Source of the DNA: Maribacter stanieri
Lineage (GTDB): Bacteria; Bacteroidota; Bacteroidia; Flavobacteriales; Flavobacteriaceae
Assembly: GCF_900112245.1 (NCBI RefSeq)
Contig: NZ_FOYX01000001.1
Span: 2,033,856 to 2,097,855 of the forward strand
Direction: 5' to 3'
Length of the DNA: 64,000 nucleotides
Part shown: positions 1 to 64,000 of the stretch, in pieces
Layout of the letters: each line of letters starts with the position of its first letter
How positions within the stretch are numbered: position 1 is the stretch's first letter
Notes under the pieces: model-generated
The model's database searches: none
What the model was told of the DNA's origin: nothing
Seen by the model: only the letters and a program-made list of their open reading frames with translations
Program-made: the position numbers and the translations under genes

Positions 1-910
1 TTAATGACGTATATAATGTTTGTAAAATTCGAGGAGGTCTATATGGTGGTAATTCTAAGCTAAAAGTAGATGCCTGCCCCCTTAAAATAGATTTGCTTAA
101 ACCCCATGATACTAAAAGACTGAAAACAATACCTAATACAGCAATACTAACTACTGCTCCTGCAGATACCAATCCTGCCCAATGAGATGGAACCAAACCA
201 CCGATAAATATAGTTGCTATTAATATTTGCGTTGGCCACCTACCATTGCATAGCGAAAAGTTATTGGTGATAATGGCTATTAATCTTTCTCTAGGACTAT
301 CAATAACCCTAGTTGCGACCACACCGGCAGCATTACAGCCAAATCCCATGCTCATGGTCAAGGCTTGTTTGCCATGTGCGCCAGCTTTTCTAAAAAGGCT
401 ATCCATGTTAAAGGCTACTCTGGGCAGGTATCCTAGATCTTCCAATAATGTGAATAAAGGAAAAAAGATAGCCATTGGTGGTAGCATTACCGAAACAACC
501 CAGGCAAATGCCATATAAGCCCCGTCGATTAAAACACCATCTAACCACCAAGGCATTCCTATTTGCGATGCAATATTCTTTAAAAACGGATGAATAGTAT
601 CCAATAATATGGCAGCTAACCATGAAGATGGAATATTTGCGCCAGCTACAGTTATCCAAAAAACGATTGCCAATAGCAAAAACATTATAGGAAAACCAAA
701 CCATTTACTGGTTATTATGTTATCTATTTTTTGATCTAAAATAGTACTGTTCTTGGCATCTTCTATTTGTATACTTTGCTTGGCAATTTTAGAGGCATCT
801 GCGTAAATTGACTCTATAATTTTATCATGAAAATCTATTCCCAACTCCCAACGTAACGTGTTGGTCAATGAGATAATATCATCGCTTTTTATTTCTTGAT
901 TATTGAACAT
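1..910 (-). CDS. feoB: FeoB-type ferrous iron transporter, membrane part (3' end outside window)
   Basis: I translated this stretch by hand on the minus strand. An ATG at 910 opens a frame that runs off the left edge. The first 70 residues are soluble and helical, matching the linker after the G domain of FeoB. They are followed by hydrophobic segments and the FeoB-like stretches LEDLGYLPRVAF, GFGCNAAGVVATR and ITNNFSLCNGRWP. This is the Fe(II)-translocating half that is normally fused to the GTPase. The separate GTPase gene ends 18 nt upstream and the DtxR-FeoA gene overlaps that one, so this looks like one operon. The FeoB assignment is firm. The C-terminus cannot be seen. Confidence 0.85.
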   Translation of the reverse strand, partial: MFNNQEIKSDDIISLTNTLRWELGIDFHDKIIESIYADASKIAKQSIQIEDAKNSTILDQKIDNIITSKWFGFPIMFLLLAIVFWITVAGANIPSSWLAAILLDTIHPFLKNIASQIGMPWWLDGVLIDGAYMAFAWVVSVMLPPMAIFFPLFTLLEDLGYLPRVAFNMDSLFRKAGAHGKQALTMSMGFGCNAAGVVATRVIDSPRERLIAIITNNFSLCNGRWPTQILIATIFIGGLVPSHWAGLVSAGAVVSIAVLGIVFSLLVSWGLSKSILRGQASTFSLELPPYRPPRILQTLYTSL

Positions 911-928
911 TATTTAAAACAAAAGTTA

Positions 929-1714
929 TTATACCGATTTTAGATTTTCACTTAATTGTCCTAATTCTTCTGTCCTTACTGCTTCAATAATGTGTTGATC
1001 TCCTTCTAAAAGCCTTAATGCGACCCAATTTAGGTTGGGTATGTTTTTAAACTTTCTTGAAAGTTTTTCTACTAAAAGAGCAACTGCATGATCTAGTTTG
1101 GGAGAAAAGCTCTTAATACGATGTGGCTTGCAAACATATTTTCCTGTGGCTACGTTCTCAATAGTATTTATGAGTACATCCATTCCTTTTTTTTGACGGG
1201 CCACCGCTGTAACAACAGGTATACCCAATGCTTTTGATAATGCCCTGTCGTTTATTTTAATATGGTTGCGTTCGGCCTCGTCCATTAAATTAAGACATAG
1301 TACTGCTTTATCTGTAATCTCAAGTATTTGAAGTACTAAGTTAAGGTTGCGCTCTAAACGGGTTGCATCGGCTACTATTACAGTGACATCAGGTTGTCCA
1401 AATAAAATAAAATCACGTGCAACTTCTTCCTCTTTGCTCGTGGATAGTAAAGAATATGTGCCAGGTAAATCTACCAGTTTATACTGCTTGCCTGCATATG
1501 AATATCCACCTTCAGCTCTGGTAACGGTTTTTCCCGGCCAATTGCCGGTATGTTGGCGTAGCCCTGTTAGATTATTGAATACCGTACTCTTACCGGTATT
1601 TGGATTACCCGCAAGGGCAATGACATAGTCGTATTGATCTATTTCAATGCCAAGTCTAATTAATTGTTCTTTACGATACGCTTGACAATTCTCGCAACCT
1701 CGCTGTTTGCTCAT
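929..1714 (-). CDS. feoB: FeoB N-terminal GTPase domain encoded as a separate gene
   Basis: A 261-residue soluble protein with a small Ras-like G domain. G1 is GNPNTGKST near residue 37, G3 is DLPGTYSL near residue 82, and G4 is NLMD near residue 142. A CxxC pair (CENC) sits at the N-terminus. After the G domain there is only a short helical region, then a stop. Full-length FeoB is usually 600-800 residues with the pore fused on; here the pore is the next gene. The start overlaps the end of the DtxR-FeoA gene by 44 nt, which suggests translational coupling. The product should provide nucleotide-dependent control of ferrous iron uptake at the inner membrane. Confidence 0.88.
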
Positions 1715-2759
1715 TTCTATTTTGCCTTGATTTTATATAAATATTATCTGCTTGCTTTTTTCTGATAGCAATGGTAGCACCCATTATTTTGTATGCCGTA
1801 GGATCGCCAAAAGCACTCTTTAATACTGCAGAAATTTCTGTGCCTGGTACAATGCCAAGATCCATTAAACGTATACGCTCTTGACCACGACATTTAGGTG
1901 AAATTCCAATAACCTGGGCTTTGTCTCCCACATTTAAAGAAGAAAGTGTTTGATATTTTTTTTGTGTAGGCTCAATTTTAGATAGCTTTTCTACGGTAAT
2001 GTTTGACGCAAAAAGAACATTGAGAATACACTCTTTTCCGTTTGCCGCAAATTGAATCTTTTCATCTGTAACATCCATAATATAAACTTCCATGCCCGGG
2101 TAAAGGTCTAAAGCGACTAGTTGGGCATATATGATAGAAGGTTCGTCTTCTATATGGGTAATTCTGGCTATATCTCCCTCTTTCAATGAACTTAAAGAAG
2201 ATTGCACTTGGTATGTAGGTAATTCTCCTTTATTTGTAGGTATTGGGTCGCCATGTGGATCAAAAACGGGGTTACCCATATTTGCGGCTAAAATATCAAC
2301 TTCTTTTAATGACATAAGGTGTTCTTTTGAATCTGCCCCATGATGCCATTCTACATTACCAATTGCAGTTTCATCAGCCAGGTACTTTTCCCATAAACGG
2401 TGTATTCTTATTATTTTAAGCGCATCTGATCTACCAGCGTCAGTTAGCCTAATTTCGTCTTCTTTCATTACAATTAGACCTATAGATTGTAACTGTGTTA
2501 TAATCTTGGCAGCTTTATTTGTAGATAGGTTCATATTGCCCGAAATTGAATGTAAACCACAACTTTTATGTTTGTACTCACAATCAAAAATAAATTTTAG
2601 CGCATCTTCTTGTAGCTTCCGTTTCATGTTCTGTGATCTTTTTGACCAAAATGAAATAAGCCCTTTTCTAGGCCAAAGTAGCCATGCCAATAGCATCAGA
2701 AATATAGTTCCAATTAATAGTGCAGTAATTGGCCTTAACAAAAGTACCATGAGTTTCAT
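1671..2759 (-). CDS. Membrane-anchored DtxR-type regulator fused to FeoA/SH3 domains
   Basis: The 362 residues begin with one hydrophobic segment (about residues 3-30) followed by basic residues. Next comes a winged-helix region (about 45-120) ending in LTDAGR, then the DtxR dimerisation/metal region with [10 protein letters not shown] and the family landmark HGDPIP. Two SH3-like modules follow. The last of these (about 270-345) has the FeoA pattern with [10 protein letters not shown]. DtxR proteins are Fe/Mn-sensing repressors and FeoA is a small partner of FeoB, and here both are in one chain at the head of the feo operon. An N-terminal membrane anchor is unusual for this family. A TGAY-N4-RTCA promoter lies upstream. 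Confidence 0.85.
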
Positions 2760-2817
2760 TTTGGTTTTGATCGCTATAATTCAGGCTTATTGACGACAGG
2801 GCATAAAAACCGTGTAT

Positions 2818-2860
2818 TAAATTTAGAAAGAACTAGAAAAGGAAGAAATGATTAAAATCA
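2818..2860 (-). promoter_or_regulatory. CRP/FNR-type promoter of the feo operon
   Basis: Reading leftward, the palindrome TGATTTTAATCA (2860-2849) is followed by 23 nt and then the -7-like box TAAATTTA (2825-2818). This is the recurrent architecture of the left half. It predicts a start of transcription near 2814 and a leader of about 55 nt before the DtxR-FeoA start codon. Confidence 0.6.
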
Positions 2861-2907
2861 GTGCAATTAAAGATTTGGTAACTAGAAAATGTTATTCAAT
2901 TAAAAGT

Positions 2908-3123
2908 TTAAATGCAATTTTTATGGGTTTCTAAATGATGTTTCAATAATTGCTTTAAACTCTCTAAATAATCTTGCATGGTCACTTGATCAATATGTGG
3001 ATGGTCATTTGTAGGTATCGTAAGAGGGTTTTCATCTAGAAACCGATAAAGCTCGGGGTAATTGGTTTCTATAGTGTTGGTAAGCTGAGTGATTTCTACG
3101 AGTACATTGCTTAAATCGTTCAT
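2908..3123 (-). CDS. Small conserved-type hypothetical protein
   Basis: A 71-residue acidic, helical soluble protein with the central stretch NYPELYRFLDENP. There is no signal peptide or membrane segment and I recognise no domain. It is kept as a real gene because it has its own promoter of the recurrent type (operator 3180-3191, box 3156-3149) and ends in an ordinary intergenic region. It shares the operator divergently with the universal stress protein gene at 3247, which suggests co-expression under the same condition. Its function is unknown. Confidence 0.6.
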   Translation of the reverse strand: MNDLSNVLVEITQLTNTIETNYPELYRFLDENPLTIPTNDHPHIDQVTMQDYLESLKQLLKHHLETHKNCI

Positions 3124-3148
3124 TTTTAGAATTGTTGAGTTTTAGACA

Positions 3149-3222
3149 TAAATATATTCCGTGATTTAATTTAAGCACATGACAGAGGTCATTTGAAAGC
3201 ATATTGAATACTGATATTTTTG
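3149..3222. promoter_or_regulatory. Bidirectional CRP/FNR-type promoter
   Basis: One palindrome, TGACAGAGGTCA (3180-3191), has a -7 box at exactly 23 nt on both sides: TATTTTTG (3215-3222) rightward to the universal stress protein, and TATATTTA (3156-3149) leftward to the 71-residue gene. The symmetry of the arrangement is visible in the sequence. The identity of the regulator is inferred. Confidence 0.65.
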
Positions 3223-3246
3223 TTTTTGACCATAAAGACACGCAAA

Positions 3247-4110
3247 TTGAAAACAATAGTATACGCTACAGATTATTCAAAGAATTCTGTTGAAGCATTG
3301 AAATATGCCTACTACTTAAATACCCAATTAGGTACTCGCTTAGTCATAATGCACGTATTCGATTATCCTACAGTCTTAGGTACCAAAGCACTTTCAGAAC
3401 CTTTTCCCAATTTAGAAAAGGACAATTTTAAAATGCATCGTGGCAAATTAGAGGAATTTTGTACCGAACACTTGGGCAATGATTGGAAAGAGTCTAATAT
3501 TCATTTAGAGATAAAAGAAAATAAATCTGTAATAAAAGGTATTTTTTCAAGTGCAGCTGAATGGCATGCAGATTTAATTTTAATTGGTATGAAAGGTGGT
3601 AGTGGTATTCGTGAAATAATAGTAGGAAGCACTACCAAACAACTTATTGAAAAAGCACCTTGTCCCGTTTTGGCAATACCTACTAAGGTTGGTTATAGAC
3701 AGATTAAAACAATTGTTTATGCTACAGATTTTGAAGAAGAAGATATTCGTACCATAAATCAACTTGTTGAAATAGCAGAGCCGTTGCAAGCAAAAATTCA
3801 CATTACACATATTTCTACTCAAGATGAATACAAAGGTGATATGCAGATGGAGTGGTTCAAAGATGCACTTAAAGAAAAAGTCAGCTACAAGAATATGATT
3901 TTTAAACTGGTACTATCAGATGATATCTTTAATGCACTTCGCATTTATTTAGGTGATGTTGGTGCAGATATGGTAGTCATGCTTGAAAGGGAAAAGAAAG
4001 GTTTTACAAAAAAATGGTTTCATAAAGACATTGTTAAAAAGATGGAATCATATGGTAAAATTCCCTTATTAAGTTTTAATGAATTTAATCATCAAACTCT
4101 CTATTATTAA
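3247..4110 (+). CDS. Universal stress protein, tandem UspA domains
   Basis: About 287 residues with two Usp domains. The first starts KTIVYATDYSKNSVEALK and ends with the ATP-binding pattern GMKGGSGIREIIVGST. The second starts KTIVYATDFE and lacks a clear copy of that pattern. I place the start at TTG 3247, because it gives the family-typical MKTIVYATDYS beginning, matches the ATG-started paralogue at 8155-9000, and lies just downstream of the predicted -7 box at 3215-3222. An earlier in-frame TTG at 3220 lies inside that box. Usp proteins are cytoplasmic nucleotide-binding stress factors with no single known reaction. The small membrane protein at 4134 follows after 23 nt. Confidence 0.88.
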   Translation: MKTIVYATDYSKNSVEALKYAYYLNTQLGTRLVIMHVFDYPTVLGTKALSEPFPNLEKDNFKMHRGKLEEFCTEHLGNDWKESNIHLEIKENKSVIKGIFSSAAEWHADLILIGMKGGSGIREIIVGSTTKQLIEKAPCPVLAIPTKVGYRQIKTIVYATDFEEEDIRTINQLVEIAEPLQAKIHITHISTQDEYKGDMQMEWFKDALKEKVSYKNMIFKLVLSDDIFNALRIYLGDVGADMVVMLEREKKGFTKKWFHKDIVKKMESYGKIPLLSFNEFNHQTLYY

Positions 4111-4133
4111 TAGAACCGTTTAAATAATTACTT

Positions 4134-4427
4134 ATGTCTAGACGAATATTTAGATTAATTATAGTATTTGCCATACTGTTGGCAATTTATTTGGTTGCTT
4201 TGAAAGACGACCACTCTAAAGTATTTTTAATTGTTGCTTCTAGTATCACTTTTTTGATATTCAGTTTAGGAATTCACGGACTTATAGCACATTCTATTAG
4301 ACCAGATACAAAAGGGAATATTATTGTATACCCTCTATTAATGTGGACGCTTTGGGCTATTCTTTTCTTACTTTTTGTATTTTTTATAATACCTGTGTAT
4401 TGTCCAGATTTTTTAATTGAATTATAG
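4134..4427 (+). CDS. Small three-helix membrane protein
   Basis: 97 residues with three strongly hydrophobic segments (about residues 6-22, 30-50 and 68-88), a basic N-terminus (MSRRIFR) and short loops. No family is recognised. It lies 23 nt after the universal stress protein gene with no promoter of its own visible, so it is probably co-transcribed with it. The function is unknown. Confidence 0.6.
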   Translation: MSRRIFRLIIVFAILLAIYLVALKDDHSKVFLIVASSITFLIFSLGIHGLIAHSIRPDTKGNIIVYPLLMWTLWAILFLLFVFFIIPVYCPDFLIEL

Positions 4428-4450
4428 ATTTTAAACTTCTTGGCTTCTAC

Positions 4451-4493
4451 TGATTTGCATCATGGTAATGATGTAATGTTGAACGTAATTTTA
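4451..4493 (+). promoter_or_regulatory. CRP/FNR-type promoter before the Bro-N gene
   Basis: Palindrome TGATTTGCATCA (4451-4462), a 23-nt gap, then TAATTTTA (4486-4493), 21 nt before the ATG at 4515. Confidence 0.6.
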
Positions 4494-4514
4494 AGGTGAT
4501 ATAAAAACTATATT

Positions 4515-5270
4515 ATGCTAGATACTAGTTTACCGCAAGAAGAACTAAATTACTTTCAACAACTGGCGTCTGTGGAGATTGATAATCAAATTTGGTTTGT
4601 AGCCGATGATGTTACTAAAATGTTGGCATTGAACGACCCAGTAAAAGTGTTGGAAATTTTAGATGAAGATGAACGAAATTTAGCTGAAATTTATAGGGAT
4701 GGTAAGTTGAAATCAAAGAACTTAATTTCTGAAAGTGGATTATATGCATTGATCTTACGAAGCGATACCGACAATGCCCATAAATTTCGAAAATGGATAA
4801 CCAACCATATATTACCATTACTTAGAGTTCAGGGATATTATACCACAAAACGTCTAGAAATACCAAACTTTGTTATTCGTTTTAATGATAATTGGAATAG
4901 GGTAGATAAGGGATATTTTTCTGTGTTGAGCGAATTGTTTATTCGTTTATATGGTCGATTTGAACACGAAGGTTATACCTTGCCAAGTAGGGCATTGAAC
5001 GGTAAAGAAATGCGTCCAGATATTAGTGTAGCCAATTATTTTGACGAATATTTAAAAGAAAAGCATCCCGAAAAAAGAGACAATTATAAAATTTATAAAC
5101 ATCGACTGCCCAATGGTAGGGAAATAGAAGCGAGACAATATCCAAATTACTTGCTTCCTGTTTTTATTGATTTTATTGATGCTGTATGGCTTCCTAATTA
5201 TGCCTATAACTATTTTAAGAGTAGAGATATGAAGGCATTGGCATATTTGCCTAAATTAATATTGAAATAG
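4515..5270 (+). CDS. Bro-N domain protein (prophage antirepressor-like) with P63C-like C-terminus
   Basis: 251 residues. The N-terminal 100 residues fit the Bro-N/antirepressor fold: IWFVADDVTKMLAL, then SESGLYALILRS and FRKWITNHILPLLR. The remainder (about 115-251) contains RALNGKEMRPDISVANYF and RQYPNYLLPVFIDFIDAVWLP, resembling the C-terminal module found in phage P63C-type proteins. Such genes are usually phage-borne DNA-binding regulators, but no phage genes surround this one. It carries the island's own promoter type, which suggests it has been recruited as a host regulator. The domain call is good and the role is unknown. Confidence 0.7.
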   Translation: MLDTSLPQEELNYFQQLASVEIDNQIWFVADDVTKMLALNDPVKVLEILDEDERNLAEIYRDGKLKSKNLISESGLYALILRSDTDNAHKFRKWITNHILPLLRVQGYYTTKRLEIPNFVIRFNDNWNRVDKGYFSVLSELFIRLYGRFEHEGYTLPSRALNGKEMRPDISVANYFDEYLKEKHPEKRDNYKIYKHRLPNGREIEARQYPNYLLPVFIDFIDAVWLPNYAYNYFKSRDMKALAYLPKLILK

Positions 5271-5293
5271 CTTTTTATTTTCTTTAAAATATA

Positions 5294-6103
5294 TCATTTC
5301 GAACTATAGAAAATCTTGGTTTTTTTGTTCAGATGTATAGTATCAATTTTTTTTGGGTTACCTGTAACGTATATTTTACCACTGCCTTGACCATTTATTT
5401 TAAAACGATCAGCTGCAAATACCTCGGTATCTTCAGAATTTAATGTGTGTAGGTACACGTCTTTAGCCAATAGTGCCCATGCAGATAATTTTGCTTTATT
5501 CTCAATGGTAGCACTTAATGATTTAGCTTTTCCTTTTATGCTAACCATACTTTTGTCTGCTTGGTTAACAATCACTTTATCTGCAATAATTTTCATTGAA
5601 GCTGCAGAAGTACCTTTTGCATCAATTTTTACATTTTGGGCATTTATAGATAAATTGCCCGTACCGGCTATCTCTGATATTAATTGAAAATCTGAACAAT
5701 CTACAATAAGGTTATAGGTTGAATCGCCCAAAGAATATATCGTTAAATTATTTGAAATTACTTTGTTATTAGCTTCTATAGAAGCCTTTTCTGATAGTAT
5801 TATATTTTTAGGTTCACTAACGTATAATATAATTTCTATAGAGCTGGCAAACATATTTTCTTGTACGGTAAATACTTTTAGAGTGCTATTTTGGTAATTC
5901 CATTTAATAATGTCCTTCAAACTTCGGTTTCCTTTCATCTGTAAACCATTGAAGTAAGTAGGGTATAGTGTTACACAAAGATTATCATGTATCTCTATTG
6001 TTTTTAAGTCATCTAAGGTCATATAGGTGCTAAAAGTTTTATTGTCTTGAGCTACTACGCAAAAGAAACATAACAACGTTATAAAACATACTGTTCTCTT
6101 CAT
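5294..6103 (-). CDS. Secreted GIN-domain (DUF2807-type) protein
   Basis: 269 residues with a cleavable signal peptide (about 1-18, ending near VVAQ). The rest is a repetitive beta-rich pattern typical of the putative auto-transporter adhesin head domain (DUF2807): alternating short strands with stretches such as IEANNKVISNNLTIYSLG and KINGQGSGKIYVTG. It is likely periplasmic or surface exposed. It diverges from the oxidoreductase at 6222 and appears to share the operator at 6157-6168 with it. The biochemical role of this family is not established. Confidence 0.75.
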   Translation of the reverse strand: MKRTVCFITLLCFFCVVAQDNKTFSTYMTLDDLKTIEIHDNLCVTLYPTYFNGLQMKGNRSLKDIIKWNYQNSTLKVFTVQENMFASSIEIILYVSEPKNIILSEKASIEANNKVISNNLTIYSLGDSTYNLIVDCSDFQLISEIAGTGNLSINAQNVKIDAKGTSAASMKIIADKVIVNQADKSMVSIKGKAKSLSATIENKAKLSAWALLAKDVYLHTLNSEDTEVFAADRFKINGQGSGKIYVTGNPKKIDTIHLNKKTKIFYSSK

Positions 6104-6125
6104 AATTATAAGATTATATGAATCT

Positions 6126-6199
6126 GTAATCTATGTAGGATTACAAAATTTAAAAATGACCTCAGTCATTACATATGATTGTAAAAGGCTATAGATTAA
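6126..6199. promoter_or_regulatory. Bidirectional CRP/FNR-type promoter
   Basis: Palindrome TGACCTCAGTCA (6157-6168). At 23 nt to the right is TAGATTAA (6192-6199) toward the MDR oxidoreductase, and at 23 nt to the left is TAGATTAC (6133-6126) toward the GIN-domain gene. Both boxes are imperfect matches to TAnnTTTG but have exactly the same spacing. Confidence 0.55.
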
Positions 6200-6221
6200 C
6201 ATTTTGAAAATTACAATATGT

Positions 6222-7241
6222 ATGAAGGCAGCGTATCTTGTTAAATATGGAAATGCCGAAAAGGCGTTTCAAATAGGGGAAGCCAATAAACCTCACCCTA
6301 AACCAAATCAAGTATTAATAAAAGTTGAGGCCTTCGGTTTAAATTTTGCAGATGTTATGGCGCGTTTGGGACTCTATAAAGCTGCGCCTAGATTACCTGC
6401 TATTTTAGGATATGATGTGGTAGGTAAAATAGAAGAAATTGGTGCAATGGTAGACCATGTAAAGCTAGGCGACAGGGTTGTTGCATTGACCAAGTTTGGC
6501 GGATACGCAGAATTTGCATTGGCAGACATAGATGTTGTACATAAAATACCTAATTCTTTCTCTGCAGGTGTTGCTGTTGCTCTGGCTACCCAGTATAGTA
6601 CAGCATATTTTTTAAGTCATAATATGGCCAATTTACAAGAACAAGACAGTGTACTTATACATGCCGCAGCCGGTGGGGTAGGAACGGCACTTGTACAAAT
6701 GGCATTGCTTAAAAAGTGTGTCGTTTTTGGTACTTGCGGTTCTCAAGAAAAAATAGCTTATCTAAAGAGTAACGGTGTGCAATACCCAATAAATTACCGA
6801 ATAAATGATTTTGAAAAAGTGGTTGGTAATGTAATGGAGAATAATGGGTTAGATGCGGTTTTTGATCCAGTTGGCGGGTTGTCGGTTAAAAAAGATTATC
6901 GGTTGCTTGCGGCTGGTGGCAGGGTATTTTCTTTTGGTGTTTCTAGTATGAATAAGACTAAAACCATATTTGGAAAATTACGTGTGCTTTGGCAATTTGG
7001 GTTATATCATCCAATTCAATTTTTGAGTGGTTCTAAGGGAATGATAGGAATTAATATGTTGAAAGTTGCAGAAGAAAATCCAAATAAAATTGCAAAGGTT
7101 ATGCAAGAGGTCATTCGCTTGACAGAAACAAAAATTCTTAAGCCACATATTGGTGGAGAATATCAAGTTGAACAACTTGCAGAGGCTCACGCATTTTTAG
7201 AATCTCGAAAATCAATGGGTAAAATTGTTATAAAATGGTAA
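6222..7241 (+). CDS. Zinc-independent quinone oxidoreductase-type alcohol dehydrogenase (MDR family)
   Basis: About 339 residues from ATG 6222 (MKAAYLVKYG, the usual MDR start). An in-frame TTG 18 nt upstream is less likely. The N-terminal GroES-like domain has LNFADVMARLGLY and ILGYDVVGKIEEIG. The Rossmann domain has the NAD(P)H-binding AAAGGVGTALVQMA near residue 150. Structural zinc cysteines are absent, as in quinone oxidoreductases. The downstream SDR gene starts 4 nt after the stop, so the two form an operon of reductases. The substrate is unknown; reduction of reactive enones or quinones is the usual activity of this subgroup. Confidence 0.85.
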   Translation: MKAAYLVKYGNAEKAFQIGEANKPHPKPNQVLIKVEAFGLNFADVMARLGLYKAAPRLPAILGYDVVGKIEEIGAMVDHVKLGDRVVALTKFGGYAEFALADIDVVHKIPNSFSAGVAVALATQYSTAYFLSHNMANLQEQDSVLIHAAAGGVGTALVQMALLKKCVVFGTCGSQEKIAYLKSNGVQYPINYRINDFEKVVGNVMENNGLDAVFDPVGGLSVKKDYRLLAAGGRVFSFGVSSMNKTKTIFGKLRVLWQFGLYHPIQFLSGSKGMIGINMLKVAEENPNKIAKVMQEVIRLTETKILKPHIGGEYQVEQLAEAHAFLESRKSMGKIVIKW

Positions 7242-7245
7242 TGTT

Positions 7246-8184
7246 ATGAAAAACAATTACTTGAAAAATAAAGTGGCTTTGGTAAGCGGCTCTAGTATGG
7301 GTATAGGTAAGGCAATTGCTTGGGAGTTGGTTCAGCAAGGTGCAAAAGTAATTTTAAATGGGCGTGATCATGAAAAGTTATTACGTATAAAAAATGACTT
7401 TTCTACTAACGGTTTTAAGGTGAAGTCAGTAATTGCAGACATTCGGGATCAAGATGAATGCAAGTTTTTGGTTGAGCAGACCATAAGTATTTATGGTCAA
7501 CTAGATATTTTGGTGAATAACGCCGGCATGAGTAGTAGAGGGTCTATTGAACATTCTGCAGATAAAAATTTTACTATTCTTTCTGAAACTAATTTTACCG
7601 GTGCCGCCCACTTAAGTAAATATGCAATACCCTTTCTAAAAGAAACAAAAGGTCATGTTGTATTTATTAATAGCGTGGCCGGCTTAAGAGGAATGCCTTT
7701 CAATTCCGCTTACAGTGCTTCTAAAATGGCTCAAGCAGCCCTGTCAGAAGCATTAAGAATAGAGTTATATGATTTTGGTATTCATGTTGGAATTGCCTTT
7801 GTGGGGTTTACTCAAAACGATCCGGATAAAAAAATTTTGGACGTCGATGGTTCACTTGTGTATTTACCTAAACGTAACAATTTGCGATTGGCCACTGCGG
7901 AATCTGTGGCAAAGAGTATTCGTATAATGATTGAAAAAAGGAAAAAAAGAATAACCTTAACAGGATTGGGAAATTTAGCCAATTTTATATTTCGTTATTT
8001 TCCTATATTTAGTAATTGGTTGATCTGGCTTAATCGTGAAAAAATAAAAAGCCAGTATACAATGATCGGCGGTAAAAAAGTAATTGAAATTGCTCAGGTA
8101 AATAACCAATATCAAGAAATTATTACAGGGGTAGAAGGTAAGGTAAAAACGGTTTTAAAGTCCCCCAATATTAAAACTTATTAA
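7246..8184 (+). CDS. Short-chain dehydrogenase/reductase
   Basis: 312 residues. The cofactor glycine motif is SGSSMGIGKA near residue 15, followed by the NADP-favouring NGRD. LVNNAG is near residue 92, and the catalytic Ser is in INSVAG with YSASK (Tyr/Lys) around residue 155. A C-terminal extension of about 80 residues beyond the core, with a hydrophobic patch (IFRYFPIFSNWLIWL), may contact the membrane. The gene follows the MDR gene by 4 nt and overlaps the 3' end of the convergent universal stress protein gene by 30 nt. The substrate is unknown. Confidence 0.85.
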   Translation: MKNNYLKNKVALVSGSSMGIGKAIAWELVQQGAKVILNGRDHEKLLRIKNDFSTNGFKVKSVIADIRDQDECKFLVEQTISIYGQLDILVNNAGMSSRGSIEHSADKNFTILSETNFTGAAHLSKYAIPFLKETKGHVVFINSVAGLRGMPFNSAYSASKMAQAALSEALRIELYDFGIHVGIAFVGFTQNDPDKKILDVDGSLVYLPKRNNLRLATAESVAKSIRIMIEKRKKRITLTGLGNLANFIFRYFPIFSNWLIWLNREKIKSQYTMIGGKKVIEIAQVNNQYQEIITGVEGKVKTVLKSPNIKTY

Positions 8185-9000
8185 AGGCACGGTACTTCTC
8201 TTTGCCATTTGTTTTACCTTGTCTAATTGAAAGTGTTTTTCATAAAAAGTAGAATTTTTTCTCTCTAACATAGCTACTATACCAGCGTTGTTATTTTCAA
8301 GGTACCATAGCAAGTCTTCCAAAATATTTTCTGAAAAAATTAGGTCAAATTCTATTTTGGCATAGTTTACTTTTGCTCTTACGTTTTCTTTAAACCATTC
8401 CATTTTGGCCTCTATTTCGTATTTCTTTCCTGTAGTTATATGTACAACCCTAATTTGCGCATCAAATTTTTTAGCAATTTTTGCCAATTTATTAATAGCA
8501 AAAACATCTGCGGACTCAAAATCTGTCGCATAGATCATTTTATTTAACTGTGTGTTTTCATCTCGTTGAGGTACGATCATTAATGTACAAGGAGATTTTT
8601 TCAGAAGTGAAATAGCTGTGTTTCCTAATAGAAATTCTTTAACCGCACTTGTTCCTTTAGCACCAACACATATCAGGTCTACGTTTAACTTAATAGCTTT
8701 TTCTAAAAGGCTATTCGTAACCGAATTTTCTTCGTCAACCACAAAATTTAAATTCAAATTTTTAACTGGTTCGCCTATATATTGTGCAAAAAAGTCTTTT
8801 AACATCTTGCGATTTTTGACATAGTGTTTTTTTTCTTTTTTCAAATAGGTTAAAGTTACGGTACTGGCAAGTGTTATAGGTATTTCAAAAACGTGCATGA
8901 TAATTAATTTAGCATTGAATTTTTTAGCTAAAATATGTGCAAACTTTAATGCCGAAACAGAATTTTCTGAATAATCGGTAGCATATAGAATAGTCTTCAT
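8155..9000 (-). CDS. Universal stress protein, tandem UspA domains
   Basis: 281 residues beginning MKTILYATDYSENSVSALK, with the ATP-binding pattern GAKGTSAVKEFLLGNT in domain one and a second domain starting KMIYATDFES. It is closely similar in layout to the protein at 3247-4110, down to the shared sequence MEWFK in domain two, so the two are paralogues. The promoter at 9026-9068 is of the island type. The stop overlaps the convergent SDR gene by 30 nt. Confidence 0.88.
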   Translation of the reverse strand: MKTILYATDYSENSVSALKFAHILAKKFNAKLIIMHVFEIPITLASTVTLTYLKKEKKHYVKNRKMLKDFFAQYIGEPVKNLNLNFVVDEENSVTNSLLEKAIKLNVDLICVGAKGTSAVKEFLLGNTAISLLKKSPCTLMIVPQRDENTQLNKMIYATDFESADVFAINKLAKIAKKFDAQIRVVHITTGKKYEIEAKMEWFKENVRAKVNYAKIEFDLIFSENILEDLLWYLENNNAGIVAMLERKNSTFYEKHFQLDKVKQMAKRSTVPLISFNIGGL

Positions 9001-9025
9001 GACAATAGTTTTTTGTTTGTAGTTA

Positions 9026-9068
9026 TGAAACTAAGGTTGTCGCTTTTTAAAAAAAATGATGAAGGTCA
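9026..9068 (-). promoter_or_regulatory. CRP/FNR-type promoter of the second universal stress protein
   Basis: Leftward: palindrome TGACCTTCATCA (9068-9057), a 23-nt gap, then TAGTTTCA (9033-9026), 25 nt before the ATG at 9000. Confidence 0.6.
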
Positions 9069-9088
9069 TAACCGGTTTTTTATAGTAA

Positions 9089-9131
9089 TGATTTAGATCA
9101 TTTGTTTAAGGGTGTTACTCTTATAGATTTA
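9089..9131 (+). promoter_or_regulatory. CRP/FNR-type promoter of the 150-residue coiled-coil gene
   Basis: Palindrome TGATTTAGATCA (9089-9100), a 23-nt gap, then TAGATTTA (9124-9131), 25 nt before ATG 9157. It lies back to back with the leftward operator at 9057-9068, so this pair of divergent genes has two separate operators rather than one shared one. Confidence 0.6.
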
Positions 9132-9156
9132 CATTACAGGGATAAAATTGTTGATT

Positions 9157-9606
9157 ATGAAGGATTTAAACTATAGTAATGATTTAAAGTTTTTAGATAA
9201 TGGCCCATGGGACGAGCTTTATGTTTTGACCAATCACTGGGTTTCAGATCTTGAGTTTTATAGGGATGATCTTAAGTTTTTAAATCATCTAATAGAAAAA
9301 TATTTCATTTGGCTTTCAAAAGAAGAAAATCTGCAAATAATTAAAGAGCTAAAATTAGGTTTACAGGAAACCAATATAATGGTTAATGATTTACTTGAAA
9401 AAGTAAGTAAGCATAGAAATAGATTAGGTCTTTTAGTGAAAGATGCCAATAGAAAAGATGCAGGTGTAATAGTCATGGAGCATGAACATTTGGAAGAGGA
9501 AATAATCCGCTTTGTTTCATTTTTTAGATTAAACAGAAAAGAGACTTTTAAACTAACCGAATATATAATGGATAGCGAAGAACTTTCAATAATTATTAGA
9601 GGATAG
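9157..9606 (+). CDS. Helical protein, paralogue of the 130-residue protein at 15884
   Basis: 149 residues from ATG 9157; an in-frame TTG 9 nt earlier is possible. The protein is all-helical and charged. It has an aromatic N-terminal pattern W-x6-H-W-x3-L-E-F-Y-x-D-D-L-K-F, then a long amphipathic helix. The protein at 15884-16276 has the same pattern (HSELAFWEDELKSF), similar length and the same regulatory context, so I consider them paralogues of a small unnamed family. There is no signal peptide. A stress-associated scaffold or binding protein is possible, but no function can be stated. Confidence 0.6.
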   Translation: MKDLNYSNDLKFLDNGPWDELYVLTNHWVSDLEFYRDDLKFLNHLIEKYFIWLSKEENLQIIKELKLGLQETNIMVNDLLEKVSKHRNRLGLLVKDANRKDAGVIVMEHEHLEEEIIRFVSFFRLNRKETFKLTEYIMDSEELSIIIRG

Positions 9607-9804
9607 GTATTTTTCTTATAAACCAGTAGTTATGAGCTCTTTTCTGAAAATAGCGATTTACCATTAGCATACGGTAAAATTTTATTTGTCCTCAAAGTGT
9701 TCAGATCTTATTTGAGCTTTCCATTTTTATTCAGCAATAAAATTGCAAAGACCGAAAGGTGGAGAAGACCTTATTAAAATAAGCATTAATCTAAAAACTA
9801 AAAT

Positions 9805-10311
9805 ATGAAACGTTTTAAAAAAATTCTATTTCGAATTTTAGCTGTAATGGTCGCCTTCTTTTTATTTCTTGTTTGGTACCAATATAAATATTCTATGGAT
9901 GTTGTGACCCCTTATAACATTAATTCACCAACCTTGGATAAGAAATTGTTGATTGCCACCCAAGGAAGTGATTTTAAGGATAAAGTGACTAGTGATATTG
10001 TTGATCATTTTAAATCTGACTCGGTCTATATTGAGGTCGTAGATGTTGAGTCTTTGAACGATATAGATCCAAATAATTTTAATGCGCTGGTTATAATACA
10101 TACCTGGGAGAATTGGAAACCACCATTAAGTGTGCAATCTTTCATTGATAAGTATGGTAATGAAAGTAATAAAATTATTGTCTTCACCACATCTGGTGAT
10201 GGTGATAATACTATGGAAGGAGTAGATGCTATTGCTGGCGAATCTAAATTAAGTGAGGCACCTCTATTTATAAATAGAATTATTGACCGTTTGAACAAAC
10301 TGCTAATGTGA
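9805..10311 (+). CDS. Membrane-anchored flavodoxin-fold-like protein
   Basis: 168 residues with an N-terminal transmembrane anchor (about 8-25). The soluble domain of about 120 residues has alternating beta/alpha segments: KLLIATQGSDFKDKV, ALVIIHTWENW and IIVFTTSGDGD. The latter resemble the phosphate- and isoalloxazine-loop positions of flavodoxin-like folds, although the classical T-x-T-x-x-T loop is replaced. It might be a periplasm-facing flavodoxin relative; the fold call is tentative. Confidence 0.5.
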   Translation: MKRFKKILFRILAVMVAFFLFLVWYQYKYSMDVVTPYNINSPTLDKKLLIATQGSDFKDKVTSDIVDHFKSDSVYIEVVDVESLNDIDPNNFNALVIIHTWENWKPPLSVQSFIDKYGNESNKIIVFTTSGDGDNTMEGVDAIAGESKLSEAPLFINRIIDRLNKLLM

Positions 10312-10342
10312 ATTTATAAGAAAGAACCGTGAAAATTATGAG

Positions 10343-10471
10343 ATGATGAAACCTAAAAGAATTGGAACAGATAACATCACATTTGAAAAGTTATTGTTGG
10401 TTATTCTAATAGTTTTATTAGTCATAGATTTTATCATTGGAGTATTTGTCATGTTTGGTTTTATTTTCTAA
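10343..10471 (+). CDS. Possible 42-residue single-pass membrane protein
   Basis: Hand-translated small frame starting MMKPKRIGTDNITFEKLL and ending with one long hydrophobic helix and FGFIF. It starts 32 nt after the preceding gene and could be its co-transcribed partner. Small size and lack of homology evidence keep confidence low. Confidence 0.4.
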   Translation: MMKPKRIGTDNITFEKLLLVILIVLLVIDFIIGVFVMFGFIF

Positions 10472-10526
10472 TACTCTTAGGGTTTTGTATAAGTAAAAGT
10501 CTGATTTACTTTTTTTAAAATTATCA

Positions 10527-10569
10527 TGACCCTTAGTTTTTAATTATATGTATCAACTTTTTAACTTAA
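10527..10569 (+). promoter_or_regulatory. Degenerate CRP/FNR-type promoter candidate
   Basis: TGACCCTTAGTT (10527-10538) keeps only the left half-site. TAACTTAA lies at the standard 23 nt (10562-10569), just before ATG 10580. It is included because the spacing fits, but it is weak. Confidence 0.3.
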
Positions 10570-10579
10570 AAATCGATAA

Positions 10580-11275
10580 ATGAAAAAGGGGTTAAATTAT
10601 AGTCTGGGTATCATTTTTGTAATAATGATTTTAGGTTCTTGTCAGCCTTCAGTAGTATTTGGCGATGCACAACCGGTTACTGTTGATCCACTGACAAATA
10701 TTCCCGATATTTATAGGGGAATATACTGGTGCAATGTAGATAGTGCTTCTTTATATGTGGATGATAAAGCCATTGTAAGGCGTAAGGAGTTTTTGATAAA
10801 AACAACGCTGCAAGAAATAGAGACAGACCCTGATTTGGAATTAGTGAAAGATAAACTATATGTAAATGATTGGGAAGGTTACTTTCCCGTTACTGAAAAA
10901 GGCGATACCATAACTTCTCAAATAATATTACGCGATACTATTTTTGCAATAAGTGATAAACAGCTTGTAAAAACCTTTAGAGGTCACCTTGTTTTAAATT
11001 TTAAATTGAACAATGATAGTTGGGAAGTTTTAGTTGTTTCTCAAAGTAGTGATGGAGTATTGACAATTTCAAAAGCGGCAATACCAGAAGATTTAGCAAA
11101 ATTAGATTCTATTACTGCTATTAATTTTCTAAAAGACTCAGAAAGAACTCAAACTCAAATTTACTTGAAACCTACAGCTAAAGAGTTCGCAAGAATTTAT
11201 GATGATGGCTTACTTTTCTCTAAGTCATGTACATATTACGAAAGAATTTTTCCTTTGAAAGAGATTATTGATTAA
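10580..11275 (+). CDS. Lipoprotein of unknown function
   Basis: 231 residues with a type II signal (hydrophobic segment, then LGSC with Cys near residue 21). The mature part is mixed alpha/beta with no recognised motif; it contains DIYRGIYWCN and KTFRGHLVLNFKL. The second stretch resembles small Bacteroidota lipoproteins that bind at the outer membrane inner leaflet, but I cannot name a family. The downstream kinase gene is convergent. Confidence 0.6.
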   Translation: MKKGLNYSLGIIFVIMILGSCQPSVVFGDAQPVTVDPLTNIPDIYRGIYWCNVDSASLYVDDKAIVRRKEFLIKTTLQEIETDPDLELVKDKLYVNDWEGYFPVTEKGDTITSQIILRDTIFAISDKQLVKTFRGHLVLNFKLNNDSWEVLVVSQSSDGVLTISKAAIPEDLAKLDSITAINFLKDSERTQTQIYLKPTAKEFARIYDDGLLFSKSCTYYERIFPLKEIID

Positions 11276-11351
11276 TAAAATACCAATCTATTCTAAAACA
11301 ATAAATGAATATTTTTTTTACGTTATTAGATTCTTTAAATAAATGAGAGTG

Positions 11352-12719
11352 TTAAAATAACGGTGGATTTCTTTCTGGTAATTGTATTTTAAACGTACTG
11401 CCCTTATTTAATGCGCTCACATATTCAATACTACCACCTAGGAGTTCTACATATCTTTTTACAATACTTAAACCCAAACCTGTTCCTTGAAAATCTCTAA
11501 CATTTTCAGCTCTAAAAAACCGTTTAAAAAGATTTTTTTGGTCTTCTTGAGGTATACCAATTCCTTTATCTTTAACAAAGATGGTTAATTCACCATTATT
11601 ATTTATAGTATTTAAAACCACATCTGTTTCTGAGTATTTTATAGCATTGGTCAAGAGGTTAACCAATATATTATGAAGTATTTTTTGATTCTGTAAAATC
11701 AAGGGGTTTCCTTCATGTGAATAATGAATATGCTGTTCTGGTTTAAGAATGCTTTCCATTTTATCTGTCAGTATACGTGCAAAATCTAATATGTCAAAAC
11801 TCTCTTTTTTTACTCTTACAATACCCTTTTCTAATTTTTCCAGAGAAAGAAAATCATCCAATATTGAAGTGAAGTTTGTAGTGGCTAATTTAATACGTTG
11901 AATATGCTTGTCTAGTTTATTGTAATCTCCAATATTTTTAAATTTCTCCATTAGAATTACTGATGACATAATAATTGTTACCGGAGTGCGTAGTTCGTGT
12001 GAAGCAATAGAGATAAAGGCGCTTTTCATTTCGTTAATATCTTTTTCAGATTCAAGTGCCTCGCTCAATTCTTTGGTCCTCTCCAAAACTACTTTCTCTA
12101 GTTCTAGATTGTATTTTTCAATTTTTATGTTTTCTTTCTCTAGGTCTTCATGCCGGTCTTGCAAAATTTCCATATTTCTAATTTCAGTAATATCTTGCAT
12201 GGCAACACGACAAAAACGTTCATTATTATTAGGGTTGGTGTCAACTGTACCGCTTAATAGAGCGTAAAAGTTAGTTTTATCTTTTCGGTTTATAATAAAT
12301 TCAATATTTTCTAAAATGCCTGTGTTAAAAGCCTGCCTAAGACTAAGAAAAAATGAATTTGCTTCACCGATCATTAAATATGCTGAAAATGGTTTGTCTT
12401 TTAGTTGTAAACGATCCACACCTAGCATATGACATGCAGTTAGATTTATGTTTACAATAGTCCCTTTCTCATCTATAATTAGATAGCCTACTGGGGCAAA
12501 ATCAAAGAGATCAGAATATTCGTCTCTTGATTTTTCTAGCAGTTGTTGGGTTTCGCGTAATTCTTGATTCTGCATTTCAAGTTCAACTTGATGTACTTCA
12601 AGTTCATGCACTAAACTTTTAACCTTATCCATAGTTAAGTCTAAAGGAGATAGGGGTGTACTTTTAACCTCTGCTTCCGCCTTTTGTCGTAACGCTTTAT
12701 TAACTGGATTTAGGGCCAT
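11352..12719 (-). CDS. PAS-domain sensor histidine kinase
   Basis: 455 residues, soluble. It has an N-terminal coiled coil (about 25-70), a PAS domain (about 70-185, with DLFDFAPVGYLIIDEKG), a second coiled coil, and a HisKA domain with phosphoacceptor FISIASHELRTP near residue 240. The HATPase domain has N-box NLLTNAIKYS, G1 DKGIGIPQED and G2 GTGLGLSIV. The start overlaps the end of the CheB-CheR gene by 20 nt, so the two are co-translated. In other bacteria the CheB-CheR-PAS protein and the kinase are often one polypeptide; here they are split. No receiver domain is attached, so the partner regulator is unknown; the orphan receiver at 25689 is a candidate. Confidence 0.9.
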   Translation of the reverse strand: MALNPVNKALRQKAEAEVKSTPLSPLDLTMDKVKSLVHELEVHQVELEMQNQELRETQQLLEKSRDEYSDLFDFAPVGYLIIDEKGTIVNINLTACHMLGVDRLQLKDKPFSAYLMIGEANSFFLSLRQAFNTGILENIEFIINRKDKTNFYALLSGTVDTNPNNNERFCRVAMQDITEIRNMEILQDRHEDLEKENIKIEKYNLELEKVVLERTKELSEALESEKDINEMKSAFISIASHELRTPVTIIMSSVILMEKFKNIGDYNKLDKHIQRIKLATTNFTSILDDFLSLEKLEKGIVRVKKESFDILDFARILTDKMESILKPEQHIHYSHEGNPLILQNQKILHNILVNLLTNAIKYSETDVVLNTINNNGELTIFVKDKGIGIPQEDQKNLFKRFFRAENVRDFQGTGLGLSIVKRYVELLGGSIEYVSALNKGSTFKIQLPERNPPLF

Positions 12720-15690
12720 TATTTGAATTTTTTTTAAGTTTTGCTATATTTTTTTCAGCTTCATGCAATTCTGTTATGTCAATTAGGGTACAAGCAATTC
12801 CTTCTACGGTATTATTCTTTAATATTGGTCTAATCATTACATCATATAGATAAGCGGTATTGCCAATATTTAGAGATACATTTTTACGAATGGCCTTTTT
12901 ATTTTTTATAACCTCCAGTTTCAATTCTTCTAACCTAGCTGTATCTTCTTTAGAGTAAAAATCACTGTCTTTCTTTCCAATCATTTTTACAAATTGAAAA
13001 TTAGGTTGAATATTACCAATTGTGGTATAGACTAAATTTTTGTCTTGGGTATAGACAATGGTTCTTGACATCTCTAATAAATGCTCATAATTTTCCTTGG
13101 CAGTTTTTAGCTCATTGGTCAATTGTTTTTCATGAGTAATATCAACAAAAGTAATTACTACCCCTTCGATCATATTCTCAGAGGTGCGGTAGGGCAAAAT
13201 TTGCATTTTGTACCATATGCCATCGCCACTTTTAACAGATGTGGTAATTGGGGTAAGTTTATTCAATACCTTTTCTACATCATTACTAAGGCCATCGTAG
13301 ATTAGGTTCGATGATAAATGATTTATAGGGCGCCCTATATCTGTTTGAATCAGATTAATGATTTTAGTCATCGGCGGGGTAAACCGTTTAATTTTCAATT
13401 GGGCATCAAGAAAAATAGTACCTATTTCAGTACTTGCCAATAAATTGTTCATGTCATCATATGCCTGGGCCAGTTCATCTATTTTTGATGAAAGCTCTGT
13501 ATTCATAGTAACAATTTCTTCATTTACGCTTTGTAATTCTTCTTTTGAGGTTTCAAGTTCTTCATTTGTACTTTGTAGTTCTTCATTACTTGACTGTAAT
13601 TCTTCATTACTTGATTTTAACTCCTCGTTAGAGACTTCTAATTCTTCAATGGTAGAACGTAAATATTCTTTAGTAGCGGTTAGTTCTTGTTCTAATGCAA
13701 ACATTTCAGACACTTCATGTGTTTGAACAGGCTTAACTTCTATAGTTGTTGCCTCAATTTGTGCCATTTCTTCAAAAGTTATCATATAATAACCTTCATA
13801 GTTTTTGGGCGATTCAAATGGTTTTATTTTAAGGATAATTGTTTCGAATTTTCCATTCGTTTTTACATTTACCCCTTTACGAACTTCTGTTTTTTTACTT
13901 TTTCTTGCCTTTACTATTAGTGCACGCAGATCGGTTTTGAGCCCTTCACGCGCCATCTCAACAATATTTAATTTAGCCTCGCCTGGTGACGGTTGTAGAT
14001 ATTTACCCGTATTACCAGAGAAATATACAGCATCACCCTCATTATTAATAATAGTGCAAGCGGGTGCATATGTAGCCAAAAGAAGTCGTTCGGTTATACC
14101 TGATAAATTTTCACGTGGTTGTATTTTTATAGGGATTGAATTTTCTGTATTAATTTGAATAGGCTCATGAAATAGTTGAGTTATATCGGGTATTTTTTTA
14201 GTAATGACATCTTTGTGTTTGAAAATTTTATTTTTTCGGTCTATAACAGAATACAGGTTGGCAAACTCTCCTAAAGATTCTGAATTTCCTAAAAATAGCA
14301 AAGCACCTGTGTTCAATGCATAGTGAAAAATAGTATATACCCTTTTTTGGGCCTCTAAATTCAGATAGATCAAGAGGTTTCTACAACTTACCAAGTCTTG
14401 TTTAGAAAAAGGAGGGTCTTTTATTAGATTATGTTCCGCAAAAATAATTTGATCGCGAATTTCTTTTTTAATTCTATAGGTAGATTTTTCTCCTTGAAAA
14501 TAACGTGAAAGACGTTCTGCACCTACATCTACAGCAATAGTTTCAGGATAAACACCTTGTCTGGCCAAACCTATTGCATTAACGTCTAAATCTGATGCGA
14601 ATATTTGAACTTTAAGTTTTTTGGTTCCTTTTCGTATTTCTTCATCAAAAAGTATAGCTAGTGAATAAGCTTCTTCGCCTGTTGAACAACCTGCTACCCA
14701 AATACGAATAGTTTCGCCATCTTTCTTTTTATCTAATATCTCAGTAATAATAGCTTTGCGTAAAGCCTCAAAGGCCTCTTGATCACGAAAAAAACTAGTA
14801 ACCCCTATAAGTAGTTCATTAAAAAGTTTTAATACTTCATCACGTTCTTTTTGTAGATACTTAACATAATTTTCTAGTTTATCTATTTGATTTAGAGCCA
14901 TTCGTTTATCAATTCTACGAATAACAGTACTGCTTTTATAATCCCCAAAATTACATCCTGTCTCGTTTCGTAATAAAATGAAAACTTTTTCTAAATGTTC
15001 TTTTGCTGAATCAAAATTCGAAACTTTTTTATTCGGACCGAATTTTCGATTCTTTGCGTATTGTAATAATTTTTGAGGTATATCTTTTACAGGTAGTATA
15101 AAGTCGTGGGCATTAGCCGCGATTACACTTCGTGGCATACCGTCATATTTTGCGCTTTTTGGTTCTTGCACAATGGCGAGGCCACCTTGATTTTTGATGT
15201 TTTTTAAACCTAATGTACCTTCGGTACCAGTGCCAGATAGTACAATGCCAATGGCTTTATCCATTTGATCTTCTGCCAGAGAACGAAAGAAATAATCGAT
15301 AGGCTTTCGAAATCCACGTGCTTGGGTGGGATCCATAAGGTGTAAAATACCATTAAAAATTGCCATGTCTTTATTGGGCGGAATAACATAGATATGGTTA
15401 GGTATTACTTTGGTATGATCAACAACCTCAGATATTTTCATCTGGGTATGTTTTTCTATTAAATCTACCATTAGACTTTTGTGGGTAGGATCTAAGTGTT
15501 GCACTAGAACGAATGCCATGCCTGAATTTTCTGGCATGATTTCAAAAAAATCATTGAAAGTCTCTAGACCACCAGCCGACGCACCCATGCCAACAATTAA
15601 AAAATTGTTTTCAGAATTTTCATTGGTACTCTTTTTTAATGGAGCATTTGTTTTACTACTCTTTGGAATGGGTGCATTTTTTTTGGCCAT
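12700..15690 (-). CDS. CheB-CheR-PAS fusion signalling protein
   Basis: About 996 residues from ATG 15690 (MAKKNAPIPKS). An upstream in-frame ATG at 15744 is also possible. The CheB methylesterase-like domain (about 30-215) has GASAGGLE and LVQHLDP; where the catalytic Asp is expected, the sequence reads SGTGTEGT, with Glu. The CheR methyltransferase domain (about 235-490) has RNETGCNFGDYK, the SAM-binding VAGCSTGEEAYS and CRNLLIYL. A heptad coiled coil with repeated NEEL units (about 690-760) and two PAS domains follow. No receptors or flagellar genes are nearby, so this is a non-chemotaxis sensor, probably working with the kinase that overlaps its 3' end. Confidence 0.88.
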   Translation of the reverse strand: MAKKNAPIPKSSKTNAPLKKSTNENSENNFLIVGMGASAGGLETFNDFFEIMPENSGMAFVLVQHLDPTHKSLMVDLIEKHTQMKISEVVDHTKVIPNHIYVIPPNKDMAIFNGILHLMDPTQARGFRKPIDYFFRSLAEDQMDKAIGIVLSGTGTEGTLGLKNIKNQGGLAIVQEPKSAKYDGMPRSVIAANAHDFILPVKDIPQKLLQYAKNRKFGPNKKVSNFDSAKEHLEKVFILLRNETGCNFGDYKSSTVIRRIDKRMALNQIDKLENYVKYLQKERDEVLKLFNELLIGVTSFFRDQEAFEALRKAIITEILDKKKDGETIRIWVAGCSTGEEAYSLAILFDEEIRKGTKKLKVQIFASDLDVNAIGLARQGVYPETIAVDVGAERLSRYFQGEKSTYRIKKEIRDQIIFAEHNLIKDPPFSKQDLVSCRNLLIYLNLEAQKRVYTIFHYALNTGALLFLGNSESLGEFANLYSVIDRKNKIFKHKDVITKKIPDITQLFHEPIQINTENSIPIKIQPRENLSGITERLLLATYAPACTIINNEGDAVYFSGNTGKYLQPSPGEAKLNIVEMAREGLKTDLRALIVKARKSKKTEVRKGVNVKTNGKFETIILKIKPFESPKNYEGYYMITFEEMAQIEATTIEVKPVQTHEVSEMFALEQELTATKEYLRSTIEELEVSNEELKSSNEELQSSNEELQSTNEELETSKEELQSVNEEIVTMNTELSSKIDELAQAYDDMNNLLASTEIGTIFLDAQLKIKRFTPPMTKIINLIQTDIGRPINHLSSNLIYDGLSNDVEKVLNKLTPITTSVKSGDGIWYKMQILPYRTSENMIEGVVITFVDITHEKQLTNELKTAKENYEHLLEMSRTIVYTQDKNLVYTTIGNIQPNFQFVKMIGKKDSDFYSKEDTARLEELKLEVIKNKKAIRKNVSLNIGNTAYLYDVMIRPILKNNTVEGIACTLIDITELHEAEKNIAKLKKNSNNGPKSS

Positions 15691-15767
15691 AACCTCTTTA
15701 ACTATACCTTTATTGATGGTTACCAAATATAAGCAAAAGCACATACTTGATTCAATTTTGGTTACTT

Positions 15768-15810
15768 ACAAGATATATTTAAAAAGCGAAATGTTTAATG
15801 ATAAAAATCA
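15768..15810 (-). promoter_or_regulatory. CRP/FNR-type promoter of the CheB-CheR/kinase operon
   Basis: Leftward: palindrome TGATTTTTATCA (15810-15799), a 23-nt gap, then TATCTTGT (15775-15768). The box is imperfect. The predicted start of transcription (near 15764) lies upstream of both candidate start codons. Confidence 0.5.
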
Positions 15811-15883
15811 TTTATCAAAAGTATAAATAGGTCAATTTTAATTTTGTAATTAACTTATTTATAACATCGTTAACAGTCTTCTA

Positions 15884-16276
15884 TTACATATATTTTGAAA
15901 GAAATTTAAAAAATTCTTTTTTTAGATCAGCATAGATTTGTCGTTGGGTTTCCATCTGATTTCTAAATTCTAAATGTTTTTTTGTTAGCACAGTGTCCAT
16001 TGATTCTTGACTTGTTTTTGACTGACCTGCAATACGAGTCTCATGCTTTTCTATAGTTTCTTGAAGTTTATCGATTATGCCTTCATGAAGTATAAATTCA
16101 TTTTGGTAATGTTCTAACTGGGCTAAAACTTCTTTGTTTGTCCAACGATTAATTAATTCGCTTAATCTATTCTTGAAAGATTTTAACTCATCTTCCCAAA
16201 AAGCAAGTTCACTATGCCATTGTTTATGTTCAAAATGTAAATCTTCATTGCTAAGTACTTCGTTTATTGTTTTCAT
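15884..16276 (-). CDS. Coiled-coil protein, paralogue of the protein at 9157
   Basis: 130 residues, entirely helical and charged: W-HSELAFWEDELKSFKNRL near the N-terminus, then a continuous heptad-like helix to the end (FLSKYM). It is similar in pattern and length to the product of 9157-9606. It lies 66 nt downstream of ftsH in the same direction and probably shares its island-type promoter. The role is unknown. Co-occurrence with FtsH raises the possibility of a protein-quality-control accessory, which is speculation. Confidence 0.65.
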   Translation of the reverse strand: MKTINEVLSNEDLHFEHKQWHSELAFWEDELKSFKNRLSELINRWTNKEVLAQLEHYQNEFILHEGIIDKLQETIEKHETRIAGQSKTSQESMDTVLTKKHLEFRNQMETQRQIYADLKKEFFKFLSKYM

Positions 16277-16342
16277 ATCATTAGTATTTAAATTAGTTCT
16301 CTAGTTCGTTTATTGATTTTAATTCTTTTATCATTCTTTTTG

Positions 16343-18301
16343 TTATTGTTGCTTTTCTACTAATTCTTTTAATTCTCGTTTGCCAAGCAAATGTTCCAAA
16401 CTATCTTTTTCTACCACTTCTTGTTCTAATAAGAGTTGGGCTAGTTTTTCAAGTTTATCTCTATGCTTTACTAATAAATTTTTTGTTCTCTCGTAGGCAG
16501 TAGTAATCAATGCTTGTACTTCTTTATCTATAAGTTTCGCCATTTCTTCACTATATGGTTTGCTTAGTATATGTTCGTTTTGCCCAGTAGAATCGTAAAA
16601 ACTAATGGGTCCTATTTCTTTATCCAAACCATAATAGGCAACCATTGCATAGGCTTGCTTGGTTACTTTTTCTAAATCGTCTAAAGCACCTGTAGATATT
16701 TCGTCAAAAATGATTTCTTCTGCTACTCGACCACCTAACGATGCACAAATTTGATCCATGAATTGTGCTTTGGTTACTATTTGGCGCTCTTCGGGTAAAT
16801 ACCATGCAGCGCCTAAAGATTTTCCTCGTGGTATTATAGAAACCTTTAACAATGAATCAACATGCTTTAAATACCAACTAGCAACGGCATGACCAGCTTC
16901 GTGATAGGCTACTATTTCTTTTTCTTTGGCCGAAATAATCTTGCTTTTTCGCTCTAATCCTCCAATTACACGATCTCTTGCTTCCATAAAATCTGCATGT
17001 TCTACTTCTTTTTTGTTCTTTCTGGCTGCAATTAAGGCTGCTTCATTGCAGATATTGGCAATATCAGCTCCAGAAAAACCAGGGCTCAGTTTGGCAAGTA
17101 ATGAACTATCAACATTTTTTGATAGTTTTAAAGGGCGTAGATGTACACCAAAAATCTCTTCTCGTTCTTCTTTTGTTGGTAGTTCTAAGTAAATATGGCG
17201 ATCAAAGCGGCCGGGTCGTAAAAGTGCCTTGTCTAAAACATCGGGGCGATTAGTCGCTGCCAATACGATAACGCCGGTGTTTTTTCCAAAACCATCTAGT
17301 TCTGTAAGCAATTGATTTAAGGTACTTTCTCTTTCGTCATTGGCTTGAAAGGCATTTATTTTTCCACGAGAACGGCCAACGGCATCAATTTCGTCGATAA
17401 AAACAATGCTTGGGGCTTTTTCCTTTGCCTTTTTAAACAGGTCGCGAACACGTGAAGCACCGACCCCAACGAACATTTCTACAAACTCAGAACCAGAAAT
17501 GGAGAAAAAAGGCACCTTGGCTTCACCTGCCACTGCTTTGGCCATTAATGTTTTTCCTGTTCCGGGAGGGCCAACTAGAATTACCCCTTTTGGAATTTTA
17601 GCACCCAGTTTGGTATACTTTTCTGGGTTCTTTAGAAAATCGACCACCTCCATTACTTCGGCTTTAGCCTCTTTAAGACCGGCTATGTCATTAAAGGTAA
17701 AACTACTTTTAGTGTCTTTCTCTGTTAAGGTAGCGGTAGATTTTCCAAAATTAAATAATGTACCACTTGCAGAATTTCCACTTCCTAGTCTTCTTAGTAG
17801 ATAAATCCAGAAAAAAATAATGAAGACAAGTGGCAATAACCATGCTAGTATATTTGTCCAAGAAGTTTGGGTATTATATTTTACATCAATTAATTCTTGT
17901 TTAGAAAAATCTTGTTGGGCCTGTTGTAGTTTATTTTCAAAAGTTTCTACAGACCCTATGTTCATTCTAAAGTGTGGACCCATTTTTTTATTAAAGAACC
18001 CATCGGTAATCCATTTATACTTTTCTTTTTCAAAAAGCTCGGGTTTAATATAAATATCGGCAATCTCTTTATTGATTACCACAATCTTTTCTACATCATG
18101 TTCTGCTAAAATTTCTTGCTCAAAAGTTGACCATCCTATTTCTTTAGTTTTATTTGTACTTGAGACTGTTATGTAAAAAATAGTCATTAAAATAAACAAT
18201 ATGATGTAGAACCAGCTATAGCCATAACTGCCATAAGGTGGTGTTCTATTTCTATTTTTGTTATGTATATTCTTATCTTCTGTATTATTCGAATTTTTCA
18301 T
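16343..18301 (-). CDS. ftsH: ATP-dependent zinc metalloprotease FtsH
   Basis: 652 residues. It has an N-terminal transmembrane helix (about 27-47), a periplasmic segment and a second helix (about 150-170). The AAA domain has Walker A GPPGTGKT and Walker [11 protein letters not shown], with second-region-of-homology arginines in LRPGRFDRH. The M41 protease has HEAGH near residue 455. FtsH degrades membrane and regulatory proteins at the inner membrane. It sits in the stress island under a bidirectional operator, so it may be a stress-inducible copy and not the only one in the genome. Confidence 0.95.
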
Positions 18302-18342
18302 TCCTTATAGAATATTACTCTTTAACTAACTCATCTTGGGTT

Positions 18343-18416
18343 CAAAACTATTTCAATAGAATTAGTCATAAAATGATTCAGGTCATTTACAAACTCTTCA
18401 TAATCGGCTTCTTTTG
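18343..18416. promoter_or_regulatory. Bidirectional CRP/FNR-type promoter (ftsH / lipoprotein)
   Basis: Palindrome TGATTCAGGTCA (18374-18385). Leftward at 23 nt is a perfect box TAGTTTTG (18350-18343) for ftsH. Rightward at 23 nt is TTCTTTTG (18409-18416), 19 nt before the ATG at 18436. Confidence 0.65.
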
Positions 18417-18435
18417 TTGTATAAAATTCAAAGTG

Positions 18436-18840
18436 ATGGATAGCAACCAAGAGAACAAATCATTAATGTTATTTATAATCGTGTTGATTTTATTATTCTT
18501 GGCCAGTTGTGGCCCCGTAGTATTATCAAGTAGAATAGGTGAGCCACCACCATCATGGTTCTATCCAAATCGTTTGGAGGTTGTTAGGTATGTATATTTT
18601 CCTGAATACAGTTTTTATTATGACCTCTCTGCAAGAACATATATTTACCTAGATGGTGGTGTATGGGTTAGGCGCAATGTATTGCCCACTAAATACCGGC
18701 ATGTCGATTTAAACAGAGCGCGGTATGAGCGTATTCGTAATTATAATGAAGAAAATATTCGTCGATATCATGAAGAAAATAATGCAAATAGAGGTAGAAG
18801 CAATAGAACTGCTACTCGCTCAAATTCAAGAAGAAATTAA
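18436..18840 (+). CDS. Arginine/asparagine-rich lipoprotein
   Basis: 134 residues from ATG 18436, chosen because the predicted -7 box (18409-18416) lies just upstream and because it puts a signal peptide at the N-terminus. Hydrophobic segment LMLFIIVLILLFLASC gives a lipobox with Cys near 24. The mature part has a tyrosine-rich segment (VVRYVYFPEYSFYYDLSART) and a tail dominated by Arg and Asn (about 95-134). The tail could bind polyanions, but no family is recognised. The next lipoprotein gene follows after 17 nt. Confidence 0.65.
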   Translation: MDSNQENKSLMLFIIVLILLFLASCGPVVLSSRIGEPPPSWFYPNRLEVVRYVYFPEYSFYYDLSARTYIYLDGGVWVRRNVLPTKYRHVDLNRARYERIRNYNEENIRRYHEENNANRGRSNRTATRSNSRRN

Positions 18841-18857
18841 TCTATAAATATGTAAAA

Positions 18858-19340
18858 ATGAAAACTCAATTAATTTTAATACTGGTATTAATGTTTACTG
18901 CGTGTAAGGGTCAAGAAAAAGAACCAATAACCAATGAAATAGAAAAAGATTCGGTTGATGCACCTAAACCTAAACGTTCGTGGAATGTTAATAGGGAATA
19001 TGATGAACAGGGCAATTTAATTAGATATGATTCGGTATACTCTTATTCATATACTAATATTAAAGGTGATTCTATTAAAGTAAATTTAGATAGTATAATG
19101 GGCTCTTTTAGGTCTTACTTTAAAGAAAATACACCTTTTGAATGGGAAAATGATTTCTCATTTTTTCCAAAGAACGATTCTCTTTTTATGCGAGATTTTT
19201 TCAGGGACGATTATTTCTTTGATCGCTGGGAAAGAAAACCTATAGAAATGGAAGAAATGATGCGAAGAATGGATTCTACAAGAAATGCGTTCTTAAAAAG
19301 ATTTCATCCAGGACTCATAGAATCTAAAGAAAAAGATTGA
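18858..19340 (+). CDS. Acidic lipoprotein of unknown function
   Basis: 160 residues with a type II signal (LILILVLMFTAC, lipobox Cys near 16). The mature chain is rich in charged and aromatic residues, including a run of Phe/Asp around NDFSFFPKNDSLFMRDFFRD. No domain is recognised. It is very probably co-transcribed with the preceding lipoprotein gene under the operator at 18374. Confidence 0.65.
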   Translation: MKTQLILILVLMFTACKGQEKEPITNEIEKDSVDAPKPKRSWNVNREYDEQGNLIRYDSVYSYSYTNIKGDSIKVNLDSIMGSFRSYFKENTPFEWENDFSFFPKNDSLFMRDFFRDDYFFDRWERKPIEMEEMMRRMDSTRNAFLKRFHPGLIESKEKD

Positions 19341-19379
19341 TTAATCTTAATTTTTATAAACTACGGCAATCATTAAATA

Positions 19380-20186
19380 TTATTTTAAGACTGGCATTAT
19401 CATTATAGGTACTTCAGTCTTAAAAGTCATATTGCGAATAATTGGTTCGTTTATTAGTTTTTTAAAAAAGCTGTGTTCAGTTTTGAGAAAAGCGACCATA
19501 CAAATATTTTTATAGCCTTTTTCTAAATCTTTTAAGGTTGCCGTAACTGAACTCTTTTTTTTGACCTTTATAAAGCGGTGTTTCGTATTTTTTAAATGTA
19601 GATCAAGTAATTCTTTGTTTGATTGTTGAACGTTTTCAAGTTCCTTTTTAGAATTTACGTATACTATGTTTATTATAGAACCCCATAGCGATGCTATTTT
19701 TATAATTGGGGACAATTCTGCAGGTTTGAACGTATGTTTATAATCGTTTGCAAAAAGAATGTCATCGGGTACATCATAATCATATTCGCCGGGTACAGCT
19801 ATAATTGTGCTGCTGTTTATATTCTTTAATACACTTGTGGTAACGCTGCCCATAAATACATCTTGTACGGCAGAAAAACCTGTGGTTCCCATAAAAACGA
19901 ATTGTATATCTTTTTCTACAATTGTCTTATCTATAGCACCTAAAGCTGTATCAGATACTAGAATACTTTCAAAAGTATGTTTATCACTTTTTGTAGCTTC
20001 TAGTTTTTTATACATTGAATCTAATTCTATACTTGCATCGAATTTGGTTCCTGTTTCAGAAGGTACTTGGTAATATGCATGTAATAGATAAAAAGTACAT
20101 GGCTCACGTTCAAAAAGATAAATGGCATAATCAATGGCATTTTGTGAGTTTTTTGAAAAATCTGTGGGTAGTAGTATGCTGTGCAT
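19380..20186 (-). CDS. Universal stress protein, tandem UspA-like domains
   Basis: 268 residues starting MHSILLPTDFSKNSQNAIDYA. Domain one ends with the nucleotide-binding pattern GTTGFSAVQDVFMGSV. The second half (about 150-268) is a diverged Usp fold without that pattern. It is more distant from the other two Usp proteins in the window than they are from each other. It has its own island-type promoter (20202-20244). Confidence 0.85.
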   Translation of the reverse strand: MHSILLPTDFSKNSQNAIDYAIYLFEREPCTFYLLHAYYQVPSETGTKFDASIELDSMYKKLEATKSDKHTFESILVSDTALGAIDKTIVEKDIQFVFMGTTGFSAVQDVFMGSVTTSVLKNINSSTIIAVPGEYDYDVPDDILFANDYKHTFKPAELSPIIKIASLWGSIINIVYVNSKKELENVQQSNKELLDLHLKNTKHRFIKVKKKSSVTATLKDLEKGYKNICMVAFLKTEHSFFKKLINEPIIRNMTFKTEVPIMIMPVLK

Positions 20187-20201
20187 TGTCTTCTATTTTT
20201 T

Positions 20202-20244
20202 TAAAAATAACCAGGTCAGTTATAGAAAACCATGATTCTAATCA
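20202..20244 (-). promoter_or_regulatory. CRP/FNR-type promoter of the third universal stress protein
   Basis: Leftward: palindrome TGATTAGAATCA (20244-20233), a 23-nt gap, then TATTTTTA (20209-20202), 15 nt before ATG 20186. Confidence 0.6.
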
Positions 20245-20292
20245 GCTGGCATTAATTATAAACTGAGTTATTCTATTAATACAATGTTGAAA

Positions 20293-20341
20293 TGATCTTA
20301 ATCATTTTAAAAAAAGAAGTTATTCGTCAATTTTATATTTA
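20293..20341 (+). promoter_or_regulatory. CRP/FNR-type operator before the VOC protein
   Basis: Perfect palindrome TGATCTTAATCA (20293-20304). The position 23 nt downstream reads CAATTTTA (20328-20335), a partial box; a better one, TATATTTA, begins at 20334. The operator is convincing, but the exact -10-like element is uncertain. Confidence 0.5.
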
Positions 20342-20375
20342 CTTATAAAGTATAGTGTCAACTAAAACTTATAGA

Positions 20376-20741
20376 ATGGCTTCAATAATACATTTTAATA
20401 TTTCTGCAGAAGACGTGCTAAGGGCCAAAAAATTTTATGAAAAGCTATTTGGTTGGAAAATAGAAAAGTTTCCGAAAGGACCAAAGGAATATTATCTAAT
20501 TGAAACCCTAGCTAAGACCGGAGAAAAAGGAGTAGGAGGCGGTATTAATAAAAGACAAAAAACAGAACAACAAATTACCAATTTTATCGAGGTTGATTCA
20601 ATTGATGAAGCTATTGCAAAAGTTAAGGAATTAGGAGGTGAAATCGTTGATTCAAAATCAATAATTGACAATACAGGATTTATAGTAAGGTGTAAGGATA
20701 CCGAGGGAAATATTTTTGGGTTAATGGAAATGGTGAATTAA
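20376..20741 (+). CDS. VOC (glyoxalase/bleomycin resistance) family protein
   Basis: 121 residues from ATG 20376; an in-frame GTG at 20355 is an alternative. It shows the paired beta-alpha-beta-beta-beta modules of the vicinal oxygen chelate fold: IIHFNISAEDVLRAKKFYEK at the start, FIEVDSIDEAIAKVKELGG in module two, and the terminal KDTEGNIFGLME. Metal-binding residues His near 5 and Glu near 118 are in the usual positions. Substrates of this subfamily vary and none is indicated. Confidence 0.8.
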   Translation: MASIIHFNISAEDVLRAKKFYEKLFGWKIEKFPKGPKEYYLIETLAKTGEKGVGGGINKRQKTEQQITNFIEVDSIDEAIAKVKELGGEIVDSKSIIDNTGFIVRCKDTEGNIFGLMEMVN

Positions 20742-20801
20742 TAACCATCCTAGCCACAAAGTATACGTTTATCAAGGAAATTTGATACAGTTACAGTTCA
20801 C

Positions 20802-20844
20802 TGACCTAAGTCATTTTCAACCTTTTTTATTAGATGTAGTTTTA
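20802..20844 (+). promoter_or_regulatory. CRP/FNR-type promoter of the sigma-like gene
   Basis: Palindrome TGACCTAAGTCA (20802-20813), a 23-nt gap, then TAGTTTTA (20837-20844). The predicted leader before ATG 20915 is about 65 nt, longer than at most other sites. Confidence 0.6.
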
Positions 20845-20914
20845 AAATAATAGGTTGTTACTATATCCTACAACTTAAAGAATTGATATAATGAAATTAT
20901 AATACTTAACTTAT

Positions 20915-21610
20915 ATGGCAAAGACCAAAGATATATATACCGACAAACTGGAATATGACTTTCAACAATTTTATAAAGAATTGGAAGATTTTAATTATGA
21001 TTTAAAAGAATTTATTCACGGTAGTTTAAAGGCTGCAGAAAATCAAGGTCATCTTGATAAAGGCTATTATAAAGCTGATGAAATTCTTGATGAAATCTAT
21101 ATAGAGATTTACGAAAATTATTCTTTAATTACTGATATATCTGAATTTCAACGATTACTTTTTAGAGCGGGAATCAATAAACTAGAAGCGATAAAATCTG
21201 AAGAAGTGCCAGATGATATTACCTATCATTCTCTATTAAAGGCTGAATTAAAATCTTTAAATGAAAACTTCACTACAGACGGTGATGGAGACCGCATAAT
21301 GTTCGAAGAATTAGATGACATTTCATACGTTCAAAATAAAGGTTGGTTAGACAACATTTTCTTATATGAACCATTAGAAAGACAGTTGGTACATAAATTA
21401 GGGCTAAATGAAGCCGCATTGTTATCTGTTGAGAAAAGAAAGTTATTATGGGTATTGTATTCAACTATACCAGAAAGAAGTAAAACTGTGGTAGAGTTAC
21501 TAGTTTTTGGTAATCAAGACTTAAAAACTATTGCTGAAATATTAGATGTGCCACTAGAATTTGTTGATAGAATTATATTCAAGGTCAAGGAAAGATTTAG
21601 GTTAGTATAA
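20915..21610 (+). CDS. Sigma-70-like protein with C-terminal region-4 helix-turn-helix
   Basis: 231 residues, acidic and soluble. The C-terminus (LKTIAEILDVPLEFVDRIIF followed by KVKERFRLV) reads like a sigma region-4 recognition helix-turn-helix, and the preceding part (RSKTVVELLVFGNQDL) fits its lead-in. The N-terminal half has a region-2-like acidic helical stretch (EILDEIYIEIYENY, then FQRLLFRAGINKLEA), but the region 2 core is poorly conserved. It could be an ECF-type sigma factor or a related regulator. The AI-2E permease fragments follow 20 nt downstream. Confidence 0.5.
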   Translation: MAKTKDIYTDKLEYDFQQFYKELEDFNYDLKEFIHGSLKAAENQGHLDKGYYKADEILDEIYIEIYENYSLITDISEFQRLLFRAGINKLEAIKSEEVPDDITYHSLLKAELKSLNENFTTDGDGDRIMFEELDDISYVQNKGWLDNIFLYEPLERQLVHKLGLNEAALLSVEKRKLLWVLYSTIPERSKTVVELLVFGNQDLKTIAEILDVPLEFVDRIIFKVKERFRLV

Positions 21611-21630
21611 ATTCTAAATCATTTTAACCT

Positions 21631-21759
21631 ATGCAAAAATACACTCTCAATTTAGCTAATACTTTTTATTTTTTATTTTCCATAACGCTATGCGTTTGGA
21701 TGTTAATTGCCGCAAAGGTGATTATTATACCCTTAGTTTTTAGTTTTTTTTTGCCCTAA
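21631..21759 (+). CDS. N-terminal fragment of the AI-2E family permease (frame-shifted)
   Basis: 42 codons encoding MQKYTLNLANTFYFLFSITL and a membrane helix that ends ...VFSFFLP-stop. The main permease frame starts at the overlapping ATG (TAATG, 21757-21761). The break falls at a run of nine T (21744-21752). With ten T the frame would read on as SFFFALMLKP, exactly what an AI-2E transporter has after its first helix. This is therefore the true N-terminus of the next gene, separated by one missing base, whether by mutation, programmed slippage or assembly error. Confidence 0.75.
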   Translation: MQKYTLNLANTFYFLFSITLCVWMLIAAKVIIIPLVFSFFLP

Positions 21760-22772
21760 TGTTAAAGCCCATAGTAACTTATTTTGAGAGTAAATTCAGT
21801 AATAGGATTTTAGCAATATTTACGTCTTATGTTTTAGCTGTTGCACCTCTGTTTGTTCTAATTTTTTTCTTCTTCAATCAAACTAGAATTCTATTTGGTA
21901 AACTACCATCGGTTCAGGACAGACTTTCGGAAATGATTATCGTGTTTTCAGAATCGTTCGACCAAAAATTCAATCTAGAGGCAGATACAACAGCTAGTTG
22001 GATTTCAGAAAATGTTTTGGCCATTTCTGATTTTTCAATTGATATTATTAGAGGAAGCCTGCAGTCTACTTCAACGGTATTGGCGCACTTGGTACTCATT
22101 GTAGTTATAACTTATTTTATGCTACTTTACAGTACCGCATTCAAAAATTTTCTGTTGGCACAATCTAATAAAGAGAATAGAAATAGGCTTGATCAACTAT
22201 TCAAAAATGTCCAATATTTAGCAAAACGATATATGCTAGGGCAAGGTATGATCGTACTAATTTTAGGATTATTAATAGGTGGCGGACTTTGGTTGATAGG
22301 AGTTCCTTATCCTTTTTTTTGGGGGTTTTTAGCTGGTTTTCTTGAAATTATACCCTATATAGGCACATCTATAGGTGGTGTTTTACCCGTAGTTTATATG
22401 TTTATGATTTCTGATAATTTTTGGCAGCCAATTGCAGTCATTGTCCTATATCTTATAGTGCAACAATTAGAAGGAAATCTAATTTCACCAAATGTTATGG
22501 GAGCCAGCGTTAGAATTAACCCATTATTCGTGATTTTAGGGCTTTTTATAGGGGGTGTTTTATGGGGTATTGCCGGTATGATTTTGGCCTTGCCCATATT
22601 AGCAATGTCAAAAGAAATATTTAGAACTTATGATATGTTCAAGCCCTTGAGTTATCTTATGGAAGATGGTTTGTTGCGTAAAAAAGATATTTTTTTAGAA
22701 CGATTTGATGATGAAAAATATAGGTTATTTAACCTTTTTTTTAAAGAAGGAAAAGAGAAGAAAAATTTCTGA
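21759..22772 (+). CDS. AI-2E (PerM/UPF0118) family permease, main part
   Basis: 337 residues with 6-7 further transmembrane segments. The family core PYPFFWGFLAGFLEIIPYIG is near residues 188-207, with VQQLEGNLISPNVMG near 230 and a final GIAGMILALPILA segment. Family members are inner-membrane transporters, some implicated in AI-2 export or Na+/H+ antiport; the substrate here is unknown. The first helix is missing from this frame and is encoded just upstream in another frame. A short cytoplasmic tail is rich in Lys. Confidence 0.85.
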   Translation: MLKPIVTYFESKFSNRILAIFTSYVLAVAPLFVLIFFFFNQTRILFGKLPSVQDRLSEMIIVFSESFDQKFNLEADTTASWISENVLAISDFSIDIIRGSLQSTSTVLAHLVLIVVITYFMLLYSTAFKNFLLAQSNKENRNRLDQLFKNVQYLAKRYMLGQGMIVLILGLLIGGGLWLIGVPYPFFWGFLAGFLEIIPYIGTSIGGVLPVVYMFMISDNFWQPIAVIVLYLIVQQLEGNLISPNVMGASVRINPLFVILGLFIGGVLWGIAGMILALPILAMSKEIFRTYDMFKPLSYLMEDGLLRKKDIFLERFDDEKYRLFNLFFKEGKEKKNF

Positions 22773-22782
22773 CAAATTAATT

Positions 22783-23448
22783 TTATATTTTTTTACTTCG
22801 TATATCATCGGTTTGCCTTAGCATCCTGTACAAAGCTAAATCTAGGGCAATGAACCATATAATAAATAGCGAAAAGGTGATTTTTTGTACAACAGGTAGT
22901 ATATGTATAATTATACCAGTTTCATAAATATAATAATTGGCAAGAAAGATAAAAATGCAAACTACACCTAGTATAAATAGTTTTTTATAGCTTGTTTTAT
23001 ATAGTTCTATACAACAAGTGATAAAAGCAACAAGACCAAATATACCTGCTATGCGAACAACTATATCATGGTAGTCAAGCACTAAAAATAAAATTGAAAA
23101 TAAAGATAGATATCCAGATCCACCCATCAATTTTTGGATGTTATTTTTTGTTTTGAATAATTTAGGTAGTAAAAACCAAATAAATAATATACTTGTACAT
23201 AGTAAGCATAATGCTACAATTGCATATAATCTAGCTTTGTTAGGCTTACCGTTAATGGCATTGAAATCTAAAAGATCGCAAAGATAATTGTGCCAAAAAC
23301 TAAAACCATTTATATCTGGTTCTAACCAAGATCCTCCAGGATAATGTATGGCAGCAATAACATAGAAAAAAATAAAGAATATAATACCTAATAAAGATAA
23401 ATATAATAGAAGAAGCCCATAGGTCTCCAATACTGGCTTAGTCTTCAT
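22783..23448 (-). CDS. Multi-pass membrane protein (DUF998-like)
   Basis: 221 residues with about six hydrophobic helices. The loop after the first helix reads HYPGGSW and FSFWHNYLCDLLD, resembling the loop that follows helix 1 in DUF998-type proteins, whose function is unknown. The gene starts 31 nt left of the last hairpin of the intergenic array (23480-23508). Transcription coming through the array on the minus strand would therefore run into it, and the array could be its structured leader. Confidence 0.55.
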   Translation of the reverse strand: MKTKPVLETYGLLLLYLSLLGIIFFIFFYVIAAIHYPGGSWLEPDINGFSFWHNYLCDLLDFNAINGKPNKARLYAIVALCLLCTSILFIWFLLPKLFKTKNNIQKLMGGSGYLSLFSILFLVLDYHDIVVRIAGIFGLVAFITCCIELYKTSYKKLFILGVVCIFIFLANYYIYETGIIIHILPVVQKITFSLFIIWFIALDLALYRMLRQTDDIRSKKI

Positions 23449-23479
23449 TGAGCTGGTATTTATATTTGATTCTAAAATA

Positions 23480-23508
23480 GAAACAGGAGACCTAAGGTCT
23501 CCTGTTTC
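23480..23508 (-). terminator. Hairpin 6 of the array
   Basis: 13-bp perfect stem GAAACAGGAGACC/GGTCTCCTGTTTC with a 3-nt loop. On the minus strand it is followed by TATTTTAG. It lies 31 nt before the start of the membrane protein gene. Confidence 0.55.
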
Positions 23509-23664
23509 CTTTGAAGTGTTCGTTTTATTCTTTGTGTTACATCTATCCTTAAGTCATCTTATTGCTAAAATGATATAGGGGTGATTTCGACAATTAACAA
23601 TTCGAACACTTTCCGGTATTTCTTACCTTACAATAATAATACCTTTTCTTAATATGTTTTTTAA

Positions 23665-23697
23665 AAAGGACCGGAATGCCAGAATATCCGGTCCTTT
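23665..23697 (-). terminator. Hairpin 5 of the array, terminator-like on the minus strand
   Basis: 11-bp stem AAAGGACCGGA/TCCGGTCCTTT with an 11-nt loop. The minus-strand 3' side continues into a T tract. Confidence 0.6.
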
Positions 23698-23863
23698 ATT
23701 ATAGATATTGCAATTCTTTAAATTTTGAACGCAGACCAAGTAATTATGTACCAACTACATATTCAGCTTGTAATTCTAGTAAAAGAAATATTTGCAATAT
23801 CATTATATGACTACTAAGGCATTACTGCTTAGAAGCCTTTTTTGTAATTACATTTTAAAGAAA

Positions 23864-23889
23864 AAACAGGAAGCCAAAACTTCCTGTTT
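23864..23889 (-). terminator. Hairpin 4 of the array, terminator-like on the minus strand
   Basis: 10-bp stem AAACAGGAAG/CTTCCTGTTT with a 6-nt loop. On the minus strand it runs into CCTGTTTTTTCTTT, a classical intrinsic terminator shape. Confidence 0.65.
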
Positions 23890-24048
23890 CTCATAAAGAA
23901 TAGAATTTGTTGTTGCCTTAAATCAATCTTTTAATTAACCTATTGCTAAGTTGATTCGAAAATTAATATAGATTACTACAGCATCTTTTTCTTTACTATG
24001 ATCTGTACTATCTTACGATAATCCAAATCAATGCTTTATAATTTTATA

Positions 24049-24080
24049 AGAAACCAAGTCATCGCAATGACTTGGTTTCT
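24049..24080 (-). terminator. Hairpin 3 of the array
   Basis: 14-bp perfect stem AGAAACCAAGTCAT/ATGACTTGGTTTCT with a 4-nt loop. The flanks are moderately T-rich on the minus strand. Confidence 0.55.
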
Positions 24081-24266
24081 AAGAAGTCGGTATTTTTTTC
24101 AAATTACACTTACACTGATCCTTTTTTATGATTATTTCTAAACATATGAAGAATTCAAATGGTCTTTTGAATTTGAAATACTTTCTTCTTTTTGAATTGA
24201 ATCTTGGTTCCCTCGAACAAGATTCAAATAGCTATTTATTTCAAAGAACTTAGATTAATTATAGTG

Positions 24267-24309
24267 CTAAAATAATACGAACATTATCTTTTTAAAATGA
24301 CCTAGATCA
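24267..24309 (-). promoter_or_regulatory. CRP/FNR-type promoter pointing into the gene-less hairpin array
   Basis: Leftward: palindrome TGATCTAGGTCA (24309-24298, overlapping the stop codon of the protease gene), a 23-nt gap, then TATTTTAG (24274-24267). The spacing is identical to the gene promoters, but no coding sequence follows until 23448. Confidence 0.55.
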
Positions 24310-25353
24310 GTTTGGTGAAAATTTTTCAGTTTTCGGAATTATAAATGCTAAATTCATGATTTTGCCTTTTCTTAAGATTTTAGCTTTCAGGGTGTCACCA
24401 TGTTGTAGGTTATGTATAATAGACCAGGCTTTGCCCATATTTTTCTCATTTGTTAATGGTACGTCATTAAAGGATAATAAAACATCGCCACCGACAGCTA
24501 AATTATCACCATCAATCTGTAGGTGATAATACGATTCTTTTAGACCTAGGTTATCTCCTAATGATTGTGGGGCTACTTTTTGTACCATTACTCCGGCAAT
24601 TTGTGGTAAATTCAATATTTCTGCTAATGATCCGGTAATGAAATAAGCCTCAATACCGGTCCAAAGAGGTCTTTCATCACAAAGTAGTTCTTTGGCAATG
24701 TTTGAAGTAGCTGCAAAAGATATCCCTTGAAAACCTTCAGAATGGCTTATAATAAAGCTAGCAATACCTATTACCTCTCCTTTCATATTAAATAATGGTC
24801 CGCCAGAACTACCCTCGTTTACGGCGGCATCGGTTTGTAAGAAATCTGTTTTTATAAATCCGCTTGATACTTGTTTGGGAGAATACTTACCACTTACATA
24901 ACCAACGGATAAAGAATGCCCTAGACCAAATGGTGAACCAATAACAAAGACTTGGTCTCCTATTTTAACTTTATCCGAATCTGCCAAAGTAACAATTGAA
25001 AGTGGAGTATTTTTTGATTCGGTCAATCTAATTAATGCAACATCGGCAGTAGGGTATGAGTAAAGGACTTTCGCAGGTACTTCTTCTCCATCTGAAAAAA
25101 CGACTTTAATAATGGTAGCATTTTGAACAATATGTGCAGCAGTCATTATATCACCATCATTTGAGATGACAAAACCTGATCCAAGACCTTCTAAGGTTAC
25201 CAGGGTTTTCATTTTTCCTTGGCTATATATTTCTGGTTGCCATGTTTTAATGAGAACAACAGATGCATTGGCCTCTTCATACAATTTGCTTATACTTTGA
25301 GCTGTAATGTGTGTGGTGTAGAATATGAAAAGTAAAATTGTAATTATTTTCAT
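24307..25353 (-). CDS. Trypsin-like serine protease with PDZ domain (HtrA/DegP type)
   Basis: 348 residues with a signal peptide (about 1-18). The S1C protease domain has the catalytic triad: His in TAAHIV (about 74), Asp in ADVALIRL (about 104), and Ser in GSSGGPL (about 181; the usual GNSGGP has Ser in place of Asn here). A C-terminal PDZ-like domain (about 230-340) contains GGDVLLSFNDVPL. It is a periplasmic protease/chaperone for misfolded envelope proteins. It is shorter than two-PDZ DegP. The upstream promoter is of the island type. Confidence 0.85.
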   Translation of the reverse strand: MKIITILLFIFYTTHITAQSISKLYEEANASVVLIKTWQPEIYSQGKMKTLVTLEGLGSGFVISNDGDIMTAAHIVQNATIIKVVFSDGEEVPAKVLYSYPTADVALIRLTESKNTPLSIVTLADSDKVKIGDQVFVIGSPFGLGHSLSVGYVSGKYSPKQVSSGFIKTDFLQTDAAVNEGSSGGPLFNMKGEVIGIASFIISHSEGFQGISFAATSNIAKELLCDERPLWTGIEAYFITGSLAEILNLPQIAGVMVQKVAPQSLGDNLGLKESYYHLQIDGDNLAVGGDVLLSFNDVPLTNEKNMGKAWSIIHNLQHGDTLKAKILRKGKIMNLAFIIPKTEKFSPN

Positions 25354-25478
25354 GGCTAGATGTTGTAATTAAGTACTATAATTTTCAACATTTGATATCT
25401 TTTGTTTCAAGAATTTGAAGAACTGCTCTAATCTTAAGAATTCAATGATATTAAAGTTGAAGATAAAAGAAACTGACA

Positions 25479-25521
25479 GTAAACTAAGATTAGTGATTCA
25501 GGTGTGAAATGATTTAAGTCA
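25479..25521 (-). promoter_or_regulatory. CRP/FNR-type promoter of the HtrA-like gene
   Basis: Leftward: palindrome TGACTTAAATCA (25521-25510), a 23-nt gap, then TAGTTTAC (25486-25479). The predicted leader is about 120 nt. The rest of 25354-25688 holds only a possible 18-codon signal-like frame at 25609-25665. Confidence 0.5.
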
Positions 25522-25688
25522 TACAGTTTTTTACAGAATCTCTTGCCTTAATGTATCATCTAATATTATTGAATTAAATAGGAACATTTAACAAGTATCG
25601 ATTTAATCATGAAATTATTTCTTACCAAGATTGTAGTTTTTTTTGTATCTTTTTTATCCCCATAAGCTTGAACTTAATTGGTTATACC

Positions 25689-26075
25689 ATGATCAGTATC
25701 CTTATAATTGAAGATGATAATGATATACGGGAAAATACTTCTGAACTTTTAGAACTCGAAGGGTATGTTACGTTAACAGCATCCAACGGAAAAATTGGTT
25801 TAGAAAAGATTAAATCTAATGTTCCAGATTTAATCTTATGTGATCTTCTTATGCCCGAAATGGATGGATTTACCGTATTAAGTCACCTTGGTCATTATCC
25901 AGATTTAAAAAGAATTCCATTTGTTTTTTTTAGTGCTAAATCTGAAAAACTTGAAATTAAAACTGGTATAGATGCTGGTGCGGATGGGTATTTAGTAAAG
26001 CCTTTTGAGCTGGAAGATTTGTTGTCCATTATTGAGAAGTGTCTAAATAAAGGAAAGAGTTCTTCATTACAATAA
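25689..26075 (+). CDS. Stand-alone response regulator receiver protein
   Basis: 128 residues from ATG 25689 (MISILIIEDDNDIREN). Acidic pocket is EDD, phosphoacceptor Asp is in LILCDLLMPEMDG, Ser/Thr is in FFSAKS, and Lys is in YLVKPFE, so all switch residues are intact. There is no output domain. It may act by protein contact or as a phosphorelay partner for the orphan kinase at 11352-12719. An in-frame TTG at 25668 is an unlikely start. Confidence 0.88.
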   Translation: MISILIIEDDNDIRENTSELLELEGYVTLTASNGKIGLEKIKSNVPDLILCDLLMPEMDGFTVLSHLGHYPDLKRIPFVFFSAKSEKLEIKTGIDAGADGYLVKPFELEDLLSIIEKCLNKGKSSSLQ

Positions 26076-26130
26076 ATTGGATTTTTTATCTATACTATTT
26101 TTTCAGATTTAATCAGAATTTCTTTATACC

Positions 26131-26173
26131 TGATTCAAATCATTTAGCTGCTTTATCGTATTAAGTACTTTGG
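26131..26173 (+). promoter_or_regulatory. CRP/FNR-type operator before the release-factor-like gene
   Basis: Perfect palindrome TGATTCAAATCA (26131-26142), 48 nt before ATG 26191. The box region reads GTACTTTG (26166-26173), a partial match at the standard 23-nt gap. Confidence 0.5.
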
Positions 26174-26190
26174 TAGAAAATAGATAGAAC

Positions 26191-27363
26191 ATGTATACTG
26201 CTGAAAAACTACCATTGCCAAAATCTACCTTTGAATCTTTAATGGCAAAAAAAGCCCTTCATTGTGTTTCCATATATCTTACAATGGATAAAAAAGGAAT
26301 GGAACAAAATCTTCACCTAGCTCAAGCTATATTAAAAAATTGTCTAGAAGAGGTGCGCACGGTATTATTGCAATATCAATTACACGATAATGAAGTAGAA
26401 GATTATCTTGATCCAATAACACAATTATTAGATAGAGTGGATTTATGGCGAAACCCATCGGATGGACTGGCTATTTTCTTAAATCCAGATACTGGATTGC
26501 AGTATTTTCAAGTACCACTTTTATTTGAAATACAAACATATGTAGCAAACCATTTTTATCTAAAGCCTTTATTACCAATGTACCACAATAACGGTACCTA
26601 TTACCTACTTGAACTTAGTAGAGATTATGTTAAGTTGTACAAAGCATCACGATATCAATTTAAGGATTTATTTGTTGAAGATTTTGCGCCAAAGCGGCTA
26701 GAAGAAGCCGTTGGGTTTGATTATAGACCGAAAATGTTACAATTTAGAAATGCGCAGAATTTGGGTAGGGCTGGTGTATTTCACGGTCATGGAGAAGGAA
26801 AGGATGATGATAAAAAAGAGATGGTAAAATTTTTTAGGGTTTTAGATAAAGGGATAAAAAAGACAATTGAAAATCAAAATGCACCTTTAATATTAGCCTG
26901 TACCGACTATTTGTATAGTATTTATAAACAGACAAGTACTTATAAAAATATTTATGATCGGCATTTGGGGGGTGATCCAGAATTTAAAGTAAAGACTTCA
27001 TTACATCAAGATTCTTGGGAGTTAATCGAACCCTATTTTAAAATTTTAGAATCTGAAATGATACAAAAATTTAAGGATTTAAGTTATTCGCAAAAAACCT
27101 CATACGAAATAGATGAAATACTTAAAGCAATTTTTCAAGGTACTGTAGAGGTTCTATTCGTTGAAAATGAAAGTGATGTTTTTGGTACGTTCAATTTAAA
27201 AACCAATAGAGTAACTGTAGAGAAATCAAAAGATATAAGTAATACTTCTTTAACCAATTTAGCTGCTATAGAATGCTATAAGCTTGGTGGAAAGGTATTT
27301 CTTTTACCTGCTGAACATATGCCAATGAAAAATAGTAATCTAAATGCAATATTTAGGTATTGA
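26191..27363 (+). CDS. Bacterial archaeo-eukaryotic release factor-like protein (baeRF family 7 type)
   Basis: 390 residues, soluble. The order fits the baeRF family: an N-terminal alpha/beta domain with SIYLTMDKKG, a central region with YYLLELSRDYVKLYKASRY and a short HGHGEGKDD stretch where the GGQ-like loop would be, and a C-terminal L7Ae-like domain with TVEVLFVENESDVFG and IECYKLGGKVFLLPAEHMP. The family was described from comparative genomics as ribosome-linked stress factors, with experimental data sparse. The loop here reads HGHGEG instead of GGQ. It is preceded by an island-type operator and by the receiver gene. Confidence 0.72.
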   Translation: MYTAEKLPLPKSTFESLMAKKALHCVSIYLTMDKKGMEQNLHLAQAILKNCLEEVRTVLLQYQLHDNEVEDYLDPITQLLDRVDLWRNPSDGLAIFLNPDTGLQYFQVPLLFEIQTYVANHFYLKPLLPMYHNNGTYYLLELSRDYVKLYKASRYQFKDLFVEDFAPKRLEEAVGFDYRPKMLQFRNAQNLGRAGVFHGHGEGKDDDKKEMVKFFRVLDKGIKKTIENQNAPLILACTDYLYSIYKQTSTYKNIYDRHLGGDPEFKVKTSLHQDSWELIEPYFKILESEMIQKFKDLSYSQKTSYEIDEILKAIFQGTVEVLFVENESDVFGTFNLKTNRVTVEKSKDISNTSLTNLAAIECYKLGGKVFLLPAEHMPMKNSNLNAIFRY

Positions 27364-27419
27364 CCTTTCAACTTGGAACTGGCAAATATTTACTAAGAGA
27401 ATATTTGGTGACATTAAGA

Positions 27420-27464
27420 TTATTTAGATCAGTTAAATTATTTTTTGATTGATCGAATCTTTTA
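27420..27464 (+). promoter_or_regulatory. Near-consensus CRP/FNR-type operator before the split LytTR gene
   Basis: TTATTTAGATCA (27420-27431) has one mismatch to the palindrome and lies 53 nt before ATG 27484, the usual distance. ATCTTTTA (27457-27464) is a weak box. Confidence 0.35.
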
Positions 27465-27483
27465 AGAAACTAAAAAAAAAGAC

Positions 27484-27663
27484 ATGAAACTAAAGTGTAT
27501 TGTATTGGAGAATTCGATTAAACAGCAAAAGATAATGGAGAAAATGGTTAACTGCCATCCTAATTTAGAATTATCTGGAGTGTATAACAATGCGTTAGAA
27601 GCCAATCGACATATAAAAAATTCTAATATTGATTTAATGTTTTTAAGTGTAGATATGCCATGA
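27484..27663 (+). CDS. N-terminal half of a split LytTR response regulator
   Basis: 59 codons, MKLKCIVLENSIKQQKIMEK to LMFLSVDMP-stop, corresponding to the first half of a receiver domain up to the phosphorylation site. Receivers normally have an Asp where this reads Ser (FLSVDMP versus the usual FLDxxMP). The stop overlaps the next start as ATGA (27660-27663). One extra base would join the two parts into a normal LytTR regulator. Confidence 0.65.
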   Translation: MKLKCIVLENSIKQQKIMEKMVNCHPNLELSGVYNNALEANRHIKNSNIDLMFLSVDMP

Positions 27664-28175
27664 TTTCTGGATTTGATTTTTTGGAATCTATAGAGCATCC
27701 GACGAAAACAATATTGATGTCAAATAATGCTGATTATGCAGTTAAAGCATTTGAATATACTATTTCTTATTATTTGCTAAAACCTATAACATTAATCAGT
27801 TTTAATATTGCGGTCAGAAAGGTCTTAAAACACCATAACCTGATATATCCAAAAAATGGCGAGGGTGAATTTGTATTATTGAAAAGTAATTTAAAAAAAG
27901 TAAAAGTTGTATTACGCGATATTAAATGGGTAAAGGCAATAGGTGATTATGTAAAAATCGTAACCGATAAGCAAAATTTTGTTGTTCAATTTACTATGAA
28001 GCGATTTGAAAAAATGTTACCAGATGACAAATTTTTAAGAATTCATAAATCATATATAGTAAACCTTAGAAATGTTGATCAGTTTAATGGTAGACATGTT
28101 GAGATAAATGGAAACTCGTTGCCTTTGAGCAGGAGTAAAAAGGAGTTGCTTGAAAATAAATTAATGTTCAGCTGA
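27660..28175 (+). CDS. C-terminal part of the LytTR response regulator (half receiver plus LytTR DNA-binding domain)
   Basis: 171 residues. The first 55 are the rest of the receiver: MISGFDFLESI, then a switch Lys in YYLLKPIT. Residues 70-171 are a LytTR domain: IKWVKAIGDYVKIVTD, FLRIHKSYIVNLRNVDQF and LPLSRSKKELLENKL. LytTR domains bind direct repeats in promoters. The start overlaps the preceding stop by ATGA, so coupled translation into two chains is possible. A truncating indel is the simpler explanation. Confidence 0.75.
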   Translation: MISGFDFLESIEHPTKTILMSNNADYAVKAFEYTISYYLLKPITLISFNIAVRKVLKHHNLIYPKNGEGEFVLLKSNLKKVKVVLRDIKWVKAIGDYVKIVTDKQNFVVQFTMKRFEKMLPDDKFLRIHKSYIVNLRNVDQFNGRHVEINGNSLPLSRSKKELLENKLMFS

Positions 28176-28291
28176 AAACAAATTTATCTACTATGATATC
28201 GTATTAGATAATTAAAAGAAGAAGGTTTGGTAAAATTTGTTTTGAATTGGTTTATCTATTGGTTTGAATTTTTGATAAAAAATATTTATTG

Positions 28292-28334
28292 TGATTCAGG
28301 TCTTTTTACGGCTCTTTAATTCTTTCGACTTTTA
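28292..28334 (+). promoter_or_regulatory. Near-consensus CRP/FNR-type promoter of the methyltransferase gene
   Basis: TGATTCAGGTCT (28292-28303, one mismatch), a 23-nt gap, then GACTTTTA (28327-28334), before ATG 28356. Confidence 0.4.
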
Positions 28335-28355
28335 AGTAATCAATAAAAATAAGTT

Positions 28356-28976
28356 ATGATGAATACAGAAATCTTTAATCAGAATGTTGAAGCATATGAG
28401 CAATGGTACAAAGATTACCCTCAGGTATTTGAATCAGAACTTTTGGCGATAAAAGAACAGTTACAGAAACTGCCAGAGAACCTTAAAGGTATTGAAGTGG
28501 GTTTGGGAACAGGTAGATTTTCAGAACTTTTAGGTATAAAAGAAGGAGTAGAACCATCAAAAGAAATGGCTGCATTGGCTATTAAAAGAGGGGTTTCGGT
28601 TTTAAACGGTTATGCCGAACAGTTACCTTTTGGAGATTTAAAATTCGATTTTGTTCTATTTGTTACAGTTTGTCATTTAGATAACATAAAACACGCATTT
28701 GCCGAAGCATATAGGGTTCTTAAACCTGCAGGAGCAATAGTAATCGGTTTTTTGGATAGAGAAAGAAGTGTAGCTCAACAATATCTAGAAAGACGTCATA
28801 GAAGTACTTTTTATACTGTTAGTAGAATAGAGGTTCTTTTGAAAGAAGCAGGCTTTAAAAGTTTGGAATTCAACCAAACACTATTTGGCAACTTAGATGA
28901 CATAAAAGAGGTTCAAATGTCTAAAGAAGGTTTTGGAGAAGGATCTTTTATAGTTGTAAAAGCCACTAAAAAATAG
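28356..28976 (+). CDS. SAM-dependent methyltransferase (class I)
   Basis: 206 residues (ATG 28356 or 28359). SAM-binding motif I is GIEVGLGTGRFSELL near residue 42, motif II is the acidic end GVEPSKEM, motif III is FDFVLFVTVCHLDN, and AYRVLKPAGAIVIGF is the post-motif strand. This matches the Methyltransf_11 group. The methyl acceptor is unknown. It is transcribed alone and converges on the phosphoribosyltransferase gene. Confidence 0.85.
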   Translation: MMNTEIFNQNVEAYEQWYKDYPQVFESELLAIKEQLQKLPENLKGIEVGLGTGRFSELLGIKEGVEPSKEMAALAIKRGVSVLNGYAEQLPFGDLKFDFVLFVTVCHLDNIKHAFAEAYRVLKPAGAIVIGFLDRERSVAQQYLERRHRSTFYTVSRIEVLLKEAGFKSLEFNQTLFGNLDDIKEVQMSKEGFGEGSFIVVKATKK

Positions 28977-29027
28977 CAAATAGTATAACAATTGAGAAGA
29001 TTAAATTATTTGATTGGAAATATTTAA

Positions 29028-29669
29028 TTACATCTCTGAAACTTTTTTAGAATTGAAATAATCTAATATCTGAATGGCTTTTCGGTCGGTTACCTCTTCA
29101 AAGTTTTTATAAAATTGCCCTACGGCCCTAAAATTGTCTGGTTGTAAAATACAAATGACTTCTTCTACATGTTCTAAATTACTTATTTTATTAATAGCAG
29201 ATGGTGGTGCTACGGGTATTGCTATTATAATTTTAGAAGGTTTTTGTTTGTGTACCAAAGCTATTGTTGCCATAAGGGTATTACCGGTTGCAATACCATC
29301 ATCAACAATTATTACCGTCTTATTCTGTAATTTTTTAGGAGAGCGATTTTTATAATATTGTTTGTGTCGCTCTTTTAGTGTTCTACGAATACGTTCGGTC
29401 TCTCTTTCAATATAATAATTATCTAAAATATTAGAATTTGAAAGTATTATACTTTCAAGGCTAACTGCGCCAATCGCATATTCTTTATTATTTGGATGAC
29501 CTATTTTTTTAGTCAGTACCACATCTAATGGCGCATTTAAAAAGGTAGCAACAGATGCTCCAATAGGTAAGCCACCTCTTGGTATTGCCAACACTATTAC
29601 TTCATCATCTTTGTATTTTGCTAATAGTGTTGCTAATTGATTTCCTGCATCATTTCTATCTTTAAACAT
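29028..29669 (-). CDS. Phosphoribosyltransferase-family protein
   Basis: 213 residues from ATG 29669 (MFKDRNDAGNQLA). I chose this start because the hydrolase gene stops at 29687 and the longer in-frame start would overlap it. PRPP-binding motif VIIVDDGIATGNT is near residue 122, and there is a flexible-loop region with KKIGHPNNKEYAIGAV. The family hydrolyses or transfers phosphoribosyl groups; this subgroup is often paired or fused with an alpha/beta hydrolase, as here, and its substrate is not established. Confidence 0.82.
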   Translation of the reverse strand: MFKDRNDAGNQLATLLAKYKDDEVIVLAIPRGGLPIGASVATFLNAPLDVVLTKKIGHPNNKEYAIGAVSLESIILSNSNILDNYYIERETERIRRTLKERHKQYYKNRSPKKLQNKTVIIVDDGIATGNTLMATIALVHKQKPSKIIIAIPVAPPSAINKISNLEHVEEVICILQPDNFRAVGQFYKNFEEVTDRKAIQILDYFNSKKVSEM

Positions 29670-29686
29670 TGTTTTGTTTTTTAATT

Positions 29687-30328
29687 TTACAAATACATAG
29701 CAAACCAACTAGCTGATATTTGTGCCACTTCATTTAATTTGCCCGATTCTTCGAATAAGTGACTTGCATTGGGTATTATTTCTAGTTTTCTTTGACATTG
29801 TAATTTCTGATAAGCTTTTTCATTAAGCTCAATAACAACTTCATCATTGCCGCCAACTATTATTAATGTGGCAGCTGTTATCTTATTAATGTCGTTTAAA
29901 GCAAGGTCTGGTTGCCCCCCTCTTGAAACTACCGCTTTAATTGTTTTTTCGTAAAATGCAGCGGCCCTTAATGCCGAGGCAGCACCTGTACTTGCTCCAA
30001 AATATCCAAGAGATAAATTTTTTGTTTCTTTTTGTTGTTGAACCCATTGCGTTACGTCAATAAGGCGTAGGGTCAGTAAATCTATATCAAATCTATTTTT
30101 GTAAACACTATCTTCATCTTCTGTCAATAGATCAAAAAGTAAGGTGGCCAAATCATTTTTTCGTAAAACTTCGGCAACAAAGTTGTTACGTGGGCTTAGA
30201 CGACTACTTCCGCTACCATGAGAAAAAATGACCAAACCAATAGGATTTTTAGGTATAACTAAGTTTCCTTTTAGTATAACTCCGTCTATCTGTATATTGA
30301 TGACTTTACGTTTATAGTCATTATTCAT
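29687..30328 (-). CDS. Dienelactone hydrolase-like alpha/beta hydrolase
   Basis: 213 residues. Oxyanion stretch SHGSGSSRLSPRN is near residue 36, nucleophile elbow GYFGASTGAAS (Ser) near 110, Asp in VGGNDEVV near 164 and His in NASHLFEE near 192, so the catalytic triad is complete. It is co-transcribed with the phosphoribosyltransferase gene 17 nt downstream. The pairing recurs in bacterial stress loci, but the physiological reaction is unknown to me. Confidence 0.85.
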   Translation of the reverse strand: MNNDYKRKVINIQIDGVILKGNLVIPKNPIGLVIFSHGSGSSRLSPRNNFVAEVLRKNDLATLLFDLLTEDEDSVYKNRFDIDLLTLRLIDVTQWVQQQKETKNLSLGYFGASTGAASALRAAAFYEKTIKAVVSRGGQPDLALNDINKITAATLIIVGGNDEVVIELNEKAYQKLQCQRKLEIIPNASHLFEESGKLNEVAQISASWFAMYL

Positions 30329-30351
30329 TTTGTAAATTTTTCACAAAGATT

Positions 30352-30394
30352 TAAATGTAATGGTAGGGCTGAATTATACAAATGACCCAAGTCA
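30352..30394 (-). promoter_or_regulatory. CRP/FNR-type promoter of the hydrolase/phosphoribosyltransferase operon
   Basis: Leftward: palindrome TGACTTGGGTCA (30394-30383), a 23-nt gap, then TACATTTA (30359-30352), 23 nt before ATG 30328. Confidence 0.6.
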
Positions 30395-30435
30395 TTTATA
30401 CAGTTTTTGGGAGGTTAATTTACAGGGTCAAATAG

Positions 30436-30525
30436 AATTATTCGATAATTTTAATTTTTAAGTATCTAGAAATTATATCGAATAATTTATGTTCAGTTTA
30501 TCTCAAAATCAATGAGTTGAGATAA
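30436..30525. repeat. Two adjacent inverted repeats downstream of the Mla operon
   Basis: Stem one pairs 30436-30451 (AATTATTCGATAATTT) with 30470-30487 with a small bulge. Stem two is TTATCTCAA/TTGAGATAA (30498-30506 and 30517-30525). Their position after the last gene of the lipid transport operon (ending 30629 on the minus strand) suggests transcription termination, although T tracts are weak. Confidence 0.45.
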
Positions 30526-30628
30526 GAAAAGCATACTGTGCATTGAAAGCGGGATTTAAATTTTCATTATTTTTTGTTGACACTTAAATATCTTAAAAAT
30601 TCATGCGCGTTTAATACAAGCCTTCTGT

Positions 30629-31609
30629 TTATAGATTGTTTAATTTTTTTTCTTGTTTCTCTAATTTTCTAAAGTAGCCTCTAGTTAAAAAATTATGCTT
30701 TAGTGCTTCCATGTTTTCGTTGAATCTTTCTGTACCCTGTTCTATATTTTCCATGCTTTTCTCAAGCTGGTTTACAAACAAAGAGTCATTTGCCAGATAA
30801 GAAATAGCGCCTTGTCCATCATTGATTTCAGAAATGATGAGATTTAAGTTCTTAGACATTTCATCAATTTCAAAAGAGGTTGTCTCTAGGTTTTTAATTA
30901 CGTTTTTTATTTTTTCGCCAGAAATGGTATCGTTGAATAATATGTCAGCAACACTTTCCTTAAAATTTAGTTGCCCAACTATATCGTTTAAATGAGTAAT
31001 AGTTGAATTTGCTTTATAGCTTGTATATTTTAAATTGACCATTGTTTTATACAAGTCGTTCGCCATTATAGTATCATTGAGTAACCTGCCTAAAGTTCCT
31101 TGCCCATTTGTTAAGGTCTTTGAGATTTTCAATAAATCGGCAGTCAGTAAAGCGGCATTTTCATTGGTAATACTTAAAGTACTCATCATATCTTGAGTGC
31201 CTATTTTGTTTGAAGATAATAGTTCATCTCCTGGAGTTATTAAGGAAGAAGTACCTAAACCAGGAATAATATTGATTAACATGCTGCCAACCAATCCATT
31301 TGTGCCAATACTGGCAATGGCATTTTTTTTGATATGGTGACGCATATTATCTTGTATTACCATACGAACTTGTATGGTAGTATCGTTGATCATTTCTATG
31401 CCATTTACAGTGCCAACATTAATACCTGAAAATCGAACGTTATTTCCATTTTGTAGTCCGGTAGCATTTTTAAATACAGCTGTAATTTCAAATGTTTTAC
31501 TAAACATATTTTGTCTATTTCCAATAAGGTATGCTGCAAATAGAAGAAGTATGGTGCCTAAAACAACAAAAATACCCAACCTCAAATTTTCTAATTTTGT
31601 TTTTGCCAT
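30629..31609 (-). CDS. MlaD-type MCE domain lipid transport protein
   Basis: 326 residues. It has an N-terminal transmembrane anchor (about 10-28), then one MCE domain (about 35-115) with FKNATGLQNGNNVRFSGI and the hydrophobic loop GLVGSMLINI. A long helical C-terminal region (about 150-326) probably forms the coiled part of the hexameric lipid channel. It is the periplasmic component of an Mla-like ABC system moving phospholipid between membranes. The ATPase gene ends 4 nt upstream. Confidence 0.88.
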   Translation of the reverse strand: MAKTKLENLRLGIFVVLGTILLLFAAYLIGNRQNMFSKTFEITAVFKNATGLQNGNNVRFSGINVGTVNGIEMINDTTIQVRMVIQDNMRHHIKKNAIASIGTNGLVGSMLINIIPGLGTSSLITPGDELLSSNKIGTQDMMSTLSITNENAALLTADLLKISKTLTNGQGTLGRLLNDTIMANDLYKTMVNLKYTSYKANSTITHLNDIVGQLNFKESVADILFNDTISGEKIKNVIKNLETTSFEIDEMSKNLNLIISEINDGQGAISYLANDSLFVNQLEKSMENIEQGTERFNENMEALKHNFLTRGYFRKLEKQEKKLNNL

Positions 31610-31613
31610 AATT

Positions 31614-32423
31614 TTATTTTTTAAAGAATGCTTCTACTTTTGGGTCTGTCGATGCCGATAATTCTGAATAGGTGCCTTCGGCATAGTTAATTCCATCTAC
31701 TAAAAGAACCATTCGTTCAGAAATTACTCTTGCACAGTCCACATCATGAGTAATAATCAAGGAACTTGTACCGTACTTTTTTTGAATACTTCTCATTAGC
31801 TCAATTATTTCTTTTGCCGTTATGGGATCTAAACCACTGGTAGGCTCGTCATATAGAATAATCTTTGGTTTCAATATTAGTGTTCGTGCTAGTGCTACAC
31901 GTCTTTTCATACCACCAGAAAGTTCATCTGGCATTAAATTCATGGTATGTGCTAAACCAACATTTTCTAAGGCTTCCAAAACAAGCGGAGTCGTATCTTT
32001 TACATTACCCAGTTTGTCTCTGTGTCGTCGCATCGGAAATTCTAAATTTTCGCGAACTGTCATAGAATCATACAAGGCACTGCCCTGAAAAAGAAAACCA
32101 ATATCTGAGCGTAATTTATCTAAGGTTTGTCGATCTAATGTCGATATTTCTTTGCCCATTACTTCTATATAGCCGCTGTCGGGAGCCATTAATCCTACTA
32201 GACATTTAATCATAACCGATTTTCCAGAACCCGATTTCCCCATAACAACTAGATTTTCACCTTCGTAAAGCACTAAGTTGAATCCATTTAAAACATGGTT
32301 GTCACCAAAAGTTTTGGTGACATTATTTATGCGAATGACTGCGTTTCCTTCTAAATGGTCTATCAACTTATGCTGTTCATTATTTTTTATTTTTTGTGTA
32401 TCCTTATTCATATCATAATTCAT
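31614..32423 (-). CDS. MlaF-type ABC transporter ATP-binding protein
   Basis: About 269 residues from ATG 32423 (or ATG 32411). Walker A is GKSGSGKS, signature LSGGMKRRVALARTL, Walker B IILYDEPTSGLDP, and the switch His is in ITHDVDC. The start overlaps the permease stop by 11 nt. It energises the MlaE permease with MlaD as the substrate channel. Confidence 0.9.
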   Translation of the reverse strand: MNYDMNKDTQKIKNNEQHKLIDHLEGNAVIRINNVTKTFGDNHVLNGFNLVLYEGENLVVMGKSGSGKSVMIKCLVGLMAPDSGYIEVMGKEISTLDRQTLDKLRSDIGFLFQGSALYDSMTVRENLEFPMRRHRDKLGNVKDTTPLVLEALENVGLAHTMNLMPDELSGGMKRRVALARTLILKPKIILYDEPTSGLDPITAKEIIELMRSIQKKYGTSSLIITHDVDCARVISERMVLLVDGINYAEGTYSELSASTDPKVEAFFKK

Positions 32424-33216
32424 AGAAAATATCAGAAACAAATACTGCAATAAAATCAACTATAAATAATAATAAAGATGCCATGACCACGGCCGTGTTT
32501 GCAGCTATACCGACGCCTACAGTTCCTTTTTTACAATGATAGCCCTTAAAACAACCAACCAGACCAATGACAAAACCAAAAAAGAATGATTTTACGGTTG
32601 CAGGTATTAAATCTCCAAAGCTAAGTGCATCAAAAACTGTATTAAAATAGAGTTGAAAGGAAACTTGACCTTTCAGGTTCTCTACAAGCGCCGAACCTAA
32701 TAATGCAATTAAATCTCCAAATACTACTAAAATTGGAATCATTAATGTTGTAGCTAGAATACGTGTTACAACTAAATACTTAAAAGGGTTGGTGCCTGAT
32801 ACTTCCATTGCATCTATCTGTTCTGTAACTCTCATGGAACCTAATTCGGCACCTATACCCGATGCAATTCTACCAGCGCAAATTAGGGCGGTTATTACAG
32901 GACCTATTTCCCTTACTATAGAAATACCTACCATATTCGGCATCATTGATACTGCGCCAAACTGAATCATTGTAGGTCTAGACTGTAATGTAAGTACCAA
33001 ACCTATAATGAAACCGGTCATACCTACTAGCATTAAAGATCGGTTACCCATTTGATAACATTGGCGCAATAACTCTTTAAATTCGAAAGGCACAGAGAAT
33101 AGTTCTTTAAAAAAACGACGTGCGAAAAAAGACAGTTCTCCAATTTGTATAAAAAACTGTTTTATTCGCTCAAGTATTTTAGATATTTCAAATACTGAGG
33201 GTATTCTCTCTGCCAT
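32413..33216 (-). CDS. MlaE-type permease
   Basis: About 267 residues from ATG 33216 (MAERIPSVFEIS). Five to six membrane segments carry the MlaE family stretches IGLVLTLQSRP, REIGPVITALICAGRIASG, GSMRVTEQIDAMEVSG and GCFKGYHCKKGTVGVG. It is the first gene of the permease-ATPase-MCE operon. An in-frame TTG at 33222 lies inside the predicted -7 box. ATG 33216 sits at or within a few nt of the predicted transcription start, so the mRNA may be almost leaderless. Confidence 0.88.
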   Translation of the reverse strand: MAERIPSVFEISKILERIKQFFIQIGELSFFARRFFKELFSVPFEFKELLRQCYQMGNRSLMLVGMTGFIIGLVLTLQSRPTMIQFGAVSMMPNMVGISIVREIGPVITALICAGRIASGIGAELGSMRVTEQIDAMEVSGTNPFKYLVVTRILATTLMIPILVVFGDLIALLGSALVENLKGQVSFQLYFNTVFDALSFGDLIPATVKSFFFGFVIGLVGCFKGYHCKKGTVGVGIAANTAVVMASLLLFIVDFIAVFVSDIFYEL

Positions 33217-33219
33217 ACC

Positions 33220-33262
33220 CAAATGTAAAAGGAAACAGTAGTTCTTAAAATGACTAATGTCA
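33220..33262 (-). promoter_or_regulatory. CRP/FNR-type promoter of the Mla operon
   Basis: Leftward: palindrome TGACATTAGTCA (33262-33251), a 23-nt gap, then a perfect box TACATTTG (33227-33220). This is the rightmost site of the regulon in the window. Confidence 0.62.
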
Positions 33263-33358
33263 TGGCGGATCTTTAAAAATTGTTATGTCAAAGAAATTAG
33301 ATCTAAAGTGTAGTTATGACAAAACTTTTTTATTCTTAAGACGAATTTAAAATCAAAA

Positions 33359-33388
33359 AACCCTACAAATTTAGTAGTTTGTAGGGTT
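33359..33388 (-). terminator. Intrinsic terminator, minus strand, next to a tRNA 3'-end fragment
   Basis: 11-bp stem AACCCTACAAA/TTTGTAGGGTT with an 8-nt loop. On the minus strand it is followed by TTTTTTGATTTT. There is no gene immediately upstream on that strand; the only thing before it is the tRNA-like fragment at 33400-33420, as if it once terminated a tRNA transcript. Confidence 0.7.
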
Positions 33389-33399
33389 CTGTTACTAGT

Positions 33400-33420
33400 G
33401 ACTCGACAGGATTCAAACCT
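33400..33420 (-). other. tRNA 3'-end remnant, candidate attachment site
   Basis: On the minus strand this reads AGGTTTGAATCCTGTCGAGT plus C, the T-loop (TTTGAAT), the 3' strand of the T-stem and an acceptor-like strand of a tRNA. The 5' strand of the T-stem is broken (upstream reads AAAAGG where ACAGG is required), and no further tRNA arms are present up to 33.6 kb. Such 3' fragments are left when a tyrosine-recombinase element integrates into a tRNA gene. Which tRNA is not determined. Confidence 0.5.
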
Positions 33421-33930
33421 TTTATTAGAAATGCTTGAATACAAAGGATTCTGCTAAATTTTATTTTTTCTGTTGTCGATTTGTTGACCTGAATTAAAAA
33501 TCTCTAGATTTAAATATAGCTGATAAAACTGATATTTTTAAATTTTGTTAGCAACTAATTTTCTTTAAAGGCTATGCTAGTGTCAATGACGATTTCTTTT
33601 CAAAGATTTGTGAATTGAGGGCAAAACCAAGTACCTTGACGAGCTAAGTATTTTATTAGTGTTGCTTTTTTCTCAAAATAGCTTTTATTACATGAGTTTC
33701 TTATTGAGAAAGCTTGAAGTTTAGTATTAAAATGGGTAAACATTATATCTATATAAAAAAATCGGTCAATAGTTGTGATGTTAGGTAGTCAAAAGTATTA
33801 GCTTTCTTCAAATTTGCCTTATAGTCCACCATTATATTAATTTTATATGCGGTACAAAATTTTCTGATGCCAACTTATTTTAGGCGAGATTTAATTCCGA
33901 TAAAATTTCATTTTTAATTTATTCTAAAAA
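33421..33930. other. Intergenic region without recognisable genes
   Basis: I find no plausible reading frame, RNA gene or repeat here. A TGACCTGAATTA at 33485 resembles the island operator but has two mismatches and no -7 box at the proper distance. The stretch separates the stress island from the rhamnose operon and may be the remains of a mobile element. Confidence 0.4.
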
Positions 33931-35346
33931 TCAAGTATTTTTCTTTTGAGATAACTTGCTAAATATTAAAAATAAAGCGCCACATAACAACCAGGCAGGT
34001 AATGTTACAAAAGAAAGAAATACATCAAATTGAACAGAGATAAAATAGAATAAGCCAAAACTAATGCCCCACGCCATAAAAACTGATTTGTTGAATTTGA
34101 TATTGGCAACTTCCGCATAATTCTGGACTATATCTGCTTGTTTATGAAAGAAATGCTCAAATACGATAACGGCACCGACAGGGGCTAAAATAAATCCGTA
34201 AAGTGCTACAAAGTCTAATAATTTCATTGCAAAGGCAGGAAATAATCCTGCAATTGTGGCAATTGAACCAGCTAAAATGGTTACCCAAAAAGTTGATGCT
34301 TTAGGCAAAACTGCTTGAAATGCGAGTCCGGCCCTATAAATGGTAGGGTTTGCTGTTGTCCAACCTGCTAACACCACTGCAATTATTCCAAAAACACCAA
34401 TAGCATTATATGCCAAAGGACCTGGCGCTACATTGGGTGCCTGACCTTGCGCCAATAAAGCCTGTGCTTCTGGAGATTGCACATAAACGGCATACAATAA
34501 TGCAGCTGCAATCCAAGCCATGTAATGACCCACATACATACCCGCAGCGGTGGTCCAGCCAGAATTTGATTTTTTTGCGAATCGAAAAACAGAAAGGTCT
34601 GACATGCCTATATGCATTGCGGCATTTGCAAACCAAGACCAAAAAAACACATGCCAGAAGGTGTATTTTATCTGTCCAGGGAAAGGTTCACCACCTTCGC
34701 CCCAGATATTCCAAAAATCTTTAAAACTGCCTACACCCAATTGCTGTAATGCTACAATACCACAAGCAACGAAAGCTAAAACAATTATTGGGGACATCCA
34801 ATTTGCAGCTTTAGATACCGTATCATATCCTTTAGATGCTATCAGTGAAATTACTGCGCCAATAATTACTACGATAATTACCCATGTAGCTCCATTTGGC
34901 ATTGTATCGGTTAGTTTTGGCATTTCCATATCGAATGGAATTCCAACTGCAGTTGCTGATACCGTAATCATTGCTCCTGCTAGAAAACAAAATAAAATTC
35001 CGTTTGCCAAATTATATCCAACAACTAATCTTTTACCACAGATTTTTTCTAGCTGGTAGTATAACGTCAATCTTCTTTTTACAGCTATTTCAGAAGTGAA
35101 AAATCGCCAGCTTAAAACAGCCATAAAATTTCCTAATAATAAACCAATAATCAAATCAAAAGCACTCACACCAGTAGTCAAGAATAAGGGACCAATTACA
35201 AATTCGGTACCGGCTGCATGTTCACCAGCATACATTCCAAGAAAACTTTTCCAGCTTTTTAGTTTGGATTGTGGTACTGGTTCTCTTTCAAACTCGCCAC
35301 CTACCATTTCCTCTAGTAATATTTCTTCGTGATGATTTTGACTCAT
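33931..35346 (-). CDS. NCS1-type (purine/cytosine permease-like) transporter
   Basis: 471 residues with about 12 transmembrane helices. The N-terminal GMYAGEHAAGTEFVIGPLFL and the ASKGYDTVSKAANWMSPIIV stretch recall cytosine permease-like NCS1 proteins, which are Na+ or H+ symporters of nucleobases and related compounds. Here it is the last gene of the L-rhamnose operon, 11 nt after the lactate dehydrogenase gene. It may therefore carry rhamnose, lactate or another pathway intermediate; that is inference from position only. No RhaT-type transporter is present in the window. Confidence 0.78.
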   Translation of the reverse strand: MSQNHHEEILLEEMVGGEFEREPVPQSKLKSWKSFLGMYAGEHAAGTEFVIGPLFLTTGVSAFDLIIGLLLGNFMAVLSWRFFTSEIAVKRRLTLYYQLEKICGKRLVVGYNLANGILFCFLAGAMITVSATAVGIPFDMEMPKLTDTMPNGATWVIIVVIIGAVISLIASKGYDTVSKAANWMSPIIVLAFVACGIVALQQLGVGSFKDFWNIWGEGGEPFPGQIKYTFWHVFFWSWFANAAMHIGMSDLSVFRFAKKSNSGWTTAAGMYVGHYMAWIAAALLYAVYVQSPEAQALLAQGQAPNVAPGPLAYNAIGVFGIIAVVLAGWTTANPTIYRAGLAFQAVLPKASTFWVTILAGSIATIAGLFPAFAMKLLDFVALYGFILAPVGAVIVFEHFFHKQADIVQNYAEVANIKFNKSVFMAWGISFGLFYFISVQFDVFLSFVTLPAWLLCGALFLIFSKLSQKKNT

Positions 35347-35357
35347 AATAGTACTTA

Positions 35358-36509
35358 TTAATTTGTTATTAGGTGATTTGGTAAATCTTCGATACGTTCA
35401 CAACATAGTTGATCCATTACTTGTTTAAACTGAGTTTTAAGCATGTCAATGGTATGATCGCCACCTTTATTTCCTAGAGCACCTGTGCCATAGACAAAAG
35501 AACGTCCCATAAATGTGAATTTTGCACCGCTGGCCATGGCACGTGCTATATCTGGACCAGAACGTAAACCGCTATCCATCATTATTTCTATCTGATCACT
35601 ATATTTTAAAGCTATTTCTTGTAAGGAGTTAATAGTTGATTGTGCTGCATCTAACTGTCTGCCACCATGATTTGAAACTATAATTCCATCAAACCCCATA
35701 CGTATAGCATCTTGTGTGTCTTGTTCTGAAGCCACTCCTTTTAAAACTAATTTCCCCTTCCATTTATCTCGTATAGGTTTTATCTTTTCTTCGTTTAATC
35801 TGCCCGAAAATGTTTTATCCATAAAGGCTCCTAATTGTTTTAGGTTAAGGCCTTCAGGAGTATAAGGTTTTAAAGTTTCAAAAGTAGGCTGCCCATATTT
35901 AAGAGTGTTATAGGCCCAAGTTGGTTTGCCTAGTATCTGTAATATATTGGCAATAGTCATTTTTGGAGGAAGTGCTAACCCATTTCTAAAATCTCTTGGG
36001 CGATAGCCAAAAGTGGGTACATCACAAAGCAAGACCAAAACAGGACAACCTGCTGCTTCTGCGCGTTCAATAATATTATCCCGAATAGCATTATCTACTG
36101 GATTGTATAATTGAAACCAGGCATTACCCTCTGTAAGTTCGCTGGCTTTTTCAATATCCATTGTAGTTACAGTACTAAGAATAAATGGAATATTATGCTT
36201 ATAAGCAGCTTTTGCTAAAATGGCAGGTGTATTTGGCCACATTAACCCTTGTAGTCCAACGGGGGCAATACCAAAAGGAGCATCGAATTCCATGCCCATT
36301 ATTTTTGTTTTTATTGAACTTGTCCCGTAATTTCTTAGGTATCTTGGTTGTAATTGTATTTTTCTTATCTCAGATGTATTTCTTGACAGACTTACATCTT
36401 CATTGCAACCTCCATCTAAATATTCAAATGCGAATTTGGGTATTCTTGACTTTGATTTTGTTCTTAAATCATCTACAGAAGGATAGTCTGAATTGAAACT
36501 CATAGCCAT
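35358..36509 (-). CDS. lldD: FMN-dependent alpha-hydroxy acid dehydrogenase (L-lactate dehydrogenase type)
   Basis: 383 residues (ATG 36509 or 36503). This is the FMN-binding TIM barrel of the LldD/glycolate oxidase family. IAPVGLQGLMWP is the early strand region, WFQLYNP holds the usual substrate-side Tyr, LVLKGVASEQD carries the FMN-contacting Lys, and SNHGGRQLD has the catalytic His and Arg. DSGLRSGPDIARA binds the FMN phosphate. In this operon it should oxidise L-lactate, made from lactaldehyde, to pyruvate. Confidence 0.85.
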   Translation of the reverse strand: MAMSFNSDYPSVDDLRTKSKSRIPKFAFEYLDGGCNEDVSLSRNTSEIRKIQLQPRYLRNYGTSSIKTKIMGMEFDAPFGIAPVGLQGLMWPNTPAILAKAAYKHNIPFILSTVTTMDIEKASELTEGNAWFQLYNPVDNAIRDNIIERAEAAGCPVLVLLCDVPTFGYRPRDFRNGLALPPKMTIANILQILGKPTWAYNTLKYGQPTFETLKPYTPEGLNLKQLGAFMDKTFSGRLNEEKIKPIRDKWKGKLVLKGVASEQDTQDAIRMGFDGIIVSNHGGRQLDAAQSTINSLQEIALKYSDQIEIMMDSGLRSGPDIARAMASGAKFTFMGRSFVYGTGALGNKGGDHTIDMLKTQFKQVMDQLCCERIEDLPNHLITN

Positions 36510-36513
36510 AATA

Positions 36514-37890
36514 CTATTTATTTAAAATGAAAGGTGCGTGTTTCTTTATAGCATAATTTTTATCAAGAAATGAAGCTTCTAAAGTTATATCTGAAATAGC
36601 TATTGCTGCACCTAAGGCAGATCCCAAAGAGGAATCTGTGGTGCTAAGTTTCATATTTCCCATATAATGGGATAGCAATTGAATATAAACTTGGTTATCG
36701 CTAAAACCACCATCAACAAAGAGTTGTTTTATTTTAGAATTACCCATAGCAGCCCTAATATTTTTTTCTTGAAGTAAAACCAATTCTAACATTAGCTGGT
36801 GGTAGGCATGTTCAAATTTATCAAAAGGTATAGTGGTCTCCTTAGGCATATCTTCAGAAGAAATGGAGGACCATTTAAACATGTTTACAAAATCTTTATT
36901 GATTTCAAAAAAGGTGTTTTGATTAAATTTTACTTTTTTATGGGCATCATCTGAAACATTAAAATGTTCTGAGAGAACTTTTACTTGAATCTTGTATTCA
37001 TTTCCTAAAAATAATCTAGAAACTTTTACGGGACTACCATCTATTCTCATATTAAAAAGAGAACCATCTTTAATGTCATTGGATGTCAGCATTCCTTCAT
37101 TAAAAGGGTTAATTGAAATACTCCATGTTCCGGTTGAAATTAATAAAAATGATTTTGTGAAACTTCTAATATAAGGTAATAAAGCAGAGGAACTATCATG
37201 GATGCCTAGTCCCATTTTAATAGAATTTCCTTTATAATTAATATATGTTGTTTTTCTAGCAGAATAGATTGGAGGTAATTTTTGATCAATTTTTTCTTTG
37301 TATACCCAATCGTGATAGTCATTTTTCTCAAAATTCCATAACATAGTATGGCAGCCAATACTTGTATATTCACTGACAGGAACTCCTGTAAATAAAAAGC
37401 TTAAATATTGAGGAAGGTGCAAAGAATATTTTATTTTGTTGAAAATTTCAGGCTTGGTTTTTTTTATCCAATATAAGTGCATACCAGTATTCAGCATACC
37501 TAATTTTGGAGAGCCTGTTTTTCTGGAAAATTCTATTTCATTTCCGTAATTCTCATAAAATGAATCAATTATTTCATCTTTTAGAGGCTTCATATAATTG
37601 TAAAGAGGTGTAAGCGCTTTCCCATCGTCATCAATATGGATCAAGCTTGCTCCGTAACAAGAAAAATTTAATGCATCTATCTGGTATTCAGAAGAATTAA
37701 GTATTTTGTCAAATACTTCTTTTACCCATTGTTCTAATGCTTGTAGATTTTCAGTAGGGTAACCATCCTCATCCTTAATTTCGTCAAAACGAATGTATTC
37801 ACGATGCACTTCTTGAAATTTTTCATCAAAAAGAAAGAACTTTTTATTAGTTCTACCTATATCAAATACAGCCGTTACTTTAATTTTCAT
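36514..37890 (-). CDS. rhaB: FGGY-family carbohydrate kinase, L-rhamnulokinase
   Basis: 458 residues from ATG 37890 (MKIKVTAVFDIGRTNKKFF). This start lies 10 nt past the isomerase stop; an earlier start would overlap it. Phosphate-1 loop DIGRTNKKFF and adenosine-side motif VDGGFSDNQVYIQLLSHYMG near residue 400 are visible, as is the active-site Asp in LGIHDSSSALLPY. The FGGY kinases phosphorylate sugars. The neighbours (rhamnose isomerase and rhamnulose-phosphate aldolase) make L-rhamnulose the expected substrate. Confidence 0.85.
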   Translation of the reverse strand: MKIKVTAVFDIGRTNKKFFLFDEKFQEVHREYIRFDEIKDEDGYPTENLQALEQWVKEVFDKILNSSEYQIDALNFSCYGASLIHIDDDGKALTPLYNYMKPLKDEIIDSFYENYGNEIEFSRKTGSPKLGMLNTGMHLYWIKKTKPEIFNKIKYSLHLPQYLSFLFTGVPVSEYTSIGCHTMLWNFEKNDYHDWVYKEKIDQKLPPIYSARKTTYINYKGNSIKMGLGIHDSSSALLPYIRSFTKSFLLISTGTWSISINPFNEGMLTSNDIKDGSLFNMRIDGSPVKVSRLFLGNEYKIQVKVLSEHFNVSDDAHKKVKFNQNTFFEINKDFVNMFKWSSISSEDMPKETTIPFDKFEHAYHQLMLELVLLQEKNIRAAMGNSKIKQLFVDGGFSDNQVYIQLLSHYMGNMKLSTTDSSLGSALGAAIAISDITLEASFLDKNYAIKKHAPFILNK

Positions 37891-37900
37891 AATATTTTGG

Positions 37901-39181
37901 TTATAATCCGGACGCAATAGAATTTACACCTCTTTGTTTTATTAAACTCTCGCGAACTTTTAATGAACGATATGAATTTAAAGGATCTATAGCGCCACCA
38001 CTTAATACTCTCGCTTGTGCCAATAATGGACGGACATCCGTCCTGTAAGCATCCTGTAATATTTCTTGACAAAGCGTAACATCATTTCTTTCTTGGGCCG
38101 CTTTTAATTCCTCTTGATCAATTAATAGCGCCTTCGCATAAGCTTCTTGTATAGCCTCTAAGGACTGCAATAAGTCTTCTAAGGGGTCTTTTATATTATG
38201 ACTAGCATCAATCATCCATGCTAAATCAGGATTCTGCGAATTATTTGCCATTCCATATACCAATTCATTAAAAATTAAAAATAGGGCATATGGTTTTACG
38301 CTACCCACAGTACTGTCGTCATCACCATATTTACTATCATTAAAATGGAAGCCTCCTAATTTACCTTTTAACATTAGAGTAGAAACAATTTGTTCAATGT
38401 TGGTATTAGGTAAATGATGTCCTAAATCGACCAATGTATATGCTTTTTCTCCACAAGCGTTAGCTAACATAAATGAGGTGCCCCAATCTTGAATTACAGT
38501 GCTATAGAAATTAGGTTCGTAAGGTTTGTATTCGATGAACATTTTCCAGTCTTCAGGTAATTCTGAATAAATACTTTTAAGGCTGTCTTCTGTATGAATC
38601 AAAGAAGATTGAAAATTACGTTGCCCTGCAAAATTTGCGCCATCTGCTAACCATACTGTTAAACTTTTTGAACCAAGTTTATTACCAATCTTAATTACAT
38701 CAATATTATGTTGAATAGCTTGATCTCGGACCGAAGAATTTAAATTGGATAATGAACCAAAACGGTAACTTTCTTTAGCGTTTTTTTGGTCTTGAAAAGT
38801 ATTTGAATTTACTGCGTCAAAAACTAGTCCATTTGCCTTTGCTAATTCTTTAATAGCATTATAATCTTGAGGAATATCCCATGGAATATGCAATGATACA
38901 GCTCCTGCAGTTTTTGTCAAGGCATGTAATATACCTACATCTTCAATTTTTTGCTCTAACGAAGCCGGTTCTCCAAAGAATCCGAATCTTCCAAAACGTG
39001 TGCCGCCAGCACCTAATGCCCAACTAGGAATAGCAACTTGAAAATCAGCTATTTTTTTAAGAATGTTATTGACATTCTTTCCTTTATTTTCCAACTGTTT
39101 CGATAAAAAATCAAAATTATCTGAATGATTCGTTTTGAATTTCTTATTTTCTGTTAAAACTTGGTCTATATTTAATTGCAT
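37901..39181 (-). CDS. rhaI: L-rhamnose isomerase (Pseudomonas/Bacteroidota RhaI type)
   Basis: 426 residues from ATG 39181 (MQLNIDQVLTEN). TIM barrel with metal-binding positions recognisable: Glu in FIEYKPYEPNF, Asp in LVDLGHHLPNT, His/Asp in GGFHFNDSKYGDDD, and Asp in MIDASHNIKDP. These are characteristic of the Mn-dependent L-rhamnose isomerases. It converts L-rhamnose to L-rhamnulose. The aldolase gene upstream ends 60 nt before this start; the kinase follows downstream. Confidence 0.88.
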   Translation of the reverse strand: MQLNIDQVLTENKKFKTNHSDNFDFLSKQLENKGKNVNNILKKIADFQVAIPSWALGAGGTRFGRFGFFGEPASLEQKIEDVGILHALTKTAGAVSLHIPWDIPQDYNAIKELAKANGLVFDAVNSNTFQDQKNAKESYRFGSLSNLNSSVRDQAIQHNIDVIKIGNKLGSKSLTVWLADGANFAGQRNFQSSLIHTEDSLKSIYSELPEDWKMFIEYKPYEPNFYSTVIQDWGTSFMLANACGEKAYTLVDLGHHLPNTNIEQIVSTLMLKGKLGGFHFNDSKYGDDDSTVGSVKPYALFLIFNELVYGMANNSQNPDLAWMIDASHNIKDPLEDLLQSLEAIQEAYAKALLIDQEELKAAQERNDVTLCQEILQDAYRTDVRPLLAQARVLSGGAIDPLNSYRSLKVRESLIKQRGVNSIASGL

Positions 39182-39241
39182 AGATTGTTTTTTAAAATAT
39201 ACCTGTTGATTTTTATGGCCAAGAGGTTTTTTATGATTCAA

Positions 39242-41347
39242 TTATCTAACAAATGCATTGGCCATTCCACCATCTACATTTATGATATTTCCTGTGGATT
39301 TATCTAAAACACCCACAAAAGCAAAAACACCGTTTGCAATATCCTTAGGATAAATAATTTCATTTAATAGATTTCTTTTTGCGTAATGTGCTGGAAGCTC
39401 TTCTACTGAAATCCCGTATGCTTTTGCTCGACCTTCAGCCCAATCACCTTCCCAAATCTTACTACCGACGATAACACCGTCTGGATTTACAGTGTTTACA
39501 CGGATATGATCACCTCCTAATTCTGCAGCCAATAAACGGGTCATGTGCTGTTGTGCTGCTTTTGCAGTTCCATATGCAACATTGTTAGGTCCGGAAACTA
39601 ACCCGTTCTTACTTGCGATATGAATAATATCTCCACCTAAATTTTGTTGGCGCATTATTGCAACGGCTTGTTTTGCTAAATCAAATTGTCCTTTTACCAA
39701 TACGTTTTGTAAAATGTCCCAATCTTTATCGGTAGTATCTTCTAATGGTTTTGAAATTGCCAAGCCTGCACTGTGTACAATGATATCAACGCCACCAAAA
39801 TCTAGGCAAGCTTTTTTGTAAGCAGCCGTTATAGATTCACTTTTTGTCACGTCACAGATAGCATAACTCGCAGTATCACTAGGGTAGGTAGCTATAGCCT
39901 CCTTTAATCGATCTTCTGCAATGTCAGTAAGGACAATATTAGCACCTTCTGCAGCTAATTTATCAGCAATAGCTTTACCAATACCACCACCAGCACCTGT
40001 TACTAAGGCTATTTTTCTAGATAATGGCTTTTCTTTAGGCATTCGGGATAGTTTTGCTTCTTCCAATAACCAATACTCAATATCAAAAGCTTCTTGCCTA
40101 GGTAAGGAGGTATATGCTGTCATTGCCTCTGCACCACGCATAACATTAATAGCATTAACGTAGAATTCATTAGCAACACGGGTAGTCTGTTTATTTTTAG
40201 CAAAACTGAACATTCCAACACCGGGATAAATTATAATGACTGGATTTGTATCACGTATTGCTGGACTATTGTCTTTTTTACAAGTTTCATAATAATCCTT
40301 ATACTCTTGACGATATTTTTCGAACGAAGGCTTTAGTTTTTTTAAAATTTCTTCTGTATCGTTTATATCAGCCTCTGTACCCAAATCCAAAACCAATGGC
40401 TGAATTTTTGTACGTAAAAAGTGATCAGGACATGAAGTACCCATAGGGGCTAAACGTTCTAAATCATTACTATTTATATATTCTAAAACTACATCATTAT
40501 CATTAAAATGACCAATCATTCTAGCTTCGGAAGAACATAACCCTCTTAACATTGGCATTAGCAAAGCGGCTTTTTCTAACCGTTCTGCTTTTGGAAGTGA
40601 TTTTACTTTCTGACCACCAAAAACACTGCCTTTTTCCTTTATTTTCTTCTCTATATACTCTGATGCCATTTCAATGACCTCAAGACTATTTACATATGAC
40701 TCGTAAGAAGTGTCACCCCAAGTAAACAGACCGTGACTACCTAAAACTATTCCTCTTATACCGGGATTGTCATTCAAACATTTTTCTAGCTGTAACCCTA
40801 AATCAAAACCTGGTCTTTGCCATGGTACCCAGCCCATAGTATCTCCCCAAATCTCTTTGGTTACTTTTTCGCTATCCTTAGCGGCTGCAACAGCAATTAA
40901 GGCATCAGGATGTAAATGGTCAATGTGCTTAAACGGAAGCAAACCATGCAAAGGTGTATCTATTGAAGGAGCTTTACTATCAAGATCGTATATACAATGA
41001 TTAAAAAGACCAACCATACGATCTTCATCTTCCAAACCACCATAAACTTTTTTTAAATCACGCAAACGTTCAGTATACAAACCTGCAATTCCAGCTTTAG
41101 TTAAGGTACCAATATCGCCGCCAGATCCTTTTATCCACATTATTTCAACATCTTCATTTGTTAATGGGTCTTTTTCTACAGTTTTGCAACTTGTATTACC
41201 ACCACCATAGTTAGTTATTCTCAGATCAGCACCTAGAATATTTGACCGATATAGAAAAAGGGCTACTTGATCATCACCTAACGCCGCGGCTCTTTTTTTA
41301 TCCCAGAGGTAATCCACGTGCTTGAATTTTTGCGTTGTATTTTTCAT
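39242..41347 (-). CDS. rhaEW: Bifunctional rhamnulose-1-phosphate aldolase / short-chain (lactaldehyde) dehydrogenase
   Basis: About 701 residues from ATG 41347 (MKNTTQKFKHVDYLWDKKRA); ATG 41359 is equally possible. The ORF extension to 41389 is excluded because the predicted -7 box (41371-41378) lies inside it. The N-terminal class II aldolase domain (about 1-420) has ITNYGGGNTSCK, the metal-ligand HIDHLHPDA and GLFTWGDT. The C-terminal SDR domain (about 440-700) has VTGAGGGIGKA, IHIASKNG and YGTAKAAQQ. It cleaves L-rhamnulose-1-phosphate to DHAP and L-lactaldehyde and oxidises the aldehyde to L-lactate, as shown for homologues. Confidence 0.9.
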   Translation of the reverse strand: MKNTTQKFKHVDYLWDKKRAAALGDDQVALFLYRSNILGADLRITNYGGGNTSCKTVEKDPLTNEDVEIMWIKGSGGDIGTLTKAGIAGLYTERLRDLKKVYGGLEDEDRMVGLFNHCIYDLDSKAPSIDTPLHGLLPFKHIDHLHPDALIAVAAAKDSEKVTKEIWGDTMGWVPWQRPGFDLGLQLEKCLNDNPGIRGIVLGSHGLFTWGDTSYESYVNSLEVIEMASEYIEKKIKEKGSVFGGQKVKSLPKAERLEKAALLMPMLRGLCSSEARMIGHFNDNDVVLEYINSNDLERLAPMGTSCPDHFLRTKIQPLVLDLGTEADINDTEEILKKLKPSFEKYRQEYKDYYETCKKDNSPAIRDTNPVIIIYPGVGMFSFAKNKQTTRVANEFYVNAINVMRGAEAMTAYTSLPRQEAFDIEYWLLEEAKLSRMPKEKPLSRKIALVTGAGGGIGKAIADKLAAEGANIVLTDIAEDRLKEAIATYPSDTASYAICDVTKSESITAAYKKACLDFGGVDIIVHSAGLAISKPLEDTTDKDWDILQNVLVKGQFDLAKQAVAIMRQQNLGGDIIHIASKNGLVSGPNNVAYGTAKAAQQHMTRLLAAELGGDHIRVNTVNPDGVIVGSKIWEGDWAEGRAKAYGISVEELPAHYAKRNLLNEIIYPKDIANGVFAFVGVLDKSTGNIINVDGGMANAFVR

Positions 41348-41370
41348 TTGTATTGTCATTTTATATTTGC

Positions 41371-41422
41371 CGAAATTATACGATAACATAAAGTTTCCTA
41401 TCCTGTACTGTACCGTACCTGT
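41371..41422 (-). promoter_or_regulatory. CAGGAT-repeat operator and promoter of the rhamnose operon
   Basis: On the minus strand, 41422-41397 reads ACAGGTACGGTACAGTACAG then GATAGG, containing the AGTACAGGATAG core. An 18-nt gap follows, then TAATTTCG (41378-41371) as the -7 element. The position matches the other CAGGAT-type promoters at 42804, 45463 and 59916. Confidence 0.6.
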
Positions 41423-41506
41423 AAAGATTTTAAATGTTTATTATTGAAAAGGTGTGCAAATTCTTTATTATACTTGCGTAAATAAAAACCTAAAAGAAGT
41501 GAGTGT

Positions 41507-42553
41507 ATGAATATATTAAATCTTATTAAAATTGACGAAAAGTCAAGAATACCTAAATACAGGCAGATAGTAGATTCAATAGTTTATAATATTTCTGAGG
41601 GTAATTTAAAGATGGATGATAAAATTCCTTCGATTAATGTTTTTAGTGAAGAATATCTTCTCTCTAGGGATACAGTAGAAAAGGCATACAATATCCTCAA
41701 AGAACGAAAAATTATTTTATCGATTAGGGGAAAGGGGTTTTACATTGCTCGTACAAAATTGATTTCTAAGGTCAATATTCTTTTTTTAATTAATAAATTG
41801 AGTTCGTACAAAATGCGTATTTATAATCATTTTATTGATGGTATCGGTGGTACCGCTCATACGGATTTGCATATTTATCACTGTGAGGAGGAACTCTTTC
41901 TTAATTTATTGGAAAAGAATAGAGGTGGGTATAATTATTATGTGATAATGCCACATTTTAAAACAGAAAAGCTTAGCCATATAAGTTTTACCTCCAAGGT
42001 ACTTAACGCAATTAACAAAATACCTAAAGATAAATTAATTTTATTGGACAATCCTATTTCGGATATTAAAGGGGCATTTGTTGAGATTTATCAAGATTTT
42101 GAGGATGACATTTATAATGCTTTAAAGCAAGGTTTAGAAAAAATTAAAAAGTATGAAAAGTTGATTATGGTTTATCCAGAAAGTTCTGTATACCCTTATC
42201 CAAAAAGAATCTTGCACGGGTTTAGAAAGTTTTGTGTTGAATTTTCATTAGAGTTTGAGATTGTAGATGAAATCTATGATGATATGATTCTCAAAAAAGG
42301 TGATTTGTTTATAACTATTAGTGAGTCTGATTTAGTGAATCTTATGAATCAAATTAGGGATAAGGAGTTTGCTTTAGGTGAGGAGATTGGTGTAATATCT
42401 TATAACGATACACCTTTAAAGGAATTATTGGGAATCACTTGTATATCAACAGACTTTAAAGCAATGGGGGAAACAACGGCTCAAATGATTTTGAATAAAG
42501 AAAAAGGAATAGTTAAAAACCCTTTTAGTTTCATTGATAGAAATTCCTTATAG
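41507..42553 (+). CDS. GntR-family regulator with LacI-type sugar-sensing domain
   Basis: 348 residues. The N-terminal winged helix-turn-helix (about 12-75) has KYRQIVDSIVYNISEG, DDKIPSINVFSEEYLLSRDT and IRGKGFYIA. The remaining 270 residues have the alternating alpha/beta pattern of a periplasmic-binding-protein-like effector domain (GVISYNDTPLKELLGITCIS and FKAMGETTAQMILN, as in LacI). It is divergent from the rhamnose operon, so it is the probable controller of that operon and the CAGGAT-type promoters. A TATACTTG box at 41472-41479 may be its own promoter. Confidence 0.82.
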   Translation: MNILNLIKIDEKSRIPKYRQIVDSIVYNISEGNLKMDDKIPSINVFSEEYLLSRDTVEKAYNILKERKIILSIRGKGFYIARTKLISKVNILFLINKLSSYKMRIYNHFIDGIGGTAHTDLHIYHCEEELFLNLLEKNRGGYNYYVIMPHFKTEKLSHISFTSKVLNAINKIPKDKLILLDNPISDIKGAFVEIYQDFEDDIYNALKQGLEKIKKYEKLIMVYPESSVYPYPKRILHGFRKFCVEFSLEFEIVDEIYDDMILKKGDLFITISESDLVNLMNQIRDKEFALGEEIGVISYNDTPLKELLGITCISTDFKAMGETTAQMILNKEKGIVKNPFSFIDRNSL

Positions 42554-42746
42554 ATTTGTGATAAGTCTATGTAATTACATTTTTTTTAAAATTCTTATTT
42601 AAAAGTTACTTCTAACTTTAGAATACAAGCTTAATTTTTATTTGTTAAGCTCCTCAAAGAACTTTATTATTATAAATAAATTTTTCTATTTTTATTTGAA
42701 GGGCTTAGTAATTGATTACAAGATTTCCTTATCTAAGTTTGATTAA

Positions 42747-42833
42747 TTACTTCATTGGCCAATCTTCATATTCTACTTTTATAGGTGCTGAATTATTTTG
42801 TAAGCAGTACACAGCAGGATGGGTATTTTTTAA
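42747..42833 (-). pseudogene. Possible C-terminal gene remnant
   Basis: On the minus strand 28 codons read LKNTHPAVYCLQNNSAPIKV and then EYEDWPMK-stop, a plausible protein C-terminus with no start and a stop just upstream of it. It is overlapped by the CAGGAT operator of the sulfatase. The region from 42554 to 42905 is otherwise without genes. Confidence 0.25.
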
Positions 42834-42848
42834 CGTTTATTAGATTTG
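42804..42848 (+). promoter_or_regulatory. CAGGAT-repeat operator and promoter of the sulfatase gene
   Basis: GCAGTACACAGCAGGATGGG (42804-42823), a 17-nt gap, then a perfect -7 box TAGATTTG (42841-42848). An in-frame TTG at 42846 falls inside the box, which supports ATG 42906 as the real start. Confidence 0.55.
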
Positions 42849-42905
42849 CTTTATTGTTTAATAAAGCATTTAGATTCATCTATTTATATAAAACACTACA
42901 TTTTA

Positions 42906-44597
42906 ATGACGTTAAAAGTTGTAATTATTACTTGTATTTTATTTTTATTCCAAGGATGTAAGCCTGAAGATAAAAGGTTAGAGAAGTCAATTTCGGAAAG
43001 GCCAAATATAATTTTTATTTTAGCGGATGACTACGGAATTATGGATAGTCAAGCTTATGCTGAAAAATTTACTGGAGCTAAAAGTTCTGAGATGTTTTAC
43101 GAAACTCCAAATATAGATAGGTTGATCAGTGAAGGAGTTGCTTTTTCTCAAGCATACACAAATCAATTATGTTCGCCTACACGGGCGAGTATTTTGACAG
43201 GTAAATATGCAAGTAGATTAGGCTTTACTACAGCAATGCCCCCTAGAGAAACTTATTATAATCAAAATTTACCAACACCTGAAGGTTATTTTCCTAATGA
43301 TGTATTAGAACATAGCGATAATATTTTAATTGAGCAGGCATTGCTAAATGGTATTTCAAATTCTGCTGTACCATCTGGCTTAGCCATAGATCAAGGTAAA
43401 GATGAGATTTCGATAGCTGAAGCTTTGAAAGATTATCATTCTGCATTTATAGGTAAATGGCATTTAGGTGGGTTTGGGGCTAAAGGCTATCAACCAGCTG
43501 ACCAAGGCTTTGAGCCATTAGCATGGTTCGATGCCGGGGGGTCTGTTTATTATGATTGGAAGAAAGGCTGGGATAATAAAATTAAAACTCGTTTTCCAAA
43601 GATGCCACAAGAGCAATCGGAAATTGGAGATTCTGGTGAAGAAACAGATGAAGATTATCTGACCAACGATTTAACGGTACAGGCCTTAAGATTTATTGAT
43701 AAAAGTGCTGAAATTAATGATAAACCTTTCTTTCTATACTTCTCTCATTTTGCAGTGCATTCACCATATCAAGGTCAAAAAGATGAAATCGACTATTTTA
43801 AGAGTAAGCCAACCAAAGGGTGGAACAACCAAAAGGATCCAACCTATGCTGCCATGATAAAAAGTATGGATAATTCGGTGGGCCAAATCTTGAAGAAATT
43901 AGAAGAAACAGGACTTGACAGAAATACATTAGTAATTTTCATGTCCGATAATGGGGGAATAGATTCAAAAATAACGCCTAATGGCGATGGTACCGATAAT
44001 AGTCCATTTTTAGGAGGTAAAGCTTGTTTGACCGAGGGTGGTATTCGGGTACCTCTTATTTTTAGATGGCCGGGCAAAATTAAAGAAGGTCAATGGGTAG
44101 ACGTTCCTGTAGATTGTACAGATATTTATCCAACCATTTTAGATGCTGCTAATTACGATGCAAAAGCAATTGTACATGAAAATGTATTAGATGGGCAAAG
44201 TATATTTCCTTTGCTCTCAGATGTTGAGAATATTCATAAAAACTATAGTAAAGAAACTCATTATTGGCATTACCCATTCAATGTAATATATAATAGCCCT
44301 TATGAGCCATATGCTCTAACACCTCATTCTGCAATTAGAGATGGAGATTATAAGTTGATTTTTGACTGGTATGGTCGTTTTTATTTATATAATATTAAAA
44401 CTGACCCATTTGAAAAAAATAATTTGGCTGTCGAAAAGACAGACTTAAAAAATGCATTATTTAAAAAATTAATGACTTGGATATCAGAAAATGTAGAAAA
44501 ACGATACTGGCCAAGAGTAAATCCAGAATATGATGCAAAAAAAGAAGTGAGAGGAATACCCTTTAATAATTTTTTTATAGAGTATTTGGAAAAATAG
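42906..44597 (+). CDS. Lipoprotein sulfatase (type I, S1 family)
   Basis: 563 residues from ATG 42906. Type II signal FLFQGC has its lipobox Cys at 18. The sulfatase fold starts with metal ligands NIIFILADD (about 34-42). Formylglycine site CSPTR is at residue 89, GKWHLGG holds Lys/His near 180, and FMSDNGG holds the Asp/Asn pair near 340. It removes sulfate esters from a polysaccharide or oligosaccharide at the cell surface or in the periplasm. The C-terminal cap of about 100 residues is typical of S1 enzymes. The substrate is not proven; with a rhamnose operon next door, a sulfated rhamnose glycan is likely. Confidence 0.9.
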   Translation: MTLKVVIITCILFLFQGCKPEDKRLEKSISERPNIIFILADDYGIMDSQAYAEKFTGAKSSEMFYETPNIDRLISEGVAFSQAYTNQLCSPTRASILTGKYASRLGFTTAMPPRETYYNQNLPTPEGYFPNDVLEHSDNILIEQALLNGISNSAVPSGLAIDQGKDEISIAEALKDYHSAFIGKWHLGGFGAKGYQPADQGFEPLAWFDAGGSVYYDWKKGWDNKIKTRFPKMPQEQSEIGDSGEETDEDYLTNDLTVQALRFIDKSAEINDKPFFLYFSHFAVHSPYQGQKDEIDYFKSKPTKGWNNQKDPTYAAMIKSMDNSVGQILKKLEETGLDRNTLVIFMSDNGGIDSKITPNGDGTDNSPFLGGKACLTEGGIRVPLIFRWPGKIKEGQWVDVPVDCTDIYPTILDAANYDAKAIVHENVLDGQSIFPLLSDVENIHKNYSKETHYWHYPFNVIYNSPYEPYALTPHSAIRDGDYKLIFDWYGRFYLYNIKTDPFEKNNLAVEKTDLKNALFKKLMTWISENVEKRYWPRVNPEYDAKKEVRGIPFNNFFIEYLEK

Positions 44598-45595
44598 AAC
44601 TCTTGTTGAGTTTAGGTCATGTATTAATTAAAATCTATGAAATTTATATATACTTAATCTAAGGTAGCCAAATGCTAGCAACATCCATAAAATATGGACT
44701 TATAAAAGCATATATACTGAACGAAGATTTATGTATATGCACTATTTTATAGAAATCAACTAGAATTATAATTATATTCTAGTTTAAAAAAGGAAAATTC
44801 TAATTTCATAATATAACTAAGCTTTTAAATATATTGTAATTGAATATGTTGCTAAAATATAAAATTATGTTTTTTCGTTTACCCTACAAAAAGTGAAAAT
44901 CTTAAAGAATTTGATAATAGAACTTTCTACACGTAAACCAAACTTAATCTAAATTTTTTTTAAAACTTTTTAAATAAGGAGCTGGGAGAATATTAAAAAT
45001 ATGATTTAAAATTACTTCTGTTCTAATTATAAAGGTACCCTACTGCTCTTTTATTAAAGATATGGATTAAACAATTGTAAAAAATTTACGCTGGAATATG
45101 CGATACTAATAGCTATACTAGTTTCTTGTCAAAGTGCCAATTGTAATATTTATAATAATCTCTCATATTCCTAACCCTGAATTAAAGTTATAGTATTTAA
45201 GGGAACCTATTAATTATAAAGTTTTTAGGAAAAAATTAAGGCGGTTTTCATAAATGTTTAAGCTTTTTATTTTACATCGTAATTTCAAATGGATTCATTA
45301 TTGATAGACCATTTGTTATTCAAATAAAAAAATTCCGTCACTATAGTGTCTTTCCTAATCCATAAACGGTAAGTTGATAAGATTATAAAAAAGAATTTAA
45401 ATAATATTCGATTTTCAACTCTTTAAAATACCGTAGATTTTTTACTTGGCTTTCTTAGTTTAACAGGATAGTACAGGATAGTACAGCATTGTGCAGGATG
45501 AATTAATAATCTTACAACTATATTTTTGAGTATCTGATAAAAGTTCAACTATTTTTTTCAGGACAACTCAAAAACTAACCTTATAATTCAAGATT
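44598..45595. other. Long AT-rich intergenic region with a lipoprotein-signal remnant
   Basis: Nearly 1 kb without an intact gene. At 45076-45174 a plus-strand frame reads KKFTLEYAILIAILVSCQSA (a lipoprotein signal peptide with lipobox) after a TGT where ATG is expected, then stops. This looks like the 5' remnant of a lost lipoprotein gene. The susC operator and promoter lie at 45463-45528. I see nothing else. Confidence 0.4.
45463..45528 (+). promoter_or_regulatory. Four CAGGAT-type direct repeats and promoter of susC
   Basis: ACAGGATAGT is repeated twice, followed by ACAGCATTGT and GCAGGATG (45463-45500), an exact 10-bp period and so one face of the helix. A 20-nt gap then leads to TATTTTTG (45521-45528). 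The leader before ATG 45596 is about 60 nt. Confidence 0.65.
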
Positions 45596-48500
45596 ATGAA
45601 AAAAAGATTTTACAGGAATTCTAGGAAATTCCTTTTAGTTTTTTCCTTACTATGGGGAATTACTGTCATGGCTCAAGAAGCTACAGTTACAGGTACTATA
45701 ATTTCTTCCGAAGATTCATTGCCTTTACCAGGTGTTAATGTGATAGTTAGTGGTACCACTGTAGGTACAGTAACAGATTTTGATGGTAACTATTCAATCC
45801 AAGTTTCTTCAAGTAATAGTTCATTATTGTTTTCTTATATTGGTTTTACTACACAAACGATAGCGGTAAATGGTCAAAGTCAAATTAATGTTAGCATGGT
45901 TCAAGATGCCGCAGCTTTAGATGAGGTTGTCGTTGTTGGTTATGGTACTCAAATTAAGAGGAAAGTTACCGGTTCAGTTCAAACTGTAGATTTGGAAGAT
46001 TTTGCAGATATTCCAGTTACACAAGTTACGCAAAAACTACAGGGTCAATTGGCCGGTGTTCAGATTAATCAAACAACTGGTAAACCAGGTCAAGGTATAT
46101 CGGTACGTATAAGAGGGCAGTTGTCGGTTTCTGGTGGTAGTGATCCTTTATATGTGGTAGATGGATTTCCAATTGCAGGAAATATTAATACATTGAACCC
46201 TGCAGAAATAGAAACTATTTCAGTTTTAAAAGATGCTGCTTCTACTTCTTTATATGGTTCAAGAGCTGCGAATGGCGTTGTTTTAATTACAACTAAACAA
46301 GGTAAAACTGGCCAGACCAACGTTAGCCTGAATATATCTACAGGAATACAAAGTGTGCCACAACGTGGTAGAATTGATATGATGGATGCTGTAGAGTTCG
46401 CTCAGTTTAAAAAGGAGTATTATGAAGATCAAGGTAGTCCAGTGCCAGATATTTTTCAAAACCCTTCTCAATATGAAGGTCAAACTAATGACTGGTATGA
46501 TGCACTTTTGCGTACGTCGCCTCAAACTATCTATAGTCTTGCAATATCATCTAATACCGAAAAGTTAAGAAGTTCTGTCGTAGCTGGTTTTACAGATAGA
46601 GAAGGTGTAGTGTTAGGTAGTGATTGGAGACAATATACGCTAAGAGCAAATTTGGCTTATGATATATCTGATGACATAACAATTGGGGTTAATGTCGCGC
46701 CAAGTTGGGTGATAGATAATACACCTAGAACAGATGGAACAAGAGGTCAAGGTATTTTATTTAATGCCATACATACATGGCCAATAATGCCAATTTACAA
46801 TGACGATGGTACGAGAACAGAATTTAATAGATTTCCGGCAGATACCGGTAACATATTTTCATATGCAAACTGGCTTAATTCTGCAGAGAGAATTACAGAA
46901 GAAACTAAAAACCTTAATTTACTTTCTAATGCTTATATAGAATGGAAACCTGTTAAAGGTTTAAGTATTAAATCAAGTTTAAACGCTGAATTCTATAGAA
47001 GTCAATATAAATATTTTAGCCCTACAAATGCTACTTTTAGAATTAATGCGCCAATACCAACTAATAATGAAGCAATTTGGGATAATAGAGATACTTTTTC
47101 TTGGTTGAACGAAAATATTGTCACATACACGAGATCTTTCGGTGAACATAATTTCTCTCTTTTAGGTGGTTTTACGTATCAAAAATTTCGATTAGATAGA
47201 AGTAGGTTAGCGGCAAGTGATTTTGCTGATGATAGATTGCCAGTTATACAAGGTGCAACGAACATCAATAGGGCAGGCACATTTGATCAAGTTCAAGAAA
47301 ATACTTTAGTATCTGGACTTTCTAGGTTAACTTATGATTACCAAGGTAAATATTTGCTTACAGCTTCTATTCGTAGTGATGGTTCATCTCGATTTGGTTC
47401 AGAGAATAGATGGGGTACTTTCCCATCTATATCAGCAGGTTGGATAGCTTCTGACGAGTCCTTTTTAGAAAATTCTGAGAGTATTTCTTTACTGAAATTA
47501 AGAGGGAGTTGGGGTATAACAGGTAACAACAACATAGGAAATTATACACAATATGCATTAATTGACAATAACGTTCCTGCTGTATTTGGTGATACTTTTG
47601 CACCTGGATCGGCAGTAAATTCATTATCAAATCCAAACTTAGGTTGGGAAACCACTAAGCAGTTTGATTTAGGTATTGATTTGAGTCTTTTTAATGACAG
47701 AGTATCTTTTATTTATGATTATTACAAGAAGAATACGACAAATTTATTGTTTAACATTCAAGTGCCAAGAGAGTCTGGTTTTTCTAATTTCAGTGATAAT
47801 ATTGGAGAAATTAAATTCTGGGGTCATGAGTTCTCGTTAAATACTGTAAATACAACAGGAAAATTTAAGTGGACAACAAATGCAAATATTTCATTTAATA
47901 GAAATGAAGTAGTAGCGTTGGCAGAGGGAATCGATCAAGTATTTGGCGATTATCATATTACACAATTAGGACAGCCTTTTGGTCAATTTTATGGTCACGT
48001 TTCTGATGGTGTTTATTTAAATCAAGCTGATTTGGACAGTTCTCCTCAAGTTCCTGGTCGTTCTACAGTTGGTAGTATAAAGCTAGTTGATGTAAATGGT
48101 GATGGGGTAATTACACGAGGTGGTCTAAATGATGACCGTGCAATAACAGGTAATCCGTTTCCAGACTTTACTTATGGTATTACGAATAGAATTACTTATG
48201 ACAATTGGGACTTTTCTGTAGTAGGTACAGGTTCTCAAGGAAATGAGGTATTAGTGAGACATTTATTCAGTACTGCAAACCTAGATGGTGTATTTAATTT
48301 ACTTGCAAGTGTTAAGGATCGGTTTAGATCAGTTGAAAATCCAGGGGCAGGCTTTTTCGGCACTACGGTTGGTGGAGGTAACGTAACTGGTATCGAAAGA
48401 GATTGGATCAACGATCGTTTTGTTGCTGATGCTTCTTATTTTAATATTAGAAATATTACGTTAGGGTATACGCTACCTGGTTTAGAAAAATACTTTAAAT

Positions 48501-48685
48501 CAGCTCGTATTTACGGATCAATTCAAAATGTGCACATCTTTACTAAATACTGGGGTGGACAAAATCCAGAAGTTAGCTCTCAAGATGATGGGCAAGGTGA
48601 TGGTGGAAACTTAAGCCAAGGTGTTGACCTTACCGGCTACCCTGTTCCACGTATAATTAATATTGGTGTAAACCTTAATTTTTAA
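45596..48685 (+). CDS. susC: SusC-type TonB-dependent outer membrane transporter
   Basis: 1029 residues with a signal peptide (to about residue 26, VMAQ). A CarboxypepD-regulatory-like domain (about 28-105) has GVNVIVSGTTVGTVTDFDGN. The TonB-box region EVVVVGYGTQ is followed by a plug domain with PLYVVDGFPIAG and SASLYGSRAANGVVLITTK-like sequence, then a beta-barrel ending in INIGVNLNF. It imports oligosaccharides across the outer membrane with the adjacent SusD. There is no anti-sigma N-extension, so control is probably by the upstream CAGGAT operator. Confidence 0.95.
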   Translation: MKKRFYRNSRKFLLVFSLLWGITVMAQEATVTGTIISSEDSLPLPGVNVIVSGTTVGTVTDFDGNYSIQVSSSNSSLLFSYIGFTTQTIAVNGQSQINVSMVQDAAALDEVVVVGYGTQIKRKVTGSVQTVDLEDFADIPVTQVTQKLQGQLAGVQINQTTGKPGQGISVRIRGQLSVSGGSDPLYVVDGFPIAGNINTLNPAEIETISVLKDAASTSLYGSRAANGVVLITTKQGKTGQTNVSLNISTGIQSVPQRGRIDMMDAVEFAQFKKEYYEDQGSPVPDIFQNPSQYEGQTNDWYDALLRTSPQTIYSLAISSNTEKLRSSVVAGFTDREGVVLGSDWRQYTLRANLAYDISDDITIGVNVAPSWVIDNTPRTDGTRGQGILFNAIHTWPIMPIYNDDGTRTEFNRFPADTGNIFSYANWLNSAERITEETKNLNLLSNAYIEWKPVKGLSIKSSLNAEFYRSQYKYFSPTNATFRINAPIPTNNEAIWDNRDTFSWLNENIVTYTRSFGEHNFSLLGGFTYQKFRLDRSRLAASDFADDRLPVIQGATNINRAGTFDQVQENTLVSGLSRLTYDYQGKYLLTASIRSDGSSRFGSENRWGTFPSISAGWIASDESFLENSESISLLKLRGSWGITGNNNIGNYTQYALIDNNVPAVFGDTFAPGSAVNSLSNPNLGWETTKQFDLGIDLSLFNDRVSFIYDYYKKNTTNLLFNIQVPRESGFSNFSDNIGEIKFWGHEFSLNTVNTTGKFKWTTNANISFNRNEVVALAEGIDQVFGDYHITQLGQPFGQFYGHVSDGVYLNQADLDSSPQVPGRSTVGSIKLVDVNGDGVITRGGLNDDRAITGNPFPDFTYGITNRITYDNWDFSVVGTGSQGNEVLVRHLFSTANLDGVFNLLASVKDRFRSVENPGAGFFGTTVGGGNVTGIERDWINDRFVADASYFNIRNITLGYTLPGLEKYFKSARIYGSIQNVHIFTKYWGGQNPEVSSQDDGQGDGGNLSQGVDLTGYPVPRIINIGVNLNF

Positions 48686-48739
48686 ATTACAAAACAAAAT
48701 TAAAAAAAGTATTATTTAGATAATATAAAACTAAAAAAG

Positions 48740-50230
48740 ATGAAAAAAATAATCATACTACTTGTTCTCTGCACTTTGGGGATTAGCTGTGACGATGAGC
48801 TGACCATATTTCCTGAAGATTCACTAAGTGTACCAACTTTCTTTAAAACAGAAGAAGATTTTACTCAGGCAATCAATGCAACTTATGAACCCTTAAGAAA
48901 TATGTATAATCAATCAAAACCATTTCTTACCGAAATGAGCTCTGATAACACTTACTATGCCAGAAATACAGCATTTGGTGCTACTGAACAGCAAGAAGAT
49001 ATAGCTGACCATTCCATTCCAAGTGATGGTGGTATAACGGCGAATAGTCATGTTACGAATGTATACCGTGATCTTTATGCAATAATTGCAAGGGCAAATC
49101 AAATATTAATTACTATAGACGAAGCAGAAATAGATGAAACCGTAAGAGCAAATGTTAAAGGTCAAGCTTTATTCTTAAGGTCATTTGCTTATTTTGATCT
49201 TGTTCAATTATATGGTTCTGTTCCTATGCATTTAGAACCGGTAACGGATCGAGAAGGTGCTGCTTTGCCACTTTCTACAGAAGATGTCATTTATGCTCAA
49301 ATAGTGCAAGATGCACAAGGTGCTATTTCGTTATTACCTTTAAAATCTATCCAAGAACCTGGTAGGGCGACATCTGGTGCCGCACGTACTTTATTGGCGA
49401 ACGTTCATATAGTACTTGAACAATGGAATCAAGCAGAGATATTATTGAAAGAAGTGGTTGGTAGTGATCAGTATATGCTGATGCCAAATTATGAGGATGC
49501 TTTTTCTGAAAACAGCAGTAATAAGAATAATATGGAATCTGTTTTTGAAATTCAATACAGAGAAGGTGCGGAAGGATTACAAGGGAATTTTTTATATAAC
49601 TTTTTACCAAGACCTATTGAAGCCGACGAGGTAGGGGCTATTACTGGTACATCTAATCCACAACCAATTAATGGTGAAGGAAATAACATACCTACCCCAG
49701 ATATTATTGCAGCCTATGAGGAGGGTGATCTACGTGAAGATGCTTCAATTCAATATGTAACATTGAGTGAAAGTTTTTGGAACGATGGTGTATACCCTAT
49801 TATTAAGAAATATGTAGAACCACATGCATTACACCAGAATCATGGAATGAATTTTCCTGTTTATCGCTACTCAGAGGTGCTTTTGTTTTTAGCAGAAGCG
49901 TTGGAAGAACAGGGTAAAGGAGGAGAAGCACTTCCTTATTTAAATGAAGTGCGAGCACGTGCAGGTTTAGGTGACGCAACTGGCGATCTAGAAGAAGCTA
50001 TTTTTGAAGAAAGAAGGGTAGAATTGGCTTTTGAAAATAAAAGATGGTTCGATTTGGTTAGAACTGGTCGTGCTAATGAAGTAATAACTGCTTTCGGTGC
50101 TCGGGTATTTAGTAATCCAAATGATTACTATTATCCTGTTGGGGCTGAACCTAGAGGAAATTCATTTAGTAATATTAGATTACGTTATGCATTGCCAGCT
50201 TCTGAATCTGAGTTTAACCCAAATTTCTAA
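48740..50230 (+). CDS. susD: SusD/RagB-type glycan-binding lipoprotein
   Basis: 496 residues with a type II signal (LVLCTLGISC, Cys near 17). The SusD helical core includes FLRSFAYFDLVQLYGSVP, the FPVYRYSEVLLFLAEAL TPR-like segment and the C-terminal ERRVELAFENKRWFDLVRTG motif. It caps the SusC barrel at the surface and binds the glycan. The gene lies 54 nt after susC in the same operon. Confidence 0.93.
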   Translation: MKKIIILLVLCTLGISCDDELTIFPEDSLSVPTFFKTEEDFTQAINATYEPLRNMYNQSKPFLTEMSSDNTYYARNTAFGATEQQEDIADHSIPSDGGITANSHVTNVYRDLYAIIARANQILITIDEAEIDETVRANVKGQALFLRSFAYFDLVQLYGSVPMHLEPVTDREGAALPLSTEDVIYAQIVQDAQGAISLLPLKSIQEPGRATSGAARTLLANVHIVLEQWNQAEILLKEVVGSDQYMLMPNYEDAFSENSSNKNNMESVFEIQYREGAEGLQGNFLYNFLPRPIEADEVGAITGTSNPQPINGEGNNIPTPDIIAAYEEGDLREDASIQYVTLSESFWNDGVYPIIKKYVEPHALHQNHGMNFPVYRYSEVLLFLAEALEEQGKGGEALPYLNEVRARAGLGDATGDLEEAIFEERRVELAFENKRWFDLVRTGRANEVITAFGARVFSNPNDYYYPVGAEPRGNSFSNIRLRYALPASESEFNPNF

Positions 50231-50239
50231 ATCATATAG

Positions 50240-52936
50240 ATGAGAAAAAAAATATTTAATAATAGCTGTATAGTCTTAATTCTATTGTTTTCAATTTCTT
50301 GCGAAAGCGGAAAAGAAAAGCCAGTTGCTGAACAGTTACCTCCTAAACTGGAAAAACTAAAGCTACAACAAGGCTTTAAGGCCGAACATCTATATAGTCC
50401 GTCTGAAAATAATCAAGGGTCATGGGTTGCCATGACCTTTGATAACAAAGACAGGTTAATAGTATCGGATCAGTATGGTGCCTTGTATAGAATGGAAGTG
50501 CCTGCAATAAATTCTGGGGAAAGTATTTCAAAAATTGAAAAATTAAAAATTCAAACTTCAGAAAAAGTAGCAGATTCAATTATTCAAATAGGGTATGCAC
50601 AAGGCTTATTATACGCTTTCAACAGTCTTTATGTTATGGTTAACCATAGAGGTAGCGATGAGTTCGAGAAAACTAGTGGTCTATATCGTCTTCAAGATAC
50701 TAATAATGACGACCAGTATGATAGTATAACCCTTTTGAAATCTTTGAATGGAGCAGGGGAGCATGGTCCACATAGTATAGTTCTTTCACCTGATGGAAAA
50801 TCTTTATACGTAATAGCTGGTAACCATACCGATTTACCTGAGATGGATAATTATTTTTTACCTAATAATTGGAAAAATGATAATCTTCTGTATGAAATTA
50901 AAGATCCTAGAGGTCATGCAAATGATCGTGCAGCACCAGGTGGTTGGGTTGCAAATCTAGATCCTGAAGGAAAAAAATGGGAATTGGTTGCTGCTGGTTT
51001 TAGAAACCCTTTTGATCTAGCTTTTAATGAACTTGGTGATATGTTTGTATATGACTCTGATATGGAGTGGGATTTGGGGATGCCTTGGTATCGACCGACA
51101 AGAATTTGTCATGTTACAAGTGGATCTGAATTCGGTTGGCGAACAGGTAATGGTAAATGGTCACCTGCATATCCAGATAATTTACCTCCAGTACTAGATA
51201 TAGGTCAGGGTTCACCAACAAATGTAATTTATGGTATGAACGCCAAATTTCCAGAGAAGTACAAGCATAGTATTTTTGCTTTTGACTGGAGTTTTGGAAT
51301 CATTTACGCTATGGAGCTAGAAACAGATGGATCTTCATATTCTGGTAAAAAAGAAGAATTTCTTTCTGGACTTCCTTTGCCACTAACAGATGGTGTTATT
51401 GGTCCTGATGGTGCTATGTACTTTATGACGGGTGGTCGAAAATTAGAGTCTGATTTGTATAGAGTATTTTATAATGGTTGGGGCGATAATATTCCAGAGA
51501 AAAGTATTGCTTTAGAGCAAACAGAAGAGAATAAGATTCGCAAAGAATTAGAAAAGTACCATGTTGGTATCAATGATAAAGCTGTAGATGCAGCTTGGCC
51601 ATATCTAGATAGTGAAGATAGATTTATTAGATATGCAGCTAGAATAGCAATTGAACAGCAACCGGTAGCCACATGGCAAAATAAGGTGTATGCCGAAGAA
51701 AATTCTGTTAAAAAGATTAATGCAGCAATTGCATTAGCAAGACAAGGAGCCGAAAATCAGCAAGATAAGTTAGTGGGTTTATTAACTACTATTGATTATA
51801 GTAAATTAACTTTAAGTCAGCAGGTTGATTTGGTAAGGGCTTTTGAATTGTGTTTGTCAAGGTTAGGTGAGCCAAATGGAAAAGTTAAAAATACAATAGC
51901 TGGTTATTTGTCACCTCATTACCCTTCTGAAAGTGATGTTCTTAATCAACTCTTGAGTAAAACATTGGTATATGTTGATGACGCTTCTATCGTATCAAAA
52001 ACACTCACGCTTTTAGAAACTCCACAGGGTGAAAATGTTGATGTTATGGCAAATACGGCTACAGATGCTGCAGATTTGATTTTAAGAAATCCGCAATATG
52101 GTATGTCAATAGCAGAAACATTAAAGAATATGCCTCCAGCACAAAGTACTTTTTATGGTAATGTTTTGAGCAATGCAACAAAAGGTTGGACACCAGAATT
52201 ACATGAGAGATATTTCAAGTGGTTTTACAAAGCATTTTCATTTAAAGCAGGAATGAGTTATATAGGTTTTATAGATAAGGCTCGTAAAAATGCTTTAAGT
52301 AAAGTATCTAAAGATAAATTTGAATTATACAATCAAATGTCTGGGGATTCTCTGTTAAGTAGCTCAGGCAATGAATTGGCAAGTCATGCAATTCAACCTA
52401 AAGGACCAAGAAAAAATTGGGCAGAAGAGGATATCGCTCCTTTATTGGCAGATGGTTTAACTAATAGAAATTTTGAACAGGGTAGAAATATGTTTTTGGC
52501 TACCAATTGTATTACTTGTCATTCCATGAAAGGAGAAGGGCAAAATATTGGACCAGAACTTTCACAGATTGGAACACGATTCTCTCCTGAAGATATGTTG
52601 ATGTCAATTATTGATCCAAATGATGTTATCTCAGATCAATATAACTCTACCGTATTTATTCTCAAAGATGGTAATTCTGTGGTAGGTAGAGTAATAAGTG
52701 AAAATGATGAAGAATATAAAATATCTCAAAATCCTTATGCTCCAGATGTAATCAGAAGTATTTCTAGAAGTGATGTGGTCAGTACTAAAATGTCTACAGT
52801 TTCATTAATGCCACCGGGAACTATTAATAGATTAAACGATGATGAAGTTAAAGATTTATTAGCGTATTTAATTGCAGGTGGAAATTCTGACAATGCTATT
52901 TTTAAAACATCAGAAAAGGGTGTTAGTGCAAAATAG
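50240..52936 (+). CDS. Secreted sugar dehydrogenase-like lipoprotein with HEAT-like region and cytochrome c domain
   Basis: 898 residues with a type II signal (LLFSISC). Residues about 35-420 form a beta-propeller of the PQQ/sorbosone dehydrogenase-like kind: EHGPHSIVLSPDGKSLYVIA, AAGFRNPFDLAFNELGD and PLPLTDGVIGPDGAMYFMTGG. Residues about 440-720 are helical, HEAT-like. A mono-haem cytochrome c domain follows, with CITCH at about 757 and the Met ligand region near 850. It would oxidise a sugar outside the cytoplasm and pass electrons to a carrier. It follows susD by 10 nt and precedes the keto-sugar-type cluster. Confidence 0.82.
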   Translation: MRKKIFNNSCIVLILLFSISCESGKEKPVAEQLPPKLEKLKLQQGFKAEHLYSPSENNQGSWVAMTFDNKDRLIVSDQYGALYRMEVPAINSGESISKIEKLKIQTSEKVADSIIQIGYAQGLLYAFNSLYVMVNHRGSDEFEKTSGLYRLQDTNNDDQYDSITLLKSLNGAGEHGPHSIVLSPDGKSLYVIAGNHTDLPEMDNYFLPNNWKNDNLLYEIKDPRGHANDRAAPGGWVANLDPEGKKWELVAAGFRNPFDLAFNELGDMFVYDSDMEWDLGMPWYRPTRICHVTSGSEFGWRTGNGKWSPAYPDNLPPVLDIGQGSPTNVIYGMNAKFPEKYKHSIFAFDWSFGIIYAMELETDGSSYSGKKEEFLSGLPLPLTDGVIGPDGAMYFMTGGRKLESDLYRVFYNGWGDNIPEKSIALEQTEENKIRKELEKYHVGINDKAVDAAWPYLDSEDRFIRYAARIAIEQQPVATWQNKVYAEENSVKKINAAIALARQGAENQQDKLVGLLTTIDYSKLTLSQQVDLVRAFELCLSRLGEPNGKVKNTIAGYLSPHYPSESDVLNQLLSKTLVYVDDASIVSKTLTLLETPQGENVDVMANTATDAADLILRNPQYGMSIAETLKNMPPAQSTFYGNVLSNATKGWTPELHERYFKWFYKAFSFKAGMSYIGFIDKARKNALSKVSKDKFELYNQMSGDSLLSSSGNELASHAIQPKGPRKNWAEEDIAPLLADGLTNRNFEQGRNMFLATNCITCHSMKGEGQNIGPELSQIGTRFSPEDMLMSIIDPNDVISDQYNSTVFILKDGNSVVGRVISENDEEYKISQNPYAPDVIRSISRSDVVSTKMSTVSLMPPGTINRLNDDEVKDLLAYLIAGGNSDNAIFKTSEKGVSAK

Positions 52937-52962
52937 GTAGTATTATTTATGAGTATGTGTTC

Positions 52963-53057
52963 TAAGAATGTGCTTACGAAGAGTTAGAAATGATAAATAA
53001 TTTGATTTTAAAATGATGCTGATTGAATTAAAATCATCTTCCGTAAGTACATTCTTA
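52963..53057. repeat. Long nested inverted repeat between operon segments
   Basis: Outer arms TAAGAATGTGCTTACGAAGA (52963-52982) and 53037-53057 pair over about 20 nt with two mismatches. Inside them TGATTTTAA (53003-53011) pairs with TTAAAATCA (53028-53036). It could be a processing or termination structure, or a small MITE-like element. The 52937-53334 gap contains nothing else that I recognise. Confidence 0.5.
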
Positions 53058-53334
53058 AAACTAAAGCATCACATTGGTTTTACGCGCTCTTTTTTTATGG
53101 AAATAAAGTAATTTGTATGTATTCAATAAGACGATAGTCTAACTATTGAATTACGTTTCTCAAACAAACATTATCAAGTTTTATACTTTTTTATAGAAGT
53201 TATGAATTGGCATTAATTACAGATTTTCACTAGATATTTATATGTGTTATTAAATGGTCTTATAAGTATAAATGAAGATGTAATTAAATCTAGCATATAA
53301 ATTAATTATTAGAACAAATTTAAGAATTTAAAAA

Positions 53335-54135
53335 ATGAAAATTGCTTTTTTGAAAATAGGCTTAGTGCTTCTTCTACTACTGGGATTATCTAGTTGCAAA
53401 CAAAAAGAGGGCTCAAAAGATAATGCCAATACCGAGTTGACAGAGGTTTCGGAAGAAAGTGGATTTATTGAAATTTTCGATGGAAAAACTTTGTCTAACT
53501 GGAAAGGGGATCCAACTTATTGGAGCGTTCAAAACGGAAATTTAGTTGGCGAAGTTACACCTGAAACCCTTCTAAAAAGTAACACTTTTATTATCTGGCA
53601 AGGTGGTCAACCAGATGACTTTGAATTGAAGCTAGAATTTAAGATTGCTACATCGGGTAATAGCGGCATAAATTACAGGAGCGAGCTTTTAGATACAATT
53701 CCAAATGCCTTAAAAGGTTATCAAGCAGATATTGATGGTAAAATGAGGTATACAGGGCAAAATTATGAAGAAAAAAAACGGGCAACTTTAGCCTATAGAG
53801 GAGAGAATGTTATAATAAATACTCAAAATAATTCGAATGAGCCAGAATCCTTAAGAGCAAATGTGAAAAAAAATTGCTGGCAAAGTAGAGAAGTGATCGG
53901 TTCATTGGGTGATTCAGATTCACTTAAATTGAACATTAAAAGTGATGATTGGAACGAAGCTCATTTGATAATAAAAGGTAATAAACTGCAACATTATATA
54001 AATGGGGTTTTAATGAGTGAGGTAACCGATAATGATACCGTTAATAGAAAATTAAAAGGGTATTTGGGTGTACAAGTTCATGTGGGGCCACCAATGAAAG
54101 TCGAATATAGAAATATTAGATTAAAAAATTTATAG
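53335..54135 (+). CDS. DUF1080 (3-keto-disaccharide hydrolase family) lipoprotein
   Basis: 266 residues with a type II signal (LLLLLGLSSC, Cys about 21). One DUF1080 jelly-roll domain (about 45-265): GFIEIFDGKTLSNWKGD at the start, LEFKIATSGNSGINYRSEL in the middle, and LGVQVHVGPPMKVEYRNIRL at the end. Members of this family cleave glycosides oxidised at C3 of the sugar. As a lipoprotein it acts outside the cytoplasm, the same compartment as the haem dehydrogenase encoded upstream. It is the first gene of a tight run to 59547. Confidence 0.88.
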   Translation: MKIAFLKIGLVLLLLLGLSSCKQKEGSKDNANTELTEVSEESGFIEIFDGKTLSNWKGDPTYWSVQNGNLVGEVTPETLLKSNTFIIWQGGQPDDFELKLEFKIATSGNSGINYRSELLDTIPNALKGYQADIDGKMRYTGQNYEEKKRATLAYRGENVIINTQNNSNEPESLRANVKKNCWQSREVIGSLGDSDSLKLNIKSDDWNEAHLIIKGNKLQHYINGVLMSEVTDNDTVNRKLKGYLGVQVHVGPPMKVEYRNIRLKNL

Positions 54136-54138
54136 TTT

Positions 54139-54990
54139 ATGAGTAAAATCGGTTTTGATGTATTGGCTTGGTCAGCTGGTCTTTCTGATGATTTGTTTTC
54201 CATAATGGATCGTTTAAAAGAAATTGGTTATGATGGAGTAGAATTTTTCGTAGGGTCACCAGAAGTTTCTGATTATCGAAAGATTGGTAAGCATGCCAAA
54301 GATATCGGCTTGGACGTAACTGCAGTTACCGTGCTCAGTCCTGAAGAAAATTTGATTGATTCTTCACCAAACGTACGGGCAAAGGGTTTTGAGAGATTGA
54401 AATGGTCTATTGATCGTTGTCATGACTTGGGTGCAGAAGTTTTATGCGGCCCGTTTCACTCTGCTTTTGCCACATTTGCCCAACATGCTCCTCAAGAGCA
54501 AGAATATGATTGGAGTGCTGAAATATTACATCGGGTCGGAGATTACGCCCAACAAACAAATCTCATTCTAACACTTGAGGCATTGAACCGATTTGAATGC
54601 TACCTGTGTAATACGATGAGTCAGCTAAAATATTTACTAGAAAAGGTAAATCACCCTAATGTAAAAGGAATGTTTGACACACACCATGCGAATATCGAAG
54701 AGAAAAGTTTAGGAAATGCCATAGAGACGATTGCCCCTTATCTAGAGCACGTTCACATTAGTGAGAACGATCGCGGTACACCAGGTGAGGGTCATATACC
54801 TTGGGAGGAGAGTTTTTCTGCCTTGGCTAAGGTAGGTTATGATGGCTGGTATACCATAGAGGGTTTTACCAGAAATGATATTGATTTTGCCAATTCTATA
54901 AACGTTTGGCGTGAATTTGCCCAACCTTGGGATATGGCCGAAAAAGGATTCAAATTTATTGAAGAAATGATTCAAAAACATAGCCTATAA
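54139..54990 (+). CDS. Sugar epimerase/isomerase, TIM barrel (D-tagatose 3-epimerase-like)
   Basis: 283 residues, cytoplasmic. This is the xylose-isomerase-like barrel with the four metal ligands of ketose 3-epimerases in order: Glu in TLEALNR (about 153), Asp in GMFDTHHA (about 186), His in HVHISEND (about 212) and Glu in YTIEGF (about 244). It begins 3 nt after the DUF1080 stop. It would epimerise a ketose or keto-sugar after uptake; the exact sugar is unknown. Confidence 0.83.
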   Translation: MSKIGFDVLAWSAGLSDDLFSIMDRLKEIGYDGVEFFVGSPEVSDYRKIGKHAKDIGLDVTAVTVLSPEENLIDSSPNVRAKGFERLKWSIDRCHDLGAEVLCGPFHSAFATFAQHAPQEQEYDWSAEILHRVGDYAQQTNLILTLEALNRFECYLCNTMSQLKYLLEKVNHPNVKGMFDTHHANIEEKSLGNAIETIAPYLEHVHISENDRGTPGEGHIPWEESFSALAKVGYDGWYTIEGFTRNDIDFANSINVWREFAQPWDMAEKGFKFIEEMIQKHSL

Positions 54991-54996
54991 ACACTA

Positions 54997-56070
54997 ATGC
55001 CTAATACAGAAGCTATACATAACGGTAAAGACAAAATTTCGAATGCCGCACAAATAGGTGGTATTGAGACATCTGTCTTAGATAATGGACTAGGTCGCGG
55101 TACTCGCATTGCCTGGATTAATACAGGTACAGGGTTACGTTACAAGGTAATTATTGATCGTGCTATGGACATTGCAGATGCATTTTTCAATGAATACAGT
55201 TTATCATGGTTAAGTAATTTGGGAACAACAATGCCTGAACGTTTTTCAGATTCAGGAATGCAATGGATACGTAATTTTGGTGGAGGTCTTTTAACTACTT
55301 GTGGATTATCACATGTTGGCGGACCAGAAAAAGATGAATTCGGTGAGCGCGGTCTTCACGGTTTAATAAGTAATACACCTGCAGAGATTATTTCCATTAT
55401 TCAACCAAATCCGGCAGAGGGCAAGATGGATATGAGTATTACTGGTATCGTAAGACAGACTCAAGTGTTTGGACCTATGCTTGAATTAAAACGTACAATT
55501 TCTGGAAAATTGGGTGAAGCTAAAATCACTATTAACGATGAGGTTATAAATGTAGGTAATATAAAAGCCCCTCATATGCTGTTATATCATATCAATTTTG
55601 GATGGCCATTAGTAGATGAGGAAACCAAATTACTTTGGAACGGAGAATGGGAATCTCCTACCCCAGACTCGGCAGCTAAGATTTTCAAAAAAGGTGCTGA
55701 TTTTAAAACCTGTCCGGCACCTCTAGAATCACATTCAGGTATTGGAGAAGATGTAGCCTTTATTGATACTACGGCAGATAAAACTGGTACTGTTCATTGT
55801 GGTTTACATAATAAAAAAATCAACTTGGCTGTATCTCTGTCGTTTCCTAAAAAACAGTTGCCATGGCTCATAAATTGGCAACATTGGGGTAAAAAGGAGT
55901 ATGTAACAGCATTAGAACCTGCGACGAATCCTCCAATAGGTCAAACTAAGGCTAGAGAAGAGGGTAGTTTAGAATTTCTTGAACCTGGTAAGAGTAGAAG
56001 TTACTCATTAAATTTAGAGGTATTACAGAATACTGAAATAGATAAATTTTTAAACAATTTTAAAAAATAA
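54997..56070 (+). CDS. DUF4432-type aldose 1-epimerase-like protein
   Basis: 357 residues, no signal peptide. The beta-sandwich pattern of the galactose mutarotase superfamily carries DUF4432 landmarks: VIIDRAMDIADAFF, GGGLLTTCGLSHVG, GLHGLISNTPAEI and HMLLYHINFGWPL. His residues at GLHGL and LYHINFG are the probable active-site positions. Proteins of this type accompany keto-sugar and rare-sugar pathways and may interconvert anomers or keto forms; the activity is not settled. It is packed 6 nt after the epimerase. Confidence 0.8.
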   Translation: MPNTEAIHNGKDKISNAAQIGGIETSVLDNGLGRGTRIAWINTGTGLRYKVIIDRAMDIADAFFNEYSLSWLSNLGTTMPERFSDSGMQWIRNFGGGLLTTCGLSHVGGPEKDEFGERGLHGLISNTPAEIISIIQPNPAEGKMDMSITGIVRQTQVFGPMLELKRTISGKLGEAKITINDEVINVGNIKAPHMLLYHINFGWPLVDEETKLLWNGEWESPTPDSAAKIFKKGADFKTCPAPLESHSGIGEDVAFIDTTADKTGTVHCGLHNKKINLAVSLSFPKKQLPWLINWQHWGKKEYVTALEPATNPPIGQTKAREEGSLEFLEPGKSRSYSLNLEVLQNTEIDKFLNNFKK

Positions 56071-56075
56071 ATAAT

Positions 56076-57284
56076 ATGGCAACATTAGCTAAAAAAGCCT
56101 TGGAGCAAGGAAAAGGAATTTTACGTTTGGCACCAACGTGGGTGCCAAGGTCCTTTTGCGTGCCAGGTAGAAGAATAAAATTGCACCCAGACGATTATTA
56201 TGTTTTGGGCGGTGAACGTGGCGGTATTGATGAACGTTGGTTCTCATCTACAACACCTGCTGAAAATGGTCCTTTGACAGGAAAAAATGAAGGTCTTAGC
56301 CCTGTGGTTTTAGAAGATGACGGCAAAGAAGTTCAGATTCTTTTAAAAGATGTTATCGATGAGCTAAAAGGAGAAATTATTGGTGACCGATTATGGAACG
56401 AATATGAAAGCTGGCCCATGTACTCCAAGTTTTTTGATAATATGGGACCGCTACCACATCATATACATCATAATGACGAGCATGCTGCAAAAATAGGTCA
56501 GAAGGGAAAACCAGAGGCATATTACTTTCCACCTCAGGTAAATAACCACGGTGGTGATTTTCCGTATACTTTTTTCGGAATTACCCCGGGTACAACCAAA
56601 GAACAAATAAAAGAGTGTTTGAAGAATTTTACCAAAGGAGATAATAAGATCACCAATTTTTCATCTGCATTCAGGTTAGAACCAGGAACTGGTTGGGATG
56701 TGCCACCAGGTATGCTTCATGCACCAGGTAGTATGTGTACCTACGAGCCACAAAAAGCTTCAGACGTTTTCGCCATGTACCAATCTTTAGTAAATGAGGC
56801 CATAATTCCCGAAGAGTTGTTATGGAATGGTACGCCAAAAGATAGAATGGGAGATTTTGATCAGTTAATGGAGGTCATTGATTGGGATTTAAATACAGAT
56901 CCTAATATGTTAGAAACTAGATTTATGAATCCAATTCCTGTAGAGCCCATAGAAGATATGGAGGCTAAAGGATATATTGATAAATGGATTTGCTATCGTT
57001 CAGATGCTTTTAGCGCAAAAGAATTAACGGTACTTCCAGGTCAAACGGTTACAATAAAAGATAATGCTTGTTATGGAATGATCATGATGCAAGGCCATGG
57101 TAAAATGGGCGTTTGGGACATAGAGACCCCATCACTCATAAGATATGGTCAATTAACGCACGATGAGTATTTCGTTACAGAAAAGGCAGCCAAAGAGGGT
57201 GTTACTATAGTTAACCATAGTAGTACTGACCCTATTGTAATGTTGAAACATTTTGGTCCACAAAATCCGGATTTAAAAATTTAA
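56076..57284 (+). CDS. Large cupin-fold protein (phosphomannose isomerase-like)
   Basis: 402 residues, cytoplasmic. It has two cupin-like halves. A metal-site candidate is [12 protein letters not shown] (His/His/Glu, about 127-138) with [13 protein letters not shown] (His, about 215), matching the arrangement in phosphomannose isomerase-type cupins. The sequence lacks sugar-phosphate isomerase signatures, so the substrate is probably unphosphorylated. It starts 5 nt after the DUF4432 gene. Role inferred from context: isomerisation within the keto-sugar route. Confidence 0.7.
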
Positions 57285-57315
57285 AATCAAATCTATAATT
57301 TCAAAAAAAGACACC

Positions 57316-58344
57316 ATGCAAAATAATGATTTTCCAAAATTACATAATGCAACTTGGCCTGGAATTGTTGGTAAAGGGCTAGATTCTGAGCCGCCTATTC
57401 CCTTTGATAAGTTGTTAGAAATGACTGCCGCTGCTGAGGTTAATGGCGTTAAATTCGATGGTATTGATTTAGGTCTTTTAGATCCACACATTAATATAGA
57501 TAGTACAGATGATGAAATAAAAAAAATAGCAGATAAAATTGCCGGTTACGGGCTTAATGTAGGTAGTTTGGTAGCCCCAATTTGGGGTGGACCTATATTG
57601 GGTACTGAAAATGATCGTAAGACTTTTGTTGAAATGGTTCGAAAATCTTGCCATTTCGGAAAAATTCTAAGGGAGCATGGTGTAAGATCTTATGGGGTAA
57701 TACGAATTGACTCTGCTTCTAGCCCAGAAGAATGGGCTAAGAATCCGATCAAAAATACTGAACTAATTGCAAAAACTTTTAGAGAAGCTTGCGATGTTGC
57801 AGCAGATTTTGATGAAAAACTTGCAGCCGAAGGTGAAATATGTTGGGGTGGTATGCATAGTTGGAAGGCAATGGTAGAAACACTAGAAGCCGTAAATAGA
57901 CCAAATATTGGTTTTCAGGCAGATATGTCTCATACCTTACTTTATTTATTGGGCTATAATGCCCCGCAAGATAGAATACTTCCACAGAATTTTGATTGGA
58001 ATGATCGAGAGACATTAAAAGCAGGTTTAAAAACTGTAACAGATGCATTACGACCATGGACGATAGATTTTCATGTTGCACAAAATGATGGTACCGTTCA
58101 TGGTACCGGATCGCATGATAAAACTGGTCGTCATTGTTTAGCTACAGACCCTAATGGTAAACTTGATGTAGCAAATGATGCCGGATATTGGCTAAGAGAT
58201 GAAAATGGCATACTTACAAAAGCATTCAAACATATTTGTTGGGACGGTTGTATGTTCGATAATTCTGTATTGACCGAACAAAAGACCTGGAATGATATTT
58301 TAGCAACTTTAATAAAAGTACGCGAATTACATGGTTGGAGTTAA
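57316..58344 (+). CDS. Sugar isomerase/epimerase, TIM barrel (second paralogue)
   Basis: 342 residues, cytoplasmic, xylose-isomerase-like barrel with an extended C-terminus. Probable metal ligands are Glu in [10 protein letters not shown] (about 172), Asp in FQADMSHT (about 206), His in [20 protein letters not shown] (about 254), and possibly the Asp in this last stretch. It is unlike the first barrel at 54139 in sequence, suggesting a different step. It lies 31 nt after the cupin gene. Confidence 0.78.
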
Positions 58345-58401
58345 ACGAGGTCAATATTCGTAATTCGTATAACATTAAAAATTATAAATTTTCTTGAGAT
58401 T

Positions 58402-59547
58402 ATGGCAGATAAAAAAGAACTTAGAATTGGCTTAATAGGATGTGGATTTATGGGAAGAACACATTCAAATGGGTATAATCGGGTTTCTAATTTTTTTCCC
58501 AATTTAGCATATCGTCCAGTATTGAAAGCGGTCTGTTCCCGTACAGAAAGTAAGGTAAAAGCTTTTGCTTCTCAATGGGGTTACGAATCTTGGGAAACAG
58601 ATTGGAAAATACTCATTGCCCGAGATGACATTGATGCTATAGATATATGTACCCCAAATGATATGCATGCTCAAATTGCAATTGCAGCAGCTAAGGCAGG
58701 TAAAATGATATTGTGCGAAAAGCCCCTTTCACGTACCCTAGAAGAAGGTGAAGAAATGGTAAGAGTTATTGAGGAAGCAAAGGTCAAGAACACAGTATGG
58801 TATAATTATCGCCGTATTCCAGCAGTTACATTGGCAAAACAACTTATAGATTCAGGTAAATTGGGTAGAATATTTCATTACCGCGCAAATTTTTTACAAG
58901 ATTGGACTATTAGTCCAGAATTACCTCAGGGCGGTGAAGGTTTATGGCGTTTAGATGCAGACGCAGCTGGTTCTGGAGTTACAGGAGATCTTTTGGCACA
59001 TTGTATAGATACTGCTCTTTGGCTAAATGGAGGTATTAAAGATGTTTCTGCATTAACGGAAACATTTATTAAAGAACGTGTACATCAAACAAGCGGAAAA
59101 GTTCAGAAGGTCGATATTGATGATGCATGTATCTTTCATTGTCACTTTAACAACGGTTCATTGGGGCTTTTTGAATCTACAAGATATGCAAGAGGTCATA
59201 AGGCACTTTATACGTTTGAGATTAATGGCGAGAATGCTTCTATAAGATGGGATTTACATGATTTAAATCGTCTTGAATATTATGATTATGGAGACGATTC
59301 AATAGTAAGAGGATGGCGTTCAATTCATGTTACAGATGGTGATCAGCCTTATATGGATAAATGGTGGGTGCCAGGTTTAAGTATAGGTTATGAACATTCT
59401 TTTGTTCATCAAGTAGCTGACTTTCTGGAAAGTCTAGAAACAGGCGAGCCTTGTTCACCTACCTTTTTAGATGCTCTTGAAACACAGAAAGTTTGTGAAG
59501 CAGTTATTGAATCTGCAAAAAGTAGAAGTTGGAAAGATATTAATTAG
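58402..59547 (+). CDS. Gfo/Idh/MocA-family sugar oxidoreductase
   Basis: 381 residues with no Tat or Sec signal, so cytoplasmic. The NAD(P)-binding Rossmann domain has [12 protein letters not shown] (about 9-20) and [17 protein letters not shown], followed by the catalytic CEKPLS (Lys, about 115). The C-terminal alpha/beta domain has [17 protein letters not shown] (His, about 205). In keto-sugar pathways such enzymes oxidise or reduce C3 of a hexose. It is the last gene of the tight run and is followed by a clear terminator at 59567-59600. Confidence 0.88.
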
Positions 59548-59566
59548 ATAAATGGAAGAAAAAAGT

Positions 59567-59600
59567 AAAGGGATGAAATTTAATCTTCATCCCTTTTTTC
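59567..59600 (+). terminator. Intrinsic terminator after the Gfo/Idh/MocA gene
   Basis: 11-bp stem AAAGGGATGAA/TTCATCCCTTT (59567-59577 with 59586-59596) with an 8-nt loop, running into CCCTTTTTTC. It ends the operon that begins upstream. Confidence 0.8.
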
Positions 59601-59667
59601 ATTTAAACTAACTCAACTGAAGTTAACAACTCTTCATAAATAAAATTACATAAGTGTTATTGTAAAA

Positions 59668-59686
59668 GTATCCTGTACTGCCCTGC
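59668..59686 (-). promoter_or_regulatory. CAGGAT-type operator, inverted orientation
   Basis: On the plus strand GTATCCTGTACTGCCCTGC; on the minus strand GCAGGGCAGTACAGGATAC with the 10-bp repeat. No gene is in the right place for a leftward promoter, so it may be an accessory site for the promoter at 59916-59961. Confidence 0.45.
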
Positions 59687-59915
59687 TTTAATTAATAGTC
59701 TAAATATTTTGAAGTTCATTAATTGTAATCGAAAGGTATTAAATAGAAGTAAGGGAAAGTTAATATTTTTAAATGAGAATAATATAAATAGAGAATACAG
59801 CTAATGTAAGCGCGGGAAAATAGAATATATTTTTTGTCATTATTAATTTTATTAAATATAAAATCTCAAATGTAATTGAATTGTTTAGATGAAGAATATT
59901 AATTCATGTGTGTTT

Positions 59916-59961
59916 TCAGGATAGAACAGGATGGGTGATTTCCTTACATAGTATAAGTTTG
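59916..59961 (+). promoter_or_regulatory. CAGGAT-repeat operator and promoter of the sulfatase-GH78 gene
   Basis: TCAGGATAGAACAGGATGGG (59916-59935; two units, 10-bp period), an 18-nt gap, then a perfect box TAAGTTTG (59954-59961). The remaining 59601-60033 holds only the inverted copy at 59668. Confidence 0.62.
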
Positions 59962-60033
59962 AATTAGAACTTGTGAGCTGCTGAACTCAGAATTGAAAAG
60001 TCAGTTTAACTAGGCTTAATAAATAACAAATTT

Positions 60034-63000
60034 ATGAGGATAAAAATTTTAGTGGGAATATTTTTCTGCGTGTGTATACTTTCATCAAAAGCACAAAAGA
60101 GAGTTGAAAACCAAGAAGTTAAGAAGCCTAACATTGTTTTTATTCTAACGGATGACCAACGTTTTGATGCCTTGGGTTATGCAGGTAACAAACTCATTTC
60201 TACCACTGAAATGGATAAATTGGCAAGAGAGGGTACCTATTTTAAAAACGCCATGGTTACCACTCCAATCTGTGCTGCCAGTAGAGCAAGCATTCTAACA
60301 GGTCTATATGAACGCACCCATAATTTTAATTTTCAAACAGGGAATATAAGGGAGTCTTACATGGCGCAGTCATATCCTTCAATTTTAAAAGAGAATGGAT
60401 ATTTTACAGGTTTTTATGGTAAATATGGAGTCCGTTATGAAAAACTAGAAAATCAATTTGACGAATATGAGTCGTATGATCGCAATTATGAGTATAAAGA
60501 CAGACGTGGTTATTACTATAAAATTTTAGCTAAGGACACGGTTCATTTAACCCGGTATACAGGACAGAAAGCGATAGACTTTATTGCAGATGCAAAAACA
60601 GATAAACCTTTTTGTCTTTCCTTAAGTTTTAGTGCTCCTCATGCTCATGATGGGGCGGAGGACCAATATTTTTGGCAAACGGAGTCAGATGCTTTGCTGC
60701 AGAACATTAATGTGCCCGATGCGGATTTGGGAGAAGATAAATATTTTGAGGCTCAACCTAAATTTGTACGAGATGGTTTTAATCGGTTGCGTTGGACTTG
60801 GAGATACGATACACCTGAAAAATATCAACATAGTGTAAAAGGCTATTATCGAATGATTTCTGGTATAGATAGGGAGATTGCCAAAATTAGAGCCGAGCTA
60901 GAAAAGAGGGGTCTTGCGGAGAACACAGTTATTATTTTAATGGGAGATAACGGTTATTTCTTAGGTGAGCGCCAGCTTGCTGGTAAATGGTTGTTATATG
61001 ATAATTCCGTTCGGGTGCCTTTAATTGTCTATGATCCACGGGTGAAAAAGCAAAAGGATAGTGATGTTATGGCCTTGAATATAGATATTCCGTCTACCAT
61101 TTTAGACCTAGCCGGTATTGATCAGCCCAAAGCATGGCATGGTAAAAGCCTTTTGCCTACAGTAAAGAAATCCAAGAGCAATTTTGAACGGGATACCGTA
61201 TTAATCGAGCATATTTGGGAGTTTGAGAATATACCACCAAGTGAAGGAATCCGTACTAAAAATTGGAAATACTTCCGTTACATCAACGACCAGTCTTTTG
61301 AAGAACTCTACAATTTAGAAGTAGACCCCAAAGAGATTCGCAATCTGGCAAAAGATTCAAAATATGCAGAAAAATTATCGGCATTTCGCAACAAAACTAA
61401 TAGTCTTATACTTGAGCTTTCCGATGACTATTCTAAAGGGCCAAGTGATTTGGTAGTGGAGTGGATACGGAACACGAAAGGGGTTACAGTAATTGATCCT
61501 AAACCAGAATTTGGATGGGTGGTGCCTGATGGTGCGGTTTCACAATCGGCTTATCAAATGTTGGTTGCTTCATCTAAAGAAAATATAAACAATAATATTG
61601 GCGATGTCTGGGATAGTAAGCAAATACGAACGAATGCATCTTCAGAAATAGAACATGGTGGTAAAGCGTTAAAAAACGGAGAAACCTACTTCTGGAAAGT
61701 ACGCATTTGGGATCAAGACAATCGGCTTTCACGATATTCTAAAAGTCGGTCTTTTACAATGGGAAACCCTAAGGCGACGATAACCACACCGAACAGTTTT
61801 CAAATAGATAAAATTAAACCTGTCATATTTGAAAAAAGAGGCAACACCTATTTTATAGATTTTGGAAAATCGGCTTTCGCAACGCTCAATTTTACATATA
61901 AGGCTACAACTTCAGGAACACTTACCTTTAAAATAGGAGAACAATTAGAAGGTGAGAGCATCAACAGAAAACCTTTTGAAAAAAGTCATATTAGGTATCA
62001 GGAAATTAAGATTAAAGTAAATCCGGATCAAACGGAATACCAACTTCAAATAAAACCAGACAAGAGAAATACTTTGCCTGGCAAGGCACTACCTCTTCCC
62101 AAAGATTTTTCTGTTTTAATGCCGTTTAGATATGTGGAGGTTGATGGTGCTAAAGAACCTATTACAGCAGAAGACTTTACATTACTGGCTCATCATAGTT
62201 ATTGGGAAGATGACGCTAGTAGTTTCAAAAGTTCTGATGATATTTTAAATCAGGTATGGGAAATTTGTAAATACACGATAAAGGCTACAACATTTAACGG
62301 TCTTTATGTAGATGGGGACCGAGAGCGTATACCGTATGAAGCAGATGCGTATTTAAATCAACTAAGTCATTATACTACCGATCGGGAATATGCCATTGCA
62401 AGGCAAACCATAGAATATTTTATGGAACACCCAACATGGCCAACCGAATGGCAACAGCATGTAGCGCTTATGTTTTATGCAGATTATATGTATACGGGCA
62501 ACACAGAACTTATTGAGAGGTACTATGACCGGTTGAAGTATAAAACCCTATATGAGCTCGCTAACGAAGACGGTCTTATTACCTCGACTAAAATGACGAC
62601 GGAATTAATGAAAAACCTAGGGTTCCCTCCAAAAATGAAGGAGACGTTTAGAGATATTGTAGATTGGCCATCTGCGGGTTGGGGAGGCGACCCATCCAAT
62701 AAAGGGGAACGTGATGGCTATGAATTTAAAGACTATAACACTGTAGTTAATGCGTTTTATTACCAGAATATGAAGATTATGTCCCAATTTGCAAAAGTTT
62801 TAGGCAAAACGGGCGAAGCATTGGATTTTGAACTTCGTGCCTTAAAAGCGAAAAAAGCTGTCAACGAAAAAATGTTCGATTCAGAACGTGGTGTTTATGT
62901 AGATGGAATTGGAACGGACCATGCTGCTTTACATGCTAATATGCTGCCTTTAGCTTTTAATATGGTGCCGGAGGAACATATTCCCTCTGTGGTAGAACAT

Positions 63001-63555
63001 GTAAAATCTAGAGGAATGGCTTGTAGTGTTTATGGTTCACAATACTTAATGGACGGTCTCTATAACGCCGGAGCAGCAGATTACGCTTTGGAACTGCTAA
63101 CGGACAAAAGTGATAGAAGCTGGTATAATATGATTCGTGTTGGATCTACTATGACCCTAGAAGCATGGGATTTAAAGTATAAGAACAATCTTGACTGGAA
63201 CCATGCGTGGGGCGCAGTACCTGCAAATGTAATTCCACGAGGACTTTGGGGTATTCAGCCAAAAACACCTGGCTTTGGGGTCGCTATTATAAAACCACAG
63301 ATGAGCAACTTAAAAAACTCGAGTATAGAAGTACCTACCATAAATGGAACTATAAAAGGAGCATACACCTATGAGACCTCTAGGCTCCAGATTTTTAAAA
63401 TTGAAATTCCTGCCAATATGGTAGCAGAGTTTGAAATTGCTCCATCATTTGGAAAAGAGCTAATGCACAATGGAAAGAAAGTAAATGTCGCTTTTGGTTC
63501 TGTCCGTTTAGAATCTGGGAAACATGAGATAAAACTTGTGGTTAATTCTTTTTAA
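60034..63555 (+). CDS. Secreted sulfatase / GH78 alpha-L-rhamnosidase fusion
   Basis: 1173 residues with a signal peptide (about 1-20, SSKA). The N-terminal S1 sulfatase (about 30-480) has [10 protein letters not shown], the modification site CAASR at 80 (Ala at the usual Pro position) and [10 protein letters not shown] fibronectin-III-like linker (about 485-590) has [15 protein letters not shown]78 rhamnosidase follows (about 650-1173): [14 protein letters not shown] with the candidate acid Glu, an (alpha/alpha)6 barrel, candidate base TLEAWD, and C-terminal beta-domain. It desulfates and trims alpha-L-rhamnosides. A similar fusion is, to my recollection, known in the Formosa ulvan locus. 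Confidence 0.88.
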
Positions 63556-63652
63556 ATATAGCCTTTGGTCTTTAATGATAATCAATGTTACAATAGTAAA
63601 TTCTAAATTAAAACTTATATAAAAACAAAGGAAAAGCTTATTTATTACCTTA

Positions 63653-64000
63653 TTGTATCTAAGCCTCATTATCATATTATTCATTACCTCCAAAAGTGAT
63701 TTTGTCCCATTATTCAACGGCAAAAATCTTGATGGTTGGGAATTAGAGAATGGTAAGGCACTATTTAATTTAGAAGATGGTGTAATTATAGGAACATATA
63801 CTTCTGGCACCCTAAATACATTCCAGTGTACAAGAGAATCTTATTCCGATTTTATTTTCGCTTTTGAGGCTCATTTGGGTGAAGAAACAAATTAAGGTGT
63901 GATGTTTAGGGCCCAAAGCAATCCTGAATATAGAGATGGCAGGGTACACGGTTATCAAATCGTAATCGAACCTTAGCTTCATTATATGATTTAATCACGG
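63653..64000 (+). pseudogene. Decayed DUF1080 gene (runs off the right edge)
   Basis: The frame encodes a signal-like KSLFITLLYLSLIIILFITS and then DUF1080 sequence FVPLFNGKNLDGWELENG. An in-frame TAA at 63893-63895 is followed, in the same frame, by GVMFRAQSNPEYRDGRVHGY and QIVIEP, then TAG. The signal peptide also lacks its ATG: sequence upstream reads KQRKSLF after a stop, leaving only TTG 63653. The text after the second stop resembles the family again only in a shifted frame (LYDLIT). Several lesions make this a pseudogene. It is a relative of 53335-54135. Confidence 0.7.

Follow-up and report, generated by a model that had tools for sequence, protein, structure and literature searches.

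In the chromosome of Maribacter stanieri, a single regulator that joins a two-component receiver domain to a CRP-type protein appears, from sequence evidence, to turn on an island of about 80 kb from some forty sites. Its targets apparently extend to structured non-coding RNAs of an unlisted family, and the whole resembles dormancy programmes known in other bacteria. Coordinates without a prefix are positions in the window, the whole 64,000-nt stretch of DNA that was analyzed, which starts at C9:2033856; the prefix C9: denotes contig coordinates.

Operators and promoter spacing

The original prediction had placed 16 perfect TGAY-N4-RTCA palindromes in the region 2818-33262, and 16 of 16 were found at their claimed coordinates. 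Three further perfect matches (13359, 38199 and 54411) all lie within genes. The operators and the predicted targets of their modules are as follows.

2849..2860, minus strand: 1-mismatch module to the FeoA-like gene 1671-2759 (named by eye)
3180..3191, plus strand: 0-mismatch module to the Usp gene 3220-4110; 1-mismatch box on the opposite strand
4451..4462, plus strand: 1-mismatch module to the BRO-N gene 4515-5270
6157..6168, no strand assigned: 2-mismatch boxes in both directions, to 5294-6103 and 6204-7241
9057..9068, minus strand: 2-mismatch module to the Usp gene 8155-9000
9089..9100, plus strand: 1-mismatch module to the small helical protein gene 9148-9606
10527..10538, plus strand: near-match operator before gene 10580-11275
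15799..15810, minus strand: 2-mismatch module to the CheB-CheR-PAS gene 12700-15744, then the kinase gene 11352-12719
18374..18385, minus strand: 0-mismatch module to the FtsH gene 16343-18301; 1-mismatch box on the opposite strand to 18436-18840
20233..20244, minus strand: 1-mismatch module to the Usp-like gene 19380-20186 (named by eye)
20293..20304, plus strand: 2-mismatch module to the glyoxalase-fold gene 20355-20741
20802..20813, plus strand: 1-mismatch module to 20915-21610; gap one base longer in genome G025
24298..24309, minus strand: sequence TGATCTAGGTCA; 1-mismatch module to non-coding array W
25510..25521, minus strand: 2-mismatch module to the HtrA-like gene 24307-25353; lies between this gene and the lone-receiver gene 25668-26075
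26131..26142, plus strand: 1-mismatch module to the baeRF gene 26191-27363
30383..30394, minus strand: 1-mismatch module to the hydrolase and phosphoribosyltransferase genes 29687-30328 and 29028-29708
33251..33262, minus strand: 0-mismatch module to the Mla-type transporter genes 32413-33222, 31614-32459 and 30629-31609

The near-match at 10527, which had also been proposed, is credible, as in two other genomes (G019 and G014) the orthologue is preceded by a perfect operator and a spaced box; the proposed near-matches at 27420 and 28292 were assessed by inspection. With up to two mismatches, the region 2818-33262 contains 17 operator-N23-TAnnTTTG pairs, the number originally reported, and the suggested comparison with random sequence (500 dinucleotide shuffles) gave a mean of 0.046 and a maximum of 2. 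With up to one mismatch, 11 pairs were found, against 0.004 in the shuffles. For these counts the mask was adjusted at two predicted gene starts (18238 and 3220), which were moved so that their promoters counted as intergenic.

The palindrome-bearing island is real, but its extent is not the 30 kb proposed: it covers about 79 kb (C9:1987970-2067117), reaching to the left past the window, and holds 40 intergenic operators (shuffle mean 0.71). Beyond the island we found 0 intergenic and 2 genic operators, in agreement with the claim that the saccharide half of the window has none. No tRNA gene was found beside the island in the window and the 60 kb to its left. The predicted island targets include many universal stress proteins, a ribosome-hibernation factor, Hsp20, BON proteins, PfkB kinases and PEP synthase, together with ribonucleotide reductase, a persulfide-dioxygenase-like protein, a P-type ATPase and proteases. 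The original prediction contained neither the full size of the island nor its non-coding targets, nor the kinase-partnered receiver fusion.

The 40 intergenic island operators gave 33 pairs at a spacing of 23 nt, where the 60 other spacings averaged 1.0; on the basis of the shuffles and this spectrum, a chance origin of the pairs was rejected. The palindrome alone was also rejected as the signal: it occurs 319 times genome-wide, barely above the 274 occurrences of the reversed pattern. Because the bare palindrome is hardly enriched, it is the intergenic position and the spacing that carry the signal, and the genome-wide scan that had been suggested for the operator-N23-box (up to one mismatch) returned 75 matches vs 10 for the reversed control.

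In the mapped promoters of Flavobacterium psychrophilum, the box was published as lying at -12 to -5. When this position is applied, the N23 spacing puts the predicted operator centre at -41.5, as originally proposed, and the geometry is that of a class II-position CRP/FNR-type operator; a regulator with a CRP/FNR body is present in the island. Activation does not follow from the position of the operator by itself, and a protein covering the -35 region could instead repress the genes, the island being derepressed on stress. We regard repression as very improbable, given that contact with polymerase is expected to hold the spacing and the helical phase constant (at 23 nt, and at 45 nt for the second operator described below), which steric repression does not need. 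We infer that the receiver-CRP protein reads the TGAY-N4-RTCA sites and acts as an activator.

The probable regulator, a receiver-CRP protein, and its distribution

The regulator had been described as absent from the window. It does lie outside the window, but the likely regulator is still within the island, where the Crp/Fnr-family gene that had been anticipated was found, fused to a receiver.

C9:2021174-2022247: receiver-CRP regulator gene, 11.6 kb to the left of the window
C9:2018056-2021208: multi-PAS histidine kinase gene, upstream of the regulator gene and overlapping it

The regulator matches PF00072 (receiver, 4.3e-28), PF00027 (cNMP-binding, 2.6e-21) and PF13545 (HTH_Crp_2, 7.1e-15), and thus has both the cNMP-binding domain and the Crp-type HTH of the CRP/FNR family. 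As in response regulators, Asp54 and Lys106 are invariant in 19/19 rows of an alignment made of the regulator, a paralogue on contig 6 and 17 of 29 other loci. At 73 of 80 named Bacteroidota loci, a histidine kinase core ends at most 240 nt upstream, as expected of a cognate kinase. A structure model was used for support only (pLDDT 74, pTM 0.41; confidence is low in the linker and in some of the barrel), and all 50 PDB chains listed as its fold matches belong to the CRP/FNR family. FNR proper, an Fe-S oxygen sensor, has clustered N-terminal cysteines, and cAMP-CRP proper has a phosphate-binding cassette with a PRxA-type Arg. Neither feature was seen in the regulator, whose only cysteines are Cys53, Cys119 and Cys235, and whose region corresponding by eye to the cassette reads GDFIGQLSLLHAAGTYVENAV.

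As suggested originally, orthologous promoters were compared in relatives. The module was kept at 77/91 module genes vs 15/115 other genes, with orthologues taken at 40% identity or more, and matches below 40% identity or 60% length left out; weaker Usp matches that also appeared are not orthologues. A spacing peak at N23 surrounds the regulator in 9/9 relatives examined. Strict modules number 4-30 in the 15 same-genus genomes with the regulator (its own genome included) vs 0-4 in the 21 without it, and the reversed control gave 0 in all 60 genomes; G033 and G036 have the regulator yet show only 4 and 2 strict sites. Related genomes are not independent, and a single 80-kb block passed on intact would also produce such co-occurrence.

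Around the 80 named Bacteroidota loci, the pairs peak at N23 (117) and again at N45 (82). The N45 peak was considered as a separate class I promoter and rejected, since inspection showed tandem operators, in which the proximal operator is degenerate and the second lies 22 bp upstream of it; clade labels for these loci, assigned from record titles, leave 23/80 without placement (22 unplaced and 1 unknown). In the flanks searched, 10 kb or less around the regulator, the named loci mostly lack the island gene set (e.g. Usp is present in 26/80 and Hsp20 in 10/80), and we do not claim a dormancy island across the phylum.

The recognition helices ATETAIR and ATESLIR are nearly alike, and two or more other CRP-type proteins encoded in the genome have helices closely similar to that of the island regulator; because of this similarity, such proteins may read some or all of the sites. 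One of them could be the main reader, such as the Fnr-like protein encoded in the C7:551917 region of contig 7 or a second receiver-CRP paralogue encoded on contig 6, with the island regulator being one input among several at a shared operator. Modules on contigs 7 and 6 have the same core and spacing, and in eight contig-6-type stretches from genomes that lack the island regulator we counted 20 N23 pairs (mean at other spacings, 0.7). We nevertheless find such a main reader unlikely, as strict modules go with the island regulator from genome to genome, strong matches to the RNA arrays are confined to genomes that have it, and the two clusters of the source genome are unlike in N4 and flank preference. 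The N4 preference is found at 8/34 island sites vs 17/19 contig-7/6 sites, and is weaker in relatives (71/141). In the source genome, the operators of the island and those of contig 7 are sharply split in specificity; in relatives the split is not clean, and it is not claimed.

Putative structured RNA arrays

Two modules drive no gene and stand before tandem structured units of about 187 nt with terminators.

23472..24262, minus strand: array W, four units of about 187 nt, with hairpin ends near 24051, 23862, 23666 and 23479
C9:2022920-2023315: array R, a two-unit relative of W, to the left of the window

Array R was found in 12/60 genomes, all with the regulator. Within the genus, it is present in 12/15 genomes with the regulator vs 0/21 without it (Fisher 3.6e-7, uncorrected for relatedness); the 60-genome recount used stricter filters. 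In G004, G009 and G033, which have the regulator, the array searches did not find the RNA. Operator and spacing are kept at 11/12 R arrays, and the scan found no module or terminators at that of G012.

The arrays could also be decayed or unrecognized tiny genes, or mere terminator clusters; W unit 3 is unmatched by the covariance model, with which 41 chosen sources were searched and the hairpins also give weak antisense matches. Several observations make this explanation improbable. No ATG-initiated ORF of more than 21 codons occurs on the W strand (23449-24256), and R nucleotide identity is 71-98% across 11 relatives. Compensatory changes are seen, with twelve pairs per unit changed on both sides, a value reached by 0/500 shuffles, although the count of further pair types in unit 1 is unexceptional (reached by 73/500). 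The R alignments covered 10/12 arrays, omitting G025 (near-identical to G000) and G012, and the starts and ends of rows L162, L166 and L167 were set by hand. In Winogradskyella thalassocola, moreover, the cassette of promoter and RNA is repeated three times. We infer that arrays R and W are transcribed and act as small RNAs.

Rfam gave 0 matches at the gathering score in window positions 1-34000, and only sub-threshold matches for array R (best 29.1 bits, cut-off 56) and array W (best 30, cut-off 47); the novelty of the family is judged by Rfam only. As is proposed for arrays R and W, FnrS of enterobacteria and DrrS of mycobacteria are small RNAs that are targets of a low-oxygen activator, whereas the island arrays consist of tandem units of about 187 nt with a GNRA-capped arm.

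Proposed mechanism and related systems

Taken together, these results support the original interpretation, and we think it fairly probable that the island, RNAs included, is one regulon of a two-component system with a receiver-CRP/FNR response regulator. Under energy or oxygen shortage, the adjacent multi-PAS histidine kinase would phosphorylate the receiver at Asp54. The CRP body would then bind the operators centred at -41.5, beside TTT at -35 to -33, with a predicted binding sequence of TGACCTAGGTCA, and the bound regulator would recruit RNA polymerase to TAnnTTTG promoters by class II activation. The output would be a survival programme together with the tandem structured non-coding RNAs. 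Further input to this two-component system may come from the lone receiver (25668-26075) and from the pair of CheB-CheR and kinase genes.

The inducing signal is presumably low energy or oxygen. The case for low oxygen is circumstantial but is strengthened by the module standing before HemN-like and Fnr-like genes on contig 7, and 232 nt upstream of a CcoNO-type oxidase gene on the same contig (all named by eye). The trigger could instead be starvation, redox, nitric oxide or stationary phase, a possibility of some weight that we nonetheless hold doubtful: the regulator has no clustered cysteines, and hibernation factor, FtsH and Usp genes suit any energy stress, whereas the module is common to the HemN-, Fnr- and CcoNO-like genes, and the closest analogues, DosR and lxa, respond to low oxygen.

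The island resembles class II CRP/FNR promoters in its putative palindromic TGA-N6-TCA operator, its predicted centre at -41.5, the usual single site per promoter and the CRP-fold regulator. It differs from CRP/FNR systems in general in the N-terminal receiver, in the missing FNR cysteine cluster and PRxA-type cAMP motif (by eye), in the Bacteroidota TAnnTTTG box, and in the second operator found 22 bp upstream in other orders. DosR (DevR) of Mycobacterium tuberculosis is a NarL/LuxR-type response regulator under two-component control; its regulon includes RNR, a P-type ATPase and HPF, and Rip3 is an M50-CBS protein. The island shares gene content with it and, as proposed here, two-component control, but has a receiver-CRP fusion in place of a NarL-type regulator, and phylum and promoter differ. 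The DosR regulon contains HspX, PfkB, the metalloprotease Rip3 and universal stress proteins (PMC5309233). The low-oxygen-activated (lxa) locus of Burkholderia cenocepacia comprises 50 clustered genes, among them six for Usp and others for a heat-shock protein, a BON protein and a phosphofructokinase (PMC6127331); the likeness lies in gene content, regulators aside, and the phylum differs. The shared set (Usp, Hsp20, PfkB, BON and M50-CBS) is present in the island, though these are widespread families and weak evidence alone. In Myxococcus xanthus, NmpRSTU is described as two-component control of an oxygen-utilization regulon with a palindromic operator; unlike the island system, it is NtrC-type and sigma-54 dependent, with seven promoters (PMC11841059). 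Our literature search, with most subscription papers outside its scope, found neither the fusion nor the regulon described, and a term search of PMC8510549, PMC9239204, PMC7159879 and PMC4558063 gave nothing on a receiver-CRP fusion.

A broader reading, for which we see the chances as even, is that of a Bacteroidota-wide CRP-type response regulator acting from -41.5 or, in other orders, from tandem sites near -41.5 and -63.5, combined with a Flavobacteriaceae dormancy island carrying amplified, terminated small RNAs. The single operator would then be that of Flavobacteriaceae, and the island would be confined to part of this family. The RNAs would form a new family, tandem, GNRA-capped, individually terminated and among the best conserved targets, amplified as cassettes of promoter and RNA. 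To our knowledge, little is known of activators at the Bacteroidota TAnnTTTG promoter, and the work offers a predicted geometry of activator and promoter, open to testing at the level of single bases. The results also suggest that the Usp/Hsp20/PfkB survival programme of mycobacteria and Burkholderia came under an unrelated regulator in another phylum, where a structured RNA family would have been added to the output of the regulon.

Operator–box spacing and the extent of the island

All 16 TGAY-N4-RTCA palindromes (operators) claimed by the original prediction were found at their coordinates in the window. The 17 claimed pairings with a -7-like box were also recovered: when intergenic operators with TAnnTTTG at a 23-nt gap (modules) were counted between window positions 2818 and 33262, there were 17 pairs at ≤2 mismatches and 11 at ≤1 mismatch, vs means of 0.046 and 0.004 in 500 dinucleotide shuffles. 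The bare palindrome was ruled out as a diagnostic signal, its genome-wide count being 319 vs 274 for the reversed pattern, whereas the operator with its spaced box occurs 75 times vs 10 for the reversed pattern in the 4.46-Mb genome.

The proposed 30-kb island does carry operators, but it is only the right-hand part of an island of about 79 kb: the window occupies C9:2033856-2097855 of its contig, and when 60 kb leftward were added, intergenic operators extended from C9:1987970 to 2067117. The 11.2 kb of intergenic DNA in this island holds 40 operators, where 300 shuffles gave a mean of 0.71 and at most 3; no intergenic operator was found in the 14 kb before the island or the 30.7 kb after it. 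Its spacing spectrum has 33 pairs (≤1 mismatch) at 23 nt vs a mean of 1.0 over the other 60 spacings.

In the extract of PMC9723704, the mapped promoters of Flavobacterium psychrophilum have the sigma-A box at -12 to -5. Together with the 23-nt gap, this would place the operator at -47 to -36 with its centre at -41.5, the class II position originally predicted. When the 34 operators whose box has ≤1 mismatch are read in promoter orientation, the next three positions are T in 34/34, 29/34 and 25/34; these positions would fall at -35 to -33. The extract of PMC7366714 gives a TTTG element in the -35 to -33 region of Bacteroides fragilis and no identified -33 motif for F. johnsoniae. The box ends 16-40 nt ahead of the next gene in 28 of 47 operator–box rows (≤2 mismatches).

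A second cluster with the N23 spacing was found on another contig of this genome:

L061, L062, L063, L065 and L066 (stretches of contig 7, 540-645 kb): modules upstream of HemN-, Fnr- and CcoNO-like (by eye) and more Usp genes, among others

The module of the CcoNO-like gene lies 232 nt away, and the contig-7 operators favour TGATAAATATCA, often followed by TA.

Conservation across relatives and other Bacteroidota

The 23-nt spacing peak recurs around the regulator in nine relatives. Orthologues (≥40% identity) of module genes mostly keep the module, which lies upstream in 77 of 91 cases vs 15 of 115 for genes without one. The inner bases of the operator vary, and the core, spacing and box are kept, e.g. 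upstream of the hibernation-factor gene; at one site in genome G025 the gap is longer by one base. Among 36 same-genus genomes (own included, counted as they stand, uncorrected for relatedness), the 15 that carry the regulator have 4-30 strict modules each vs 0-4 in the 21 that lack it; the reversed-pattern control gave 0 in all 60 genomes searched.

The aggregate spectrum of 80 named loci contains 117 pairs at N23, 82 at N45 and 25 at N46. Judged from their logos, the N45 and N46 pairs are tandem operators 22 bp apart, since a second, degenerate operator appears at N23. In Cytophagales-type, Chitinophagaceae and unplaced loci such tandems are as common as N23 pairs; in Flavobacteriales they are rare (9 vs 45 at N23). 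The various loci of other Bacteroidota orders in which these CRP operator tandems precede TAnnTTTG lie among L079-L148.

The candidate regulator and the adjacent kinase

The regulator was correctly stated to be absent from the window; a candidate lies inside the island at C9:2021174-2022247, 11.6 kb left of the window. It has 357 aa, with receiver, cNMP-binding and HTH_Crp_2 domains. The receiver is likely its input, because its cysteines are three and scattered and a cAMP cassette is absent by eye. A multi-PAS kinase gene (C9:2018056-2021208, 1050 aa) lies upstream and overlaps the regulator gene, and in 73 of the 80 named Bacteroidota loci a same-strand kinase core ends ≤240 nt upstream of the receiver-CRP gene. 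Left of the window, at C9:2017648-2018056 (L009:3793-4201), the kinase-regulator operon is preceded by a pair of operators with a distance of 28 bp and by a ~340-nt leader, which hints at autoregulation.

In genome G011 (G011:C1:1001204-1002266) the regulator's receiver part and CRP part occupy two frames, with modules and RNA arrays still present. Among the 60 of 381 PDB matches listed, each aligned over one stretch, either receiver or CRP body, and none over both. In the open-access text retrieved by a literature search aimed at the fusion and its regulon, neither was described.

The genome has seven CRP-type HTH matches, six above cut-off. On contig 6 another receiver-CRP paralogue adjoins a Usp-like gene with a module. 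Homologous CRP proteins may share the island sites with the island regulator.

Candidate target genes, non-coding arrays and proposed mechanism

Candidate targets are given by family names, from Pfam or from reading of the sequence, and not every one has its own module. In the window they are Usp, FtsH, HtrA-like, baeRF, phosphoribosyltransferase and a Mla-type transporter. The island includes many Usp genes (by eye), an S30AE hibernation factor, DUF2267, the RNR large subunit, DUF302, PfkB (two), M50 and CBS pieces, rhodanese with Lactamase_B, a pyridine-nucleotide reductase, Hsp20, a P-type ATPase, BON (two, one by eye) and PEP synthase. In the extracts consulted, the gene list of the DosR regulon (PMC5309233) and the gene content of the lxa locus (PMC6127331) overlap this set. 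In this genome the M50-CBS protease occupies two open frames (L008:12178-12570 and 12658-13302), as does FeoB by eye (window 929-1714 with C9:2033332-2034765); window 1671-2759 is by eye a single frame in which a winged-helix-like and a membrane segment stand ahead of a FeoA-like region.

Of the six members of a family of small helical proteins, five belong to the island and the sixth to contig 7; four of the six have a ≤1-mismatch module (marked +) upstream:

Window 9148-9606, island, +
Window 15884-16276, island
L009:10362-10769, island, +
L010:13615-14058, island, +
L010:14157-14567, island
L066:9307-9765, contig 7, +

Leu, Trp and two His are invariant in the six rows, a three-helix bundle is predicted (pLDDT 84), and the three members tested lacked a convincing Pfam match.

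No gene closely follows the module at window 24298 or the one at C9:2023351, which lies 10.5 kb left of the window. Downstream of them are two homologous tandem arrays:

Array W, window 23472-24262 (~790 nt): four units of ~187 nt
Array R, C9:2022920-2023315 (395 nt): two units of ~187 nt

ATG-initiated ORFs of more than 21 codons are absent on the array strand of both, and a hairpin with T run closes each unit. Strong matches to R (71-100% identity) were found in 12 of 60 genomes, all carrying the regulator (in two frames in G011); within the genus this is 12 of 15 with the regulator vs 0 of 21 without. Weak matches of ~35-40 nt occur in G006 and G075. For array W, the 60 genomes gave strong matches in nine, all among these 12, and weak matches in G067 and G082. 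Of the 12 R promoters, 11 pair an operator with TAnnTTAG at N23, nine of the 11 carrying TGACCTAGGTCATTTT; the R promoters may be strong targets because their operators are among the best conserved.

The R consensus folds have three elements: a hairpin at the 5' end, a long arm with a GNRA loop at its tip, and the terminator. Pairs changed on both sides number 12 per R unit, a count reached by 0 of 500 shuffles; slid controls were lower, a comparison that favours the R folds as these were derived from the same sequences. Further pair types in R unit 1 were not exceptional (73 of 500 shuffles reached the count). The unit-2 covariance model, in whose building W units 1, 2 and 4 played no part, matches W units 2 and 4 (E about 4e-19), gives a weak match to unit 1 (1e-5) and none to unit 3; it also yields weak antisense matches at hairpins. 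The same model picks out three units (E 2.6e-17, 6.8e-17 and 2.1e-7) in Winogradskyella thalassocola, where promoter and RNA are repeated threefold in 451-452-bp steps with operator and box in each copy, the second half of the third copy differing by eye. Rfam gave no family match at cut-off in the window part, and only sub-threshold matches for arrays R and W. A first guess is that the predicted RNAs are base-pairing small RNAs.

In the proposed mechanism, the multi-PAS kinase would sense a signal and, judging from intact residues, phosphorylate the receiver. The regulator dimer would then bind at -41.5 and contact polymerase, as the fixed phase of operator and box suggests, and the predicted outcome is that survival proteins and RNAs would be turned on.
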